The notes below the pieces were generated by a model. It did not search any database, was not told the origin of the DNA, and was given only the letters and a program-made list of their open reading frames with translations. This document shows positions 1 to 64,000 of a DNA stretch of 64,000 nucleotides, in pieces. Positions within the stretch are counted from its first letter, which is position 1. Every line of letters starts with the position of its first letter. The translations under genes were made by a program, and so were the position numbers. Source of the stretch: Bryum argenteum (taxonomy: Eukaryota > Streptophyta > Bryopsida > Bryales > Bryaceae); contig CM073328.1 of the NCBI GenBank assembly GCA_037043015.1, positions 16,341,495 to 16,405,494 on the forward strand, read 5' to 3'.

Positions 1-461
1 GAAAGTACTCCTTCTTAGGTGGTGAATCCCGAAGACGCCTTTGACGTTTGCTCTCGTACTGGCGTAGACCAACTCGTGGTGGCCGACCAAAAACCTTGCA
101 AGCCGCATTGAAGATGGCGCGTTGGTCGTGGTCGTAGAGGCTTGCTCCGTTGAGAAGGACATGCGTGATTGGCCATGCACGCAAAGAGTAGATCCAACTG
201 AAAGGAACCTCTGCTTCTAGTAATGACTCTGCTATCTGTACGCAGACAAAGTCGGATCCAAGAGGCCGACTACCAGTCTCTGGGACGACGCTAGAGTCAA
301 CGGATTGACAGACAGCTTTTGCAACTTCAACACCGGCGTCATTCAGAAGAGTGACTCGTTTCGACACCCATGATGAACGGCTAAAACCCTCGCACTGTGC
401 AACTCCTTCAGGTAGAACTGGTGGACGGAAATCGACACCGTTGACAACGAAAGTCTCCATC
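1..461 (-). CDS. N-terminus of transposase-like protein, element B (runs off window)
   Basis: Reading leftward from an ATG at 461-459 the frame stays open to the window edge, giving about 153 residues that begin METFVVNGVDF. The protein is homologous to the N-terminal block of the element A gene at 7449-7913: both share a WIYSLRAWPI / WIYSFKSWPI motif followed by a VLLNG / VLLDG motif and an HDQR / HTQR motif. The start is supported by a 3' splice site (TTGTAG) directly upstream, which would end a leader intron carrying the B palindrome array, and by the equal placing of the start in element A. The rest of the gene, including the expected catalytic part, lies outside the window. I infer a transposase-like role only from homology to the longer A gene; the N-terminal domain itself has no known function that I recognise. 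Confidence 0.6.
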
Positions 462-558
462 CTACAAAAAAGAAGAAGATTAAAAACATAACTTAGTGCT
501 TGTTTAATAGCATACAAGATGATCGAATATGAAAACCGAGCCAAAAATTCCGCCACAA

Positions 559-1493
559 TTATCCCTGGCCCGTGGATACCAGACTATGGTTGGATATTAT
601 CCACGCACCGGGTACAATAACGAACTCTACGTGTTAATGTAAATTATCTGTGACCCGGGGATAATGCTTTTTCTTGGGCCGATGCAAGGTTATCTCCGGC
701 CCGGGGATAACTGTGTAACCGCCCACAAAAAACAGTAATCCCCGGGCCGGGGATAACCTTGCATCGGCCCACAAATTATATTTTCCCCGGGTCGGTGATA
801 ACTGTTTTTGTGGGCGGATACATAGTTATCCCCGGGCCGGGGATAACCTTGCGTCCTCCCACAAAAAATATTATCTCCGGGCCGGGGATAATATTTTTTT
901 GGTGGTAACAAAGTTATCCCCAGACAGGGGGTAACCTTGCATCCTCCCAAAAAAATATTATCCCGGCCCGGGGATAATATTTTTGTGGGCGGATACATAG
1001 TTATTCTCGGGCCTGGGATAACCTCGCAACAACCCACCAAAAAAAATATCCCCGGCCCGGGGATAATATTTTTGGCGGTAACAAAGTTATCCCCGGACAG
1101 GGGATAACCTTGCATGTTACCGCCAAAAATATTATCCCTGGGCCGGGGATAATTTTTTTGGTGGATTGTTGCGAGGTTATCCCCGGCCCGGGGATAATGT
1201 TATTATCGTGGGCAGCAGAAATATTATCCCCGGGCCGGGGATAACTGTTTTTGTGGGCGGTTACATAGTTATCCCCGGCCCGGGGATAACCATGCAACTG
1301 CCCACCAAAAATATTATCCCGGCCCGGGATAATATTTCTCGCCGCCCAATAATAATAATATTATCCCCGGGCCGGGGATAATGGTTTTCTTGGGTTGATG
1401 CTAGGATATCCCCGGGGCGTGGATAACCATAATAGCATAGATTCCAGGAATAATCCCTACAGACAGTAGAAGTTATCCCCGGCCCGGGGATAA
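559..1493. repeat. Element B left palindrome array (about 21 copies)
   Basis: About 21 copies of a 21-bp palindrome: arm TTATCCCCGG, one free base (mostly G or C), then the arm's reverse complement. Starts by my reading: 559, 597, 644, 690, 736, 781, 826, 871, 914, 958, 1001, 1046, 1087, 1132, 1177, 1224, 1269, 1314, 1361, 1406, 1473. From 690 to 1406 the steps are 41-47 bp, mostly 45. Spacers of about 24 bp belong to one family (containing CTTGCAT, GCCCACAAAAA or TAACAAAG) and often appear in alternating orientation. The array sits in the inferred leader intron (about 463-1566) of the leftward gene. Confidence 0.95.
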
Positions 1494-1566
1494 CTTGCAT
1501 TCTATTAATAGTAAGTGCTGAACACTGTCATTCATGCCTTGAACTCAATTTGCGAACATCGCTCAC

Positions 1567-2070
1567 CTGCGAATTGCAGAATTCGAAAGGAAAAGAAGGG
1601 CTCGCAACTAAAAAAACCAAGCACAAAAATTAGTACCGAATATAGAAGTCGAGAAATACATGACGAGCAATAGTCTTAACTTGAATCATTATCAAACTAA
1701 TGCAACAATACTGAAACCTCTAAATGCGAAACTACATCAGACGCACTGAGCACCAACTGAAACTTCTTCGACACACACGCAACCTTGAACCTACACACCG
1801 GAACGCAATATGAAATGGAGCGCACCTTGAGAACAAGAACGAGGGAGAGAGGAAAATGAAAGGACACTTGAGAGACAGAGTATGCAACCCGAGCCCGACC
1901 TCAACGGTTACATCGTGAGAGTATCTTTACGCCCGAAATCGTGCAAAAAGCCGACAAATTTTGTCGCAATATGGATCTTGTCTTGATTAGGATTCTAAAA
2001 ACGATTCCATTTTTTAAAACAGAATTTTGAAAGTATTAGGCGGCAAAGGAATTTCGGCGGGAAACTGATT
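1567..2070 (-). promoter_or_regulatory. Leader exon and promoter region of element B leftward gene
   Basis: On the minus strand a good splice donor (GCAG|GTGAGC) sits at 1566, so DNA just above it is the likely 5' untranslated exon. Further upstream, 2056-2064 reads GGCGGGAAA, whose complement contains TTTCCCGC, a match to the E2F consensus TTTSSCGC. The region is more GC-rich than the AT-rich DNA that follows. No TATA box was placed with confidence. Transcription start is inferred, not seen. Confidence 0.4.
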
Positions 2071-2214
2071 TTGAAGGGAAACCCATTTCTAATTATCAAT
2101 ATTTATTTTTTACAAACAATATTGTCTTATATTTTTCTCTATAAAATTGAACAATCTTTACATAACTATGAGAATTGGAAAAAAAAATACAAATTTGTAT
2201 TAATGAATTCATCG

Positions 2215-3650
2215 AATAAACTATAATAACTACAAAATTAGAGTAACATATATTATATTTAGTATATTATATTATAATATAATATATTATAGTATAGTAT
2301 ATTATATTATATAATATTATATTATATTATATTATATTATATTATATTATACTATATTATATTATATTATATTATATTATATTATATTATATTATATTAT
2401 ATTATATTATATTATATTATATTATATTATATTATATTATATTATATTATATTATATTATATTATATTATATTATTTTATTTTATGTTATTTTATTTTAT
2501 GTTATATAATTTTACATTTTCAAAACAATATATATATGTTATTATCTTATAGTATATTTCTATATGATATTCTTTTATTATTCTATATTCTATTATATTG
2601 TACTATGTTTGATTATACTAGATTATACTACATTATAATATATTATAATATATTATAATATATCATACTAATTATTGGATAGAATATATTACTAGATAAT
2701 ACTATGTGATACTATATTAAACTATATTATTTTGTATACCATTGTGTTAAGTTATGTTATATTAGATTATATTGTACTATATGATTAAAATTTATGTGAA
2801 ATAAATATTTATTATTTTGTATTCTATTATACTATATTATACTATATTGTACTATGTTATATTATAAAATACGATCTTGTACTTTATTAAACTATATCAT
2901 ACTATTATTTACTATAATTTCCTATAATTTCCAATAATTCCTATATTATACTTTGTATTATATTGTACTATATTGTATTATAAAGTTTTTCTTATATTTT
3001 ATAAAATAATGAAATTATTACTTTATATTATATCATATTCTAGTTTGATATATTTTCCTATATGAAAATGAATTACATTATTATATGTTATGTTATATTA
3101 TATGATATATATTATTATGTTTTAGAACATATTTATATTATTGTTTTATATTCTATTATAATAAAATATACTATGTTCTACTATATTTTAGTACATTATA
3201 CTACGTTATACAATATTATGCAATATTAAATTGTATACCATTATGTTAAGGTATGGTATGTTAGATTATAATTATTACATTATATGTTTATAATTATTGT
3301 ACTATATGATTATAATTTGTCAATTCATATTGCACGATTTTTAAAGTTATTTCTTTTTTAATATGCAATCATTTCTAACTTGATAATTAGTGGGATCCCC
3401 TTTAACTCTGGAATATAAAAATAAGGAAGAAGTTTGTTATATTATAGTATATTATACTATAGTTTACTATCTTATATTAAAGGATATTAAGTAAGATTTA
3501 ATATATACTATTAAATTCTATTGTACTATATTGTATAATATTATACTCTATAGTATTATATCTTAATATGTTCATTTTTGTTATATTATATTATAATTCT
3601 TTATATGTACCTAAACTTTTTTTTCATAATAGCAATGACAACTAGCTTGA
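2215..3650. repeat. AT-rich stretch with ATTAT microsatellite
   Basis: Very AT-rich sequence built on TATTA/ATTAT-like pentamers; a nearly pure ATTAT run covers roughly 2295-2475, with looser versions to about 3600. No gene is visible. It lies in the central spacer side of element B or at its junction with other DNA. Confidence 0.9.
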
Positions 3651-3755
3651 GAGAATTAAAATTACACCTTTGAAGGCTTGGATTGAATGACTCACACATT
3701 AGAAATGCTATTTAGATTTAGTTCAAAAAAATCTTATTATGATATCAAAGAAGTA

Positions 3756-4105
3756 GAAAGGTCATGACGCTTCCAACGACTCCGACGGTGACGATTAGAA
3801 CAACTCGGACTATCGTGCGGGTTATCAGGCGGCGTGCGAGCTGGTCATGCAATATTCGCAGGCATCGCCCACTGCACCATCAACTGAGGCATCATCAGCA
3901 GCACCATCAGCGGAGGCAATGGAGACATCTCCTCCTAGTTTCACTTCAATGAGTGAGGAGCAGCACGCGCAAAGGCCTGATACTGAGACCCGAGGCCTAG
4001 ATAAACAACCTATGCTAGTGATCCCGTCGAGGTTCGTCACGACGATGATAGTGCCTGTTCAATCATTTGCGGGTGTGGTGGTCGTATCATCAGGCAACTA
4101 AAGCT
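3756..4105 (+). pseudogene. Fossil fragment of the element B coding tail
   Basis: This 350-bp stretch aligns along its whole length with 30262-30620 inside the element B tail: shared stretches include CCAACGACTCCGA, GCAATGGAGACATCTCCTC, GGCCTGATACTGAGACCC-like and GTGATCCCGTCGAGG. The copy is diverged, does not keep one open frame, and has no flanking palindromes. It is a decayed fragment of a B-type element embedded in AT-rich DNA. Confidence 0.8.
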
Positions 4106-5030
4106 CCATTGACTTATACATATATAACATATAATAGTTGAATACAAAAATAACCGTTAGTATAGAGTCCTTGAATAATGTAAGAGTACATTTTATGGTA
4201 CAGAAATAGTGTTATTTTATTTTTAATTTTATTAAGTACATGAACTCTATGGTTGTATTGCAGAAGAATATCAAACACAATAAATAAATGTTACTTTCCT
4301 TTCAAAGGTCTATGATACCTTCAAATTTATTTTAATACTTGGTGCCATCATCGTATTGTAAATCTTTGGGGAATTTTCTTATTTTTTGATTCCTTATGAT
4401 TTATACTCTACTAAAAGAGCAAATGGAGATTAGTAATAATGTGTATTTGTTATACATTAATTGGATGAAATATCAATTATTTGGTAATAAATTATTCCAT
4501 ACCTTATTTACAATATGTTTATTGCATCAATGTTTACCTACCATAGATCAAATAGACCAAAGTTTCAGTTACATAATTACATTGCAATAGTATAACATGT
4601 TCTAACTGTACATTCAACCTCGTATTCGTTATAATGGGAGAAGAACAATCTCCCAAATTAATACATGGAGTTCAATGGAGCTAAAATTCACTCAGTTATT
4701 CGCCACACCGTAAGCATATGTATTATGAAAATAAAATTTCCATTAAATTGGGAGGTCCACTTAGATCAAAACATTATGTAGAAAGCATGACATGAGATGA
4801 AGAAAATAAAACAGAGTGATTAAGACCCTTGTGTTAGCAATATGATAATCACTTGTCGTAGATTGGATCAACATTGTAATATGAAGAATTGGATTGCATC
4901 AACCCATAATTTGAATATATAATAGGAAATGAACAAAATACATTATAATATGTAATTCACTTACGACTACATATTAGAATACAAACTAAAGGGTCTAAGA
5001 GTCGGATATCGGATGCGTAGAGCATCATTG
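4106..5030. other. No gene recognised (AT-rich)
   Basis: Only short chance open frames. No palindromes of either type, no clear repeat. The left boundary of element A should lie near its right end, but I could not define a terminal inverted repeat or target duplication. Confidence 0.6.
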
Positions 5031-5038
5031 ATGGAATA

Positions 5039-7913
5039 CTACTCTTCTGAAGATGTGGCAAGTTCTCCCAAAGAGGCCTTTATGATATTGATTTGAATTT
5101 CAGGTATTGAAATAGTCATATCTTGCCCCATTCCGTCGTCCTCCCTAGGTTGCCTTGTTCTAGATTTCCATGCTGTGAAAATGGCATCCGTACTTTGAGA
5201 TGAAACGTCGACGCCTCTCTCCACCGTCCAACGTAGCTTTTTGTTTACATCCCAACCTGTATAATACTTTTGAACATCCCTATCCCGTGATATGGGACGA
5301 AAGAACTGGATTTCTACGGTATTAGGTAAGTCTGGGTTTGAATTTGGATCAGACATAGCACGCCCTATCCAAAATGGACGGCCATCTGTGCCACATGGAC
5401 GTAGTGCAACAAAATATCCCTTGTAAAGGTCTCGTCCAACTCGGAATGACGGAGCTGGTCGATTACGTCTTTGACCTACAAAGTGGTCGTCCTCGCCGTA
5501 CTCTTCACGAAGTGTCCCCTCCAATGTAAACTCATCTTCTACAGCATGCGCGAGACGAGTTGATGGCCAAAACCCATGTTCCAACTCCGGAGCTTCTTCA
5601 AGAGTTGACGGGATACCAGTCACGTGATATTAGTGTATCCATAGGTATACAAAGAGCATCCTTTACGTTGCTCAATAGTATGAGAGAGGCTCATACGATC
5701 GCCTTGATTCGATTGACTCACGTGATAATCGCTCCCAATGGTCAACAAATCCTCAAACTCCTTTCACAATCTCCGCAAATGACGATCCGCATTGGCCGCA
5801 CAAACTTGTGGTACCCCCTAGGCCATAGCGATCTACCCTCCGAATCCTCCTTCCATAACTTAATGCCCCCTCATCACCTCTAGGAAGCCATTCATCGTCA
5901 TGGCAAAAAAATTTTGTACTTCATAACCGGGCACCCACGTGCATCGAGGAAGAACTTGAACCGATGCGCTTTTGTATGTCCAACCAATGCTTCATCACCC
6001 TCCAAAGAACCACTCTTGAATGAAAGATTTGAAGTTAGGAACCTCTTGAACGAGGTGAGGAATGACGAGAAGTGACTCTAGCTTCATGAAAGATTTCATG
6101 AGAAGAGGGATAGTAGGATAATCCTCCTTATGCAAAGCCATGCTCCAACGACCAAATAATGCATCTATGTCATCATGAGTGTGACCAACTAGCATAAAAT
6201 TAACATATACTTCTCGAAATACCCGTTTGGCTACGAAAGGGACCGGAAGTCAAGACAAACCTATTTTTGTTGTCACTAACAAATTGTCCATTTGTACATT
6301 TAATATAGGGGGCAATGGCCTAGGTGGAACCAAAATGTCCGAATCGGGCCAAGTGGATCCAAACACATCTCTCGAACCATGAAGAAGAGTCTGCGTAAAG
6401 AGGATGCGAAGATGCCTCTCAAAAAGTTGTCTGGAGGAGGATTTCGGCGGAGCCTCCGGATCGCGTAGCGACCTTCGCAAATGACCCCACAAAGTAATTT
6501 GCATCATGTGAGAAAATATCTAATCCAAAATGCGCATAGCGCCGATCTACATGTCCATGAGCTAAAATGCCTGTTACCGCTATAGGCAATTTCATGAGAC
6601 CATCTAAGTTCTTCACCTTGTGGGATAAGGCAGGGGAGGCTGTCTTCGAGTGGTCCATCTTGTCATGCATAATAGTAAGAACCTCATGAGGCATTGTCTT
6701 CGACCTAAAACGATTGAGGTAATACAAATCCCTATGAGCAAACGCCGAGTCCAAGTGCGCACTTAGTTTCCTCGACCATAAAAGTGCAGATTGACTTCCT
6801 GGTAAGGTGAGCTTCATCAAGGAGTCAAATTCATCACACTTTGAGCACCGTGCGAAATTGTCTCCTGCCCTCTTCGCGTAGTACTCAGGATAGCTAAGTC
6901 GGCGGATTTTGCTAATGCTTGAAGCTGACACTGGTGGAAGCCCGCATTCAGCAAGATGTTCGCATATAGGCGGAATCTGATTTTTCCACTTAAAACTTGC
7001 AGGAAGTATCTTCGTTACAACCTTCTCCCCTGAGGAGAGGCTATGAGACTTGTGAGGCATGTGGTCAGCATGCCTAGCAAGTAATGCGCCCAAGACAATG
7101 AGGCTACAACATATGACCCCGGGCTTTCGTTTTCCAAAGATTCCCATGATGTTGGGCTTGAACCCAAAGAAATTGCGTTCAAAGCGTTGCGATAAAAGAC
7201 GCTAGAACTAACACCCATAATTTGCATCCACGCTAACGGACATACGTCTATGCCTTCAAGTATCACCACATTCCGCCCATTAGCATTGGTATGAAATTGT
7301 CGATGAACATCTAATTTGATGTGATTTCTGAACCGCACCGTTGTGTTTTCATACATGCGAGACCTAAGAACCTTTATCTTGTCTCTAGGGTAGTGTTGGA
7401 CACGATTTCGGCTACAACAATTATTCGATGCGACTTCGTTGATTGATTTCACCGAGTCAACAAGTTTTTGCTCTCTGCGAGTCTTTGAGTAGGAACATTC
7501 CTTTTGGAATTGTCATACGTACGAGTGTGTCTACCATTGACCCGACCCTGTTCTTTAACCCATCGGTTGTACACATCCCGCTGGGTATGGTGCAACAGAC
7601 TTACACCGTCCAAAAGAACTCGATCAATGGGCCACGACTTGAAGGAGTAAATCCAGTCGTCAGGATCGTCCACAGGCACAAACAAAGTTGAAATTTGCAC
7701 AACAATAACCGATTTACCGAGGGGTCCAGAAGTATCAGTAAGGGCACTGGATCGTAAATTCCGAGGTAAACCTTCAGCAATTTTGAGACCATCGCTGTCA
7801 AGTAACGCCACAGTTCTTCCCGACCAGAGCCGAGGTGGAACAACCTCAAACTCTGGAATATCCGGATTCACTGGTGGAACAACGGACTCCTCCTCAGCGG
7901 ATGAGGTGTCCAT
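5039..7913 (-). pseudogene. Transposase-like protein gene of element A (DUF7869-like), broken
   Basis: A leftward coding span of about 2.9 kb, start ATG at 7913-7911 (MDTSSAEEES) just after a CTGCAG splice acceptor. In order it shows: the N-terminal block shared with the gene at 1-461; a region with CCSRN and VCPLAW motifs near 7220-7430; an HKSHSLSSGEKVV segment near 7000-7050; a CSKC pair near 6840; the block MPHEVLTIMHDKMDHSKT near 6650; LPPILNVQMDN near 6280; VGHTHDDIDALFGRWS near 6150-6190; and a C-terminal domain (5039-5623) with YFVALRP, RPFWIGRA and YTGWD. The GHTHxDID and QxDN motifs are what I recall from DUF7869 proteins, which occur in repeated, transposon-like genes of plants and invertebrates. 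It is read in several overlapping frames, so it carries roughly half a dozen interruptions and is probably inactive. Family name recalled, not searched. Confidence 0.65.
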
Positions 7914-9907
7914 GCTGCAGATACACAAGAACATAGAAACAAGTTATAGGAAAGGCTATTGATCACAGCAAAGTCCCTGACAATATTGATATAACGACTC
8001 CTTCTATAGTATAGCTCCAGTTGATCTAACCAACGCCTTTTAGAAGGCGAGCACATGTAGTTTGAAACGGATTTAATGAAAATGAATGTTACAAATTGGA
8101 GTGTCACAAACTTAACGTCGATTTTTGAAGAAGTGTATGTCATCACATCCACCATAGTTAATAGAGTCCAAGGTCTTAGCTGAAGACGAGGTAAACCTTA
8201 GATATTGACATGTAATGCTAAATAGTTCCAATCGAGCTAAACGCCTCGAAGAATTGATTGATAAAAAGAATAGTTGGACTCCAAGTAAACATCCTTGCGA
8301 AAATGAGTTCGACAGTTCAGCTAGAATGGAGCAAACACTTTCAGTATCGATTATGCTGCAATTTAGCTCGAATCGAGCTAAACCGACGTAGTATCGGATG
8401 CCTTACACTTTACCTCGACTCGAGCTAAACTTATCAACTACAATATATCTTAGCTTTAGCTCGAGTCGAGTGGGCAAACCACCTTATATAAATCAAGTCC
8501 AAATTTAATTCTTGGAATAGATAATTTGGATTATTCACCTCGACTCGAGCTTAAGTGTTCGACTTTCAGAGGTCGTATACTTCAGCTCGAATCGAGCTAA
8601 ATTGCTCGAGTTTGCTAAGTCTCAGCTTTCAAGAGTCTGTAATGAAATCAGTCAGTTTAGCTCGAATCGAGCTAAACTTCAGAGTCTAAGGATTTCACTA
8701 ATTACATCAGTTCTCTTTTCTATATCGGTAAATTCTGACTTTCTTAGAGTCACAGTTTAGCTTGACTTAAGCAAAACTGAGTTACATACTGGGAGACATT
8801 GAATCTTTAGATTAGCTCGACTCGAGCTAAACTTACCAGATTTCAAAGGCTTGTAATGAAATCGTGAAGTTTAGCTCGAATCGAGCTAAACTTCGTACTT
8901 GGAGAACTAGAATATATACATCAACTCACTCTTCCTTTTTGTAAATTCAGACACACTTAGGGTCACAGTTTAGCTCGAATCGAGCTAAACTTAGTTACAT
9001 ATTGGGCGAGGTTGATACCTCAGTTTATCTCGACACGAGCTAAACTTACTAGATACCAAATGATTGTAATGAAACAGTTGAGTTTAGCTCGACTCGAGCT
9101 AAACTTTATAGTATGAGGATTAGAATGTTTTCATTAGCTCACTCTTCTATTTAGGTAAATTCAGACATACTTAGGGTCACAGTTTAGCTCGAGTCGAGCT
9201 AAACTGAGTTACATATTGGGCGAGTGGGGTGCCTTAGTTTAGCTCGACTCGAGCTAAACTGAATGGGCTTCAATTTTCTCAAAAGTAAACGTCTAATTGA
9301 CCTCGAGTCGAGCTAAACTGACGCACAGTTTGCGCCAGCTAGTATATGTAGTTTAGCTCGACTCGAGCTAAACTGGTTAGCTTTCAACAAACTCTATTGA
9401 ACTTGGAGTTTAGCTCGAATCGAGCTAAACTTTTATGTCTACAATTAGTCATAGCTTAGCTCGAGTCGAGCTAAATCTCTCAACTTTTCAAAGTCCTGAA
9501 GTTTAGCTCGAGTCGAGCTAAATTACTCGACTATACAAGCCCCGCAATTTAGCTCAATTCGAGCTAAACTGCGTCACTGTGGTACTCCTGGTATTTAGCT
9601 CGACTCTAGCTAAATGTCTGCACTCTTTCTCTCCCGATAATCACGGCGCATATTTCGGAGTACCGCTTCTCCTAATTCTCTGAAAGCAATAGGTTTGCAC
9701 TCGAGACGGATGCATTGAAAATGAAGGCTTGCCTGCACTTACATTGAAAACACACAATCTTAAGCATCACAGCAAAGGCGTCGACGACGCATGTGGAACG
9801 CTTCTCTGGGTTTAGGGTTTATGACGCCGAAGTTGAATTGTAAAATGCAAGAAGCACGTACGATACCAGAGACACAATTCAATAAACTGCCATATGCGTG
9901 GAGTCTT
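7914..9907 (-). other. Leader intron of element A leftward gene
   Basis: On the minus strand a donor CAAG|GTAAGA lies at about 9907 and an acceptor CTGCAG at about 7916-7921, one base before the start codon. The intron inferred between them holds the whole A left palindrome array. The same placement (array in the intron just before the first coding exon) is seen for the other three genes of the two elements. Intron use is inferred from splice-site sequence only. Confidence 0.45.
8231..9614. repeat. Element A left palindrome array (about 21 copies)
   Basis: About 21 copies of a 21-bp palindrome with arm TTTAGCTCGA, one free base, and the reverse-complement arm; often extended by GT/AC to 23-25 bp. 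Starts: 8362, 8409, 8455, 8535 (weak), 8581, 8656, 8756 (weak), 8811, 8870, 8969, 9024, 9083, 9183, 9238, 9297, 9352, 9409, 9455, 9502, 9548, 9594, plus a half site at 8232. All four bases occur at the centre. From 8656 to about 9300 the steps repeat as 100, 55, 59 bp, i.e. three copies of a 213-bp unit with three palindromes each. Confidence 0.95.
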
Positions 9908-10250
9908 ACCTTGACGCTTGTGTGGAGTACATCTTGATCCCTACGTGCAGCGTGCTGGAATCTAAAACGCCGACGGAGCCCGAAAGCGCGAAGGAGGAGC
10001 ATCACCTTCAGAAAATGAGGAAAAAGGAATCAACATGGCCACGTTCTCGAGAGGTCATTCATTTCGTCCCGGCCTTTCCCGCTCCCACCTTATCTCGAGA
10101 TGAGGCGGGAAATACAAATGCGATTTGTCGGGAAAATCGGTGGTGAGATTCCGCGGGGAAAATTTCTTCTCCCTATATTTCTACATAGAAGTAGCATCCG
10201 CGAATTCAAGCGGGAATCCACCCGCCATTCCCGCCTACTTCGACGACTGC
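9908..10250 (-). promoter_or_regulatory. Leader exon and promoter of element A leftward gene, E2F-like cluster
   Basis: Upstream (right) of the leader donor at 9907. It holds TTTCCCGC at 10075-10082 and GGCGGGAAA at 10104-10112 (reverse of TTTCCCGCC), both matching the E2F consensus TTTSSCGC, and further GCGGGAAT / ATTCCCGCC near-matches at about 10209 and 10227. Open frames across here are short and not conserved with B, so I treat it as leader and promoter. Confidence 0.45.
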
Positions 10251-11121
10251 AGTACATTCCTCACTACAAGATCAATCGTAATATTACACTCATTGGCCGA
10301 AATAGGCTTCCAATGAAAGCATGCATTTCAAAGTTATCATGCCATTATTGACCATGCGATTAAAAGTTAGGCATACTCAAATACTCTAAGTTTGAAAGTT
10401 ATAATCTTCTAAGTTAGTAATACTCATTTTCACCGTAGTTAGGAAATAAATTTATAATGTTCTATTAAATGAATAGAGAAACGAGTAATTTAATTGTTTT
10501 TATGGACATTGAGGATTATGTGTATTGCTTAATGTGATTGGATTCTTTATTAGTCTCACTACATGGGGTTCTATTGCATGTAGCTATAGTATGTTTCACA
10601 TGTCAACTTCAATGGATATATTGTATATAATGGATTGTAATTATTCATCTTTAGTCTTCACTTGGGTGTTTTTTAAGCGTTTTGTGGCATTTCAAAGTCC
10701 ATTTAATATGAGTATTAATCATAGTGTGTCATGTTTCGTAAAAAATTTGGTTTTATATATGATTCATTGTCAATATGAAAGAGTTTCCTCAAAAACATAG
10801 AAATATTGAATTCTCAAAAATAACAAACTGAAACAATTTGACTACCAATCTCAATGCAATATTAACTTAAGTGCATAAAAAATTGTATCAAAATGTAAAA
10901 CTCCAAATAAATATGCTACTTCATAAAAGGCCTTCAACTTGCTTTGCAACAAATAATATAAATCATATATTATTACATCAAAATCAAGGTATGAATGTAT
11001 GGAATATAATGTATTCAACAAGTAATATTCTCAAAACCGTAAACTGAAATTTTAGCAAAATTGTTAGCTTAAGGTATAACAACATAGAAAAATAACTAAA
11101 TTGCACCATTCTGCACACAAC

Positions 11122-11200
11122 ATAAACCCTAAACCCTAAACCCTAAACCCTGAATCCTAAACCCTAAACCCTAAACCCTAAACCCTAAAACCTAACCCCT
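11122..11200 (+). repeat. Interstitial telomere-like repeat (CCCTAAA)n
   Basis: About eight perfect or near-perfect copies of AAACCCT, the plant telomere repeat, decaying on the right into CCTAACCCC and ATCCTAAACTCC. It lies mid-way in the element A central spacer, not at a sequence end. Confidence 0.95.
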
Positions 11201-12434
11201 ATATCCTAAACTCCAAAACTCTAAATCCGAAACACTATACTCTGAATCCTCAATACTTAACTTGGATTGCTATTGTAAGCATCACATACAACATCTACAG
11301 CATTACGAAAACTTTAATTTGTACGTTTGCTATCACTCATAATTTTAGGCTTTTGTTCATCTAATCATCTTGCGAGAGCAAGTCTATATTCTTAATTATT
11401 TATGCTAGATTTTATGCTCCAAGTTAAGTAACTTTGATAGAAATTCTTAAATTATCTATCAATTTGTGTGCAAATAGTTAGAATACCTTGCTATGTTACA
11501 TCAAAGCATAAATCAAAATATTTGGTCAATTATAGGTGACCTTATGTCAATGATTTCTAATAAAGAAATTGAAACGAAATAATCATCTTAAGTGAAATAG
11601 ATCGTTACATTTATAACGGACATTAATGTACTATGATCACCCTTTAATGTGAAATGTGCTCATTATCCCAAGTTAATATTTTAAGTACTTTATCCTCATC
11701 TAAGCTATTTAGTTTAAATTATATACGAACGGAAATAGTTATTAGTAATAAATAATAATATCATTATAATTGTAGTTAACTATAACCATGCTATAAGATG
11801 ATAACGTTCAAAATTATAATTAAATTTTGCACTATATTCATAATGATGTTAAATAACGTACTATAAATTACTATACATAATGTATTCCTATAATAATGTA
11901 TTAAATAGGCATAATTACCAATATAGGAAATATTATATATTTGTAATAAATCCTATACTTGTACATGTAATTTCTATGTAAAGGTATGTTTGGAATACAT
12001 GGCATTATTTGGAAATGTGTAGTGATTACTTATGGACAAAAGTTAGAAACCAATAGAACCTATTATACTTGAATGCAATACTTTTGTACCTTGTGATTTC
12101 CAAACTTTGGAAAATAAACCATGTACGAAGATTTGAATTCAAGAGTGATACTTATGTACATTAAAATGATTGAACAAATCTTGGAAATTAAACACTTGAA
12201 TCTTTATTAAAGGATACTACGTATGTATAGCATATACTAATTAAAAAGTAATAATGATTTCACATATTAAATATTGTGCTAGGGAAAACTAGGCACATGT
12301 CAAGGAATAACGAAATTTAAAATTTAAACCATTACCAATTTTTAAAAATTCAAATCTCAACGTATTTCTTATAGCATTATTTAAAAAATATCCATAAAAA
12401 ACTTGTTGTGCCTTTAGCCGACAGTCTACAGTAG

Positions 12435-12665
12435 CAACTACCTGATTGACTCAATGGAGGAACCAAGTGGGAGCGGAATCACGGTGATCAATCCTACAAT
12501 GATCTATCGATGAAACGATTGTAGCACCAACTCCGCGGAGGGGAGCAGCCTCCAAGTGCTCGATTTGCTACGCAGGGGCCAATTCTAGGTGTGACTCCTG
12601 ACTCTTTACGTGTAATTAGGGTTAAAGTAATTCCGCTCCCACTTAATCAATTGCGGTAACTACAT
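12435..12665. repeat. Short inverted repeat, MITE-like
   Basis: AAGTGGGAGCGGAAT at 12465-12479 is repeated inverted (ATTCCGCTCCCACTT) at 12630-12644, and the outer flanks (GTAGCAACTACC... and ...GGTAACTAC) also match imperfectly in inverted order. The interior is GC-richer than the surroundings. It may be a small non-autonomous transposon; no target duplication was identified. Confidence 0.6.
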
Positions 12666-12857
12666 TGCGCACGGTGCTTGAGCAAGCTCGTCATGGATAC
12701 GGTTTCCCCACGGTGTTTCACACGGCACTTCGAAGCACTTGGCAAATAGACGCGTCTTAAATTAACATGGTTGGAAATGAACATGGTTGAAATTGATGAC
12801 TAGAATCGCAATGTAAATTTCACATACTAAAAATAGAGTACACAATATTAAACATCA

Positions 12858-13190
12858 AATTAGCATTCTAATGTTGCTCTAAAAAATGTGAGTAATAAAA
12901 GTGAATGGAAACTAATATTATTACAAGAATTAGAATTACACTTAAACTATTTGAATTAGCATTCTAATGTTGCTCTAAAAAAGATGTGTAATAAAAGTGA
13001 ATGGAAACTAATATTATTACACTTAGAATTAAACTTAGCCTATTTGAATTAGCATTCTAATGTTGCTCTAAAAAATGTGAGTAATAAAAGTGAATGGAAA
13101 CTAATAGTAATACAATTATAATTAAAAAATACTATGTGTGAATTGAGATTCTAATGTAGCTCAAAAGAAGACGAGTACTGAAAGTGAATG
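12858..13190. repeat. 95-bp tandem repeat, about 3.5 units
   Basis: The string TAGCATTCTAATGTTGCTC recurs at 12861, 12957 and 13050, with a diverged fourth copy near 13145; AAAAGTGAATGGAAACTAATA recurs in step (written here for position only). Period 93-96 bp. Non-coding. Confidence 0.9.
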
Positions 13191-13369
13191 AATTAAAATT
13201 TAGAAGTTAGAAAATATGAATACGAGTACTACATTCAAGTGGAAAATGGTGGAATAAATCAAATTTTTTAAAAATGATTCCCTCGGCAGTAATGAAAGCC
13301 TCGGCAGTAAAAATGATGGCCTCGGTAGTATTCATGATGATTGTGTACAAATCATGATTGTGTACAAAC

Positions 13370-13560
13370 CACCGCCGCCTTTCACCTCCCATTCTCTTTC
13401 TCCCACCCTCAGTTTCATTTCTCTCCTTCTCACTTCGCACTGTAGCTCCGGCATTTTCGCGCGTCTCTTCTTTTTCGCTGCTTTTCGCGTATGATTTTCG
13501 CATTTTCGCGCTTTCCGTCGCGACTGCGAGTAGCACTTAGAATTGGGTGTGGGGTTTTTG
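13370..13560 (+). promoter_or_regulatory. Promoter and leader exon of element A rightward unit
   Basis: Pyrimidine-rich, GC-richer DNA ending in a strong splice donor (TTTTG|GTAAGT-like, GTAAGT at 13560). It contains TTTCGCGC at 13455-13462 and again at 13504-13511, exact E2F consensus sites, with a TTTTCGCG between them at 13482. This is the likely start of the transcript that is spliced to the coding exons beginning near 16860. Confidence 0.45.
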
Positions 13561-15200
13561 TAAGTGACTTAGAGTAGTTTTGGTACGTTCGGGGTTCTGG
13601 TGTTTCGGTAGTTTTGGAAGTTTCAGGGTTTTGTGTTTCGGTAGGAGCTGTAGTGGGGTTTGAAGTGCCGCGAGGGAAAAGGCGCTGTTGGAGGGTGCGT
13701 TGGAGGCGCTGTTGGAGGGTGCGTTGGAGGCGCTGTTGGAGGCGCTGTTGGAGGCGCTGCGTTGACGTTGCGCGGGAGGCGCTGTAGGAGGGGAGGCCAT
13801 TGATGAACTGCTGGAGGGCTACGCGGGCTTCGGTGCATCGCTTGTCCTAGTTTCGAATCCGGCCATCCAGGTCTATATCCAGATTGGTTTAGTTTTGCTG
13901 TTTTTTTTTATCTCCTCCTCCATGGTTTCTTTGAACAGATATGCTGCTCAAAAACGTTGTGGGGCTTTTCTTAATGGTTTTTGTCGGGTGTTTTTCGCAG
14001 TACACTGTGTTTGAACTGTTGAAGGAATGGTTGTTTGAACCCGAGGTGCCTGCAAGCACAACCCAGTCTCGGTTGAAGCCACTCGTTGAGTGCCTTCCAA
14101 GCATTTCTTTGTTGGCGCATTGGCGAAGACTGTGGCCACAGTTCTGACGTATCCAGAAATTCGGTGAGCTTGCATCTCCTTTTTTAAATCCATCACCGTC
14201 AGCTTTGGATATTTCAGACACGAAGGTAGACATACCATAAAGCGATTTGGTTCCTGTAGAGCGTGGTTACGTAAGAATTCACTTTTCGATATCAATTACG
14301 TATTTCTGCGATTGCATTTTCTGTAGTTGTGATTTCATTTCTGTATTATTGAGTTGACTGCGTTTATCACCTTTTCGATTTCATGTAATTTTAGTTAAGA
14401 GCCTGCGGAAGTCTTGATCTCAAATACTAGAGTATGAATCAGTAATTGAGTCTGGAATTTGTAAGGATTAAGTTGAACTAGTTTGCAGAAGATCCAGCAA
14501 TTGTTCACGCTTTTTGTTAGTAATCAAAGCAACTGAATTTTGCACTTGTAGGTCAGCTGTGATGAGATTAGAGAATTCAATTCAAACTCAAACAGATCTA
14601 GTAGTTTGCTTGAAACTGAGGCTGAAATCACGTTTTGCAAGGTTAGAAATAGTACGAAAGAAGACCTTGTCTAGTTTAGGGATTATGAACTATGTATTTT
14701 CTAGTGTTCAAAGTGCCTCGCTTGTAAAGGATTTGTAGTAGGGTTTGAGGTACATGTGTTTGTGTTTCTAGATTGACGAGTGATTCTACATTGACGATTG
14801 ATTCTAGATTGAGTTGATGATCCCTACTTTGAATGATCAAACATATGAAATGAAGTTTAGAAGGTTTGTAATTTCCTATACAGTAACATCAGAGTTTGTA
14901 GTTTGCTTTGCCAAATAATTTCGAGATTTTGTATTCACAGCGATGTTAGTATTGACAGCGGAGTATGTAATCACAGAAGGATATTGGAATCGCAGTTGAG
15001 TTTGAACATTGTTATTGCTTTTGTTAATCAACTCTACGCTCGTATGTTGTGCAGATATACGACAAGGCGTAAGAAGATCATCAAAAATTGGACTCTAGCT
15101 TACGAGGCAACGGCCGGAATGGGAGAAAGGTGCTAAGTCAAAAACTTGCAAGACTGAAACCACCTCTAACTCTGTAGAAATGGATATGGTGATGCTAAAA
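13561..15200 (+). other. Leader region of element A rightward unit
   Basis: Follows the donor at 13560. It holds several possible untranslated exons; one is 15052-15131, bounded by GTGCAG on the left and followed by AAG|GTGCTAAG. The open frames here are short and have no counterpart in element B, so I do not call a protein. The stretch from 15132 to the coding start is probably one intron and holds the right palindrome array. Confidence 0.35.
13678..13792 (+). repeat. 12-bp G-rich tandem repeat
   Basis: Alternating units GTTGGAGGCGCT and GTTGGAGGGTGC, about nine units. On the minus strand it reads as an Ala-Ser-Asn / Thr-Ala-Pro-Pro repeat, but this is a by-product of the repeat; it lies in an untranslated leader. 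Confidence 0.85.
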
Positions 15201-15201
15201 G

Positions 15202-16798
15202 TTTAGCTCGAATCGAGCTAAACTAAGCTCCTTAGAGTGAGTAGAATGAACCTTGGAAGGAATGCACTAAGAAACAAAACTATTTTCAACCTTAGACTAA
15301 GAAGTTTAGCTCGATTCGAGCTAAACTATACGTCCACCTGAGAGACTAACTAAGTCCAATCAGTTTAGCTCGAGTCGAGCTAAACTTAGGCACCCAACTT
15401 GCACCGGTTGTTAGTAAGTTTAGCTCGACTCGAGCTAAACTGTGACCCTAAAATATTTACAATAGACCTAATCAATACTAACAGAACTTAGAGCCTGACT
15501 AACCTTAAGGAATAAACGTTTAGCTCGAATCGAGCTAAACTACACGCTATAAAAATATTAAAGAAACCTAACCAGTTTAGCTCGACTCGAGCTAAACTTA
15601 GGAATCCAACTGGCGCAAAATGTGCATCAGTTTAGCTTGACTCGAGCTAAACTAGACTTATAGATTGAAGAGATAACCATTCAGTTTAGCTCGATTCGCT
15701 ACATTTAGAGTCTAAGTAAGACTAAATTTACTAAAAATTAGAGTGAGGTAATGAAAACAATCAACTCCTCAAACTCTAAAGTTTAGCTCGAATCGAGCTA
15801 AACTAAACGATTTCAATAAAATCATCGGAAATCTGGGAAGTTCAGCTCGAGTCGAGCTAAACTGTAGATCCGTTTAGCTCGATTCGAGCTAAACTAGGAC
15901 CCTACGTAAGTCTGAATGTAAGATAGCTAATGTAAATATTCAAGTCCTCAAAGTCTAATGTTTAGCTCGATTCGAGCTAAACATAACAATTTCATTACGC
16001 TTATTTGAAATCTGGTAAGTTTAGCTCGAGTCGAGCTAAACTAAGGCATCCAACTCGCCCAATATGAAACTCAGTTTAGCTCGAGTCGAGCTAAACTAAG
16101 ACCCTGAGTAAGTCTGAATGAATCTAAATAACGTGAGGTAATATTTGTTTTCTAATCTTCAAACTCTGAAGTTTAGCTCGAATCGAGCTAAACTAAACGA
16201 TATCATTACAATTATTTCAAATCTAATTCGTTAAGCTCGAGTCGAGCTAAACTGATAAATAAACCTCGCACAATATCTAACTCAGTTTAGCTCGAATCGA
16301 GCTAAACTGTGACGCTAAGTGTGTCTGCAATTACCCCGAAAAAAGACTGAGCTAATGTAAATTTTCTGATTCTCAAAGAATAAAGTTTAGCTCGATTCCA
16401 GCTAAATAAAACATGTCAATAACAGACTACTGTGATCGAGCTAAACTGAAGTAACCAACTCACACTGTATTAAACTAAGTTTAGCTCGACTCGAGCTAAA
16501 CTTTGACCCTTCGTTTCTAGGATTATACCTTCAATATTTCTTGTTATGGATTTATTTCTTGTTAGGATTTAGCTCGATTTGAATATGCATACTCTTTTTG
16601 AGGTAGTTTAACTCGACTCGAGCTAAATGCAGCCTACAAACTCGCTCTAATAGCTCACTCAGTTTAGCTCGAATCGAGCTAAACTGCGACCCTAAACAAG
16701 GAATCACAAAATATGAAGTTTAGCTCGATTCGAGCTAAACTTCACGATCAGAAAAAAGACTGATGATTACTAGTCAGTTTAGCTCGAGTCGAGCTAAA
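15202..16798. repeat. Element A right palindrome array (about 24 copies), inverted copy of the left array
   Basis: Same palindrome as the left array (arm TTTAGCTCGA). Starts: 15202, 15305, 15364, 15419, 15519, 15576, 15631, 15685 (weak), 15782, 15841, 15873, 15961, 16020, 16075, 16172, 16231, 16286, 16386, 16480, 16607, 16663, 16719, 16778, with half sites at 16436 and 16568. The spacers match the left array in reverse complement: for example AACTCGCCCAATATG at about 16052 here mirrors CATATTGGGCGAGT at about 9210. Steps of 55, 59 and about 97-103 bp recur as on the left. The array fills the intron before the first coding exon. Confidence 0.95.
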
Positions 16799-16865
16799 CT
16801 ATAACGGTCACATCAAAAACATTCACTGAACTCAAATATTTCTTGATGAATGCAGTGAGCAGAGA

Positions 16866-17450
16866 GTGAAGGGCTTGCTCGGCCACTTCTTCAAGCCAAG
16901 GGCACCGGTGGTTGATGACGATGATGGCGATGATACCATGAACCTTGATTGCTACGAATTCAAGGACGCAACCAAGGTCAAAAGCTGGACAGCGCTTTGG
17001 GCTGCGCATACGTCACACCTTACGGTCGCTGTAAGCTACGAGGGGCGTATCGCTGAGCCGATGACGATCGATGTCGACACGAAAATCACAGAGCTTGATT
17101 GCGAGTCACCGGAGGTGATCAAGATCATTTGCTCTTCTCCAGGGGTGACGCCTTATAATTTCACCATCGCCGTCAACACAGTAGCGACGCCCTTCGATTC
17201 TGTAGCAATGGTCGAGAGTTTAGAGGCATCACATTTCGACGAAGTCAAATCCACTCTCAGAGCTGAGATCCTTGATGGGAAGTGGAGGTCGAAGAACGAT
17301 GGGCCGCTCAAAGCTAAAGCTCTGTCCTTCAAGCTCAGGAACGTCGTCAACTCCATCATTCAGGCATCGGTTGCAGCAAAAGCAAAACAAGTAGCTCAAA
17401 TGACCTCTCTTCGAGCGTTCGGGCCTTACCGGGACAGGGAAGTCCCATAG
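16866..17450 (+). CDS. Element A long protein, N-terminal block (unknown domain)
   Basis: First coding block of the rightward unit, directly after two candidate splice acceptors (ATGCAG at about 16856, GAGCAG at 16863); no ATG is available in frame, so the true start is in an upstream exon or the block has decayed. About 194 residues. An acidic run (VDDDDGDDT) precedes LDCYEFKD and a KSWTALW segment; the equivalent region of element B reads RDNDDEGLDLWLFKD then VVSWSLK. A charged helix-like C-terminal part (EVKSTLRAEILDGKW) matches LRKTRHGFLKFWEDKI in B. The domain is not one I recognise. Conservation between A and B supports that it was a real protein. The next block is in another frame, so the gene appears interrupted here. 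Confidence 0.55.
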   Translation: MKGLLGHFFKPRAPVVDDDDGDDTMNLDCYEFKDATKVKSWTALWAAHTSHLTVAVSYEGRIAEPMTIDVDTKITELDCESPEVIKIICSSPGVTPYNFTIAVNTVATPFDSVAMVESLEASHFDEVKSTLRAEILDGKWRSKNDGPLKAKALSFKLRNVVNSIIQASVAAKAKQVAQMTSLRAFGPYRDREVP

Positions 17451-17454
17451 ATAG

Positions 17455-18250
17455 CGGACTACCACACGAGTCCAGCCATCAACCCCCAGGGTAACATCCA
17501 CAGGGGCGAATAGTTCTGGAACCCCTGGATTGTCATCGCCTCAAAAGAGACGGTCGAGGAAGCTAGCTGATGACGCGAGGCGCAACAAGCTCGTCTCACA
17601 AGAGGATTTGGCAAACGCTATCAACGACGCCGTCTCAGAGATCCCTATGATTGTCGACAAGGTAGAAGACATTGACTACACCAACTGCAATGTCATATAC
17701 CAGAAATTCTTCTCGGACTGCCAAGACGCATTTGTCTTCGAAAATAATCCCCAGCGGAAATTGGAGATTGACACCATGAAGATGAAGGAAGCACCAGCGT
17801 CGTGGACAATCCGGGCCTTCGAGAAGAGGGGGCAAACCAGCCTCCTGAACTACCTCATCAATTTGCCGGACCGGTCACACAAGCAGACTCTGTGCGTCAT
17901 GCCCGACTTGAAGTTCAAGCCCAAGGACGAACGGGATATGACGGACTGCGAATTCTACATCATTAACGGCCAGCACAACGTGGCTGCGTCGAAGGAGATG
18001 ATTCAAAAAGACACCGTCCCCGAACCTATCAAGAAGGACTTCCGGACTTGGAATGCGTCATATAGTCCGGACTAAAGATGTGGACAAGTCTGCGCAAAAT
18101 TTCGGCTTTTTATAACAGAGTGAATCACTTCGCTCGCTTTAAGCCAACGTGGCAACGAATATCCTTGCTTTGCTCGGAAAGTGTGGGTTGAGTTCGGTGT
18201 CCTCCACCAAAACGCGATGCAACCGGGGTGGCGGGGCAACGAATAAAGCC
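17455..18250 (+). CDS. Element A long protein, linker and ParB/DGQHR-like domain
   Basis: A basic, Ser/Pro-rich linker (SSPQKRRSRK) leads into a domain with YQKFFSDCQDAF near 17700 and FYIINGQHNVAASKEM near 17960-18000. The latter matches the core of ParB / sulfiredoxin-fold domains (usual form DGQHR or GxxRxxA); in element B it is IIDGQHSVEASREL. In both copies the arginine that normally follows the histidine is replaced (N in A, S in B). After about 18075 the reading continues in another frame with ISAFYNRVNHF, matching ISAFYNTTKPL of B. In bacteria this fold binds palindromic DNA (parS) or sits before a DNA methyltransferase; here a methyltransferase-like region does follow. Broken in A by at least one interruption within the block. 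Confidence 0.55.
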
Positions 18251-18312
18251 AAAGCGCCGCTGCAAGTAAGCAATCGCTACGATGTAAGCATTTCGATCCA
18301 TCATGTCAAATG

Positions 18313-18578
18313 TTTAGCTCGAGTCGAGCTAAATCAAGATGCGATTAAGTTTAGCTCGAATCGAGCTAAACTGAAGATGCAGTTAAGTTTAGCTCGAATC
18401 GAGCTAAACTGCACATGCGTCTTGTTTAGCTCGAATCGAGCTAAATCTGCAGATGCGATTGATTTAGCTCGAATCGAGCTAAACACTCTCGCATCTGCGC
18501 TTTAGCTCGATTCGAGCTAAACTTAAAATGCATTATTGTGAACATGGATCCCTTTGGTTTAGCTCGATTCGAGCTAAA
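18313..18578 (+). repeat. Intronic run of seven A palindromes, 37-38 bp apart
   Basis: Copies start at 18313, 18350, 18388, 18425, 18463, 18501 and 18558. The first six are spaced 37, 38, 37, 38, 38 bp; spacers of 16-17 bp share AAGATGC(G/A). The run lies between the ParB-like block and the next conserved block, the position at which element B has a 132-bp intron with one B palindrome. Confidence 0.95.
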
Positions 18579-18662
18579 TTGTATAGCCACCGTCGATACT
18601 TACTCGAATTACCTGTACTCGATTTTGCGAAAATTCTTCAAGGTCGTGTTTAGAGGTTCTCA

Positions 18663-19988
18663 ATGATCGACGTTGTCAATCATCAAAGGGAACTAAACAA
18701 GAAGGGCGGCAAGAAATTGCTTACCCTTACTAACGAGATCAAGATCATCACCGCACTGCAGAACCCGTATAAGCTGGGGAATGCGCGATTACTTGCGCGA
18801 CCCAAGAGACCTCGTCGACCCCGAGTCCATGGACGGATCCAAGTTCAAGGACAAGGAGGGCTTTATTCCGGACAAAGATACAACTCTCAATCGAGGGTTT
18901 TTAAATTCCTTGGCAACCTCTCCGAGAAGGACCACGAGAAGCTCTGCAGGCACATCTTGAACGAGTCGGGGCCATCAAGGAAACTCAAATACCCGAAGGT
19001 TGTGCTCAAGCGACCTAAGTCTCATCTCGAGGATCACTACGTATGGAAGGATTACGTAGAACGATTGAAGCGCAAAGCTATCGCCCGACTCGACTTCACA
19101 AGATCGATCCTACGCTCGGTATTTTCAAGGGCGACGAACTTGACGTTCAGCGTGGAAGAAGTTTAAGCGGGACTACCACGTCACAAAAGCGTCGAAGCGA
19201 GTGCTTCTCGAGTGGGGTGTTCCGAGTCATACTACGCCAACCGGAAGGCGACTATGCACCGGAATAACAAACGAGGTTCTCTCGCCATACGCCAAAGAGT
19301 TCTTCCGCGTATTCCTTGAAGTCCGGAAGAAATTCGAACCTCTCTTTGAATTGCTCATACTCGGTTCTTCCAAAGGGAGAACCCGATGAAGCTTCATGAC
19401 TGGGAAGCAGCTTCCTGGAGTAATGACGGCGAGGACATCAATTTCGGGATCATCGACTTCAGACTCGTTCCTGGAGCTGCTGGAAAGGCGAAGTCTACTA
19501 TCGAGAAACCGTTCTTTGAGATTTTCATGAACGTTCTCGGAGGACAAGATAAGCCTTCTCTCAAGGCTGTTCCTGTCTGGCTGTTCATATGCGGGGATGA
19601 GAAGGACCTTGAGCATGTACAGCACTTCGCCAAGACCAGTTCCTTCTTCGAAGGTGTGGAATACGAGTTGATCCAGTCCATTTACGAGCCTGCCGCCAAC
19701 GAGCGTCTTGGAGGGTTTGCCGCAAAGAGTAGGCAGGCACTGGAGCCCGTGCGACTTCTCTTCCTCAAGCACACATCCGTGAGGATCCGCGGGGAAATAA
19801 AATCTATCTACACAGCCCCCAAACACATTCTGTACGAGAAGCCCCAAAAGTACAATGAGGTGGAGTACAGCATGTTCCCCAACGAGCTGAGAATGGAATT
19901 CTACCTTCAAGTCATCAAGCTTTTCTGCGGCCCGAATGAGTCTATCTGCCTTATCTATTCCGGATCAAAAGCCGTTACAGCAAGCATG
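18663..19988 (+). CDS. Element A long protein, methyltransferase-like block
   Basis: Conserved with 28355-29707 of B. It starts with ELNKKGGKKLLTLTNEIKI, then GNLSEKDHEKLC and LKYPKVVLKR (B: GNLSDDDIDRV, LKYPRLSFHK). From about 19386 the order of short motifs resembles a beta-class N4/N6 DNA methyltransferase: a hydrophobic strand ending in an aspartate where DPPY would be (FGIIDFRLVP, about 19440-19475), a central strand PVWLFICG, then NELRMEFYLQVIKLFC and IYSGSK (about 19880-19975), which matches the family's 'P..l...li..., gD.vlD.F.GSG' ending. DPPY is replaced by DFRL and the glycine-rich loop ends in K, so catalysis is unlikely. Exon end at 19988 (GTAAGA donor). At least one frame interruption lies inside. 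Fold assignment is by eye and needs a profile search. Confidence 0.5.
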
Positions 19989-20396
19989 GTAAGATACAGC
20001 CCAGTTTAGCTCGACTCGAGCTAAACGGGGTCATTACCCTTCCCTTCCCTGACATCATTGAAATCCGGTTCGGTCTGCTCTGCTCGTATTATAGTTTAGC
20101 TCGAGTCGAGCTAAACTACGTCATTCCATGTCCTTGTAGCCTTATTTATTCCATACCTTGATTGCTTTCTTGAGAATGAAGTTTAGCTCGAATCGAGCTA
20201 AACTCAATCAGTTGCATGCTTCCTGCACATGGATTCCTGCACATGTAGTTTAGCTCGAGTCGAGCTAAACTAAGTGATACCTCTGATACTTCTGATTTCC
20301 TTCTAAGTTATGAACTCGTTCATTTCCTTCGTAGCATGTAGTTTAGCTCGAATCGAGCTAAATGCCTTTGTCTGACTTCTCATCGTCGTCCTGCAG
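19989..20396 (+). repeat. Intron with five A palindromes
   Basis: Intron bounded by GTAAGA (19989) and CTGCAG (ending 20396 or just before). Palindromes start at 20005, 20095, 20182, 20249 and 20342. The intron falls just after the SGSK motif; the equivalent intron of B (29708-29942) sits after the same motif and holds two B palindromes. Confidence 0.85.
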
Positions 20397-21276
20397 ATGG
20401 TAGCTTCTGAATCGTTCGTCATAGCCGACAAGGACGACTCCGTTGACATACACCAGGCATATCACATCGGTGTTAATCTTGATCCGAATGACTTCAGCAT
20501 CAACGGATATCCTGTCGATGCTAATACCTTCCCTATCATCGGCAGAGCCCTCCTGAAGGGGAAAGCTAAGGTGGAAGCTGATGACGATAGTATGAAGGGC
20601 GATGACGGTGAAGGAGAAGAAGATGATGATGATGTGGAAGAAGTTGCCTCTAGCGCCGGGGAAGACGAAGGCAATGCGCGCCTAGCAGGGTCGGCTGAGG
20701 TAGACGCCTCTCCTGTGCGGATCCGACAGCCCGATTTCCAGAACCTCCCGCAGGACAGCTCCGACAATCTGCGCAAATACCCGGAATCGCGTGGCGGTTC
20801 AAATAGCGTGGCGGGGTTCCGCAAGTCGAAAGCGGAAAGGCTCGGCAATGGCCAAGGAATCGCCGAAGTCAAGGTTCTCCGGGCTGCGGTGATTTCGAAT
20901 CTGCAAGAAACTTGAGGAAGAGCAAGCCGCGATTGTCGAAATGGCCGATGAGTTTCGGGCTCGCGACGCTCGGTAGCGATGAGGAGGCAAGGAGAAGACA
21001 CCGGATATGATGGATATGTTTAGTAGAGCACTAAGTGGCTTAAATCCATCTGCACTTCCTCCTCCTCCTCTGCCTTCTGCAATTGCAGTGCCTAGTACTC
21101 AAAGTTTAGATGCGGTACTTTCCATGGGGGCAACGCCTCTCTTCCCGACATCGCACCTCCAGCCACTGCTATCGTCGAGCCAGCAGCGCATCCACCTACG
21201 TCAATTCCGCGGAATACTGACTCTGAGGCTGAGGTGCAAGAGAATACCACAGGTCCCACTTCTTCTTAGATAATGG
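20397..21276 (+). CDS. Element A long protein, acidic C-terminal tail
   Basis: After the intron the frame continues as MVASESFVIADKDDSVD, then IGRALLKGKAKV, a strongly acidic stretch (GDDGEGEEDDDDVEE, about 20600-20640) and a Ser/Pro/Arg-rich part to 20915; a second open piece (21007-21273) is Pro/Leu/Ser-rich (LPPPPLPSAIAV). The tail is low-complexity and predicted disordered, as is the B tail, but the two share little beyond composition. The join between the two pieces is not clear. No function assigned. Confidence 0.45.
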
Positions 21277-21379
21277 GTATACTGTATAGTTATTGAGTTG
21301 TAAAAACCGGTAGAACACTTTTTTTGATACAAACTCTCAAACATTTTTTTGTAATTAATACAGGCGTTACCACGTTCAT

Positions 21380-21400
21380 TTTAGCTCGACTCGAGCTAAA
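21380..21400 (+). repeat. Single A palindrome
   Basis: One copy (centre C) between coding pieces, probably in the intron ending with the acceptor TTGAACAG at 21498. Confidence 0.9.
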
Positions 21401-21536
21401 TTGCCAATCAGCCACATAGGCATTCTGTTCGGATTCACACTCCTCCTTCCACCACACGTGTTTGCCTGATTTCAATGACCTTATATTGCGTTGAACAGAT
21501 GTAGAGGATGAGCATGAAGATATCGATACTCCGGTC

Positions 21537-22635
21537 ATGGAAGATGTATTTGTTGATCTTGTTCGCCATGACTCGCATCCTTCCGAGGACACTCCCAATT
21601 ACACTGAAGCATCGCTTCTCGGCAATGATCCTACATTGGGTGATGATGTAGATTGCACCCAACAGTCGCTAGGATCAATGGGCCTTCACGATGATGACGA
21701 GATGAGCAATGACGATATCCAGGTACTTTTCATCAATCCATTCTTATCTTTAGAGATCATCGAATATTTGTACTACAAGATGTTGTCTTTGAATTTATTA
21801 AACCTCTCGTAGAGAAACCTCAGTAATGTTGTCCTGCTGCGACGTGCTTGCTATCCAGGTTAGGAACGCCACGGTCTCTGAAAATTCTAGTGAAGAAATA
21901 GGTTTTATTCCAAGAGAGTCAGGCAAAGCTTTGTTAAATGTTGTCATCGACCTCAATGGGATCCTCTGTTATTGTTCCCCAACTTGGGAAGCTAAGGGAT
22001 CCAGAAACCGTGACATCCAAGTACACTCGGCCGCGGTGCCAACTGAGGTGGGGAAGAAACTTGTGTGGGTAAGGCCCGGTTGTAAAGACTTCCTCTCCGG
22101 GTTGGCAGCGTTCGCCACTATCACGGTTTGGAGTTCTATGATGACAACAACGACTCAAGCAATTTGTGATTATCTCTTTGGTCCGATAAAACCTATTAAG
22201 CCATTACGAATTCTCGGTCAAGAAGACTGTGATAGAGTGCCCGTGCGGAATGTTGGGGGCCGAACTATCTTCATGAAGGAACCAGGAACCCAAAAAGATA
22301 TTTTCCTTAAGACCATGTCTGCCCACCTTTTTAATAGCTATGATGGTCTATATACAGAGGCCAATACTCTCTTTATTGACGATAGTCCGATTAAGCACAT
22401 GTTAAATCTTAGTGAGAATGTTCTTTTACTGCCTTCGTGGACTTCCAAGGTCAATAGGGCTGAAGAGGACTCCGTTTTACTAGACGAGATTTTGCCATAT
22501 CTCATAGAGCTACACGAGTTCCCAGGATCACTCAAGGAGTACCGCACTTCCCATCTTTTTGGGCGTCCTATGTTTTACGATGATAGAACAACTTGTTCTA
22601 TATATGCTGACATCCTAAGGGCCATGTCAGATTAG
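21537..22635 (+). CDS. FCP1-like HAD protein of element A (DLNG type)
   Basis: Two exons, 21537-21722 and 21859-22635, joined in phase by a GT-AG intron of 136 bp; the first exon may continue upstream to 21499. The first exon is acidic (VDLVRHDSHPSEDTP...). The second carries an FCP1/NIF-type HAD fold: IDLNGILCYC (motif I), VWVRPGCKDFL, ITVWSSM (motif II), DIFLKTMSAHLF, and LFIDDSPIKHML (motif IV). The nucleophile aspartate and the DDSP pair are kept; the second aspartate of DxD is asparagine. I recall a plant group of FCP1-like proteins that have DLNG at this site, so a captured host gene is likely. FCP1 relatives remove phosphate from RNA polymerase II tails; activity here is uncertain. The second exon is fully open and is the best-preserved coding part of element A. 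Stop at 22633-22635. Confidence 0.7.
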
Positions 22636-22859
22636 CAACGATTCTATTCTTCTTGCCTCTTTTGAGTCTTTGTACATCCAGTTTTGTTTTAGTTTTGTAT
22701 TTTTCACCCCTGGTTTCGTTTTTCCTACATTGTAATTAACAAGTTTTGTTAACTGTATAGATCAGAGTGAAGTGTGATTAGGAGTCTAATTTTGAATATT
22801 GTATGTTCTGAATGAGCTCAACTGACAACTGTTTATCTGTCGATTATCGTGTCAATCAT

Positions 22860-23669
22860 TTATAATAGGTTCCGCAGGGGGGTTGTCGTGCTTCGGTAGA
22901 TTCGTTTATCAATGGGGAGGGAGTAGGGCCAATACTCCGGAGTAGAGGTCTATTAATGCGATCACCGCACGGCTCGATCAACCATGGATTTCTCCACCAT
23001 GGTTGTGGACGATGGAGTGGTAAACGATCCGTGGCGACTGTCAAGTACGTGACTTGGATAAGTCGCCTTCGCCCGTGAGGTCACTTTCAGTAGGTCATAA
23101 TGTTAAACAGGATCGAGAATAGATGTGGGCGAACCAATCGCGTGTTGTATGACGAGGTCGACGTTACTCAAGATTTGTCACCAAAGGTTAGTTTTCTTCT
23201 CTCTTTCAAGCATTGTTTCCGATTTCATTATGTCTGTGCTATGAAAATGGTTTTAGGTTCCTAAAGTATGAAGTACAATGCTTTTGTTACGAGAGCTTAT
23301 TTTAGCTCGAGTCGAGCTAACTTCGATGTCCGCGCAAGATACATGAATAGGTATGTTACACGATTGTAATCTCCTTAATTTGCGGAATTGATATCTAAGA
23401 CGGAGTTGAATTCATTATGTGCGGGAAGGACCTTGAGCCCCCGATCCCCTCTTGGTTTCTCGACAGATGTAAAAGAAGCGACTAGGAGCCTTTCCAAAAC
23501 GCGCCGCCACTCACTTCCTAAATCAAGCATCGAGGATAATCGAAGACGACGGTTGCAACGACTGCTGGATAGCCCTATGATGCAAGATAATGATTACGGA
23601 TGGACACGTCGGCGTCGTCAGCGTGCGTTCATAAAGTCTCGTATCATCGCATATGGTGGAACGCCTTAG
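22860..23669 (+). CDS. Element A small basic C-terminal protein
   Basis: After the HAD gene a GC-richer stretch (22860-23200) has exon-like composition and ends with a possible donor (AAAG|GTTAGT), followed by an intron-like piece with one A palindrome, and a last exon from an acceptor CTCGACAG at about 23467 to the stop at 23669. The last exon encodes DVKEATRSLSKTRRHSLPK, then RRRRLQRLLD and WTRRRRQRAFIKSR: very basic, possibly DNA-binding or nuclear. It corresponds in position to 33756-34603 of B. Exon structure uncertain; no family recognised. Confidence 0.35.
23301..23321 (+). repeat. Single A palindrome, rightmost copy
   Basis: Arm TTTAGCTCGA, centre G, right arm one base short of perfect. 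It is the last A palindrome in the window and helps to bound element A on the right. Confidence 0.85.
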
Positions 23670-23689
23670 GTAGTGATAGCTGAATTACT

Positions 23690-25200
23690 TTTGAATACAA
23701 TGAATAAACTATGTATTAATTACTCTTTGAGTAATTTATCATTTATAAAGTTCGGAGATTTCAATAATATTCTCAAACTCCCCTCTTATACTATGGCTTT
23801 TGTGTCGATTTGCACTTTCCAACAACACCTCGCATTCAATACATGTGCGAAACTCACGTTTATAGCATCTCCCTATCATATTTTGGTTATCAAGTCATTT
23901 AAATTGTACAATTTACGCGCCAATTGTACAGCTTTTAGGCCTCATAAATCCCTTTCAATCTCCCAAAATCCTGCATATTTCCCAATATAACGAATACGAG
24001 GTTATTCAATACTCACATAGCTAAGTAAGGTTTTTAAAATACACCTTAGATTTGAAATGAAATTAGATTAAGAAATTTCATTGACATAATTGTACATACT
24101 TATTTGACATCGATTTTGTTTCCTAACATGGAAATTTTACGTAATTCCTATCAAAAATTACACTCATATTAAAACTTAGAATGCTTCAGAAGCTTCTAAA
24201 CGTAGCATAAAATACATAGAATTCTAATCTACTTAATCATAGGATCATAATTGTCAATGAATCTATCTTCAATACATAGACTTTTTGAAATTTTATCTTC
24301 AACTTAATTAGGAATATATGTACAAACAGAAACGTATAAAATTTAATACTAAACCTTTGGAAAAATCATTTTGGAAAACAACAAAGAATTTGCAATTTGT
24401 ATACTAGCATATATTTATAAAACAAATGTCTTTCACATACTAAAGTTAGAAAACACTTTGTAGAACAGACCAAAAATAGTCTTCAATTCTGAACTTAACC
24501 CCTAAATTTCCTTGTTGCAAGACGGTCTAAGTCACAAAATTTCACTTTCCTTAAGATTAAGTTCAAAAAATCTCAATCTAACTATTATTTGAAAGATTCA
24601 ACCATAAGATCTCAAAGTTCACTTGACATTGTTCTCACAGATTAAATTTAAACAGTTCATTCTTCTCCATTTGGGAGATTATAATGGTCAAAGTAGGATG
24701 AGTTTCTCTCCTGCGGGAACCTCTAAAACCCGTTTCAGGTTTTAAGGAAAGTTTGGGGTTAAACATAAACTTCCAAGGGAATAAAAGTGCATGTGAATAG
24801 GAAACCAAGTCAAATTCTCAAAAAAAAAAAACAAAGAATAAGTACGCATTCTGAACTTGGATTAACCCTTAAAAGTCCCTTGGAATAGTATGTACGCTGT
24901 CGTATAATTAGGATTTGCTACCAACAAGAAACTCTAAATTGGAATCCTAATAGCTCACTAGAACCGCATTAATTCAAATGTCAACTTCTTCTTTGAACTC
25001 AAACCCATTAAAGGTGTGTATTCACTCCAAATACAACCAAAATACACCGTATTCTACCCGTGGCCACGGCACTCTCAGACCTTTAAGGGTTAAGAACAGT
25101 AAAATATTTCAAAATACTTTGCATTCCAAATTTATTCAAAAAAACTTTGTAATGAAGTAAAAAAAGTAAAAACAAAAAGTAAGCAATGATTTTTAAAATT
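23690..25200. other. No gene recognised (AT-rich, between elements A and B)
   Basis: No palindromes of either kind and no conserved coding. A piece around 24480-24680 carries phrases such as AACCCCTAAATTTCCTTG that recur near 56470, so it may hold a copy of the dispersed repeat described there. Confidence 0.5.
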
Positions 25201-25202
25201 TT

Positions 25203-25300
25203 TCATTTCATGGCCATGACTACCACACATGTACATGGTCATGTGCATGGTCATGCACATGCACATAGCCATGCGCATGACCATGCGCATGCGCAGCAAT
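25203..25300. promoter_or_regulatory. CATG-rich cluster with RY-like motifs
   Basis: About twelve CATG tetramers in 100 bp, many as CATGCAC, CATGCGCATG or CATGNTCATG. CATGCA is the RY motif bound by plant B3-domain factors. It lies just upstream of the element B rightward promoter. It could also be a simple-sequence repeat without function. Confidence 0.5.
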
Positions 25301-25309
25301 GATGGCGGG

Positions 25310-26335
25310 GTCATGATGACCCCTGCGCCGTCTTTCTCACATTCTCACAGACAGCTTCTCTACTTTCCTGCGCGCTCCTTCTCTCCGCCGTTTCCGCTCG
25401 TGTTATCTGCCGCGTCTCGCAGCTCCTTCTCGTTCCTTCTCGTTCGCGATTCCCTCTTCGCCGGCGCTTTTTCTGAGGCTCTCTTACGTGCGGTTCTGTC
25501 ACCTTTTTTGCCGCTTTCTGCCACCGTTTTTGCTGTAGGGTCCTTCGTTACCTGCGACGCCTCTCACTTTATCTTTTGCGCTCTGTACATTCGACGAGCT
25601 GATGCTTCTCAGCTTTTGGTTTATACCTTTTTGTTCGCAGTGTAGTTTCTGGAGTGTTTTGAGTGTGTTTCGAGTGAGATCCGAGTTCTGGTGATTTTTT
25701 TGGCTGCAGTTCAGCGCCCTCGAACTTGGAGCACGTTGAAGTTAGTTGTTTTTTCAGGTCGATTTGCTGGAAGTTGCAGAAGTGCGGACTGGAGTTTGCA
25801 TTTCAGTTATCACGTGTAAGTACCTACAGGTATGCAATTCATTTGGTTCGTTGTTGATTAGGTTTGAAGTTCCTCATATTGATGCTATGAGCAAGAGAAC
25901 TATGCTTAGTGTTCAGAATTTCAGACTTCAGTTTTAGGTTTTCAATACAAGCACTTTCGAGCTTCATTTTCATGCATCGATTTCAGTTCAGAACGGTTTG
26001 TAGCTGATGTTGCTTGAATTTCTTGTATCTTTTAGGTTTTTTTCTTCATTTCCTGCTGCTGGACCGTGAGGCTCCAACGATTGCTTCCAGTAATAGAGTT
26101 CATACCTTACAGTGCAATTTACATTGGTAAGCCTCAACTTTTAGGTTTTGATGATTGCTGTTGTGAATTGCGATTCAGCTATGATTCAGACTGTGCTATT
26201 TTTGGTGTTGGAAGTATGAGAAACGCTGGAGCTTATAATCACGGGTTGTTGCTAGATCTACACCTGTCATAGATTTTAGGTCTTTCAATATACTCGGCGA
26301 AATGATGTTGTGATTCCGTATTAATAGCGGAAGCA
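25310..26335 (+). promoter_or_regulatory. Promoter and leader exons of element B rightward unit
   Basis: Pyrimidine-rich GC-rich start resembling the element A leader at 13370. TTTGCCGC at 25507-25514 matches the E2F consensus TTTSSCGC. Several possible leader exons and introns follow (for example a GTAAGT donor at about 25817). No conserved protein is seen before 26824. Confidence 0.4.
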
Positions 26336-26339
26336 CAAT

Positions 26340-26766
26340 TTATCCCCGGGCCGGAGATAACTTGTGCATGCAGAGCAGCATTGTCACAACTTAATGCGGA
26401 AGTTATCCCCGGGCCGGGGATAATCTCTGCATTAAGGGCTGCATTTTGACCTCTGAATGCAGAAATTATCCCCGGGCCGGGAATAATTTTCTGCTCTGAG
26501 CACAGAATTATCCCCTGGCCGCGGATAATCTCTGCATTAAGCGCTGCATTGTGACCTCGTATGTGCGAAGTTATCCCGGCCCGGGAGAACTTCTGCGCCA
26601 GTCGACTTCTTGACCGCATCAAGTTATCCCGACCGGGGATAATTTCTGCACAGGTCGGCTACGTAACCTGTACATGCAGATGTTATCCCCGGCCCGGGGA
26701 TAATTCCTTAGCCTTACCGTTGAAATTAGGTAGACTAGACAGAAATTATCCCCGCGTCGGGGATAA
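26340..26766. repeat. Element B right palindrome array (8 copies)
   Basis: Copies start at 26340, 26403, 26466, 26508, 26571, 26624, 26683 and 26746, arm TTATCCCCGG with a few imperfect copies. Most steps are 63 bp (one is 42). Spacers are related to each other (CTCTGCATTAAG, GCTGCATT, TGACCTC) but differ from the left-array spacers. The array lies in the intron that ends at the TTGCAG acceptor (26815) before the first coding exon. Confidence 0.95.
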
Positions 26767-26823
26767 TTAATTTGTTAAGGCACCAGTATTAACGATTTGC
26801 CATTTACGATTGCAGACAAAACG

Positions 26824-27726
26824 ATGGCTCTCAGCGCAACAAATCCCCTCGACATGACCTTAGACAAGGTGGAGCACCCATTTGGGTTCAACCCGTTCCT
26901 CCGCGATAACGACGACGAAGGCCTTGACCTCTGGCTCTTCAAGGATGTGGTCGTCAGTTGGTCACTAAAGATCGTCAAGAACCATGTCCTCGTTATGACC
27001 AAGTTGGTCATGACGGACCCCTTTCTTCCCTTAGACCAGAATGTGAGGGTAATAGCATTCGAGGCACACCGGCAGATGTACATGATGCTCAGGTGTGTCC
27101 TTCAACAACAGGACGAGGGTAGGGATCCCTACCACTTTGGAATTGTGGTAGAGGTGGGTGAAAACTGCGAAGCGCAGTTCGACCCGCATGGCTTCCTTGC
27201 AGAGCTGCGCAAGACTCGGCATGGCTTTCTCAAGTTCTGGGAGGACAAAATCGACAGCTGGGAGAACATCAACCAAGAAGATACAGTTCGTAAACTTACG
27301 ACTATGCTGTCAAGGCTGTCACAGACGCATGAAGGGTCAAGCAGTAAAGCGGCTAAAAAGAAGAAGGCACTCGCCGCGTCTGCAATTGTCCTGCATACGG
27401 AAGCTTCAGCTCCGCAGTCTAGTGGTGCTCTACCGGCACCTCCGCGAGTGCCATCGAAGAGGCTGATGAATAATGCGATCGTTGCAGGCGGTGCCGCCCC
27501 CAAGAAGAAGAGACAGCGTACAGCTCCCCCTGCAACCGCAAGTCAAGGATCGGCCTTGACTTCTGTAGTCGCGGTGCCTGCCCGACAGAAGAAGGAATCA
27601 TCGAAACCTTCTGCTGAAGTGGCAGACTATGTGAGGTTTGCTTCGGCGGGCAGTCTTCAACCAAAGCTTCAAGGACTCTTTCTTGTTCAAGAAAGAACAG
27701 AAGCTGGTGCCCATTTCCCAGCTTGA
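26824..27726 (+). CDS. Element B long protein, N-terminal block
   Basis: Starts at an ATG (26824) eight bases after a splice acceptor, giving MALSATNPLDM. Homologous to 16866-17450 of A: acidic RDNDDEGLD, LWLFKD, WSLKIVKN, and a later LRKTRHGFLKFWEDKI. A second half is Ala/Ser/Pro/Lys-rich with two basic clusters (KAAKKKKA, PKKKRQR) that look like nuclear localisation signals. The domain is not recognised. The frame then shifts to that of the ParB-like block at about 27640-27726, so the gene is interrupted or has an unrecognised short intron here. Confidence 0.6.
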   Translation: MALSATNPLDMTLDKVEHPFGFNPFLRDNDDEGLDLWLFKDVVVSWSLKIVKNHVLVMTKLVMTDPFLPLDQNVRVIAFEAHRQMYMMLRCVLQQQDEGRDPYHFGIVVEVGENCEAQFDPHGFLAELRKTRHGFLKFWEDKIDSWENINQEDTVRKLTTMLSRLSQTHEGSSSKAAKKKKALAASAIVLHTEASAPQSSGALPAPPRVPSKRLMNNAIVAGGAAPKKKRQRTAPPATASQGSALTSVVAVPARQKKESSKPSAEVADYVRFASAGSLQPKLQGLFLVQERTEAGAHFPA

Positions 27727-28222
27727 GAGGGGAAAGGACGCATGGGTTGTGCGAAGTCTCGAAAGGGACATCGTTACGAACACCAAAGCATACCTCGCAA
27801 GGATGGGAGATGTTACCCGGAGGCAGACGATCATCATCACGCCTATTGACGCCAATGGAAACTTGCTCCCTAGGAGGCCGAGAACATGGGAGGAGATCAA
27901 AGATGGGAAATTTGCCATCATTGATGGCCAGCACTCCGTGGAAGCCTCGAGGGAGCTTCAAAACGAGCCCGTGACAGAGGACAGGAAGAAAGAGCTTCAA
28001 TCGTGGTATGCCTACATTCCTTACGAGACCGACCCAAAGCGCCTTACAGCGATTTCGGCATTCTACAACACCACGAAACCTCTGAAGCACGCCCAGCCGA
28101 CGTGGGGCAACCAAATAAAACCTGGAAGGTCTATTTGGATCGAGTGTGGGCGTCCATCCGCAAGCGTGAACGAGAACGCGACGCGGAATAACAACTCGGT
28201 CTACAATCCTACCAATTTTAAG
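27638..28222 (+). CDS. Element B long protein, ParB/DGQHR-like block
   Basis: Encodes FNQSFKDSFLF, then WVVRSLERDIV, an extended strand TIIITPIDANG and the signature FAIIDGQHSVEASREL (about 27908-27955), then WYAYIPYE, LTAISAFYN and PTWGNQIKPG. This is the pattern of a ParB-N / DGQHR (sulfiredoxin-fold) domain, with the usual arginine after the histidine replaced by serine. About 190 residues up to the donor AAG|GTAAGA at 28223. The clean intron that follows can be read through in frame, so the 132-bp intron is a multiple of three. Function inferred as DNA binding; the bacterial relatives bind palindromes or precede DNA methyltransferases. Confidence 0.65.
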
Positions 28223-28354
28223 GTAAGACAATACACTATTCCCAAAGATTATCCCCGCCCCGGGGATAATCCTCCTTCTGTTTCAGAGTTTGTTCCAGAC
28301 GTATTCATTGTTCCTTCACTCATCGCATCTAAACTTTTTTTCTTGTTTTCTCAG
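28223..28354 (+). other. Intron with one B palindrome
   Basis: 132 bp, GTAAGA...TTCTCAG. One B-type palindrome at 28249-28269 (arm TTATCCCCG-, centre region CCC). Same intron position as the A intron with seven A palindromes. Confidence 0.75.
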
Positions 28355-29707
28355 AAATTTACGGATCTTCTGTTGATCCGGTTTCGCAACATCGATCCCA
28401 GCAAGGTCGGGAAGTTGATTTTGACAACATCGGACCTCAAGCACGAGATCCAGATTATCACATTTCCAGACAGCATGTACGATAAGTTCGCAGAGTTCCT
28501 CGAACTTCATTCGCTTGGAAATCTGATCAACCCCGATACAGGCGCACCTTATCGAATGAACCCAACATACTTCACGCAAGACAAGCATCATGTGAGCAGG
28601 GAGCTCTTCAGGAAGTTTGGAAATCTTTCCGACGACGACATCGACAGGGTCATCACTTACCTTGTCCACGTCGAAACCGCCGAAGGTGCGCTGAAGTATC
28701 CAAGGTTGTCCTTCCACAAGACGAAGTACTTCCATCGCCTGAGCCACGCCTGTGGTGACTGGATTATTCGTCAGAAGTGCAAGGGTGTTGTGTACCAAGA
28801 GCTGAAGGCGATCAGGCCATCTCTTCCATTCTTCCTTCCCAACGACGGAGCAGTATGCCCTGAGAAATGGAAGGTATGGAAGTCGAGGAAGGGCTTCTCG
28901 ACGGCGTCGTGGAACATGCTGCTCAGCCACGTCGAGGCAAAATTTTACTCGACCAGACTGCAGAATCAGGGGAAGTTCAAAACGGCGGGGGAGTTGTAGT
29001 CCTTGTACCCCAACGTTGAGGACTTCTTCAAGGGCTTCTTGCGACAGAAGTCCAAGCATCGGGAGTCCACGAAGGCTTTCGATCTTCGGACCTTCAACTC
29101 GAAGGCCATGACCATTACTGGCCAATGGTCAACCCAGGCGCCTGAGGGAACAGTTTCGCTGGGGCTGTTTGACTTGCGTGACACAGCCTTCTCGCTTTGC
29201 AAGGACTCCAATGCTGCAAAAATGTTCTTCAAAGCATTGGTAGCAAAGTTCGCGGTTATATCAAGTCCAGCATACACCGACCCTACTGTATGGGTCTGGA
29301 TCGTGAACGGCGGTACTACGAAGAAGCTTGAGAAGCTGAAGGCGATGATTCAGCTCAGCCACTCCACCTACACAATGAGCACATCCAAGTACGTGGTGGC
29401 GAAAGCTGAGAGGATCTTCAACGCGCCCGACCATAGAGAGATCCATAACGACGCGTGTTCATTGTCTTCTTGTTCAAGAAGAAGACACCGAGAAGGGGAA
29501 GCCTTCATCGGCACAAACCCGGCGGAGTTCAAACCCGCCCATCTACCGTATTACATCGATAGTGGGCACTTCAACAAAGCCAAGTGGTGTGCTAAGTACT
29601 CCGAGCTGCGGATGGAGTTCTACATTGGACTCATCCGCCAGTATTGCAAGAAGGGTGACTCAACACTCGGGATCTTCTCCGGCTCCAAATTCATGGTCGC
29701 CTCCCTG
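28355..29707 (+). CDS. Element B long protein, methyltransferase-like block
   Basis: Continues after the intron with KFTDLLLIRFRNIDPSKVG; includes FRKFGNLSDDDIDRV, LKYPRLSFHKTKYFHRL and SFPFF-like segments to about 28999, then a second stretch with SLGLFDLRDTAF (place of motif IV, DPPY replaced by DLRD), VWVWIVNGG, and ELRMEFYIGLIRQYC, GIFSGSK, FMVASL (about 29605-29707). Order and spacing match beta-class N4/N6 DNA methyltransferases, in which the DPPY strand comes first and the F.GSG loop last. Key catalytic residues are absent, so a non-catalytic DNA or AdoMet reader is more likely. The block is broken at about one place near its middle. The exon ends at a GTAAGC donor; the next exon completes ILKHAFYGLID, like the 'R..iGiE' strand after motif I. 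Confidence 0.5.
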
Positions 29708-29942
29708 GTAAGCTCGACACCCAGTATCCTCATTTGGCTTGAAATAGACCCATTATCCCCGCCCCCGGGATAAATAGCTCCTCTTCTTTTATAACTTTCA
29801 GTGTATACCAGTGTATTCCTGTGTTGTTGGTAATCCTGCAAATTTTCAGTTTCGCGTTCTGTTCTATCAGTTATCCCCGGGCCGGGGATAACTTTTCCCT
29901 TGTGCATCACCGTAATTGATCGCTTCTTTTCTTCCCATGCAG
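29708..29942 (+). other. Intron with two B palindromes
   Basis: 235 bp, GTAAGC...CATGCAG. B palindromes at 29753-29773 (one mismatch region) and 29871-29891 (perfect). Homologous in position to the A intron 19989-20396. Confidence 0.8.
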
Positions 29943-32078
29943 ATCCTGAAACATGCCTTTTATGGCCTGATTGACAATCACTACTACGGGGGATACTTAC
30001 TCTCTACGGGTAAAAGGACCAGGGATGACTATAGGGACTTCATCCACGATGACTGTCCCTACGTCCCCAAGAAGAGCTCTTCGTCTGACGAAATGCAAGA
30101 CCTCAGCCTCGTAACGAGGGCTTCATTCGAAGGGAGCCAACCTTCATCTTCTGCAGCAGAGCCGGTGTCCGACATGGGAGCTGAGAGCACGCGGTCCCCT
30201 CAAGCTCAAGCTCCAGATACGTCTGCAGACTCCTCGGAGAAAAGGAACAGCGATGCCACATCCAACGACTCCGATGGTGACGATTCTGACGACTCGGACT
30301 ATCGATCGGGACGTCAGGCGACTCGGCATTCCCCGGTCAGGTCATCCCCGCATGCATCGCCAACAGCTCAATCAGAGCCGGCATCGCCCATAGTACCATC
30401 TGCGCAAGCTTCGCCAACCGCACCATCACCGGAAGCAATGGAGACATCTCCTCGTATCTCCACTCCGATGGGTGATGATCACCAGGCGTAGGGGCCTGAT
30501 ACCGAGACCCAACGCCCTGGGAAGGAGCCCACGCCAGTGATCCCGTCGAGGCTCGTTACGTCGTCAACCATGCCTGTTCAATCATCTGCGGATGTTGTCG
30601 TCGGATCATCGGGCAACCCCGACTCGCGAAGGCCATTGAAACGCCGGCTCGATCTCGCAGCTGAGACCGTGGCTCCGAGTCAACCATTGGATGGGGCGTC
30701 TTGCGCCATGCCCTCTTCTACTGTGGCGCCTGCGGTGGACACAACCCCTCAGAGTAAAGTTCCTAACAGACGGGGGAGGCCACTCTATGCACTCGTGGCG
30801 CCCACCCACGTATTCATAGATCTCAGTGACGAGTAAGGCACTGATCCGGCGGATGAATTCTATGTCGTCGATGTCGCAGCTCCTGAACGCGAAGCCATCG
30901 AGCTCCCGACATCGTCACCTTCGAGCTCCCGTCGGCGTAACCGGCCCCTTGATGATTCAGACCAGGCATCTCTGGATGAAGGTACGCCTATGAAGAAGGA
31001 GAAACCTGTCGTGGTGTGCAACCCCTCTACTGACCCAATGGCAAATGCAGCAGGAGTTGCGCCTCCTCCAGGTGCTCCGGGTGTGAAGGTTGAGGAACAC
31101 TTCCTGGCTAACAACAGAAGGCTAGCCGAAGAGGGGAGGCTAAAAAAAAGAGAAGGCCCAGAAGGAAGCAGAGGACGCAAGGAAGATCGCGGAGGCTAAC
31201 ATAGTCTTCGAATGGCTGCGAACTGGCACGCCGATGCCACCCCACGTTGCTGAGATAATCGCACGCCAGAATTCGGATAATTCTTCCACCTCGGGCACCC
31301 CGAGTTCGAACTGCTGCAGTTATCCCGGGCCGGGATATCTTTCGCCACAACCACCGCGTCTCTGCCCGGCGAGTGGAGCCCTTGCCAGCCGCCGTTTGTC
31401 CGCAAGGCACGGCCACACAGTTATCCCGGGCCGGGGATAATCTTCTTCTTGACGACTAGCTCCGACCCTTGCGCGCGCGGCCATTTCAGCGAGAGGGAAC
31501 CCGAGCGGACGTGTCTGGTCATTCTTCGTTTCCGATCAGCCCGATGCCGTTGCTGAATCTCAGGCTGCTGCCGATCGCCTTCCTCGATCTGAGATTATCC
31601 CGGCCCGGGATAATGCGACTCTTCTCGTTGAGTGTCCCCTCCCGCCGACGATCCTGCCTTGGGTCCTGATTCATCGAGTCTGGCACCCGCTGCTCCAGTG
31701 GTTGAGTCTGCTCAACCACCCGATTCTGGTCTAGAACTATCTCAGTATGACCAGCTGGTAAGTTATCCCCTGGCCGGGGATAATGCGGAGCCAAGAGTCG
31801 AAGTGGAGGAGACCAATCCTGAGCCCGTCGCGGCGCCGGAGTCCGAAGATTAGCAGTTGGTGGACTATTCGTCTAGCCCGACCAACGCGATTCAACCGCA
31901 AGAGCCACATGAAGATGTAAGTACTTTCACCCTCCTCCGCATGTCTGCAATAACTCGTCGTCGTCACAACCGTCATGATTTTGTCGCTTGGCCTTAACCT
32001 AAACCGATTCGCTTGCCTGAACTTCGCTTATTCGTCTATTTTCTCCTGCAGGAGATCGACGACCCTTATTCGTTATGA
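29943..32078 (+). CDS. Element B long protein, disordered tail
   Basis: Starts ILKHAFYGLIDNHYYGG and TRDDYRDFIHDD, then becomes Ser/Pro/Asp-rich (SSADSSEKRNSDATSNDSDGDDSDDSD, shortened here to its pattern of S, D and N). Later pieces carry RPLYALVAPTHVFIDLSDE (to 30836), a Lys/Arg-rich stretch (31100-31200) and QPQEPHED (to 31916), a GTAAGT-CTGCAG intron, and a last short exon ending EIDDPYSL at 32078. An AATAAA follows at about 32204. The tail is not in one frame throughout; four B palindromes (31320-31783) lie within it. A diverged fossil of part of this tail is at 3756-4105. Confidence 0.5.
31320..31783 (+). repeat. Four B palindromes in the coding tail
   Basis: 31320-31340 (imperfect), 31421-31440, 31595-31613 and 31763-31783; arms one to two bases shorter than in the arrays in three of them. 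If translated they read as YPGPGY or IPGRG-like peptides. They may lie in unrecognised introns. Confidence 0.8.
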
Positions 32079-32452
32079 TTTTTCTGGAGTTGTCAACGTT
32101 TGCTGTGGCGCGTCATGTATTTTAGATTTTCGGTAGTATTAGTACCCAGCGTAGTGTTTCGGTCAAAGTTGACAAACACATCCCTTGTACATGATTGATG
32201 TAAATAAACTTATTTTTGATACCAATGTTTTTGCCTTCAAAGTGGAGTGTGATTTGATTTTCCTCAATGTCTTTCTCAGTTCACCTCTGTAGGATTCATT
32301 CTGCGCCCACGGGCGTGAGATTGCATCGAATCCGATCGATCCGCCCCCAATGCCACGGATGCAATGCATGCCGTCATTGTGGATTTGCTCGGATCGCGGT
32401 GTCTCTCGCTTTCAATCGTATCCTCAACATTATCGTTTCCTTTGATGCCAGG

Positions 32453-33274
32453 TAGAATTGATTTTCCAATTTGAGTGTGTCCCGCGGCCGGTGCGCTCGG
32501 GCGGACACGCGCCGCCTCGATGGTTGAATGTCGTCCTCGACATCAACGGGATACTTTGTCGGTGTGTGCATCTGCCATCGCGCCGGGAGGAATTCTCCCA
32601 TGTGCTCTCACGGGGACCGGCTCTACGTGCGGGACATCCCGGCGAAGGTGCCTCAAAGGCGGTCTTCGCCGCCCGGGAGTGAGAAATTTCTTGGAGACCA
32701 TGTCCGCCCATGTTGCGAGGGTTGTGATATGGAGTTCGATGAAGAAGTCCATTGTTAAAGCGATCATCGACTACCTCTTGATGGACTTCCTAAGCCTTTT
32801 GAGATCCTCGGACAAGAGTCTTGTGGATTGGTTGAGGTTAGCGGAGGTGTCTATTTGTCGTACCCGACCAATGCTCAAAAGAGGATATTTTTGAAAACAT
32901 TGTCCTCTCTGCAGTGTTCCCGCTTAGTAACGGTCTTTGTTGTGTTTGGGTTGGATAACACTCTCCTCATTGACGACAGATCTGAGAAGAGTATTTGCAA
33001 CCACATCAACGCCATTTTCCTCCGACCTTGGACAAAATCTAGCCGGGAGGACAATACTCTGTCCGCCGTGCTTACTCCATGGCTACTCGCTCTTCTCGCC
33101 AATTGCAGGCCTGGGAATCTTTGGTCCTATGTAGACAATCATAGGATTGGTATTCCGCCTATCAATAAGTATAGCAATTTAGGTCGGTTTATTTTAGATG
33201 GTATGGCGCAGTCGCATAGGAACTTAGGGCGTACTTACGAAACTCCTTCATTTCCTGAGTCATTGTCCAGATGA
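32453..33274 (+). pseudogene. FCP1-like HAD protein of element B, decayed
   Basis: Follows an acceptor (GATGCCAG). Recognisable in pieces: NVVLDINGILCRC (motif I, with DIN for DLD), VVIWSSMKKSIVKAIIDYLL (motif II), QKRIFLKTLSS, LLIDDRSEK (motif IV, DDRS for DDSP), LRPWTKSSREDNTL, then a C-terminal part to the stop at 33272-33274. The order equals the element A HAD protein at 21859-22635, but the frame changes several times and motif IV has drifted, so it is likely non-functional. It supports B being older or more decayed than A in this gene. Confidence 0.65.
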
Positions 33275-33513
33275 CGGTTAGGGCGCTCTTTATTCCTTTT
33301 TGAGGACACAGTAGATAATTATGTAAATGAGTTGCTATTGTATGAATATCATGGTTTAAATAAAAAAGCCGATTATTTTATCATCCTTTATGTACCACAT
33401 CGCAATGTGATCAATTTCTATTACGTCATTTGTGGATGCTTGTTCACTTAGTATTGATGTTGATTATTGTTTCTGTTTTATGACTCTTTCTTTGTTGTCA
33501 GTTAGGACGTCAT

Positions 33514-33689
33514 TTGTGCCCGGCCCGGGGATAATCTCTGGAGGTATCAGCTTGTATGCGTTGAGTCATATGTTCTCTTTATGTCGAGTTTGATTTCACT
33601 GGTTGTTTGCTTTATGTTCTTGTATGCTTTTTGGTTGTGAACAGGACGTTAATTCTCCCCGGCTAGAGTTATCCCCGCTTCGTGGATAA
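33514..33689 (+). repeat. Two B palindromes in an intron
   Basis: 33514-33534 (left arm degraded, right arm CCGGGGATAA perfect) and 33669-33689 (arm TTATCCCCG, right GTGGATAA). They precede the acceptor TCTACAG at 33755. Confidence 0.75.
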
Positions 33690-33755
33690 CTTTTCCATTT
33701 TTCTTGCGTCCATCTTTCCTGACCGACTCCTTGCATTTCTGGGTTTGTTCTACAG

Positions 33756-34603
33756 GTCAGGGCGCCTTCCACCGTCGAGGAGTCCGGTGATGAGGATGAT
33801 GTCTCTAACCAGACCTCCGTCCCGGAATGTTCTGTTTCACTCTCAGCAAGTGTTGCCGCCTCTCTCGCGTCGAGGCATTTTGATATGTTCACGGCTACGA
33901 ACGCAGCATCCGCAACGATGGATTTTACAAGAGATAGTGTTGATGACAATGTTGTTGATGTGACCAGCCGAGTCGTGGTCCTGTTCGGACTCCGGTTTGC
34001 TCTCCGTCTCCCCTGAAGCCGCTTTGTACATCACCATCGCGGAGGCGCTCTATGTCACCCGATGCTCTAAATTCGAAAACACCTCAGAGGCAGCTCTACT
34101 CCGTTGTGGGTGCTATGGATGTTCTTTTGCGAGATTCAATTGTTCCTCCTTCTACCATCAATGTGGGTGGATCATCCAATACATCACAACCCGCGATCCA
34201 AGTCAACAATTACAACAGTAGCAGGGCAACAAGATCCCTCTGCGGTGCCCCGCGACATCTTCGTTCAAAGGGGGATTTCTTGCCTCTTGCAAAGCCACTA
34301 GCATCGCGACCCCCACCCTCAAGGCGAGCTTCTTGCACACCCCGGCCGTATCCTGCGCATGGAGAATCGGCAGCTCCTTCATCCTCTCGTCCTTCGTGTT
34401 CTCTTGACTCCCTTCGTAGGCGTGATGGAGAATGTTTTGACACCTGGTTTGCCCGTCGGAGTGAGACCTTGGGCACTAATTGCTTGCCAAACTCTCGTCG
34501 CAATGATCTTATCCGCGCGCTTATGAAGCAGCACGAGGCCGAAGCCAAGTTGTTGGAGAATTCAACCAAGCAGAATGACTCTAAATCTAAAGAGACCTAG
34601 CCT
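33756..34603 (+). CDS. Element B small Ser/Arg-rich C-terminal protein
   Basis: Begins at the acceptor at 33755 with VRAPSTVEESGDEDD, then a Ser/Ala-rich part, an Arg/Ser/Pro-rich part (SPSRRRSMSPDALN, about 34040) and a charged helical end (LIRALMKQHEAEAKLLEN) before the TAG near 34600. The first third and the rest are in different frames, so there is at least one interruption or an unseen intron. It takes the place of the basic protein 22860-23669 in element A, though the sequence similarity is weak. No family recognised. Confidence 0.4.
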
Positions 34604-35337
34604 TAATGTTCCTCCTTTCTATTCTTCCTCCTCCGGTCTGATATCCTTCATCAGCGGGATATATTCAACATAATTAATGTGTTTGTGATTGGTGGAACCT
34701 AGTACATCTAAGATATCAGGGCTTAGCTAGTTGTGCTTACTTGAGGATTATCCCCTTCGTGACTATGCATTTATTGCTCTTCTGTGATTAGTATATTCCG
34801 CGTATATTCCTCGTATATTCTACAAACATTCTTTTAATTACTCTTTCTTTAGTATTATTATAGGCACAACATTTAATGCCTCTACATTCATTCTCTGATT
34901 TCATTCTTTTACGATATATACCAATGTCAAAATATAGTGTACACTTGTACAATTGTACGTATTCTTCATACTTCAATACAGCCTTTACCATGTCTTCCAA
35001 CTATGATCTCACTTGAATCAATTGTGACTTCTCAGGGGAATTAATACGAACATGGTTCCTATATGATTCTTTACTATGTATTGTTGAATGTCTATTTTTA
35101 GAAATATTAAATTGTCAAATTGATCTCTACTTCCTTCTATTTATAGTAAGATCTCATTTTCAAATCTATTGCTTTGTGATTGGACCCTTCAACTCTTTCT
35201 TTTTGCTTAGCATGTTAATTTAAATTTCATATCTTTGAAATACTTCAACAACTTTTTCCTAATCCCCCCTGCGTGTACGTTTTTCAACATCTCAATATGT
35301 CCATTTTGTCTCAAAATAACGAATATCCCCTTTTGTC

Positions 35338-35590
35338 AGCAGCAATTTCTATTTAGAGGTCAAAAATCGGATTTGCTAAGTCGGTAGTGTGGAGCTTGTG
35401 AGCAGAAATCTCTGTACAAAGACGAAAAGTGGAATTGGCTGGGTCGATCTTGTACGTGGAGTTTATCAGCGGAAATTTCTGGATAGAGGTGAAAAACGGA
35501 ATTGGTTGGGTCAATCTTGTGGAGCTTGTCAGCAGCAAAGATGAAAGATGGGGCGAGATCAGTCATCGATCTTGTGGAGCTTGTCGGGGT
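35338..35590 (+). repeat. 65-bp tandem repeat, about 3.5 units
   Basis: Units begin AGCAG(C/A)AATTTCT and end GATCTTGTGGAGCTTGT, at about 35338, 35401, 35468 and 35531. Composition is GC-richer than the flanks. The open frames across it are a product of the repeat. Confidence 0.8.
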
Positions 35591-36241
35591 TACGAGCGTA
35601 TTCCTTGCCGCGTCCTTCATCCACCATGACGAACTTGGGGTGCGCGAGCGACGTTCGTCGCCCTGCCCACAGGGCTCCGTGACCAGCTCGCTGGTTGGGT
35701 TTACGCTCACCCGCTTCCAATTGGCCCATTCTTATTGCCTAGTTCACTTTTTACTATACGTTCTAATACTCATTCAAAGGATGTCTAATACTCCAGATAC
35801 ATAATCTTGATTGCTAAACGTGATGAATTGCATCGTAGGATCGAAAGTGAAGAGCGCGAGCCTCGCAGGCAGGGTGAAAGCACACTTCGGTGGCCCAAAT
35901 TCGTAGTCACAATTCGTACTTTGTTTGTACTCTGTTTTGTACTTTGCCGGAACAGTGCGCACCAGTTGTACCAGAATGTACCAATCAGCAGAGTCCATGA
36001 GGCTTCCAATTTTGGATTTTCCTGACATCTCCACGTTGTCAAGTATACGACAGACAAAAATGCCTTGTGCACGATATGCACGATCTCTTGTTCCTATTTA
36101 ACATTTCGAACATATATTATATTGTTCGTACATATATTGTACCGTTTGTAGTTGAAAACCAAAAATCGGCCAAGGGGTCGACCGTAGTGTGCGACCACCC
36201 GGCAATATTGTCTTACTAGACAAAATTCTAATTCATGTGTC

Positions 36242-36316
36242 AGACACAATTTAGATGAGATGTACACTTGATACATTGAAGACGTCTTAGATGTACATCT
36301 CATCTAAATTGTGTCT
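36242..36316. repeat. Perfect 25-bp inverted repeat with 25-bp loop
   Basis: The arm starting AGACACAATTTAGATGAG at 36242-36266 is matched without error by its reverse complement at 36292-36316. The loop (36267-36291) is TTGATACATTGAAGACG... A recent foldback element or the seed of a small-RNA hairpin. Confidence 0.9.
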
Positions 36317-37387
36317 CACAAAAAAATAGGAACTTTGTCTGATACGACAACCCAAGGACGGTTGGAGGATTTGCAGTTGGTGGGTAGCAATGAGAGTGCC
36401 AGACCCACTGTGCGGGGTATGGCCACTGAGTGTGCGGGGTATGGCACACTTCGTGCTTCAAGCCAAAGATGTCTAATCAAATGTTGTTCACCTCCGCACC
36501 GGTGGTACCTCCTTTGCTCAGATGTGTAGCCGTTCTTGCGAACGGAGTGAATGTGGGATGATGAGCAACGCCAAGAATTGGTGTTGAGGCATTTGTCACT
36601 GAAATTGGGCCCCCTCCAGCTCGTTAAACACCTCGCTCCAACGTTATCTAGAACCTCAATACCGAGCTCATTAGAAACGCAGCTTAAGCCATTGGCACCT
36701 TACTTGCAGCATTTGCTGCCTTGTTACTTAAATTTGCAGTTCAACTAAAGCACGAGACAAATCTTGTCGCTGCTTCGCATTCAACTAACGATGCATAACT
36801 TTCTTTGCAGACATGATTCAAATTCAACAATGCAGCCTCTACCTACAAATGAGGTCGTCGTCCTACAAAGGAAAGGAACACCTGTTCTCAGAGCGACTTG
36901 TTGTTGCATAGATTCGAGTCATTCGACACGAAGAGCACCGAGCAGCAAGAGGCGCCGGGGGGCCCGTGAACCGCCGACCTTCCTTTCATATGCACAAATG
37001 ACTATCACGATGGAAATAAACTATTGGAGCATGTCAAAGCAATAACTATATAAATATGATTTTGTTCTTGTTTGTATCGGTGCATAAGTGTTCTCGATCT
37101 ATGAAAGAAAAGAGTGAGTTGTCAACAATTTTTAGATCTGCCTTTAATTTTGAAAGTAATTGGTACTTCTAGACTTGCATGCAGGGTTGTCTTACATGAC
37201 ACACTTTCAGTTAAGTCTGTCTAAATTGTTGTTCATCTATGTCGAGTTCAACGAGAAAGTTTGTTTATACAAGAAAATGTATAGTAAAAACATGAACATT
37301 TGCTCTTTGATGTTGTCTGCCTCCTCCGAGGGAGAATGTTTGTCTAATTGTCGTGTCGTTTGTATGACTTTCGACAATGTCACATAA

Positions 37388-37517
37388 GACAACCCTCCTT
37401 GCGTATCTTGTATTAATACTTGAATGTATACTTGAATCCTATTCCAATATTTTAAGACAACCCTGCTTGCGTATCTTGTATACTTGAATGTATACTTGAA
37501 TCCTATTCCAATAATTT
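37388..37517 (+). repeat. 66-bp direct duplication
   Basis: GACAACCCTCCTTGCGTATC... to CCTATTCCAATA occurs twice in tandem (37388 and 37455) with only a few differences. Confidence 0.9.
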
Positions 37518-37900
37518 TTGCTGATGAGATAATTTGTACAAAAAGTTGATATAAACCTTTATTTTTAGGTTAAATACTTATTTAGAGTAGGTAGTTCCTC
37601 GATTACAATTATTTAAGTTTGTATTGAATCTCATGTCTAGATTCTTCTGATACAATTATCTTACTGTAACATTTCTACCAAAATAACCTTTGTAGTACAA
37701 AATAAAAAATAACCAAAATTGTAAGAGCTCTCACCATGACAGTGTATTATTATTGTTAAAGTACATATTGTCAGAGTAGAAGTGCGGAACTCATGATTGT
37801 CGTATACTATAATTGGTTCAAATTCTACAATATGACAAACCTATCTTTGTGTTTGTCGGATGCCATGTATTCATTTTATCTTCCCTTACACGTTTATTGG

Positions 37901-40900
37901 TGTAAAACCCGTGTTCAGGTGACTCGTGTATCGTTCCAGGGATTCTGTGAAGTGACCAAGACAAGTAGTGCTAAAACAACCAAACCCACAAACGTTTCTA
38001 GTCCCAACTTATGTTTTAGCCTTGCAGGGCAAGGGTATCCCTTTACAAGAGGGGATGCACAAAGACTCTTTCCCTTATGTTTATCGTGGCGGAAACTTCC
38101 ACACTTAGACTCTACACACACACACACATACTAAGGCACACATTACGTCCTCACAACTAATCCGTCCTATCCGTCCGAACTAGCAGGTCACGCAGGCCGT
38201 CCTGGTTATCCTATCACCCTTACTACAATGACAGACTCCAAGAGCTCCGAATCCGGCTAGAAGACGTCTACACGTATTCTGGTCACGTACTGCGCTTGAT
38301 CCGTCCTCTGAGACTACAGAGGAACCCAAGTCTGTGGCAGCTGGAGGTCGGATTGGAATCCGGCCTCACACACTCTACTCCCAGACCCTCCCAGACCGTA
38401 AGTGTTTACCACAGCAGTTTCCCTCTCCCAGACACCTAGACCAGTTCAAGACACAAGGCACTCAAGAATACGCCCAACCCGACTTCAACTCCACAGAAAC
38501 GATCTAACAAAGAATCCGGATTCCTAACCCCCAACTCACAACACACAAGGTAGATCCGGCTTTCCAAGCACTCAATTGAAAAGGAGACAGGGAAATGATC
38601 ACACCAAATATGCGCATAAGAAGGTTTGATTAACACTCAAGCAAGGAATGTTTTAGGTGGCCAAACTTCCACCTATAAGTACTTCTAAGTCAAAGACTTA
38701 GATCCCTAACTGGATTGCGGCGCCGGCCTACCAGGCCTACTCCTCAAAAAGCGGCACGCATTCCCAAAAAGAAAACACTATATTGGCCTAGGACGGATAC
38801 CAATCCGACCTCCTAACTATGGCCGTCCTTTGACTGCCGGCCTCTAAGTCGTCCTACTTCTTTCTTCGCGAACTAACTCCGTGCTTCGGCCGCTTTAGTG
38901 GTGTCGCTGCGATACGTCCTGCCTTTACTCTCTTGCCCGTGTCGGTGATCACGTACTCGTCCTCGCTGGAGTCAGTCTCGTCCCCGCTCTTCAACTCTTC
39001 TTCTTCGGAATGCTCGAGGCCGATGTCGTGAAGCTTCTGCGCCCCGGGAGACTTCTCGTATTCCTCGGCCGTGAGCTTTCTCTTCGCGCGCGTGTTCTTG
39101 GTCAAGCGAGTCTGGCTGGGCGGGTGCATCCGACTCCGTCTTCACCTTCGCCTTGCCCTTCGTGTTGGTCGGACTGGAGGGCCCAGCATCCGTCCTCGCT
39201 GGATCCGGCCGCGGGGTCTTGGCCGGAGTAGAAGTGAAGGCCGACATCACTACCTCCTTCATCTGCTCCCGGACGGCGTCGAGTAGTATCTTGACCTCGG
39301 CGTTGCTCTTCTCTACTTTCGTGGCGTACGTCTTCGCCGCCAAGAGGAATTTCTTGAATGTCTCCGCCTTGAAAACCTCCGACTCCAGGATTCCGGCCTC
39401 GAATGTTCGCCCTCTGCAAAGACTTCGGCCGGAACCTCGCAGATTTCCACGAGCTTTACGACCTGCTCGTTTGCCGTGATTACGGCCTGCCTTCCGACCA
39501 GGAGTTCCTCCTCCCTTCTCCTGACCGTCTCGCGAAGACGTCTATTCTCCAGAATTAGCTTGGTCACTTGCTTCTCCGTCTGTCGGAACTACTCCTCGTC
39601 CGGTTTGGAGTCCCACTTCTGTTTGACCTCCAGCAACGTCTTTACTCAAAATTCTTGGCATAGCTTTGCCAGCATTTCTTGGTAGAGGAAGTACTGGCAC
39701 CTGGGTTCCGTGAAGTGGTGCCATGCTCGCCTCATGGGATCCGGGTGATTGGCGGACGGACTGAGAGGTGGGGGAAGTCGGGGGTCGTTCGGATTCATGG
39801 GGTTCTCCCAGTCGGCCGTAACTTCCCCTTCATCCACCGGCCTCGAGGGTTGTCCCCTCTCAGTCTGAGTTCCGGCCTCGGTCGGATTCGTGGGAGGGGA
39901 CGGGGACGGAAGGATGATTACCTCTGACGCGTCGTCCCGGCGTGGGGTTGCCTCCGGGCCGGCTCCTCCTGCAGTGCGTCGGGTGGAACGTCCCTTCAAT
40001 CGATCCGACCTCGTCGTCCTCCTCTTCCGAGTATACGGCCTTGCTATCCATACTCTCCTATGACTCGAACATGCCGTTGTTTTGCGGCGACAGTAGCGAT
40101 CTCATAATTCGACTCCTCCTCATCCGTCGGCACCTCCTCCTTCTTGTGCAATTGGTAAAGAAAAGGAGTAATAGGGCTAGGACGGGTTTTACCTACGTTT
40201 TCCATGGCCGGGCGACTAAGTCGCGGATGATCATCCCCAGATCCGTCTCCCGTTCGCGCGCAAGGAGCCCAGGGCGGTGTTGGCCGGCCGTACGGTGATC
40301 GGTGCGGCTTCTCTCCGTGAATAATCGGCGCCAAAAACTTGATGACGGCGCGCTCCCTCGGTTCTGCAATCCTCGATCGAGTAGCCATTGTGCTTGTGTG
40401 GATCCCGTGGAACGCCTTCTTCGCCCACTTGTGTTTCCGGCCGCACAACCCTACTCCGTTGTTTACGGTCGGCCGTAAACAGACTCTCGATCTTTCGGTA
40501 TCCGAGAATCCGGCTTCCCTCTAACCGTCCCCTCGAATCGGTTTGGCGCTCCGACCTTGATCTCGCGAACCATCTCCGCGTCGCGCAATCCCGGGCGTAT
40601 CCAAGCGGGCCGGCTAACCCCATCCTCTCGAGGTCTTCCGTCAAGGACTTCTTCTCATTCTCCTCGATCGGAATACACGGCGACACGAGCTTGATGGAAA
40701 TCTTCGGCTCCTCTTGCTCCTGAGCGGAAGCGGACGCCGTTCCTGCCATCGGAAAGAAGTGTGCAAGGAAATAGAGAGTCGTCGGGCTGAGGTCGGCCAG
40801 TGGGCCGGATCACAGCTAAGGACGGAAAGCAGAAAGACGGAGGGCAGGAGCGCAAGACGACAAAGGGCGCAGAAAACGAGGAGGCAGGTGACGACAAGGG

Positions 40901-41288
40901 CGGACGGGTTGCCTTATATCGAGAGGGCCGGAGTTAAGTCCGACCATCATGACATGGTCCGCCGCCATCATTGTCCTCCCCGTACGGAGTCGCCTTCTAG
41001 ATTTCTCGCCATTATTAAATTCTTCGCCACTCCGTCCTTCACCTACCATCATAACTCCTAATCCGTCCTCTGACAGCACGTCCTGGCCGTACGGGGACAG
41101 AGTACGGATTGGCAAATCCGTCCTACTTAACACAAACTAGATTTTAACTAATTCCTTTATTTGTAAAAACGTAATTGCCTTATAGTATACGGCTTAGCAA
41201 ATACATAGGTCGGATTCTAGACACTATACTTATTCTTAATGCGCATTAGAACATAATGGCCAAAAATCGAAAAAAACGGGGTCCGACA
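37901..41288 (-). mobile_element. GC-rich LTR-element-like fossil
   Basis: On the minus strand the unit begins TGTCGGACCCC (41288) and ends GAACACGGGTTTTACA (37901), the TG...CA form of LTR ends. A TATA-like GATATAAGG lies near 40915, and a GC-rich coding region (about 38854-40749) starts MAGTASASAQEQEEP. It encodes Lys/Arg/Glu-rich and Thr/Pro/Ser-rich pieces without a recognisable protease, reverse transcriptase or integrase. Its base composition differs sharply from the AT-rich surroundings. It is broken (several frames). It could be a large internal-deletion derivative of an LTR element. No clear target duplication. Age not estimated. Confidence 0.4.
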
Positions 41289-42612
41289 GTGTTGATTTTG
41301 AGTTTCAAAGGAAGAATGTTATTTACATCATAGGATATAAAAATTTAGATAATTATCTTCTAGAATTTAGTAAAATATAATAATTTTAGCGAGATAACTA
41401 TGGTAAAGTTTGTTTCCAATTTATAAACTTGTATTTGTTGTTTGGTAAGTTTCTACACCAAAATGCAAAGTGACAAGAGGATAATTCTCTTTCAAGTCAA
41501 AATTGAAGAGGTATATGTTTACCATAATCATAAAGAATTTGAACCTTTAGTTAATGGGTACCACATCTTTGATAGGCTAATTTTGAGTGTGCAAATTTGT
41601 AATGGCAGTGCACTTGGCCGAGTGTAATTTTTGCTTTATTGTGTGTTTTAGTGTTTTAGGGGAGAAAACTAATTGCTATCGAGAATAGCACCGCAAATGG
41701 TAAACAGAATGCCATACGCTCTCGGCTCAAAATAGAAAGAGTTCTTAGAAATGCAAGAAGGCCCTAACTAAGGAGTCAAAAAGTACAAATTAGAAAGTCA
41801 ACTTATCATAGCGTAAAATAAAACAGAATAAAACTCATGGCCTATACAAATTGTGATGCATATTAAAAAATGCAAACATTAAATATCAACAACTTATACT
41901 TGTAAACAACAGTATGAAACAAGTCATCTAAAAGGCCTAAGGAAAAAGTTGTATTAAGTAATTAATGCACTAACTTTGAATGGATTAAGATACAAAGCCA
42001 AAAAGTTAAACTATAAAAAATACAAACTTTGCATGGATTTCAAATTGGCGTCAAATGGCAAATTTTAAACAAAACATCAATCCTCTCATTAACCTAAAAA
42101 AATAAAAGGGTTTAAATACAAGTAACTTTTACATACGTCATATTCCAAATTAGCTATATTGGTGCTTTTTAGTAATATATACGAAAACAAAATGAAGAAA
42201 AAAAAACAACTCCAAACCTCTTCAAGACCAGCGCACATGTAGAGTATTTGACCCATACTTGGATGTATGCCTAGAGATTATTAAACCAATAGTGGGAGTA
42301 CTAATCTCTCTTACGATAAAGACTATGTTAGTTCTAGCCGCTAGTGCCAAAAATATACCTCACATGATATGCCGTTGAAGAGCTTTGAGAAATCCATACA
42401 ACCAAGTCCAAAACCCTATTACAGTTAAGTGCATTGTCGTACTGTGCACCATGCCGGGATGGAAAATGAAACCCACAACTTCCACATTGGGGCACATGAG
42501 CCCCAACCACCAAGTCAAGGCTTGGAGTGCCTCAAACAAATTTGAGCATTAACCTTTCCTACGTCAACAAATATCTATTATATCTTATTATAACCTAACT
42601 GTCATGGAGTTA
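41289..42612. other. Downstream region of the receptor kinase, no gene
   Basis: AT-rich DNA after the LTR-like unit and before the stop codon of the leftward receptor kinase. No feature recognised beyond the kinase gene's presumed 3' untranslated region near 42400-42612. Confidence 0.6.
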
Positions 42613-45600
42613 TCAAAATGTCTTTTCCATGTCATACATTTTGTTGAGATCATTATTACTCAGTAGATTGCATTCATCTCTACATGACAATTCAATGCCG
42701 CCATAAGATGTTGTACCACTTGCCATGTAGAAGTCAAATGTACCATCTTGAACTTGTTCTCCATACTCAAATGCTCTTGAAAAGTCCTCAATGATCATCT
42801 TCCCGCATAGCATGGATACAACATCATGCATTTTGGGACGTTTGCTTGGTTTATAATGCACACACATAAGTGCCACACTTATCACGCTCACCATGGCTTC
42901 CACATCCATTGAGGAGTGTTTCATCTTGGGATCAATAAGCATCATTGTAGTTTGTCCTTCATATTGTTTCCAAGCCTATTTCATAGAAGCAACAGACATT
43001 GAACTTTAGTAACACATAACCATTTGATCTGAAACATAACTTATAAGGCCATAGATAATAAATTACAAGGGCACTAGTTCCTACCCAAATGTCATATTTT
43101 TCATATATATATAATTAATCTATTTTTTAAAATAAAAAAGAAAAAGAAAAAAACACAAAATGGAATTGGAATCCAAGTATGATATCTAGATAGTTAGCAA
43201 TGGAAGGCAAGAGTTATGCCATATTCAACTATATCTCAACCATAGCCGTTTTCTGGGTTTCTTGATTTTGTAGAATCCTTATTATGCTATCTAAAAACCT
43301 ACATTAGGGATTCTTTGTATCCTGAAGGAATCCCCAACTCACATTTTCTAATTTGAGTTTTATCTTGTACACAAACAAATGTGGAGCCCTCCATGTGTCA
43401 AGTATGAACTGCTTCTAGTAAATGGTTAATTTAGCATAGTTATTATGAAGTTGAAAGACACAAACCTACATTATTAAAATATATCAATAAAACCTGACCA
43501 ACAAAGTACAAAAATGAAAGTATAAATCCTTGATACCTTGATTAGATTAAAGTTATTTGTATTACAAGAAAATATGTTGGGCTTATCAAGATTTCAAATC
43601 ATTGCGAGAATACATACGATTTTTCAACAAATGCCTCTTAACTCACATAATGATTACAAAAATCAAATGTTTAAAATAAAATGAAGCTCTCCGTACCTAT
43701 CATATTTATTGAAGAGATATTTGGGTCCACCCACATATAATGTGACGGGTTATATTTGGTGTAGTATTTTCTTTTTTTTCTTCCTAATACTGCTTATTGA
43801 TTTAGTAAAGTTAGACTAGTTAACATACAAGGTTAATAACTTTGTAGAGTATTAAAAGCCATTCTTTTTGTGTTTCAGATACTATTAAAAATATTAAATG
43901 ACAATCCTTTTAAGATTTGCAAATGCAACTTATAATACTAGCTAAGACCTAATATCAAGGATTCGCCTTGATGGTCTACAAATGCATACAAATAATCTAC
44001 AATTCAACTAATACTCTCCATATTAAATTGGAACCTAAATATTGAATACACTTTCTCAATGTAATTGTGAGTAAATAACAACACTTTTTGGAAAGTTGAA
44101 TTATCCAATTCCCAAATTAAAGTACTCAAGATGTGCTTCTAAACCAAGAAATTAAATGTCTACAACAAAGTGAGGCCACTTTATGCTTTAATAGTCCCTC
44201 TTTGATTCTTTGACATTTTTTTGATTGAAATTAAAGAAAATTTTACACTCATCAAAGTCAAACATGAAAACGAGCCTTCAGTGTACTATGAGAAATGTGA
44301 TATATTAAGAAATTAGCCATCAAATTACTACTTTATCATATATCAAAATATAATTCATAAGTTTGTAAATGTGTAAAAGTGTGATAGAAGTTACTTACCC
44401 ACTCTCGCAAATTCATTTCATCTTCCGGTCTTCGAGTCTCAAAGTTTTTTCTTCCACTCACAACTTCGAGCACCACAACTCCAAAACTATACACATCAAG
44501 CGATGTGGATATATGACCGTGAAGTACATATTCGGGGGCACAATATCCTCTATAGTAAAAACAAGAGCACATGGTTAGTTTTTATCTTCTTTAAATCTTT
44601 TGTCCCAGACATAGTATTGATTATAAAAGGAATAAGGCTTATATCCAATATTTTCCATTTTCATTTTAAGATGAATAATTTCAATTGCAACGTTCTTATG
44701 AATGTAACCATAGAATCTAGTACCTAGTGCGTACGTGTAGCTACATATTCCACACCATTTGAGAGATTATATTGCTCAAAGTTGGAATGATTGCTAATTC
44801 TTATCACAAAACGAGAGATAATTTTAAATGTTTCTCTAAATTGAAGCAACCATTGGTAAAGGCAAGTATGACTGAAAACTTCTGAAATCCAAATTATGAG
44901 TTAGGTTTGAAGTAACTTCACGGAATGCTTCACATATGATACTCATCAATTCTCACACATGGTCTGCTACAATACCAACAAAGAAGCTCTTTTCTATCAC
45001 TAAAGAATCATTGTAAAAACTGTTGCATAACATTTATGGTGTATCTATATGACACATACAACAATGTAAAACTCTCACCTTAGTATATATTGTTGAAGTT
45101 TCTCTGAGCTATTTTTTTCTTTTTCGGAAGAGTTTGAGAATTTATGAGAAAATTCTTCGATTTGAGAACATCTCATTGCCCGTTGCCCACAATTATGAAC
45201 TTTGTCATTAAATATTTCCATAGTATGAAAAATAAGAGTGGTCTAGCTAGTAAGGCATGGAAAGAGTCTTAAACCTACAGATTAACTTCATGGTGTAAAA
45301 AATGAATATGTAAGCTCACCTGAAGTCAAAGTAGGTTGTTCAAGGCTCATTTTCTATTCCGAGCATATTATATGAAGTACCCTTATTTTCTTTAAGTACA
45401 AGTTTTACAATTTGATCATGACTTGCCTCTTAACTTATTATGGTATGAAAATTTTAAATCACACTTAATCACACCTAAATTGGTGTACGATCAAAAGATG
45501 ACAACTTGGCTCAAAAGATATTCACCTTGTTCCAGCAAGTTGTTCAGGCATCAAAGTCAAGTGGGATGCTTCATTTCCAAGCATAGGATACATATATGCC

Positions 45601-46487
45601 AAACCAAAATCCGCAATTTTAGGGTTATAGTCCTTGTCCAAGAGAATGTTGGCTGCTTTGATGTCACGGTGTATGATTGGTGGTTGCAACTCCTCATGAA
45701 GGTATGCAAGTCCCCTTGCAGTACCCAATATTATATTGAACCTTGTACTCCAATTACTAATTGGGGATTCAACAAGGCTTTCGGAATTATCTGCACCATA
45801 GTCAAAATAGCTTATCATTGACATACATATTATAAAATCCCTCATTTATAAACAACATAATTATGGGCAATATGGAAGTCAAGAGCATACCGTGTGGCCA
45901 CAATGCTTCCGCAAGGTTTTTGTTTTCCACATATTCAAACACCAACATGCGTTGATCTCCATCTCCAAGACAACAACCCTTTAACTTGACTAAATTGCGA
46001 TGCTTCAATCCGGCAATCATCACAACTTCATGCAAAAAATCGGAGAGTACTTGTTGCGATGACATAATCAATTTTTTCACCGCCACATCCGTGTTATCTT
46101 TAAGCTTCCCCTGTTGTACAATGATTAATAGGAGTTAGTTTACTTTAGTATTCATACACTAGAATGCATGTATCCACTATCATTATGAATTGAAGATGTT
46201 TAAATACTTCATCTTAATTAATACACAATTGTTGTGGATATAACATTATCTAATTGCCAATTTAGAATTGAGTAGCATGATACTTGACAAAGCGACTGTT
46301 TGACATTGATTCCAAATATAATATAAACTAAAATTTGCATGAAACTGATGTTGGGAAAATAAAGGTACCTTAAATACTACACCAAATCCACCTTCTCCAA
46401 GCTTATGGTTCTTGTCAAAGTTGTTGGTTGCCACTTTTATATCTTTGTAAGAGTATAAATTGGGTTGCACCTCATTTTTCTCAAATT
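42613..46487 (-). other. Receptor kinase catalytic exons
   Basis: [11 protein letters not shown] (glycine loop), VAVKKL (lysine), FLHEVVMI (alpha-C glutamate), [12 protein letters not shown] (RD-type catalytic loop), ADFGLAYMY (DFG), [17 protein letters not shown] (APE), [16 protein letters not shown], and [11 protein letters not shown]. Five exons (46369-46487, 45891-46110, 45536-45790, 44399-44549, 42613-42975). The final exon ends [12 protein letters not shown] and TGA. Intact, so an active kinase is expected. Confidence 0.85.
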
Positions 46488-49400
46488 CTGCGAGCATCCA
46501 TTTTGTTAACCCCAATAAGTGACAACTTCATGCAGTGTTGTAAGATTGCATGCAATAATAATCTTAGAGAAGCTCAAAACCAACTTCACACAATACTTCA
46601 AATTGTGAGACTAGTAGGGCATAACATAAACAAAAGTAGTGCGCCCTAGAGAGAATTTAAAGCAATTCTAAACATACAAATCAACTACATAGATGACTTG
46701 AAAATGGCCAAAGAAAAATATACCTTTTAATATGTTACGTAGAGACTCAATCCTATGCATCAACCTCCATATATATGTAGCACTCACCAAAAGCATGAGG
46801 GCAAATGATAATGATGTGGTCGTTGCAATAATGATCTTGTTCTTGGCAGAGTTGCGTATAACTATTACCCTCAAAAAGATGAGTATAAGTAGTTTACATG
46901 AATCCAATTTATGTGAAAGTGCACATGTGCGTATGAGATTTGCTCTATTACTTTCAAGGCTATAAAGGGTGATTTTGGAAAACAATTTTTGGTATCAAGG
47001 TTTCATCCCCTTAATAAAGTATATAATTCTAATATTTCAAAAAATATCGCTTTTGTACATGCAGCGAACTTATTAAGAACTCAATATGAATATTTGAGGT
47101 ATTCACATATATTATTACAATTTTAATTGTAGATATTTTCTTATGGTAAAATTCGTGATATAAATCATTCTTTAGAAAGCTTCGTCAAGAAATTAGATGA
47201 AATTCTAGTTTCCTTCTACAATTTTATTGCCAAGAAATTATTTCTAGATTTTAAATGTGATTGATACATTTTAATACGCGATAGTAATTAATGCAAGCTT
47301 CCTAACTTACTTGATTCTTCAACAACCTGGTGTATTTACTTTAAGAGCATGATTTTTTACAAAGCTATATAATTTTAGATCGAACACATCTCAACGCTTA
47401 ATTTCAAATTCTATGATTCAAATGTAAAGTGCATAGAGAGAGTGAAAGAGATGACATACCAAGAGGTCTAGAAGATGATTGATTAAAGCGGCAAACTATT
47501 GAGTGGAGTTCATCTTTGATTTGATCGCAATAAGGATTGCCTCCAAGACTGCCAATTTTTGATGATCAATACATAAAGCTATATCTATCTCAATTCATTA
47601 CATTATACTAAGCTCTAAGGTTTCAATATGTATTTGGTCACATAATGACATGCCTCAAACTATAATATGTAGCAAAGTAGCAACATTCACAAAATAAAAG
47701 GTAAGAAATGAATGCTTACAATAATATATTTGAATATTGGAGGTTTATAGATGTAAGCGGCCCTTTGCTTGCATATTGCAAGCCTCTAAATTGATTGTTT
47801 GTCAAGTATAAATGAGACAAATTATAGTTGTTGATTTGAAGATCTGGTAGTTCCAATGTTTCATATCCATTTTGATCACAATTTCTGTAAAATATATACA
47901 CGCCAAATGTTAGCATCTCCAAGTACAAATAGAATTTGCAACATATTTATAATCAAAGTGATATGTAAGTTACAAAATCTACAAAACTACCTACATATCA
48001 TCCTTATAAGAGTTCAAAGCTTTTAATCTACTCTTTTTGCACCAATCTTCTGTTATCTTAATGAACAGAAAGAGACTTCAAACAATTCTTGTAAAAAAAA
48101 AGAATTTTCATAATTTCTTGATATGGAGCTCACAAAGTTTTCAATGTTGGTGAAAGGAGAATCTTATCCGGAAATGCCCCACGCAAGTTGTTGGTTTGCA
48201 TAAATCTGGATGAATATAAACATAGATTCGTAAGGTAAGACTTCAAAAAGCCAAGTCTGAAGTAAAAACTTGTAAAGCACTCAACTCCTGGCTATGGTAT
48301 TGTTGAAAATATACTTCTTTGAAATCTTTAATGTTCATTTATTTGTGGACCAACAAGGTTTGAGGCATACAATTGTTGAAGAGAGGGCATGTAGACACTG
48401 CCATTGTTTGTCGTAGATGAGTTGAATTCTCCAAAAATTATTCCCGTAAGGTTATTATTTGACACATCCAATATTGCAAGGTTCAAGTAAGGCCCTATTA
48501 GCAATGTTCCACTGAAATTATTGTAGCTAATATTCCTGCAAAACCCAATAATAACACAATGGATTATTCAAAATACACATATCCTAGCTTACCAACAATG
48601 AAGCATCAATCATGGTATATGCTTGGGTGTGAATATCTGAAAGATAAAACAACTTTGTTCTAGAGATATTAGATCTTCCTTTCATTTCTTTTGGTTTATT
48701 ACCTTTTACTATGGTTTATGCCTCTGTCAAAGTTTAGATGTAGTTCTTGGAGGTATCTTACATCTTATGAAGTCACAAAAATAATGAACAAACTTGGTTT
48801 TAAATCTAGTTTACAATAACTAGAATACGGTTGTTTGATTAAATCATTATGGATCGATCATGGAATACGATTTTCTAGTTCTAGTTCTATAGAGTCACTA
48901 ATGCAAGGATCTTTGAATATAAAACATGCACCAAATATGTGCACAAAAATATTGAAATCATCCCATAAACGTATTGTCATGTACTCAAACTGCAATGGCA
49001 CCTTCAATTTGATTCATTAGAAGCAAACTATAACTTCAAACTACATTTCCATTATTTATGATAGCCATGGCAGCATGTTTAGATACATGAGAATTCAGTA
49101 GAAAGATTTATAAATAACTTGCATTCAAAAAAAGATACTTGACTCTTTAGTGAAACCAAATCCTACATAGTAAGCACTTCACCCTAGTTGATTTTTTAGA
49201 ATTTAAATCAAAGTTGATGAAATTTTAATGATCATGCAAATATATGAAATTTATTTAATGTTAGCATAGTTATATTTCAATATTACTTAATGGTATGATA
49301 TAGTGGCTCTTTGTATGTCAAATAGTTGATAGTTTCCAAATTCAATACTTTACAATTATGTTATTGAAGTACCCTTATTGAGGTTTTGTAAATTGATTGG

Positions 49401-52400
49401 TACAAGAAACCTATCAAAACTTTGATTTCTGCACACCTATAAACCATCAATACGCCTCATTGATCCTATTTTTTACAAGACTCTTTTTTTATGTACTTAC
49501 TATGTAGAAATATTATTCTCTCTCAAAACCTCTTACATTTGATATGAAATTGTTTTTATCAAACCACACCTTTAAAGTTGAGTAAGTATAAAGATAAACT
49601 GATACAATAAAACATACAGTCAACAAATCTTCTTAAGCTTCTAAAGTAAACTTGAACACCTAAGTAAGAGAGGTATTAAAATCTTCTTTGAGCTAGTGTA
49701 GATAGAAAGAGTCTTCAGGTTGTTCAAGACATGCATATCCATATTTTTCCTCTTCAATGTATGTCTTTCTATTAGAATAAGTACTTTTCATTCTCAAATG
49801 GTATTATTTACCCCGTAACATGTCAACTATAAAAACATAATTATCGTGCATGTAGACATATGAAGATAATTAATCTACAAAAAAAAGTTTGATACTTACA
49901 ATCTATATAAGGACCCCATTTGCAGGATCGCATTTGGGAGTTGTCCACTCAGTTGATTTTTGGCAATATTCCTGTCGCAACAAAATTACAAGATAGTTGT
50001 ATTACTTCTAGGTCTTGTAACAATTAATCAAGGTTAACATTACATAGTAAAATGAAAGTAGATGGAAATGATTTTCCACAGCTTATATGCCAAAGCAATC
50101 AAATTGTTCCATATGGTTGATTCCAAGACATGTATCAAAGTGGCGCTCTAAAAAATAGTGAGGACAATATCAAGGTGCTAATCAAAAAGTGAAAATGACA
50201 AGTAGTAGAACTTCTTGGTTAATACATGGGCACACATTTTTTCATTTCTCCAAAGGTAAGTTTTATAGAATAATAACATGTTTTAGGAGTACCCACATAT
50301 ACTGTTTGTAAGTTTCAATATATTTTCTTGACAATGATTGATGGCCACTTTAATGACCAACGACCAATGACCAATGTCCAATTTCTTGGATTAAATCCCC
50401 TTGTGATATCGAATTGAACACTATAGAAGCCCTAATTTTGATTCCAGACCACCTTTACAAGTAGAAGCAACATACTGATGGAATCAAAGACAATGGAAGA
50501 GGGTATTGAATCAAAGAAGTTGGAGGAAACTTACAAAGTTTCAAGCGTTTCAATGAAAGTGTTACCGGAATTTTCAAAGTGGATAGTCGATATATTATTG
50601 TTAGATATATCCAAGCTATAAGTCGAAAACAGAGGACCAATAGACATTGCTCCATTGAAGTGGTTACTTGTGAGATTTCTGCATGCAAAGAAAGAAACCA
50701 TATTCATAATCAATACCAAAAATAAGCTATGATAGCAAATTTACAATCAAGTCAAGTGAATAAGGTGCATGTGATCTTATATTGTAACATAATGTATTAC
50801 TGTAAGTCATTAATAAAGGTCGTATTTTTCAAATCAACACTTTTGCAAGTCTTATTTTACTTTGGAACTGTGACAAGGACAAAAGAAGTGAAGGCAAAGT
50901 ACAACACGCTGTTATGTGCACAAAAGTAGCATTATGAATCCCAAGAACCTCATGTTGTGTAAATTTAATGAGTATAACCTTTGTACTCTAATACAAGTTG
51001 AAGGCCACATTTCTTAACATCATTGTGTTGCTCTGATATCCCTACCCTACCAACTAGATTCTGTGAACAAAATTGTGGATATTCACAGAAGAGCTATTTC
51101 TTTACTACTAATATTACCACTAATCTTGTTTGAATCTTTTGCATTACTTCAAAGAATGAAGTTCCTAACAATTGGAAGCACACAGTGGTATAGAAATTAC
51201 GTTTTGAGATACGAAAGTACTCATTGATAGTGACATTCCTAAGATCTACATACTAGGATTATTAATTTCTATCCGTTTAACATTGTTAATGATATACTCA
51301 AAACTTGTCCATGATATTCTTGTATGAGCAAATATTACTACTAGACTTTAAGGGCCAATTTGGAAGAAACTATTATGAACTTGAGGTTGTTAAAAATATC
51401 CAACACATCTATCTTGGGAAAATAATTTTGATACTCAAAAATCTTGGATTCAACAAGAAAATTAGTTGTGGAACATAAAATCTCCCTATCATATTCTGAC
51501 AATCAGATGTTAAATTGGCTTATCAATACGATATTTTTAATTGAAGCAAATCCGAGAAAGAGGCGAGAGATTCTTGAAATTGTTCTTAAGTACTTCATGT
51601 CATGGTATCTCTTCAAAGAATTCGTCAAATCAAAAGAAATTATAGTAGACAATGTCATATATGAATTGAAAAGAATATTGGTTAACTTTCAAAGAACCTA
51701 ACTTGAATAGGAACATGGACTGTATCTACTTTCCTTCTAAATTTCATGCATGAATATTATATAGTCCACCAAGTATTATTTTTTGCATTTTCTTCAAGAG
51801 CTTGCTTAATCAAATTATTGGCGATAACTTTATCATGGTACAATCAACAAATGTGTTCAGTCAAGAGTTGTATATACACAAGGATAAAGTTCCTTCAACC
51901 AACCTAAAACCTTCAATATGAATCCATACTTTGTATGATCAATCATAAGTTCTATTTTGGACCATCAAGGAGAAGAAGTCATACATGTTACTTGCTTTGG
52001 CTTTCAAATTCTCAAAATTTAATGGTCCGTCCAATCGAGTATTTCTTGCATATCTATCACAAGCATTAAAAAGTTAGTATATTTTGTAAACAAAATATGC
52101 ACTCAATTAGTATGTAGTAACTTAGTATATTCGCTCAACAAGATATGTTCAAACATAAAAAACTGAATTTTCTTTGATGAACGTCTACTTTCTTAGGTCA
52201 TTTTCTAAGACAAAACACAGTCACATCCTAGCTAGATCATATAGTAAATTTCGATAAGTGATCAAAAATTTGTTGAATGGTCTCTACTTTGTTCTAATGG
52301 ATCATATGTTTTTGTTGTCATAAATCGTGATTGTTTCTTTTTTATCAAAAATCTCACTAATTTATACAAAGAAATGAGAATTATTCATGATAAACATTCT

Positions 52401-55400
52401 CAATACTTACACTTATTGCATTATGAGGCAAGAGTGGATTCTGCACTAAATTTACCTTCAAGAAATATCGAGTACCTTCATTTCAATAATTTGAGAATCA
52501 TTCTTGAATTGGAAATAAGAAACACTAATTAACATAAACCATGTCTTCCTTCAAATTTTGTCTTTCGACAATGTGTTGTGTCACACTTCATCCATCACAC
52601 CTATCAGTGGAGTAGCACATGAACATGTGATGATCCATGAGAGTAATTAATTTTATTAATATCTGTTGATTGATTGGCATTTTTAGGCATGATGAACTTA
52701 CAGGTAACTGAGAGCGGGGCAGAAGAGTGATCCCTCAGGACTCACTGGAAGATTCCCACTGAAATTGTTGTAGCTGACATCTCTGATATCCAAGTATCCA
52801 ACATGCATCAGCTTAATACGGGCAATCATCGCAACTAAAATCATGATTGACTCAGACACTACCAACACTCACACCGTAACAAATGTATCAGTAGCAGTAC
52901 ATTTGTGAACTCACATGGTAGAGAGTTGGCACTTTGAGCTGAGACCGTCTGAAGGTAGACTTCCGCTCAGAGTGTTGTTCTGCAAATATCTGCAGCAACA
53001 AGAGCATCGTTACTACTGCAGCAACAAGGGCTTTGCAACTACCGGCATGCATGCTAATATAGGGTAGCCGGTCTGTTGCAATCTAGCGATTTGCGGAGTT
53101 CAAGTAGTTCAAGGAGCCTGAACACTTGAGCACAAAATACACCACACGTATCAACTGAGTGGCAGATCACGCAACATGTGATGCTATATTAAAAATATTG
53201 AACCGTACGAATGTTTTTTGAAAGATTGGCATTTGTATGCATGATGTACTTACAAATATCGAAGAGTGGGGCAGAAGAGAAATCCCTCAGGACTCACTGA
53301 AAGATTTCCACTGAAATTATTGTAGCTGACGTCTCTGATATCCACATCTCCAACATGCATCAGCTTGATACACACAATCATCGCAAATAAATTCATGACT
53401 CACTACCAACACTCACACCGTAACAAACGTATTAGTGATAGTACATTCATGATCTCACATTTCTTGCAGTTGGCAGTCAGTGCTGAGAACGTCAGATGGT
53501 AAAGTTCCGCTTAGAGAGTTGTTCTGCAAATATCTGCAGCAACAAGAGCATTGTTACTACTGCAACAACAAGGGCTTTGCAACAACCGGCATGCATGCTA
53601 GTAGATGGTAGCCAGTCCGTTGCAATCTAGCGATCGGCGGAGTTCGAGGTGCCTGAACACTTGAACACAAACAACAGAAATTCTATTCTAATGCATTTGT
53701 CGCAGGATTGGCTTCACTTACAGATATTTTAGCCGGGGCAGTTGGAATACCCCAACCGACACTAGCCCCGTTAAATTTGGATTCCCGCTGATATCCCTGC
53801 ATTGAAATATATGCAAGTTGATGGTTATGGCGATAAACACAACCACGATGGTAACTGCCAAATGAAATCCCTGCTTGAAGATTTTGATCAGAGACTTACA
53901 GAGTTTCCAAATTTGTCAGATTGCCTATCTCAGAAGGCAATTCTCCAGTTATGCCTTCGAAGCCACACTGAGACACATACTTATCACTGCCGCAGCTAGA
54001 ATTGCTTCCATACAAACTGCGGTTTTAAGAAGCTTAATCCATGAGTGCTTTCATCCAGACCTGTATGACCGAAGATTCAACTTGCTACATTCAAATCTAT
54101 AAGGCTTGCGATTCAGTCGTTCAAACCACCATTCTCATGATAAATGTTTCCCTTACGTCCCAAATGAGATCATAGAAATTAACATGCAGGTGCATGCAAT
54201 AAATTAAACCTTCACGAAAAGAAGAGCTGGGAGAAATAATTTCTACTCAATTTTGCATATTTCGATGTGCCATGGTGCACAGTTATATAGAGTGTATGTG
54301 ATTTGTCAGTGTATGCAAAATTAATCATTCATCTAGTACGCTACATTTTCTAAATTGGATCTCATCCCTTGTCATATTCTACTCTAGAATTCACAATCTT
54401 AACTTGTACTCAACTAACTCGTTTTGCATTTTTGACTCTGCTGATTTGCGACACAAACCTGACGAACCACTAAACTGACGAACCACTAAAATATCAATAT
54501 CCGAGGACTTCATGATGACCAAATCAGTCCAACAGAGGTAACTCACCTCAACCCTGTCACAAATACATCGTAATAGTCGCCCGTTGAGTTTGTCTGATTG
54601 CGCACTACTCTGCACAAAACGCCACCCCATGCCCCTCGTACAGCCGAAATAGCGGAAAAACCAGCTAAGTCGCTCAAGGTTCTGCGGGTATACATTTCAC
54701 ATGGTTTCACAGTGGACGTCCAGTTGAGAAGAGTGGTCAACTGAGGGTTCAGAGTCGACCAATTTGTGAGGATGGTATTCAGAGCATCCACTGCGACAAC
54801 CATTCATAAACCGTTAAACAACTGATGATAGAGTTGAACTGTTCGAGATGACTGTTGGCATGATAAACTCATAAAAGCACATGAAGCATACTAGTAGCTG
54901 CACTCAATCATTCAGGATGACATCTTTGCCTGCCCTGGCTCAGTTGCAATAGCACTCGAGATCAAGAGTTTGTAACTGGATTCAGTTTCAGTGGTCATAC
55001 TCAAACTTGAATCTCTCCCACCGATGCAATCCAACAGAAAATCTCCCACATGAATATATTCAAGTTTGATATGTTGAAGTTTGTAACACCAAATTTTTTC
55101 AGCATTTGGGGTGCTACTTAACTTGGCAATGCAAAGTGAAGCGATGATGAATTACTAGAACGAACCTGCTCCCTAGAGCATGCAAGCGAGTTGACATCTA
55201 AGAGTAGATCTGTTGTAACGTCTCAAACAGATACAATCTAGCAGGTAGAGAATGTATTGGAGGCTCGACAACAACAGATTCCTTACAATGATGAAGTGAC
55301 GTTTAGAACATGTTCAGGTGTGTAGATACCTTCGTACTTCTGATATATCGGGATTTCAGGCCTTGGCTGGTCGGTGGGAGTAGGTGCCGGAGCAAAAGTG

Positions 55401-55537
55401 TCGTTGTCGGAGTGAACGCCCTCGAGCAGGAGCGAGATGCAGAAGACGAACACAAGAGCCATGACCACGAGACGGCGTTTAAGACCCCGCGCCTGCCGAC
55501 AGTCAGTTGTCGTCGTTAGAGCCATCGGCATAGCCAT
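42613..55537 (-). CDS. LRR receptor-like protein kinase, multi-exon
   Basis: A plasma-membrane receptor kinase with about 20 exons joined at consistent GT-AG sites. Exons I can place: 55330-55537, 54547-54790, 53900-54016, 53722-53796, 53459-53533, 53254-53334, 52915-52989, 52702-52782, 50535-50678, 49900-49971, 48371-48535, 48134-48205, 47720-47884, 47460-47548, 46724-46861, 46369-46487, 45891-46110, 45536-45790, 44399-44549, 42613-42975. The first exons fit in phase (208 and 244 bp, then exons of 117, 75, 75 and 81 bp with the same phase). Order: signal peptide, N-terminal domain, LRRs, membrane segment, kinase. All kinase signature residues are present. The kinase part resembles plant LRR-VIII / CRK-like kinases with the [15 protein letters not shown] lead-in. 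One or two LRR exons between 50.7 and 52.7 kb may be missing from my list. Ligand unknown. Confidence 0.85.
46724..46861 (-). other. Receptor kinase transmembrane exon
   Basis: Encodes [20 protein letters not shown] and LLVSATYIW, one hydrophobic span of about 22 residues after a basic N-terminal flank, followed by [15 protein letters not shown] on the cytosolic side. Confidence 0.75.
47460..54016 (-). other. Receptor kinase LRR ectodomain exons
   Basis: Repeats such as [91 protein letters not shown] and [14 protein letters not shown]. Many exons are 72, 75, 81 or 144 bp, one or two LRRs each. The last ectodomain exon (47460-47548) ends the repeats with [20 protein letters not shown], a two-cysteine cap. 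No malectin domain was seen. Confidence 0.75.
52670..53670 (-). repeat. Tandem duplication of an LRR exon pair
   Basis: 52690-53130 and 53235-53660 are near-identical, including introns: both hold an 81-bp exon ([11 protein letters not shown]...), a 75-bp exon (YLQNN(T/S)LSGSLP) and the flanking phrase GCATGCATGCTA...GTTGCAATCTAGCGAT. The duplication added two LRRs. Confidence 0.85.
54547..55537 (-). other. Receptor kinase exons 1-2: signal peptide and N-terminal domain
   Basis: Exon 1 begins [14 protein letters not shown], with a hydrophobic core [15 protein letters not shown] (signal peptide or anchor), then an acidic/Pro linker ([15 protein letters not shown]). Exon 2 encodes [24 protein letters not shown] and a [11 protein letters not shown] segment, the usual plant LRR N-terminal cap pattern. 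The ATG at 55537 is the first in frame; a second Met lies two codons on. Upstream, a TATA-like TTTATATAAT (minus strand) lies near 55900. Confidence 0.75.
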
Positions 55538-55822
55538 GTGGCCGGATCGGTTGCTTGCAAACGGTCGATTTCAAACCCCGAGTGGCAGAAATCACTGCGA
55601 GTACGGAATCACCAGATCACCAAACTTCTACTCCAAAGTGGGAACCAATGAACGGAGTTGTGCTGATATGCGGCAGACTTCGGTCGGAACACCTCCTTCG
55701 GAAGAAGGGAGTGTACCGATTCCAGAGTTTGGTCGAAGCAGTGTTGACTCTCATGCCAGCTGTTGCTCCCAGGATTCGATCGGTAGACGATAATTAGGTA
55801 GTGGGTCCAGCGCATGGGTATA

Positions 55823-55895
55823 TTAACAACTCTTATTGTATTCTCTTATTGTACTCTCCAGAATATTAACAACTCTTATTGTATTCTCCAGAAGT
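55823..55895. repeat. Short direct repeat upstream of the receptor kinase
   Basis: ATTAACAACTCTTATTGTATTCTC occurs twice (about 55823 and 55864; quoted by its shared start ATTAACAACTC), each followed by CCAGAA. Sits in the presumed promoter of the receptor kinase. Confidence 0.8.
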
Positions 55896-56139
55896 GTATT
55901 ATATAAAATGAAGGCTAAGTTACCCCTTGAGTCATAATACAGACAGAAACAGCGATTTGTTTAGTGTTTAGCTATATGACTAAAAGTCAACAGTGTGAAG
56001 TTCCCCTGTGAGATGTGAGTACAGGAGAATCGTACAGATGGTTTACTTCCCGTACAGAAATTGGGAATACCTTCGATGTTGCAACTTGCTGCAGCACATG
56101 ATGTGATCAAGGAAAGTGGAATTTTACATGCGAGTGCAA

Positions 56140-57130
56140 ATTTTTGGGGGTTGCCCTTGTAAAATCGGTAAACTTCTTTATGAAGGTCACCTTGCAACTT
56201 ATGCAGTGATTTTGCAATGAACATAATTCCAAAAAAAAATTTAAAAATGAAAAATATAAATCAATACAAAATTTAGCTCCCATTTTTTACTTGAAAGTTG
56301 AAACCTAAAATTTCAAGATGAAGGTTCTTAAATTGATATTCACCTTTGCAAATTTTACCACATATACCTTGGGCTGTAGGGAGCACCCAATAAAAAACTT
56401 AGGCAAAAATAATACTTTTAATCCCTTCATCTACAATGCCCAAAATCCCAAAAAGTGGATTTTGTATTAACCCCTAAATTTCCTTGGTGTTTTTTAAGAG
56501 CTTGAAAACTCAAAATTGCGATTCTCCACCTCTAAGCACTCGTGGGGGTGTGGACCAATTTCTTCTCCTTTTTGGTTCAATCCCTCAAAGGCCCAAGCTG
56601 TTTGTCGCCTTCAAAACCAAAAACCGCAATTATTGACCACTTTGTCGAAGTTGAGGTATAATTCAATATATTTATTTTTTTGGTCATTTTCAACCATAAG
56701 ATCTTCAAAATGACTACTTGCACAAACACCATGTCAAATTTCAATTGTTGAATCTTTACCATTTGTGAGATCATAACATTCAAAGTTGATGTGTTAATAA
56801 CTTTTGCAAACTTTGAATCTTACTCTTTGTAAATTTCAAAGGCTGGCCTTGTCAAGTTGGTATTAGCTTACATGGATTTCTTGAAAATTTGAGTAAGAGT
56901 ATCATCATAAACACATTTCCAAAAAATATTATAAAAAAAAGACTAAACTTAAATCTGCCCGAACTGCCCTATTTGGGCTTGAAAACTAAAACTTGCGTTA
57001 AAAATTCTTAGTTTGGAATTTGACTTTGCAAGTTCTCACAAACCATGTAGTAAAGCAAACATCTAGTGAATTTTTTAACAAAAATGTTGATCTCAAATCC
57101 TTCATCTAGGCTACCCTAGAAAGCAAAAGC
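56140..57130. repeat. Dispersed repeat, copy 1
   Basis: Two alternating modules: one with 'CAATTATTGACCACTTTGT' and 'GATCATAAC', the other with 'ACTTGAAAGTTGAAACCTAAA' (split: ACTTGAAAGTT / GAAACCTAAA) and 'CATCTA..CTGCCCAAAATC'. Order here is module 2, 1, 2. Related to 59640-60660. Non-coding, probably an old transposon or satellite-like family. Confidence 0.65.
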
Positions 57131-57140
57131 CCATTAATCT

Positions 57141-57389
57141 TCAATTCCGTTAAAATGGCTTTATGCTGCTAAAATGGCACACCTTAACTTTTTGAATTAC
57201 AGTTTAAAAACCACGTGATATAACAAAATTTGAAGGTGATATATGGAAAATGAGTGACAATGTATATAAAGGAGTGATATTATTTTTAAAAATTGTGATC
57301 TTACAAAATACACCAATCTATGTGAGCACATGTGTAAGATTTGGTATGACAAATTGGCACATGGCATAGTGCCATTTTAACGGAATTGA
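57141..57389. mobile_element. MITE, about 249 bp, 19-bp terminal inverted repeats
   Basis: Left end TCAATTCCGTTAAAATGGC (57141-57159) is matched in reverse complement at 57371-57389. Interior AT-rich and non-coding. No target duplication was identified. It lies inside or beside the dispersed repeat. Confidence 0.75.
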
Positions 57390-59639
57390 GGTTGTTATCG
57401 GTTGCTCGGGCTTTTAGGGGTTAAAGAATAATCTGAAAGGGATGTGGTGGTTATTAATGGTCACGCTTTTTCGAAAGATAAAAACTCCAAAAGGTTTTAT
57501 AAGGTTTTGAACACCATGATTAATTTTAAAATCATATAGACTGATGAATCAATTATTCGTATGTGTGAGAGTGCAATCTAAATGAATGAGGGTCCCTACA
57601 AGCGATCCTATATTTAAAAATTGATCAAAACTTTGCCCTATTTTTCATCTTTTTTACAAAGTGATGAGTATTGCGCACCCTTGGTATTTGCAAGCCTCCT
57701 ACATGATATAGTAGATCTCCAATGCTCAAATGTTAATTAAATAAATGGTAAATGACTCTATAGCATATGTTTAAGGGAGGCCTTGTTGTTGACTCAATAT
57801 AAAGTTGTTACACTTCGTCAAAGATCGTTGCTAAATACATCTTTAACTAGAATGATTTCCATAAATTGCGTGAATTTCTGAATTGACCCAAAATTGTTAC
57901 TTTTTTAATAAACTCAAAAATAGCTAATTACATTGTATTTCACATGGAGTAGGCCCTATTAGGGCCAACCACAATACCACTCTCTTGTAAAAGACTAGAA
58001 ACGTGAAAAAATATAATAATCAGATGATTTTTGTGTTATAAGCTAGATAACTTCTATAAGCACTTCTAAGTCACAGTGGACACATCACCCCCAACACTCT
58101 TCTAGGTGTGGTAATGCAATGACAACTTTGAAGGTAAGAAACTTCTTCTTTTCATGCATTTGTCAAGGTTGCAATGATATAGTGCTTTGCATCTCATTGC
58201 TAGATTCACATAGATGCTACTCATCTACATAGCTTGCTCATCATCCAAACACTACCATTCCTAAAGAAGAGTAAAGTCATTTTAAGGTCGTTTAAACTTT
58301 GGAAAGGCTCTCAAACTCTACAGAATGTGTACAGACATATTGTATGGATTTTGAACTTTTTGAGGATCAAAACTTATTCCCATATCTTTCCAATAAGACC
58401 ATGCTTCAAGATTTCTTATACGTTTAGAAATATTCACACTCATTGTTGAAACCAATTTTACAACATGCTAAACTTTGCGCAAAAACTACGATATGTCCTC
58501 ATAAATTCTCAAAATGTGCCCAAAATCAATTAAATGTGATTTTCAGGATTTCACGAGAAATTGATATTTATCTATTTATTTATTTTAATGTTATTCATTG
58601 TACACGTAAAAGAGGTATTAAGGTATCATCACTTGGACTTTCAAGTCAATGATCTATAGATGTCTTTTTCTTGTTGAAAATTTGCCTTTGTATTTGAATC
58701 TAGGCACCCATCTTTGTAGGTTTTATAAGTTTTATGAAGGTAAAAACAATGTTGACAAGTACCTAAGTCACTAAGGAACAAGAATTGAAGAGCCTCACCT
58801 CAAATTCTCTTCTCAAATTGGGTTTTTTTGCTCACAAGAAACTTTAATCATTTTTGCAACAAGAAAAGGATCCTTATTTTTTCCAACTTTGAGTGTTACA
58901 GTCTCACAAATGGTGAGGAGTCTTAATCTAAGATATGGTGTACATGTACATATTCAAGTTACTAGATACTAATCCAAAAATCTACGCAAACCATAAATGT
59001 AATTCTACACCACCTCGACCAGTATATTAATAAAAATAAGAAAGTTGCTTCTTCAAAATTTAGCAAAGATGGTTTATGAAAATTGATTGGTCCATGATAG
59101 GCATTACAACTAAGGTTTTTACACACAGGATTATGTATAACTACTGCTCTTAGTACATCTAATTGACCATGCCATGTTTTATGGATATGCGTAAATATTA
59201 GCTATTTGTAATAATACTCCTCATTAAGTTTGGTAGGACAATAATTTGTGATTATTATTTTTTTTTTGAAAACAAGCTTTTGATCATTTTGGCATATTGA
59301 AATAAGAAGAACTTGAGTTCCTTCAACTTTTTGTTTCGAAGTGAGTAAGATATGTCTACATAATTTTACCCTCTCAATTGAAAGTATTCTACCAACAACA
59401 AATAGTTCATTGATTTGTTTGATACAAGGAATCTATGTATTAAGAAGTATCTTAGGTTTTATACAACGACACCAAGGTCCAATTTTAGTTTTATATTGAA
59501 GTCCTCTCTAGAACCCATACCGAATCCTCTAATGAAATTTCATGCCTAAGATCATAGTAGCATAGAAAGCCTTTGATTTTATTGAGCAAGAATAACAGAA
59601 TTTTAACTTTTGCAAGTGATAACATCCTTTGGCTACTTA
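57390..59639. other. No gene recognised (AT-rich)
   Basis: Two kilobases of AT-rich DNA with only chance open frames (for example 58234-58652). No conserved motif or repeat recognised. Confidence 0.6.
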
Positions 59640-60660
59640 ACTTAACCTCTAAAGAATCTGGGCGTATTTTGGACCTCGGAAATCAAAACTGCAATTTTTG
59701 ACCACCTTGTACAAGTTGAGTTAGGATTAAACTACATTTTATGTTTTTTGTGTGTTCAACTGTATGGTCTTCAACCTAACAACCTAAAATAATACTCCCT
59801 CCGTCCCCTTTTTACTGTCCAATAGGTTCTCTCAAATCCACCTCCCAAGGTAGATTTGAGAGAACCTCCTGGACAGTTATAATGGGATAGAGGGAGTACC
59901 AAGTAAAATATCAACTGTTGGACCTTTACCAATTGTAAGATCATAACTTTAAAGTTGGTTGAGAACTTTTTTTGGACTTTGCCTGAAGAGAGACTTGATG
60001 ATTGTTACTCCAAACATTTTGCTCATATTTTCTTCCATGTAGTTGGGTAACTATGCTCATGCATAATTTTAAAGACTCATTAGAACTCTTTTTTAACCTT
60101 CATACAAATTATTTTCTAGAAGTAGGACTAAAAACAACAAAATAGTAAAACACACGCTATTTATTATATATATCTACTGTAAGAAAAATTTGAACGACAA
60201 GTAGGTTCCTTTACGAGTTTCTAAATTTTGAGAATATCTTTTAGAAAAACTCTAAAATCTCAAAGTTCAATTTTTTTTTTTGTAAGAACTGATTCGGAAA
60301 TAACTAGATTGTGAAGATTGTCTATGTAATCTTTGGAGGCTGCCCATGTGAAATCAACAAACTTTTTGACTTAGCTGACGTAGGAACTCAGATAATAATT
60401 TGGTTATGAAAATGCTTCCTTAAAATAAATTTAAAATATAAACTGCCCTTTTGGACTTGAAACCTAGAATTTCTAGATGAAGGCTTCAAAACTTGGACTT
60501 TGGCCTTGGAAATTTTTCCACATACACTTTGCAGTATAAGGAGCACCTTGTAAAAATCTTGGACAAAAATATTACTTCAAACCGATTCATCTAGGCTGCT
60601 CAAAATCACAAAAATCCATTTTGGGTTTTCAGGACCTTTAGGGGTTAAGCTATTGCAAAT
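59640..60660. repeat. Dispersed repeat, copy 2
   Basis: Module 1 (59640-59960: GCAATTTTTGACCACCTTGT, split here as GCAATTTTTGACC / ACCTTGT) followed by module 2 (60300-60650: GACTTGAAACCTAGAATTTC, CATCTAGGCTGCTC). Interrupted by the Stowaway-like MITE at 59795-59896. Confidence 0.65.
59795..59896. mobile_element. Stowaway-like MITE (Tc1/mariner type)
   Basis: Begins CTCCCTCCGTCCC and ends GGGATAGAGGGAG, flanked on both sides by TA, as expected for Stowaway elements. The interior (ACTGTCC..GGTTCTCTCAAATC / GATTTGAGAGAACC..GGACAGT) is a near-perfect foldback, so the whole 102 bp can form a hairpin. Confidence 0.85.
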
Positions 60661-61439
60661 CACACTTTTATGAAGAGTATGATTCTTAAGAAAAAAATGA
60701 GAAATCACCATAGGAAAAAACAGAGAGCTTTTTCATATACTTTACTAAATAGAAATATAGTAAGCGAGTACTCACATATGATTTTTGTCAGTATCAGTAT
60801 TTTTTGTTGATAATGACTAATGGCTTTTGAGACCACCAATGATAAATGACCAAATTTTTGAAGTAATAACCTTATGATGTTAATATGAACTCTATGCAAG
60901 CCATAAGTTTGATATTACACCACCCTAAGGTAGGAGTGGTGAAAACCGTTTGAATTTCAACTTTCCATACTTGGAATAGTGGTGTAAAATTTTAATTATT
61001 TTTTGATGGTGTGCAAAGCTAGTGCGAATCCATCCCCGAAAGAAAAACATTTTTTGAGTGATCCTATAATTCCTATGAATTATTGAATCTGGACTCTGGA
61101 GTGGTAGGAGTCCCACTACCCGAACATAGAGTGCTGGCTTTTTTGCAAGGTTGTATTCCGGAAACAATGGATTGAATGTCCCAAAACAAATTTAAAAAGG
61201 TTCACGAATTGGCATAGGAGTTGTCTAAAACCGTTCAGTATGCATGGTGGGAGCTAAAAACAGTGGATAGTTCCCAAAACCAGTCAGTTTGAGCTTAAAA
61301 ACAATGGATGGTTCCCAAAGTGGACGGTTCTACAGACCCTACCCCTGAACCTATTGTGCGATTTCTGGGGCTAGACGGTTTTCACAGCTCCTACCTTATT
61401 AGTGAAACGAGCATATGGTTGAAATACAAAATAGAAAAG

Positions 61440-61910
61440 GTTGTTCATTTAAAATTTAGCAAAGATGGTTTATGGTACTTACAAACAAAGGAGGTCTTGC
61501 AAAAAATTGTTGGAGTTATCCGAATGTAGAAAGTGGATGCCGGTTAAATTATTATTAGATACATTCAACCCTAATGTTGAGAGTCAAGGACCAATAGACA
61601 CTGTAGTTCAAAACAAGTTTATGGCCTGCCCATATTTATTGACTTCAAGTTAATGGTTTTGTTTTGATAATTCTACCTTAGCAACCAATAAGGGTCAAAA
61701 TACTTGTCTACATTCATGGAGGAGCTATTTCTTTACATCTAATATTACCTCTAATCTTTTTTTAATCTTTTGTAACACTTCAAAGCAGCTATGATAACAG
61801 AGTTCAAAGAAATTTGTGAAAGAGACGGAGATATAGAGAATGCATAATTTAAAGAAATGAAAGTACTCACTGATAGTGACATTTGGAAGTTCTCTATTTC
61901 TTATGTATTA
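61440..61910 (-). pseudogene. Partial copy of the LRR receptor kinase gene, part 1
   Basis: Matches 50535-51240 of the receptor kinase gene in the same orientation: shared phrases include AAAGTGGAT..., GAGGACCAATAGACA-like, GAGCTATTTCTTTAC and AAAGTACTC(A)CTGATAGTGACATT. The exon is disrupted, so this is a decayed tandem copy. Confidence 0.75.
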
Positions 61911-61929
61911 GCTCTCTGAAAATTATGCA

Positions 61930-62499
61930 TCGATCGAGCCACGTGAAAGTTTAGTTGATGGATTTTGGTCGGCTTCTAGAATTGTCCTTGACGAGGTTGA
62001 CTTCATGCATGGAGATGGCACTGTACAGGAAGAGGATGCGGAAGATGCACCCTTTGTTGGACGTGTTCGTGACCATCCGCGTGCTTCATTCCGTGTAGAT
62101 CGCGATACATTTGCAAGATATTTTGTTGCACTGCGTCCCCCAGAGGGTGATCCAAGGCCATTATGGCTTGCTAGAGCCTTGACAAATCGAAGTCCGGATC
62201 CCGGACATATGCATATGATCCAAATTCAATATTGGGCTCCTGCAGCTAGAAAACATATCAATATGGACACGTATGTAGGATGGGACACAAAAAAAGGGAA
62301 TGTGTGGCGGGAAGATCGAACAATGGATCCAACATGGTCTAACACATCATGTATCATGACAGCTTGGAAGCCAAGAGCGCACGAATCAACTTCAGATCCC
62401 AAGATAGCTATACCAACACCTCAAATTGACATCATCAAGGCATCATTGAATGCTTTTACGACAAACTCTGAAGACGACGCATTTACTCGAGAAGGATGA
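61930..62499 (+). pseudogene. Orphan C-terminal fragment of a DUF7869-like transposase gene
   Basis: Reads SIEPRESLVDGFWSASR (from about 61930) then MHGDGTVQEED and, from about 62060, RASFRVDRDTFARYFVALRP, RPLWLARAL, QIQYWAPAAR, YVGWD and ITIPTPQIDIIKASL-like end to the stop at 62499. It matches the C-terminal domain (5039-5623) of the element A gene: YFVALRP, RPFWIGRA, QFFRP, YTGWD. The stretch is open for about 190 codons with no interruption, but upstream motifs (GHTHDDID) are absent. It sits inside the truncated LRR copy. No palindromes nearby. Either a truncated element or a domain kept by chance. Confidence 0.75.
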
Positions 62500-62617
62500 T
62501 ATATGCTTTCGATGTTGAAGTTTCACATTGTAGAGTGTCTTAGTGTCTAAAGGGGCATTTTTTTGTCATGATATTGCTTAGTAGGAAATAAATAGAATAC
62601 TTCCCTTCATAGAACTT

Positions 62618-62690
62618 GTATTCTAGCTAGTAGATATAGTTGTATTCTAGCTAGTAGATATAGTTGTATTCTAGCTAGTAGATTGTGCAA
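62618..62690 (+). repeat. 24-bp tandem repeat, about 3 units
   Basis: GTATTCTAGCTAGTAGATATAGTT repeats (quoted by its core TTCTAGCTAGTAGAT) three times, just downstream of the transposase fragment. Confidence 0.9.
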
Positions 62691-62699
62691 CGAGGACTT

Positions 62700-63299
62700 T
62701 GTCTTTACTTCATCTATCCAATTTGGAAATAAATAGCATATCATTCTAACTAAAACTTTACTTTTGAAAAGTTATTTTGAAAATCTCAATTTAATGGAAT
62801 GTCTCAAATTGGTTTTATGATTAAAAGATACAGAAGTTTACTTGTAATTGAGACTATCCATGCAACAAAAGACTATTCCGGCCCTATTGCGAAACTTCTC
62901 AATTTGATTGAGTGATACAATCATAGCCTCAATTACGTAAACTATCTTAGTCATGAAAAATAGTCCAATTGTATAGAATGGCTTCAGCCCTTGGTTACTA
63001 AGAATTGCCTCAGTTTTTGGAATCATCGTTAATTAGATGGAATAGTCTCAACAGGAAACAATAGATTCATCAACATGGAATAGCCATAGTTTTAAGTTTT
63101 TAATTAAAACATTGAAATGACTCCAAAGACAACAATCTCTTATTAATATTGGCACTACAAGGAGTAACGACCTAGTTCATTTACATTTCAAAATTCAACA
63201 AAACACATCAAGAAATTTAAAACTTTAAACATCGTACTAATATTTTTATGGGTGTTTTGTATTTTGTTCAATCTCTTCAATTTATAATGGCATTGTCGG
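62700..63299. other. No gene recognised
   Basis: AT-rich DNA between the transposase fragment and part 2 of the LRR copy, probably residue of the inserted element and of the LRR intron. Confidence 0.5.
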
Positions 63300-64000
63300 A
63301 AAGCTTTCTCTTTCATTATGTAAATGAACATACATCATCCACTCATCTATCAAAAATTCTTCATAATAAGTATTCTTAATACTTACAATCGCATTAGAAG
63401 GCAAGAATGTAGAGTAAACATCTAATTAAAACTTGACTTGTAGCTGACGTCTCTGATTTCCAAGTATCCAACATGCATTAGCTTGAGACGGGCAATAATC
63501 GCAACTAAAATCATGACACACTACTAATAGTCACTCCTTAATATGGGCATTAGTGAAAGTACAGTGAACCACCGGGCGGGGTTCGAGGTGCCTGGACAGC
63601 TGAACACAATCAAACAGAAAATCTCTTCTGATGCATCCCTTGCAGGATTGGCTTCACTTACAGTATTTTTTAGCCTGGGCAGTTGGAATACCGCAACCGG
63701 TACTGGTCCCGTTAGAATCGGAGTGTCTCTTATAACCCTGCAACGGAACATATGCACGTTGGTGATTAATCATAGCAATTATAAACACAATCCGTATGGC
63801 AGTTGATAAATGAGGGGAGGACATCGGATGTCCAGTTGAGATGACATCAAAGTCACCGTCTAGAGTGGGGATTACTTCGTGGACTGCGTGTGGTGTTGAT
63901 AGTTTGGTGGGGCTTCGCTCGCTACAGCGGATGCACAGGCGATCCTTCTTTGGGAGAAGAGAGTGTAGCGATTGCCAAGGAAGAGGTTTCTGTTGTTGGC
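63300..64000 (-). pseudogene. Partial copy of the LRR receptor kinase gene, part 2 (runs off window)
   Basis: Same orientation as the receptor kinase. 63430-63530 matches 52760-52880 (GACGTCTCTGATTTCCAAG, GGGCAATAATCGCAACTAAA); 63580-63800 matches 53640-53860, including the 75-bp exon with GGCAGTTGGAATACC; 63815-64000 weakly matches the exon 2 / upstream region. Several exons are missing, so the copy is internally deleted. It may continue to the right of the window. Confidence 0.7.

Follow-up and report, generated by a model that had tools for sequence, protein, structure and literature searches.

Private repeated motifs have been described in two transposon systems, VANDAL/VANC and CACTA/TNPA. 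In VANDAL elements, according to the accounts in PMC5735166 and PMC10398659, short motifs are gathered in the non-coding parts of the element, partly through tandem repeats, and differ between related families, and it has been proposed that the motif and an element protein change together. For the CACTA group (Spm/En, Tam1, Tgm), the text of PMC2613891 describes private repeated motifs that differ by subfamily within one genome, subterminal repeats with a TNPA-like protein of the element itself as their presumed reader, and elements that can reach 17-20 kb; in its soybean example, Tgmt, no motif is farther than 159 and 732 bp from the ends, the terminal inverted repeat (TIR) starts with CACTA and the target-site duplication is 3 bp.

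The locus analysed here resembles both systems. Like the VANDAL elements of the published accounts, it has clustered, non-coding motifs that differ between families; the motif is a 21-bp palindrome, however, where 9-bp or 8-bp motifs are given for VANDAL, and it exists in four related arm versions that can be compared on a tree. No MULE transposase, VANC, DUF1985 or DUF287 was found in the coding-strand frames scanned of the two elements, A and B. VANDAL/MULE insertions have long target-site duplications of about 9 bp, whereas the duplication here is 4 bp in all three insertions read. The element-private repeated motifs, their subfamily specificity within one genome and the similar element size recall CACTA as it is described, but the TIRs begin AACCTCG.../AAGGGGA..., the duplications are 4 bp long, most sites are internal rather than subterminal (one A site is found 0.7 kb inside the right end), and a tnp2-type transposase domain was not found in the frames scanned. 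By analogy, the element would work like VANDAL/VANC or CACTA/TNPA while being a member of neither. The first-pass annotation had judged the pattern not to be a known transposon hallmark, which is partly right, although private repeated motifs as such are shared with these two systems; we found no description of the transposon family or of the palindrome pattern in the open-licence literature, which is weak evidence of novelty.

Two nested elements and their genes

The window, that is, the whole 64-kb stretch of DNA that was analysed, holds two complete, related DNA transposons, with A sitting inside B. Element A occupies 4616..24003 (19,388 bp); the alignment of a copy on C10 ends at both of these boundaries and that of a second copy at the right boundary only. 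Its TIR is AACCTCGTATTCGTTATAWTGGGA, the first 18 bases of which recur without mismatch 34 times in forward and 31 times in reverse orientation across the genome, with many pairs 18.9-20.4 kb apart. A is flanked by the 4-bp target-site duplication ATTC (4612..4615 and 24004..24007), in place of which the C10 copy has ACAA on either side. Element B, interrupted by A, covers 1..35332 of the window; a left end within the window was considered and rejected, the end having been found 2.9 kb beyond it (L045:7084). Both ends of B were read (TIR AAGGGGATATTCGTTATTTTGAGA, target-site duplication TTGT), and on the right 35 of 41 other genomic matches stop at query positions 2128-2143, window position 35332 being query position 2133. 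A 4-bp duplication accompanies each of the three insertions for which both ends were read (ATTC, ACAA, TTGT). The TIRs of A and B are similar, yet differ between the two, and three proteins are common to both elements: DUF7869, the "DGQH" protein and a NIF-domain protein. A and B belong to one family of DNA transposons of ~19-20 kb with a 4-bp duplication, and their shared proteins and similar TIRs bear out the relatedness that had been noted at first sight. Plant-type TAAACCC repeats were also recorded in a repeat scan.

On the minus strand of A, the leftward DUF7869 gene (5039..7512) is broken into several frames and resembles the Pfam DUF7869 proteins (PF25273, E 5.5e-18); elsewhere in the genome the frames are longer, open up to 1036 aa, and relatives match DUF7869 to E 7.3e-45. 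The protein, which lies inside a unit with TIRs, is probably a transposase, an assignment that we take from its place and its copy number; Pfam gives no function for DUF7869, and a full-text literature search on the name found no paper. An N-terminal ORF on the same strand, left of the A array (7449..7943), is homologous to a B ORF at 2-583 (33% over 145 aa). The DGQH gene of A (16866..20009, plus strand), probably multi-exon, consists of an N domain, an INGQHN motif, a middle part and a C domain, and has homology to B and to P0074-P0083; its counterpart in B (26797..29773, plus strand) is interrupted by a single in-frame stop (28997-28999). The DGQH protein matched neither a solved structure nor any Pfam family above cut-off. 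A ParB/methylase identity, a lead suggested by its motifs, was dropped: it found no firm backing in profile or sequence searches, and the likeness to ParB comes down to one weak match (E 0.048).

Further along the plus strand, A carries an acidic low-complexity ORF without a Pfam match (20397..20915) and an open frame for a NIF-domain (FCP1/HAD-like) protein (21826..22635; PF03031, E 3e-12) that has relatives across the genome. The NIF-domain ORFs of B (32475..33274, plus strand) are 36% identical to the A protein over 131 aa and match a fragment of PF03031 at E 0.0048, under the family cut-off. In the coding-strand frames of A and B, the Pfam matches were NIF, DUF7869 and one sub-threshold zinc finger only, in DNA scans that covered 16.5-24.5 and 25-34.9 kb of the plus strand and 1-600, 4.5-8.3 and 10-15.2 kb of the minus strand. 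A viral origin was also considered and set aside, on weak evidence of absence: searches of IMG/VR viral contigs with the NIF, DGQH and DUF7869 proteins brought up no relative, and a scan of viral contigs with the palindrome of a further arm type (D, below) gave no match.

Form, placement and conservation of the palindromes

Both palindromes have the geometry first ascribed to them, 10-bp arms about a single centre base (10-N-10, 21 bp): TTTAGCTCGA-N-TCGAGCTAAA in A and TTATCCCCGG-N-CCGGGGATAA in B. At ≤3 mismatches the window contains 55 A sites, against 0.01 expected (40 of them exact), and 29 B sites, against 0.00 expected (9 of them exact), and the earlier counts of about 60 and about 38 were slightly and clearly too high, respectively; at ≤4 mismatches, with each site assigned to its best motif, there are 57 A and 33 B sites. 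The territories are separate, as had been claimed, with 55/55 A sites and 0/29 B sites inside 4616-24003. The near-constancy of the arms and the freedom of the centre base, claimed for both elements, hold for A, where there are 19 arm changes over 55 sites and the centre reads A18 C15 G14 T8, but less well for B, whose arms are less constant (36 changes over 29 sites) and whose centre is C or G in 26 of 29 sites.

None of the 55 A sites overlaps our exon set, which covers 31% of A, in an analysis that omitted nine loci overlapping other loci. Two main arrays hold 41 of the 55 sites and flank a 5.6-kb core in mid-element. The left one (19 sites, 8362..9614), upstream of the leftward transposase genes, is an inverted relative of the right one (22 sites, 15202..16798), which lies upstream of the rightward gene set. 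A cluster of seven sites (18313..18578) has an exon-like ORF of the DGQH gene on either side and lies in a probable intron, and one of five (20005..20362) lies immediately 5' of the acidic-protein ORF (20397); lone palindromes stand upstream (21380..21400) and downstream (23301..23321) of the NIF ORF, the latter being the near-terminal site mentioned above. B has an array of 17 sites with a period of ~45 bp (559..1493) and one of six upstream of its rightward genes (26340..26766). A further B palindrome (28249..28269) probably falls within an intron of the B DGQH gene, and some DGQH homologues from other sources run into a similar palindrome at the same place. Two more sites (29753..29891) are found where this gene ends, ahead of the next ORF (29916), with one upstream (31763..31783) and two downstream (33514..33689) of the NIF ORFs.

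This layout bears on whether the palindromes serve the transposition machinery, through a TNPA-like accessory protein that joins the element ends, rather than gene regulation. In CACTA elements, as PMC2613891 describes them, private, repeated and partly palindromic motifs are bound by an element protein and required for excision; moreover, the A arrays are arranged as two blocks in inverted orientation, the TIRs, too, differ between A and B, and one A site does lie close to an end. The majority of the sites, however, lie away from the subterminal regions: on the left, 3.7 kb of A precede the first site, the two main arrays surround the central core, and other clusters are intergenic or fall in probable introns. 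Because of where the sites are, a main role as terminal or subterminal transposase sites is disfavoured, and we regard a function in transposition as rather unlikely.

Comparison between copies shows that the A arms are conserved. At the three non-array A sites, for which 28 of 29 A copies covered at least one site, the arms are identical to the window at 1318/1329 positions (99.2%) and the 20-bp flanks at 2308/2484 (92.9%), while the NIF ORF of the same copies is identical at 22915/23439; the centre base of these sites is invariant (66/66). For the A arrays compared with copy c1 (47 of 55 sites aligned), the corresponding values are 908/924 for the arms, 954/1064 for the 12-bp flanks and 36/47 for the centre. 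In B, compared with one copy, the arms (183/193) are little better kept than the rest of the element (5668/6138).

These values, together with the make-up of the arrays, weigh on the idea that the sites are DNA or RNA hairpins, or functionless repeats that were passively amplified. Parts of the arrays are indeed tandem repeats with units of 38-213 bp, so array copies have multiplied by duplication, and the sites of one locus (L001) have partly self-complementary flanks. Yet none of the 19 arm changes in A or the 36 in B is compensated, which indicates that the sequence is kept and not the pairing, the arms of the three isolated A sites outconserve both their flanks and the NIF ORF, and the centre base varies in the arrays; we consider hairpins or passive repeats very improbable.

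We think it probable, instead, that the palindromes are lineage-private operators that are bound symmetrically by an element-encoded protein and control the element's own genes or their silencing. Each palindrome would be the private operator of one transposon lineage, occupied by a symmetric (dimeric) element protein. From sequence, the favoured and most likely candidate for this palindrome-binding protein is the product of the DGQH gene, which adjoins the main array. The sites stand before, between and probably in introns of the element's own genes, and the bound protein may switch these genes on or lift silencing, acting on its own copies only, as VANC does for VANDAL. Where the protein of a lineage shifts in specificity, its half-sites would be expected to shift too.

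Arm types and element phylogeny

A third clade in the genome, C, uses the arm TTATCGTCGA. Of its 25 sites, only 20% have a complementary innermost pair and 36% a complementary outermost pair; since both pairs are mostly non-complementary, the geometry is nearer 8-3-8 or 9-3-9, and the 10-N-10 form is valid for A, B and D. An element piece from another source has arm D, TTATCCTCGA, which at every position carries the majority base of arms A, B and C. Those three differ from one another at 3-5 of their 10 positions, C, D and B are one to three bases apart, and all four arms have CpG at positions 8-9.

Arm type tracks element phylogeny. In a NIF tree that took in 10 of the 30 A loci, each of the arms A, B and C corresponds to one clade (A 100/100; B and C 100/99), and arm type changes twice, the minimum, with 0 of 200 shuffles as low. 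The tree of the C half of DGQH gives the same grouping, A with A3 (99/97), C (100/99) and B (99/98), and places D next to B (87/89, not starred). A second DGQH tree, in which 13 of 23 rows were kept after those with <90 filled columns were dropped, has the A3 row as a long, unplaced branch. The suggestion that the site changes as a set with its element thus agrees with two genes; the 30 A loci, being close copies, count as about one lineage. Across the 51 loci scored there is no arm mixing, and only the window has two types, in two elements. Nor were palindromes scattered without the genes in the part of the genome checked, where 9 of 10 A-site clusters (among the first 100 listed of 5878 sites) have element genes nearby. 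In the 2.5 kb read at locus L065, no gene accompanies the A array, the C-clade locus L055 is without any site, and at C5:12.12 Mb, which has two exact D sites, no D-type gene is among the 94 matches listed (90 of 1020 candidates scored).

The same pattern bears on a reading in which the elements exploit a dimeric host factor that recognises the sites, such as a transcription factor, an insulator or a silencing protein. Symmetry, strong conservation and non-coding position would all suit such a factor, but a single host has three arm types, 3-5 of 10 positions apart per arm and sorted by element clade, which would require a separate host factor for each clade; we hold this to be improbable.

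Under the operator reading, it is quite possible, although we propose it tentatively, that a lineage of giant DNA transposons of which we found no description has independently evolved self-addressed control, in which a symmetric DGQH-motif protein reads a CpG-bearing 21-bp operator. The arms would then form an orderable series of specificity switches, with TTATCCTCGA the probable ancestor and TTATCGTCGA, TTATCCCCGG and TTTAGCTCGA derived, and dozens of half-sites per element would have changed with the protein. If true, this would be a VANC-type strategy in an unrelated transposon with a different transposase, possibly in another plant lineage, and would allow a direct test of how a DNA-binding protein and dozens of sites switch specificity jointly, for which the family is suited because arms C, D and B are so close and sort on the protein tree. 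A change of arm is not seen in every lineage. At locus L002, which has the A arm, part of the transposase shares 56% identity with B, 52% with A2 and 41% with A, so that its transposase gene is not clearly on the A side. The A arm is also found at loci with proteins just 22-44% identical to those of A, which indicates that divergence of the proteins is not enough by itself to alter the arm.

Palindromes and element genes

The 21-bp palindromes of the two nested DNA transposons A and B, each formed by two 10-bp arms around a centre base, are numerous in the window, with 55 A sites and 29 B sites at up to 3 mismatches, as against 0.01 and 0.00 in shuffled sequence. Across the assembly searched (258.8 Mb, 25 contigs), in which the window spans G000:C8:16341495-16405494, exact sites numbered 5878 for A, 693 for B and 324 for a third type, C (core TATCGTCGNNNCGACGATA); the same three patterns read backwards gave no match genome-wide. 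As the first-pass annotation had proposed, the A and B palindromes keep to separate territories, since all 55 A sites lie within A and none of the 29 B sites does. The shared geometry that it also described, two arms around a single N, is seen in A and B and also in a fourth type, D, while C has a centre of three bases.

By position, 19 A sites lie ahead of the leftward genes and 22 ahead of the rightward set; a further 7 fall within a probable intron, 5 precede an acidic ORF, and one each lies upstream and downstream of the ORF for the NIF protein (PF03031); B sites in the comparable places number 17, 6, 1, 2, 1 and 2. The exon set that we used takes in 31% of A and includes no part of any of the 55 A sites. 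We checked by hand the C1 contig listings for 100 of the 5878 A, 50 of the 693 B and 50 of the 324 C sites, with clusters divided at gaps above 15 kb. For A, the palindromes in these listings were not scattered without genes: an element gene lay within ~10 kb of 9 of 10 clusters (NIF in four, the transposase or another element gene in the others). For B and C, a gene was matched at 5 of 7 and 8 of 12 clusters, respectively, and none among the best candidates listed for the other 2 and 4; those four C clusters consist of one or two sites each. At 1.12 Mb on C1, an A array of nine sites (L065, G000:C1:1119000-1121500) had no element gene within the 2.5 kb read, and is possibly a gene-less derivative.

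Conservation of the arms

For three A sites lying outside the arrays, the window was compared with 29 further A-type loci, at least one of the three being covered in 28. Identity to the window was 1318/1329 in the arms and 2308/2484 in the 20-bp flanks (p ~1e-21, the true value being weaker because the bases share ancestry), with 58877/62114 in other DNA and 22915/23439 in the NIF ORF; the centre base was unchanged in 66/66. In the arrays, where flanks may be misaligned between repeats, A copy c1 (47 of 55 sites aligned) gave 908/924 for the arms, 954/1064 for 12-bp flanks and 36/47 for the centre, and A copy c2 (14 sites) gave 280/280, 258/296 and 11/14. The arms of B are noisier, and the signal of constraint there is weak, because in comparison with one copy (9 of 10 sites) the arms matched at 183/193 and the rest at 5668/6138 (flanks 195/230, centre 6/9). 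No arm change was compensated on the opposite arm, in A (0/19) or in B (0/36), which argues that sequence is kept rather than a hairpin. At decayed A sites, 38/908 CpG positions had changed (by C>T or G>A in 29 cases) as against 12/908 other G/C positions, as would be expected if A sites were methylated at times. The outer flanks of several A-arm sites in L001 (1326-1868) are in part self-complementary (CCA...TGG and further out) and vary between sites, so that the palindromes there extend past the 21-bp core.

Arm types, element lineages and a putative binding protein

When the window and 51 retrieved loci (L009-L059) were scored at up to 4 mismatches, A sites occurred alone in 30 A-type NIF loci and six stretches of contig C10, B sites alone in L046-L050 (NIF 52-64% identical to B) and C sites alone in L051-L054 and L056-L059; L045 and L055 had no A, B or C site at this threshold. 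None of the 51 loci was mixed, and the window alone held two types, in two separate elements. The suggestion that each element clade has a private arm agrees with the NIF tree (27 rows, including 10 of the 30 A loci), where A, B and C form one clade each, requiring 2 changes, a number as low as which was reached in 0 of 200 shuffles. The arm nevertheless does not change with every lineage, because the A arm is retained in L001, L062-L064 and L066, whose proteins are 22-44% identical to A over matched pieces. L064 (A3), the only one of these placed in a tree, groups with A (99/97) on the C-terminal half of DGQH, the element protein with a conserved DGQH/NGQH motif (19 rows), where C lies apart and D groups with B (87/89, not starred); a shorter tree, built from the N-terminal part, leaves A3 unplaced. 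A transposase piece of L002, a locus that overlaps L001, shows identities of 56% with B (over 100 aa), 52% with A2, a relative of A (over 107 aa), and 41% with A itself (over 107 aa), so that, judged from this piece, the locus is not clearly on A's side.

The D arm comes from L060, a 4.2-kb contig filed under uncultured cyanobacterium, in our view a eukaryotic contaminant, which encodes a DGQH protein and has five sites of the form TTATCCTCGA-N-TCGAGGATAA. Taking the majority base of A, B and C at each position gives exactly TTATCCTCGA, and the arm distances (A-D 3, B-D 2, C-D 1, A-B 5, A-C 4, B-C 3) are additive through D, so that D appears to be the ancestral arm; all four arms agree at positions 1, 2, 8 and 9 (TT and CG). 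The host has two exact D sites, 60 bp apart (G000:C5:12121442-12121522), with no D-type gene nearby among the best candidates listed. The intron palindrome of the DGQH gene recurs in other homologues: in a scan of 182 homologous proteins, three (P0079, P0081 and P0082) read beyond the exon into peptides encodable by a B- or D-type palindrome (0 in reversed proteins), although P0081 is the L060 protein and so does not count separately from arm D. A looser pattern is matched by P0076, the reversed-protein control covering the strict pattern only.

Since the sites are long and symmetric, with both arms conserved in sequence and the middle mostly free, and since they lie ahead of genes and in probable introns and differ as a set by lineage, they are best explained as sites of a putative symmetric, element-encoded protein acting on the element's own genes, which would activate them, de-silence them or aid transposition. 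The nearest working parallel is VANDAL/VANC. VANC binds motifs in non-coding, tandemly repeated VANDAL regions and removes silencing, with related VANCs recognising different motifs (PMC5735166, PMC10398659). CACTA elements similarly carry motifs of their own that TNPA-like proteins read, but these sit near the element ends (PMC2613891). The A/B family falls outside both groups, from which it is set apart by its end repeats, the length of its target duplication and the protein domains identified.

Structure and gene content of A and B

Element A is delimited by one C10 copy, whose alignment with the window runs from 4616 to ~24003, and by a second copy that ends at the same right boundary. At its ends A has inverted repeats of 24 bp (AACCTCGTATTCGTTATAWTGGGA), flanked by a 4-bp target duplication (ATTC in the window versus ACAA in the C10 copy), and its first 18 bases occur genome-wide 34 times forward and 31 times in reverse, many pairs being spaced 18.9-20.4 kb apart. 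On the right, B ends at 35332, and 35 of the 41 other genome matches terminate there (query position 2128-2143). On the left it reaches into the adjoining DNA (L045:7084); the end repeat of B (AAGGGGATATTCGTTATTTTGAGA) is related to that of A, and its duplication is TTGT. From these ends and duplications, A and B are both complete transposons and A is inserted into B, hence the B sites on both sides of A territory. A 241-bp repeat (3858-4098 and 30377-30617, 76% identical) places a segment resembling part of B's right side immediately to the left of A.

Proteins common to A and B are 26-43% identical over matched pieces, and some frames are broken in both window copies. The DUF7869 gene (E 5.5e-18), taken as the transposase, is situated to the left of the arrays; it is divided among several frames in the window, but in other copies its frames stay open for as much as 1036 aa. 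The rightward set comprises a probable multi-exon DGQH gene (relatives P0074-P0083), the acidic ORF and the NIF-domain protein, encoded at 21826-22635. The DGQH protein matched no Pfam family above cut-off, and no recognised DNA-binding domain was found in it. The NIF catalytic motif reads DLNG, the second Asp being Asn, in all 43 homologues that match the pattern (73 examined; pattern not found in 30), so the protein may be other than an ordinary phosphatase. By hand count, 112 of 146 genome-wide NIF matches to element A fall on C1 (44 Mb), which may be a sex chromosome, or another that does not recombine, on which these elements accumulate.

An ORF at 61912-62496, 38% identical to the 5042-5629 region of A (DUF7869 gene), is perhaps a fragment of a third element. 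The 5.6-kb core of A between its arrays (9616-15201), in which no Pfam family was found on the minus strand, contains telomere-like TAAACCC repeats at 11123-11237, as well as 93-bp tandem repeats, of which a C10 copy has an expanded set.
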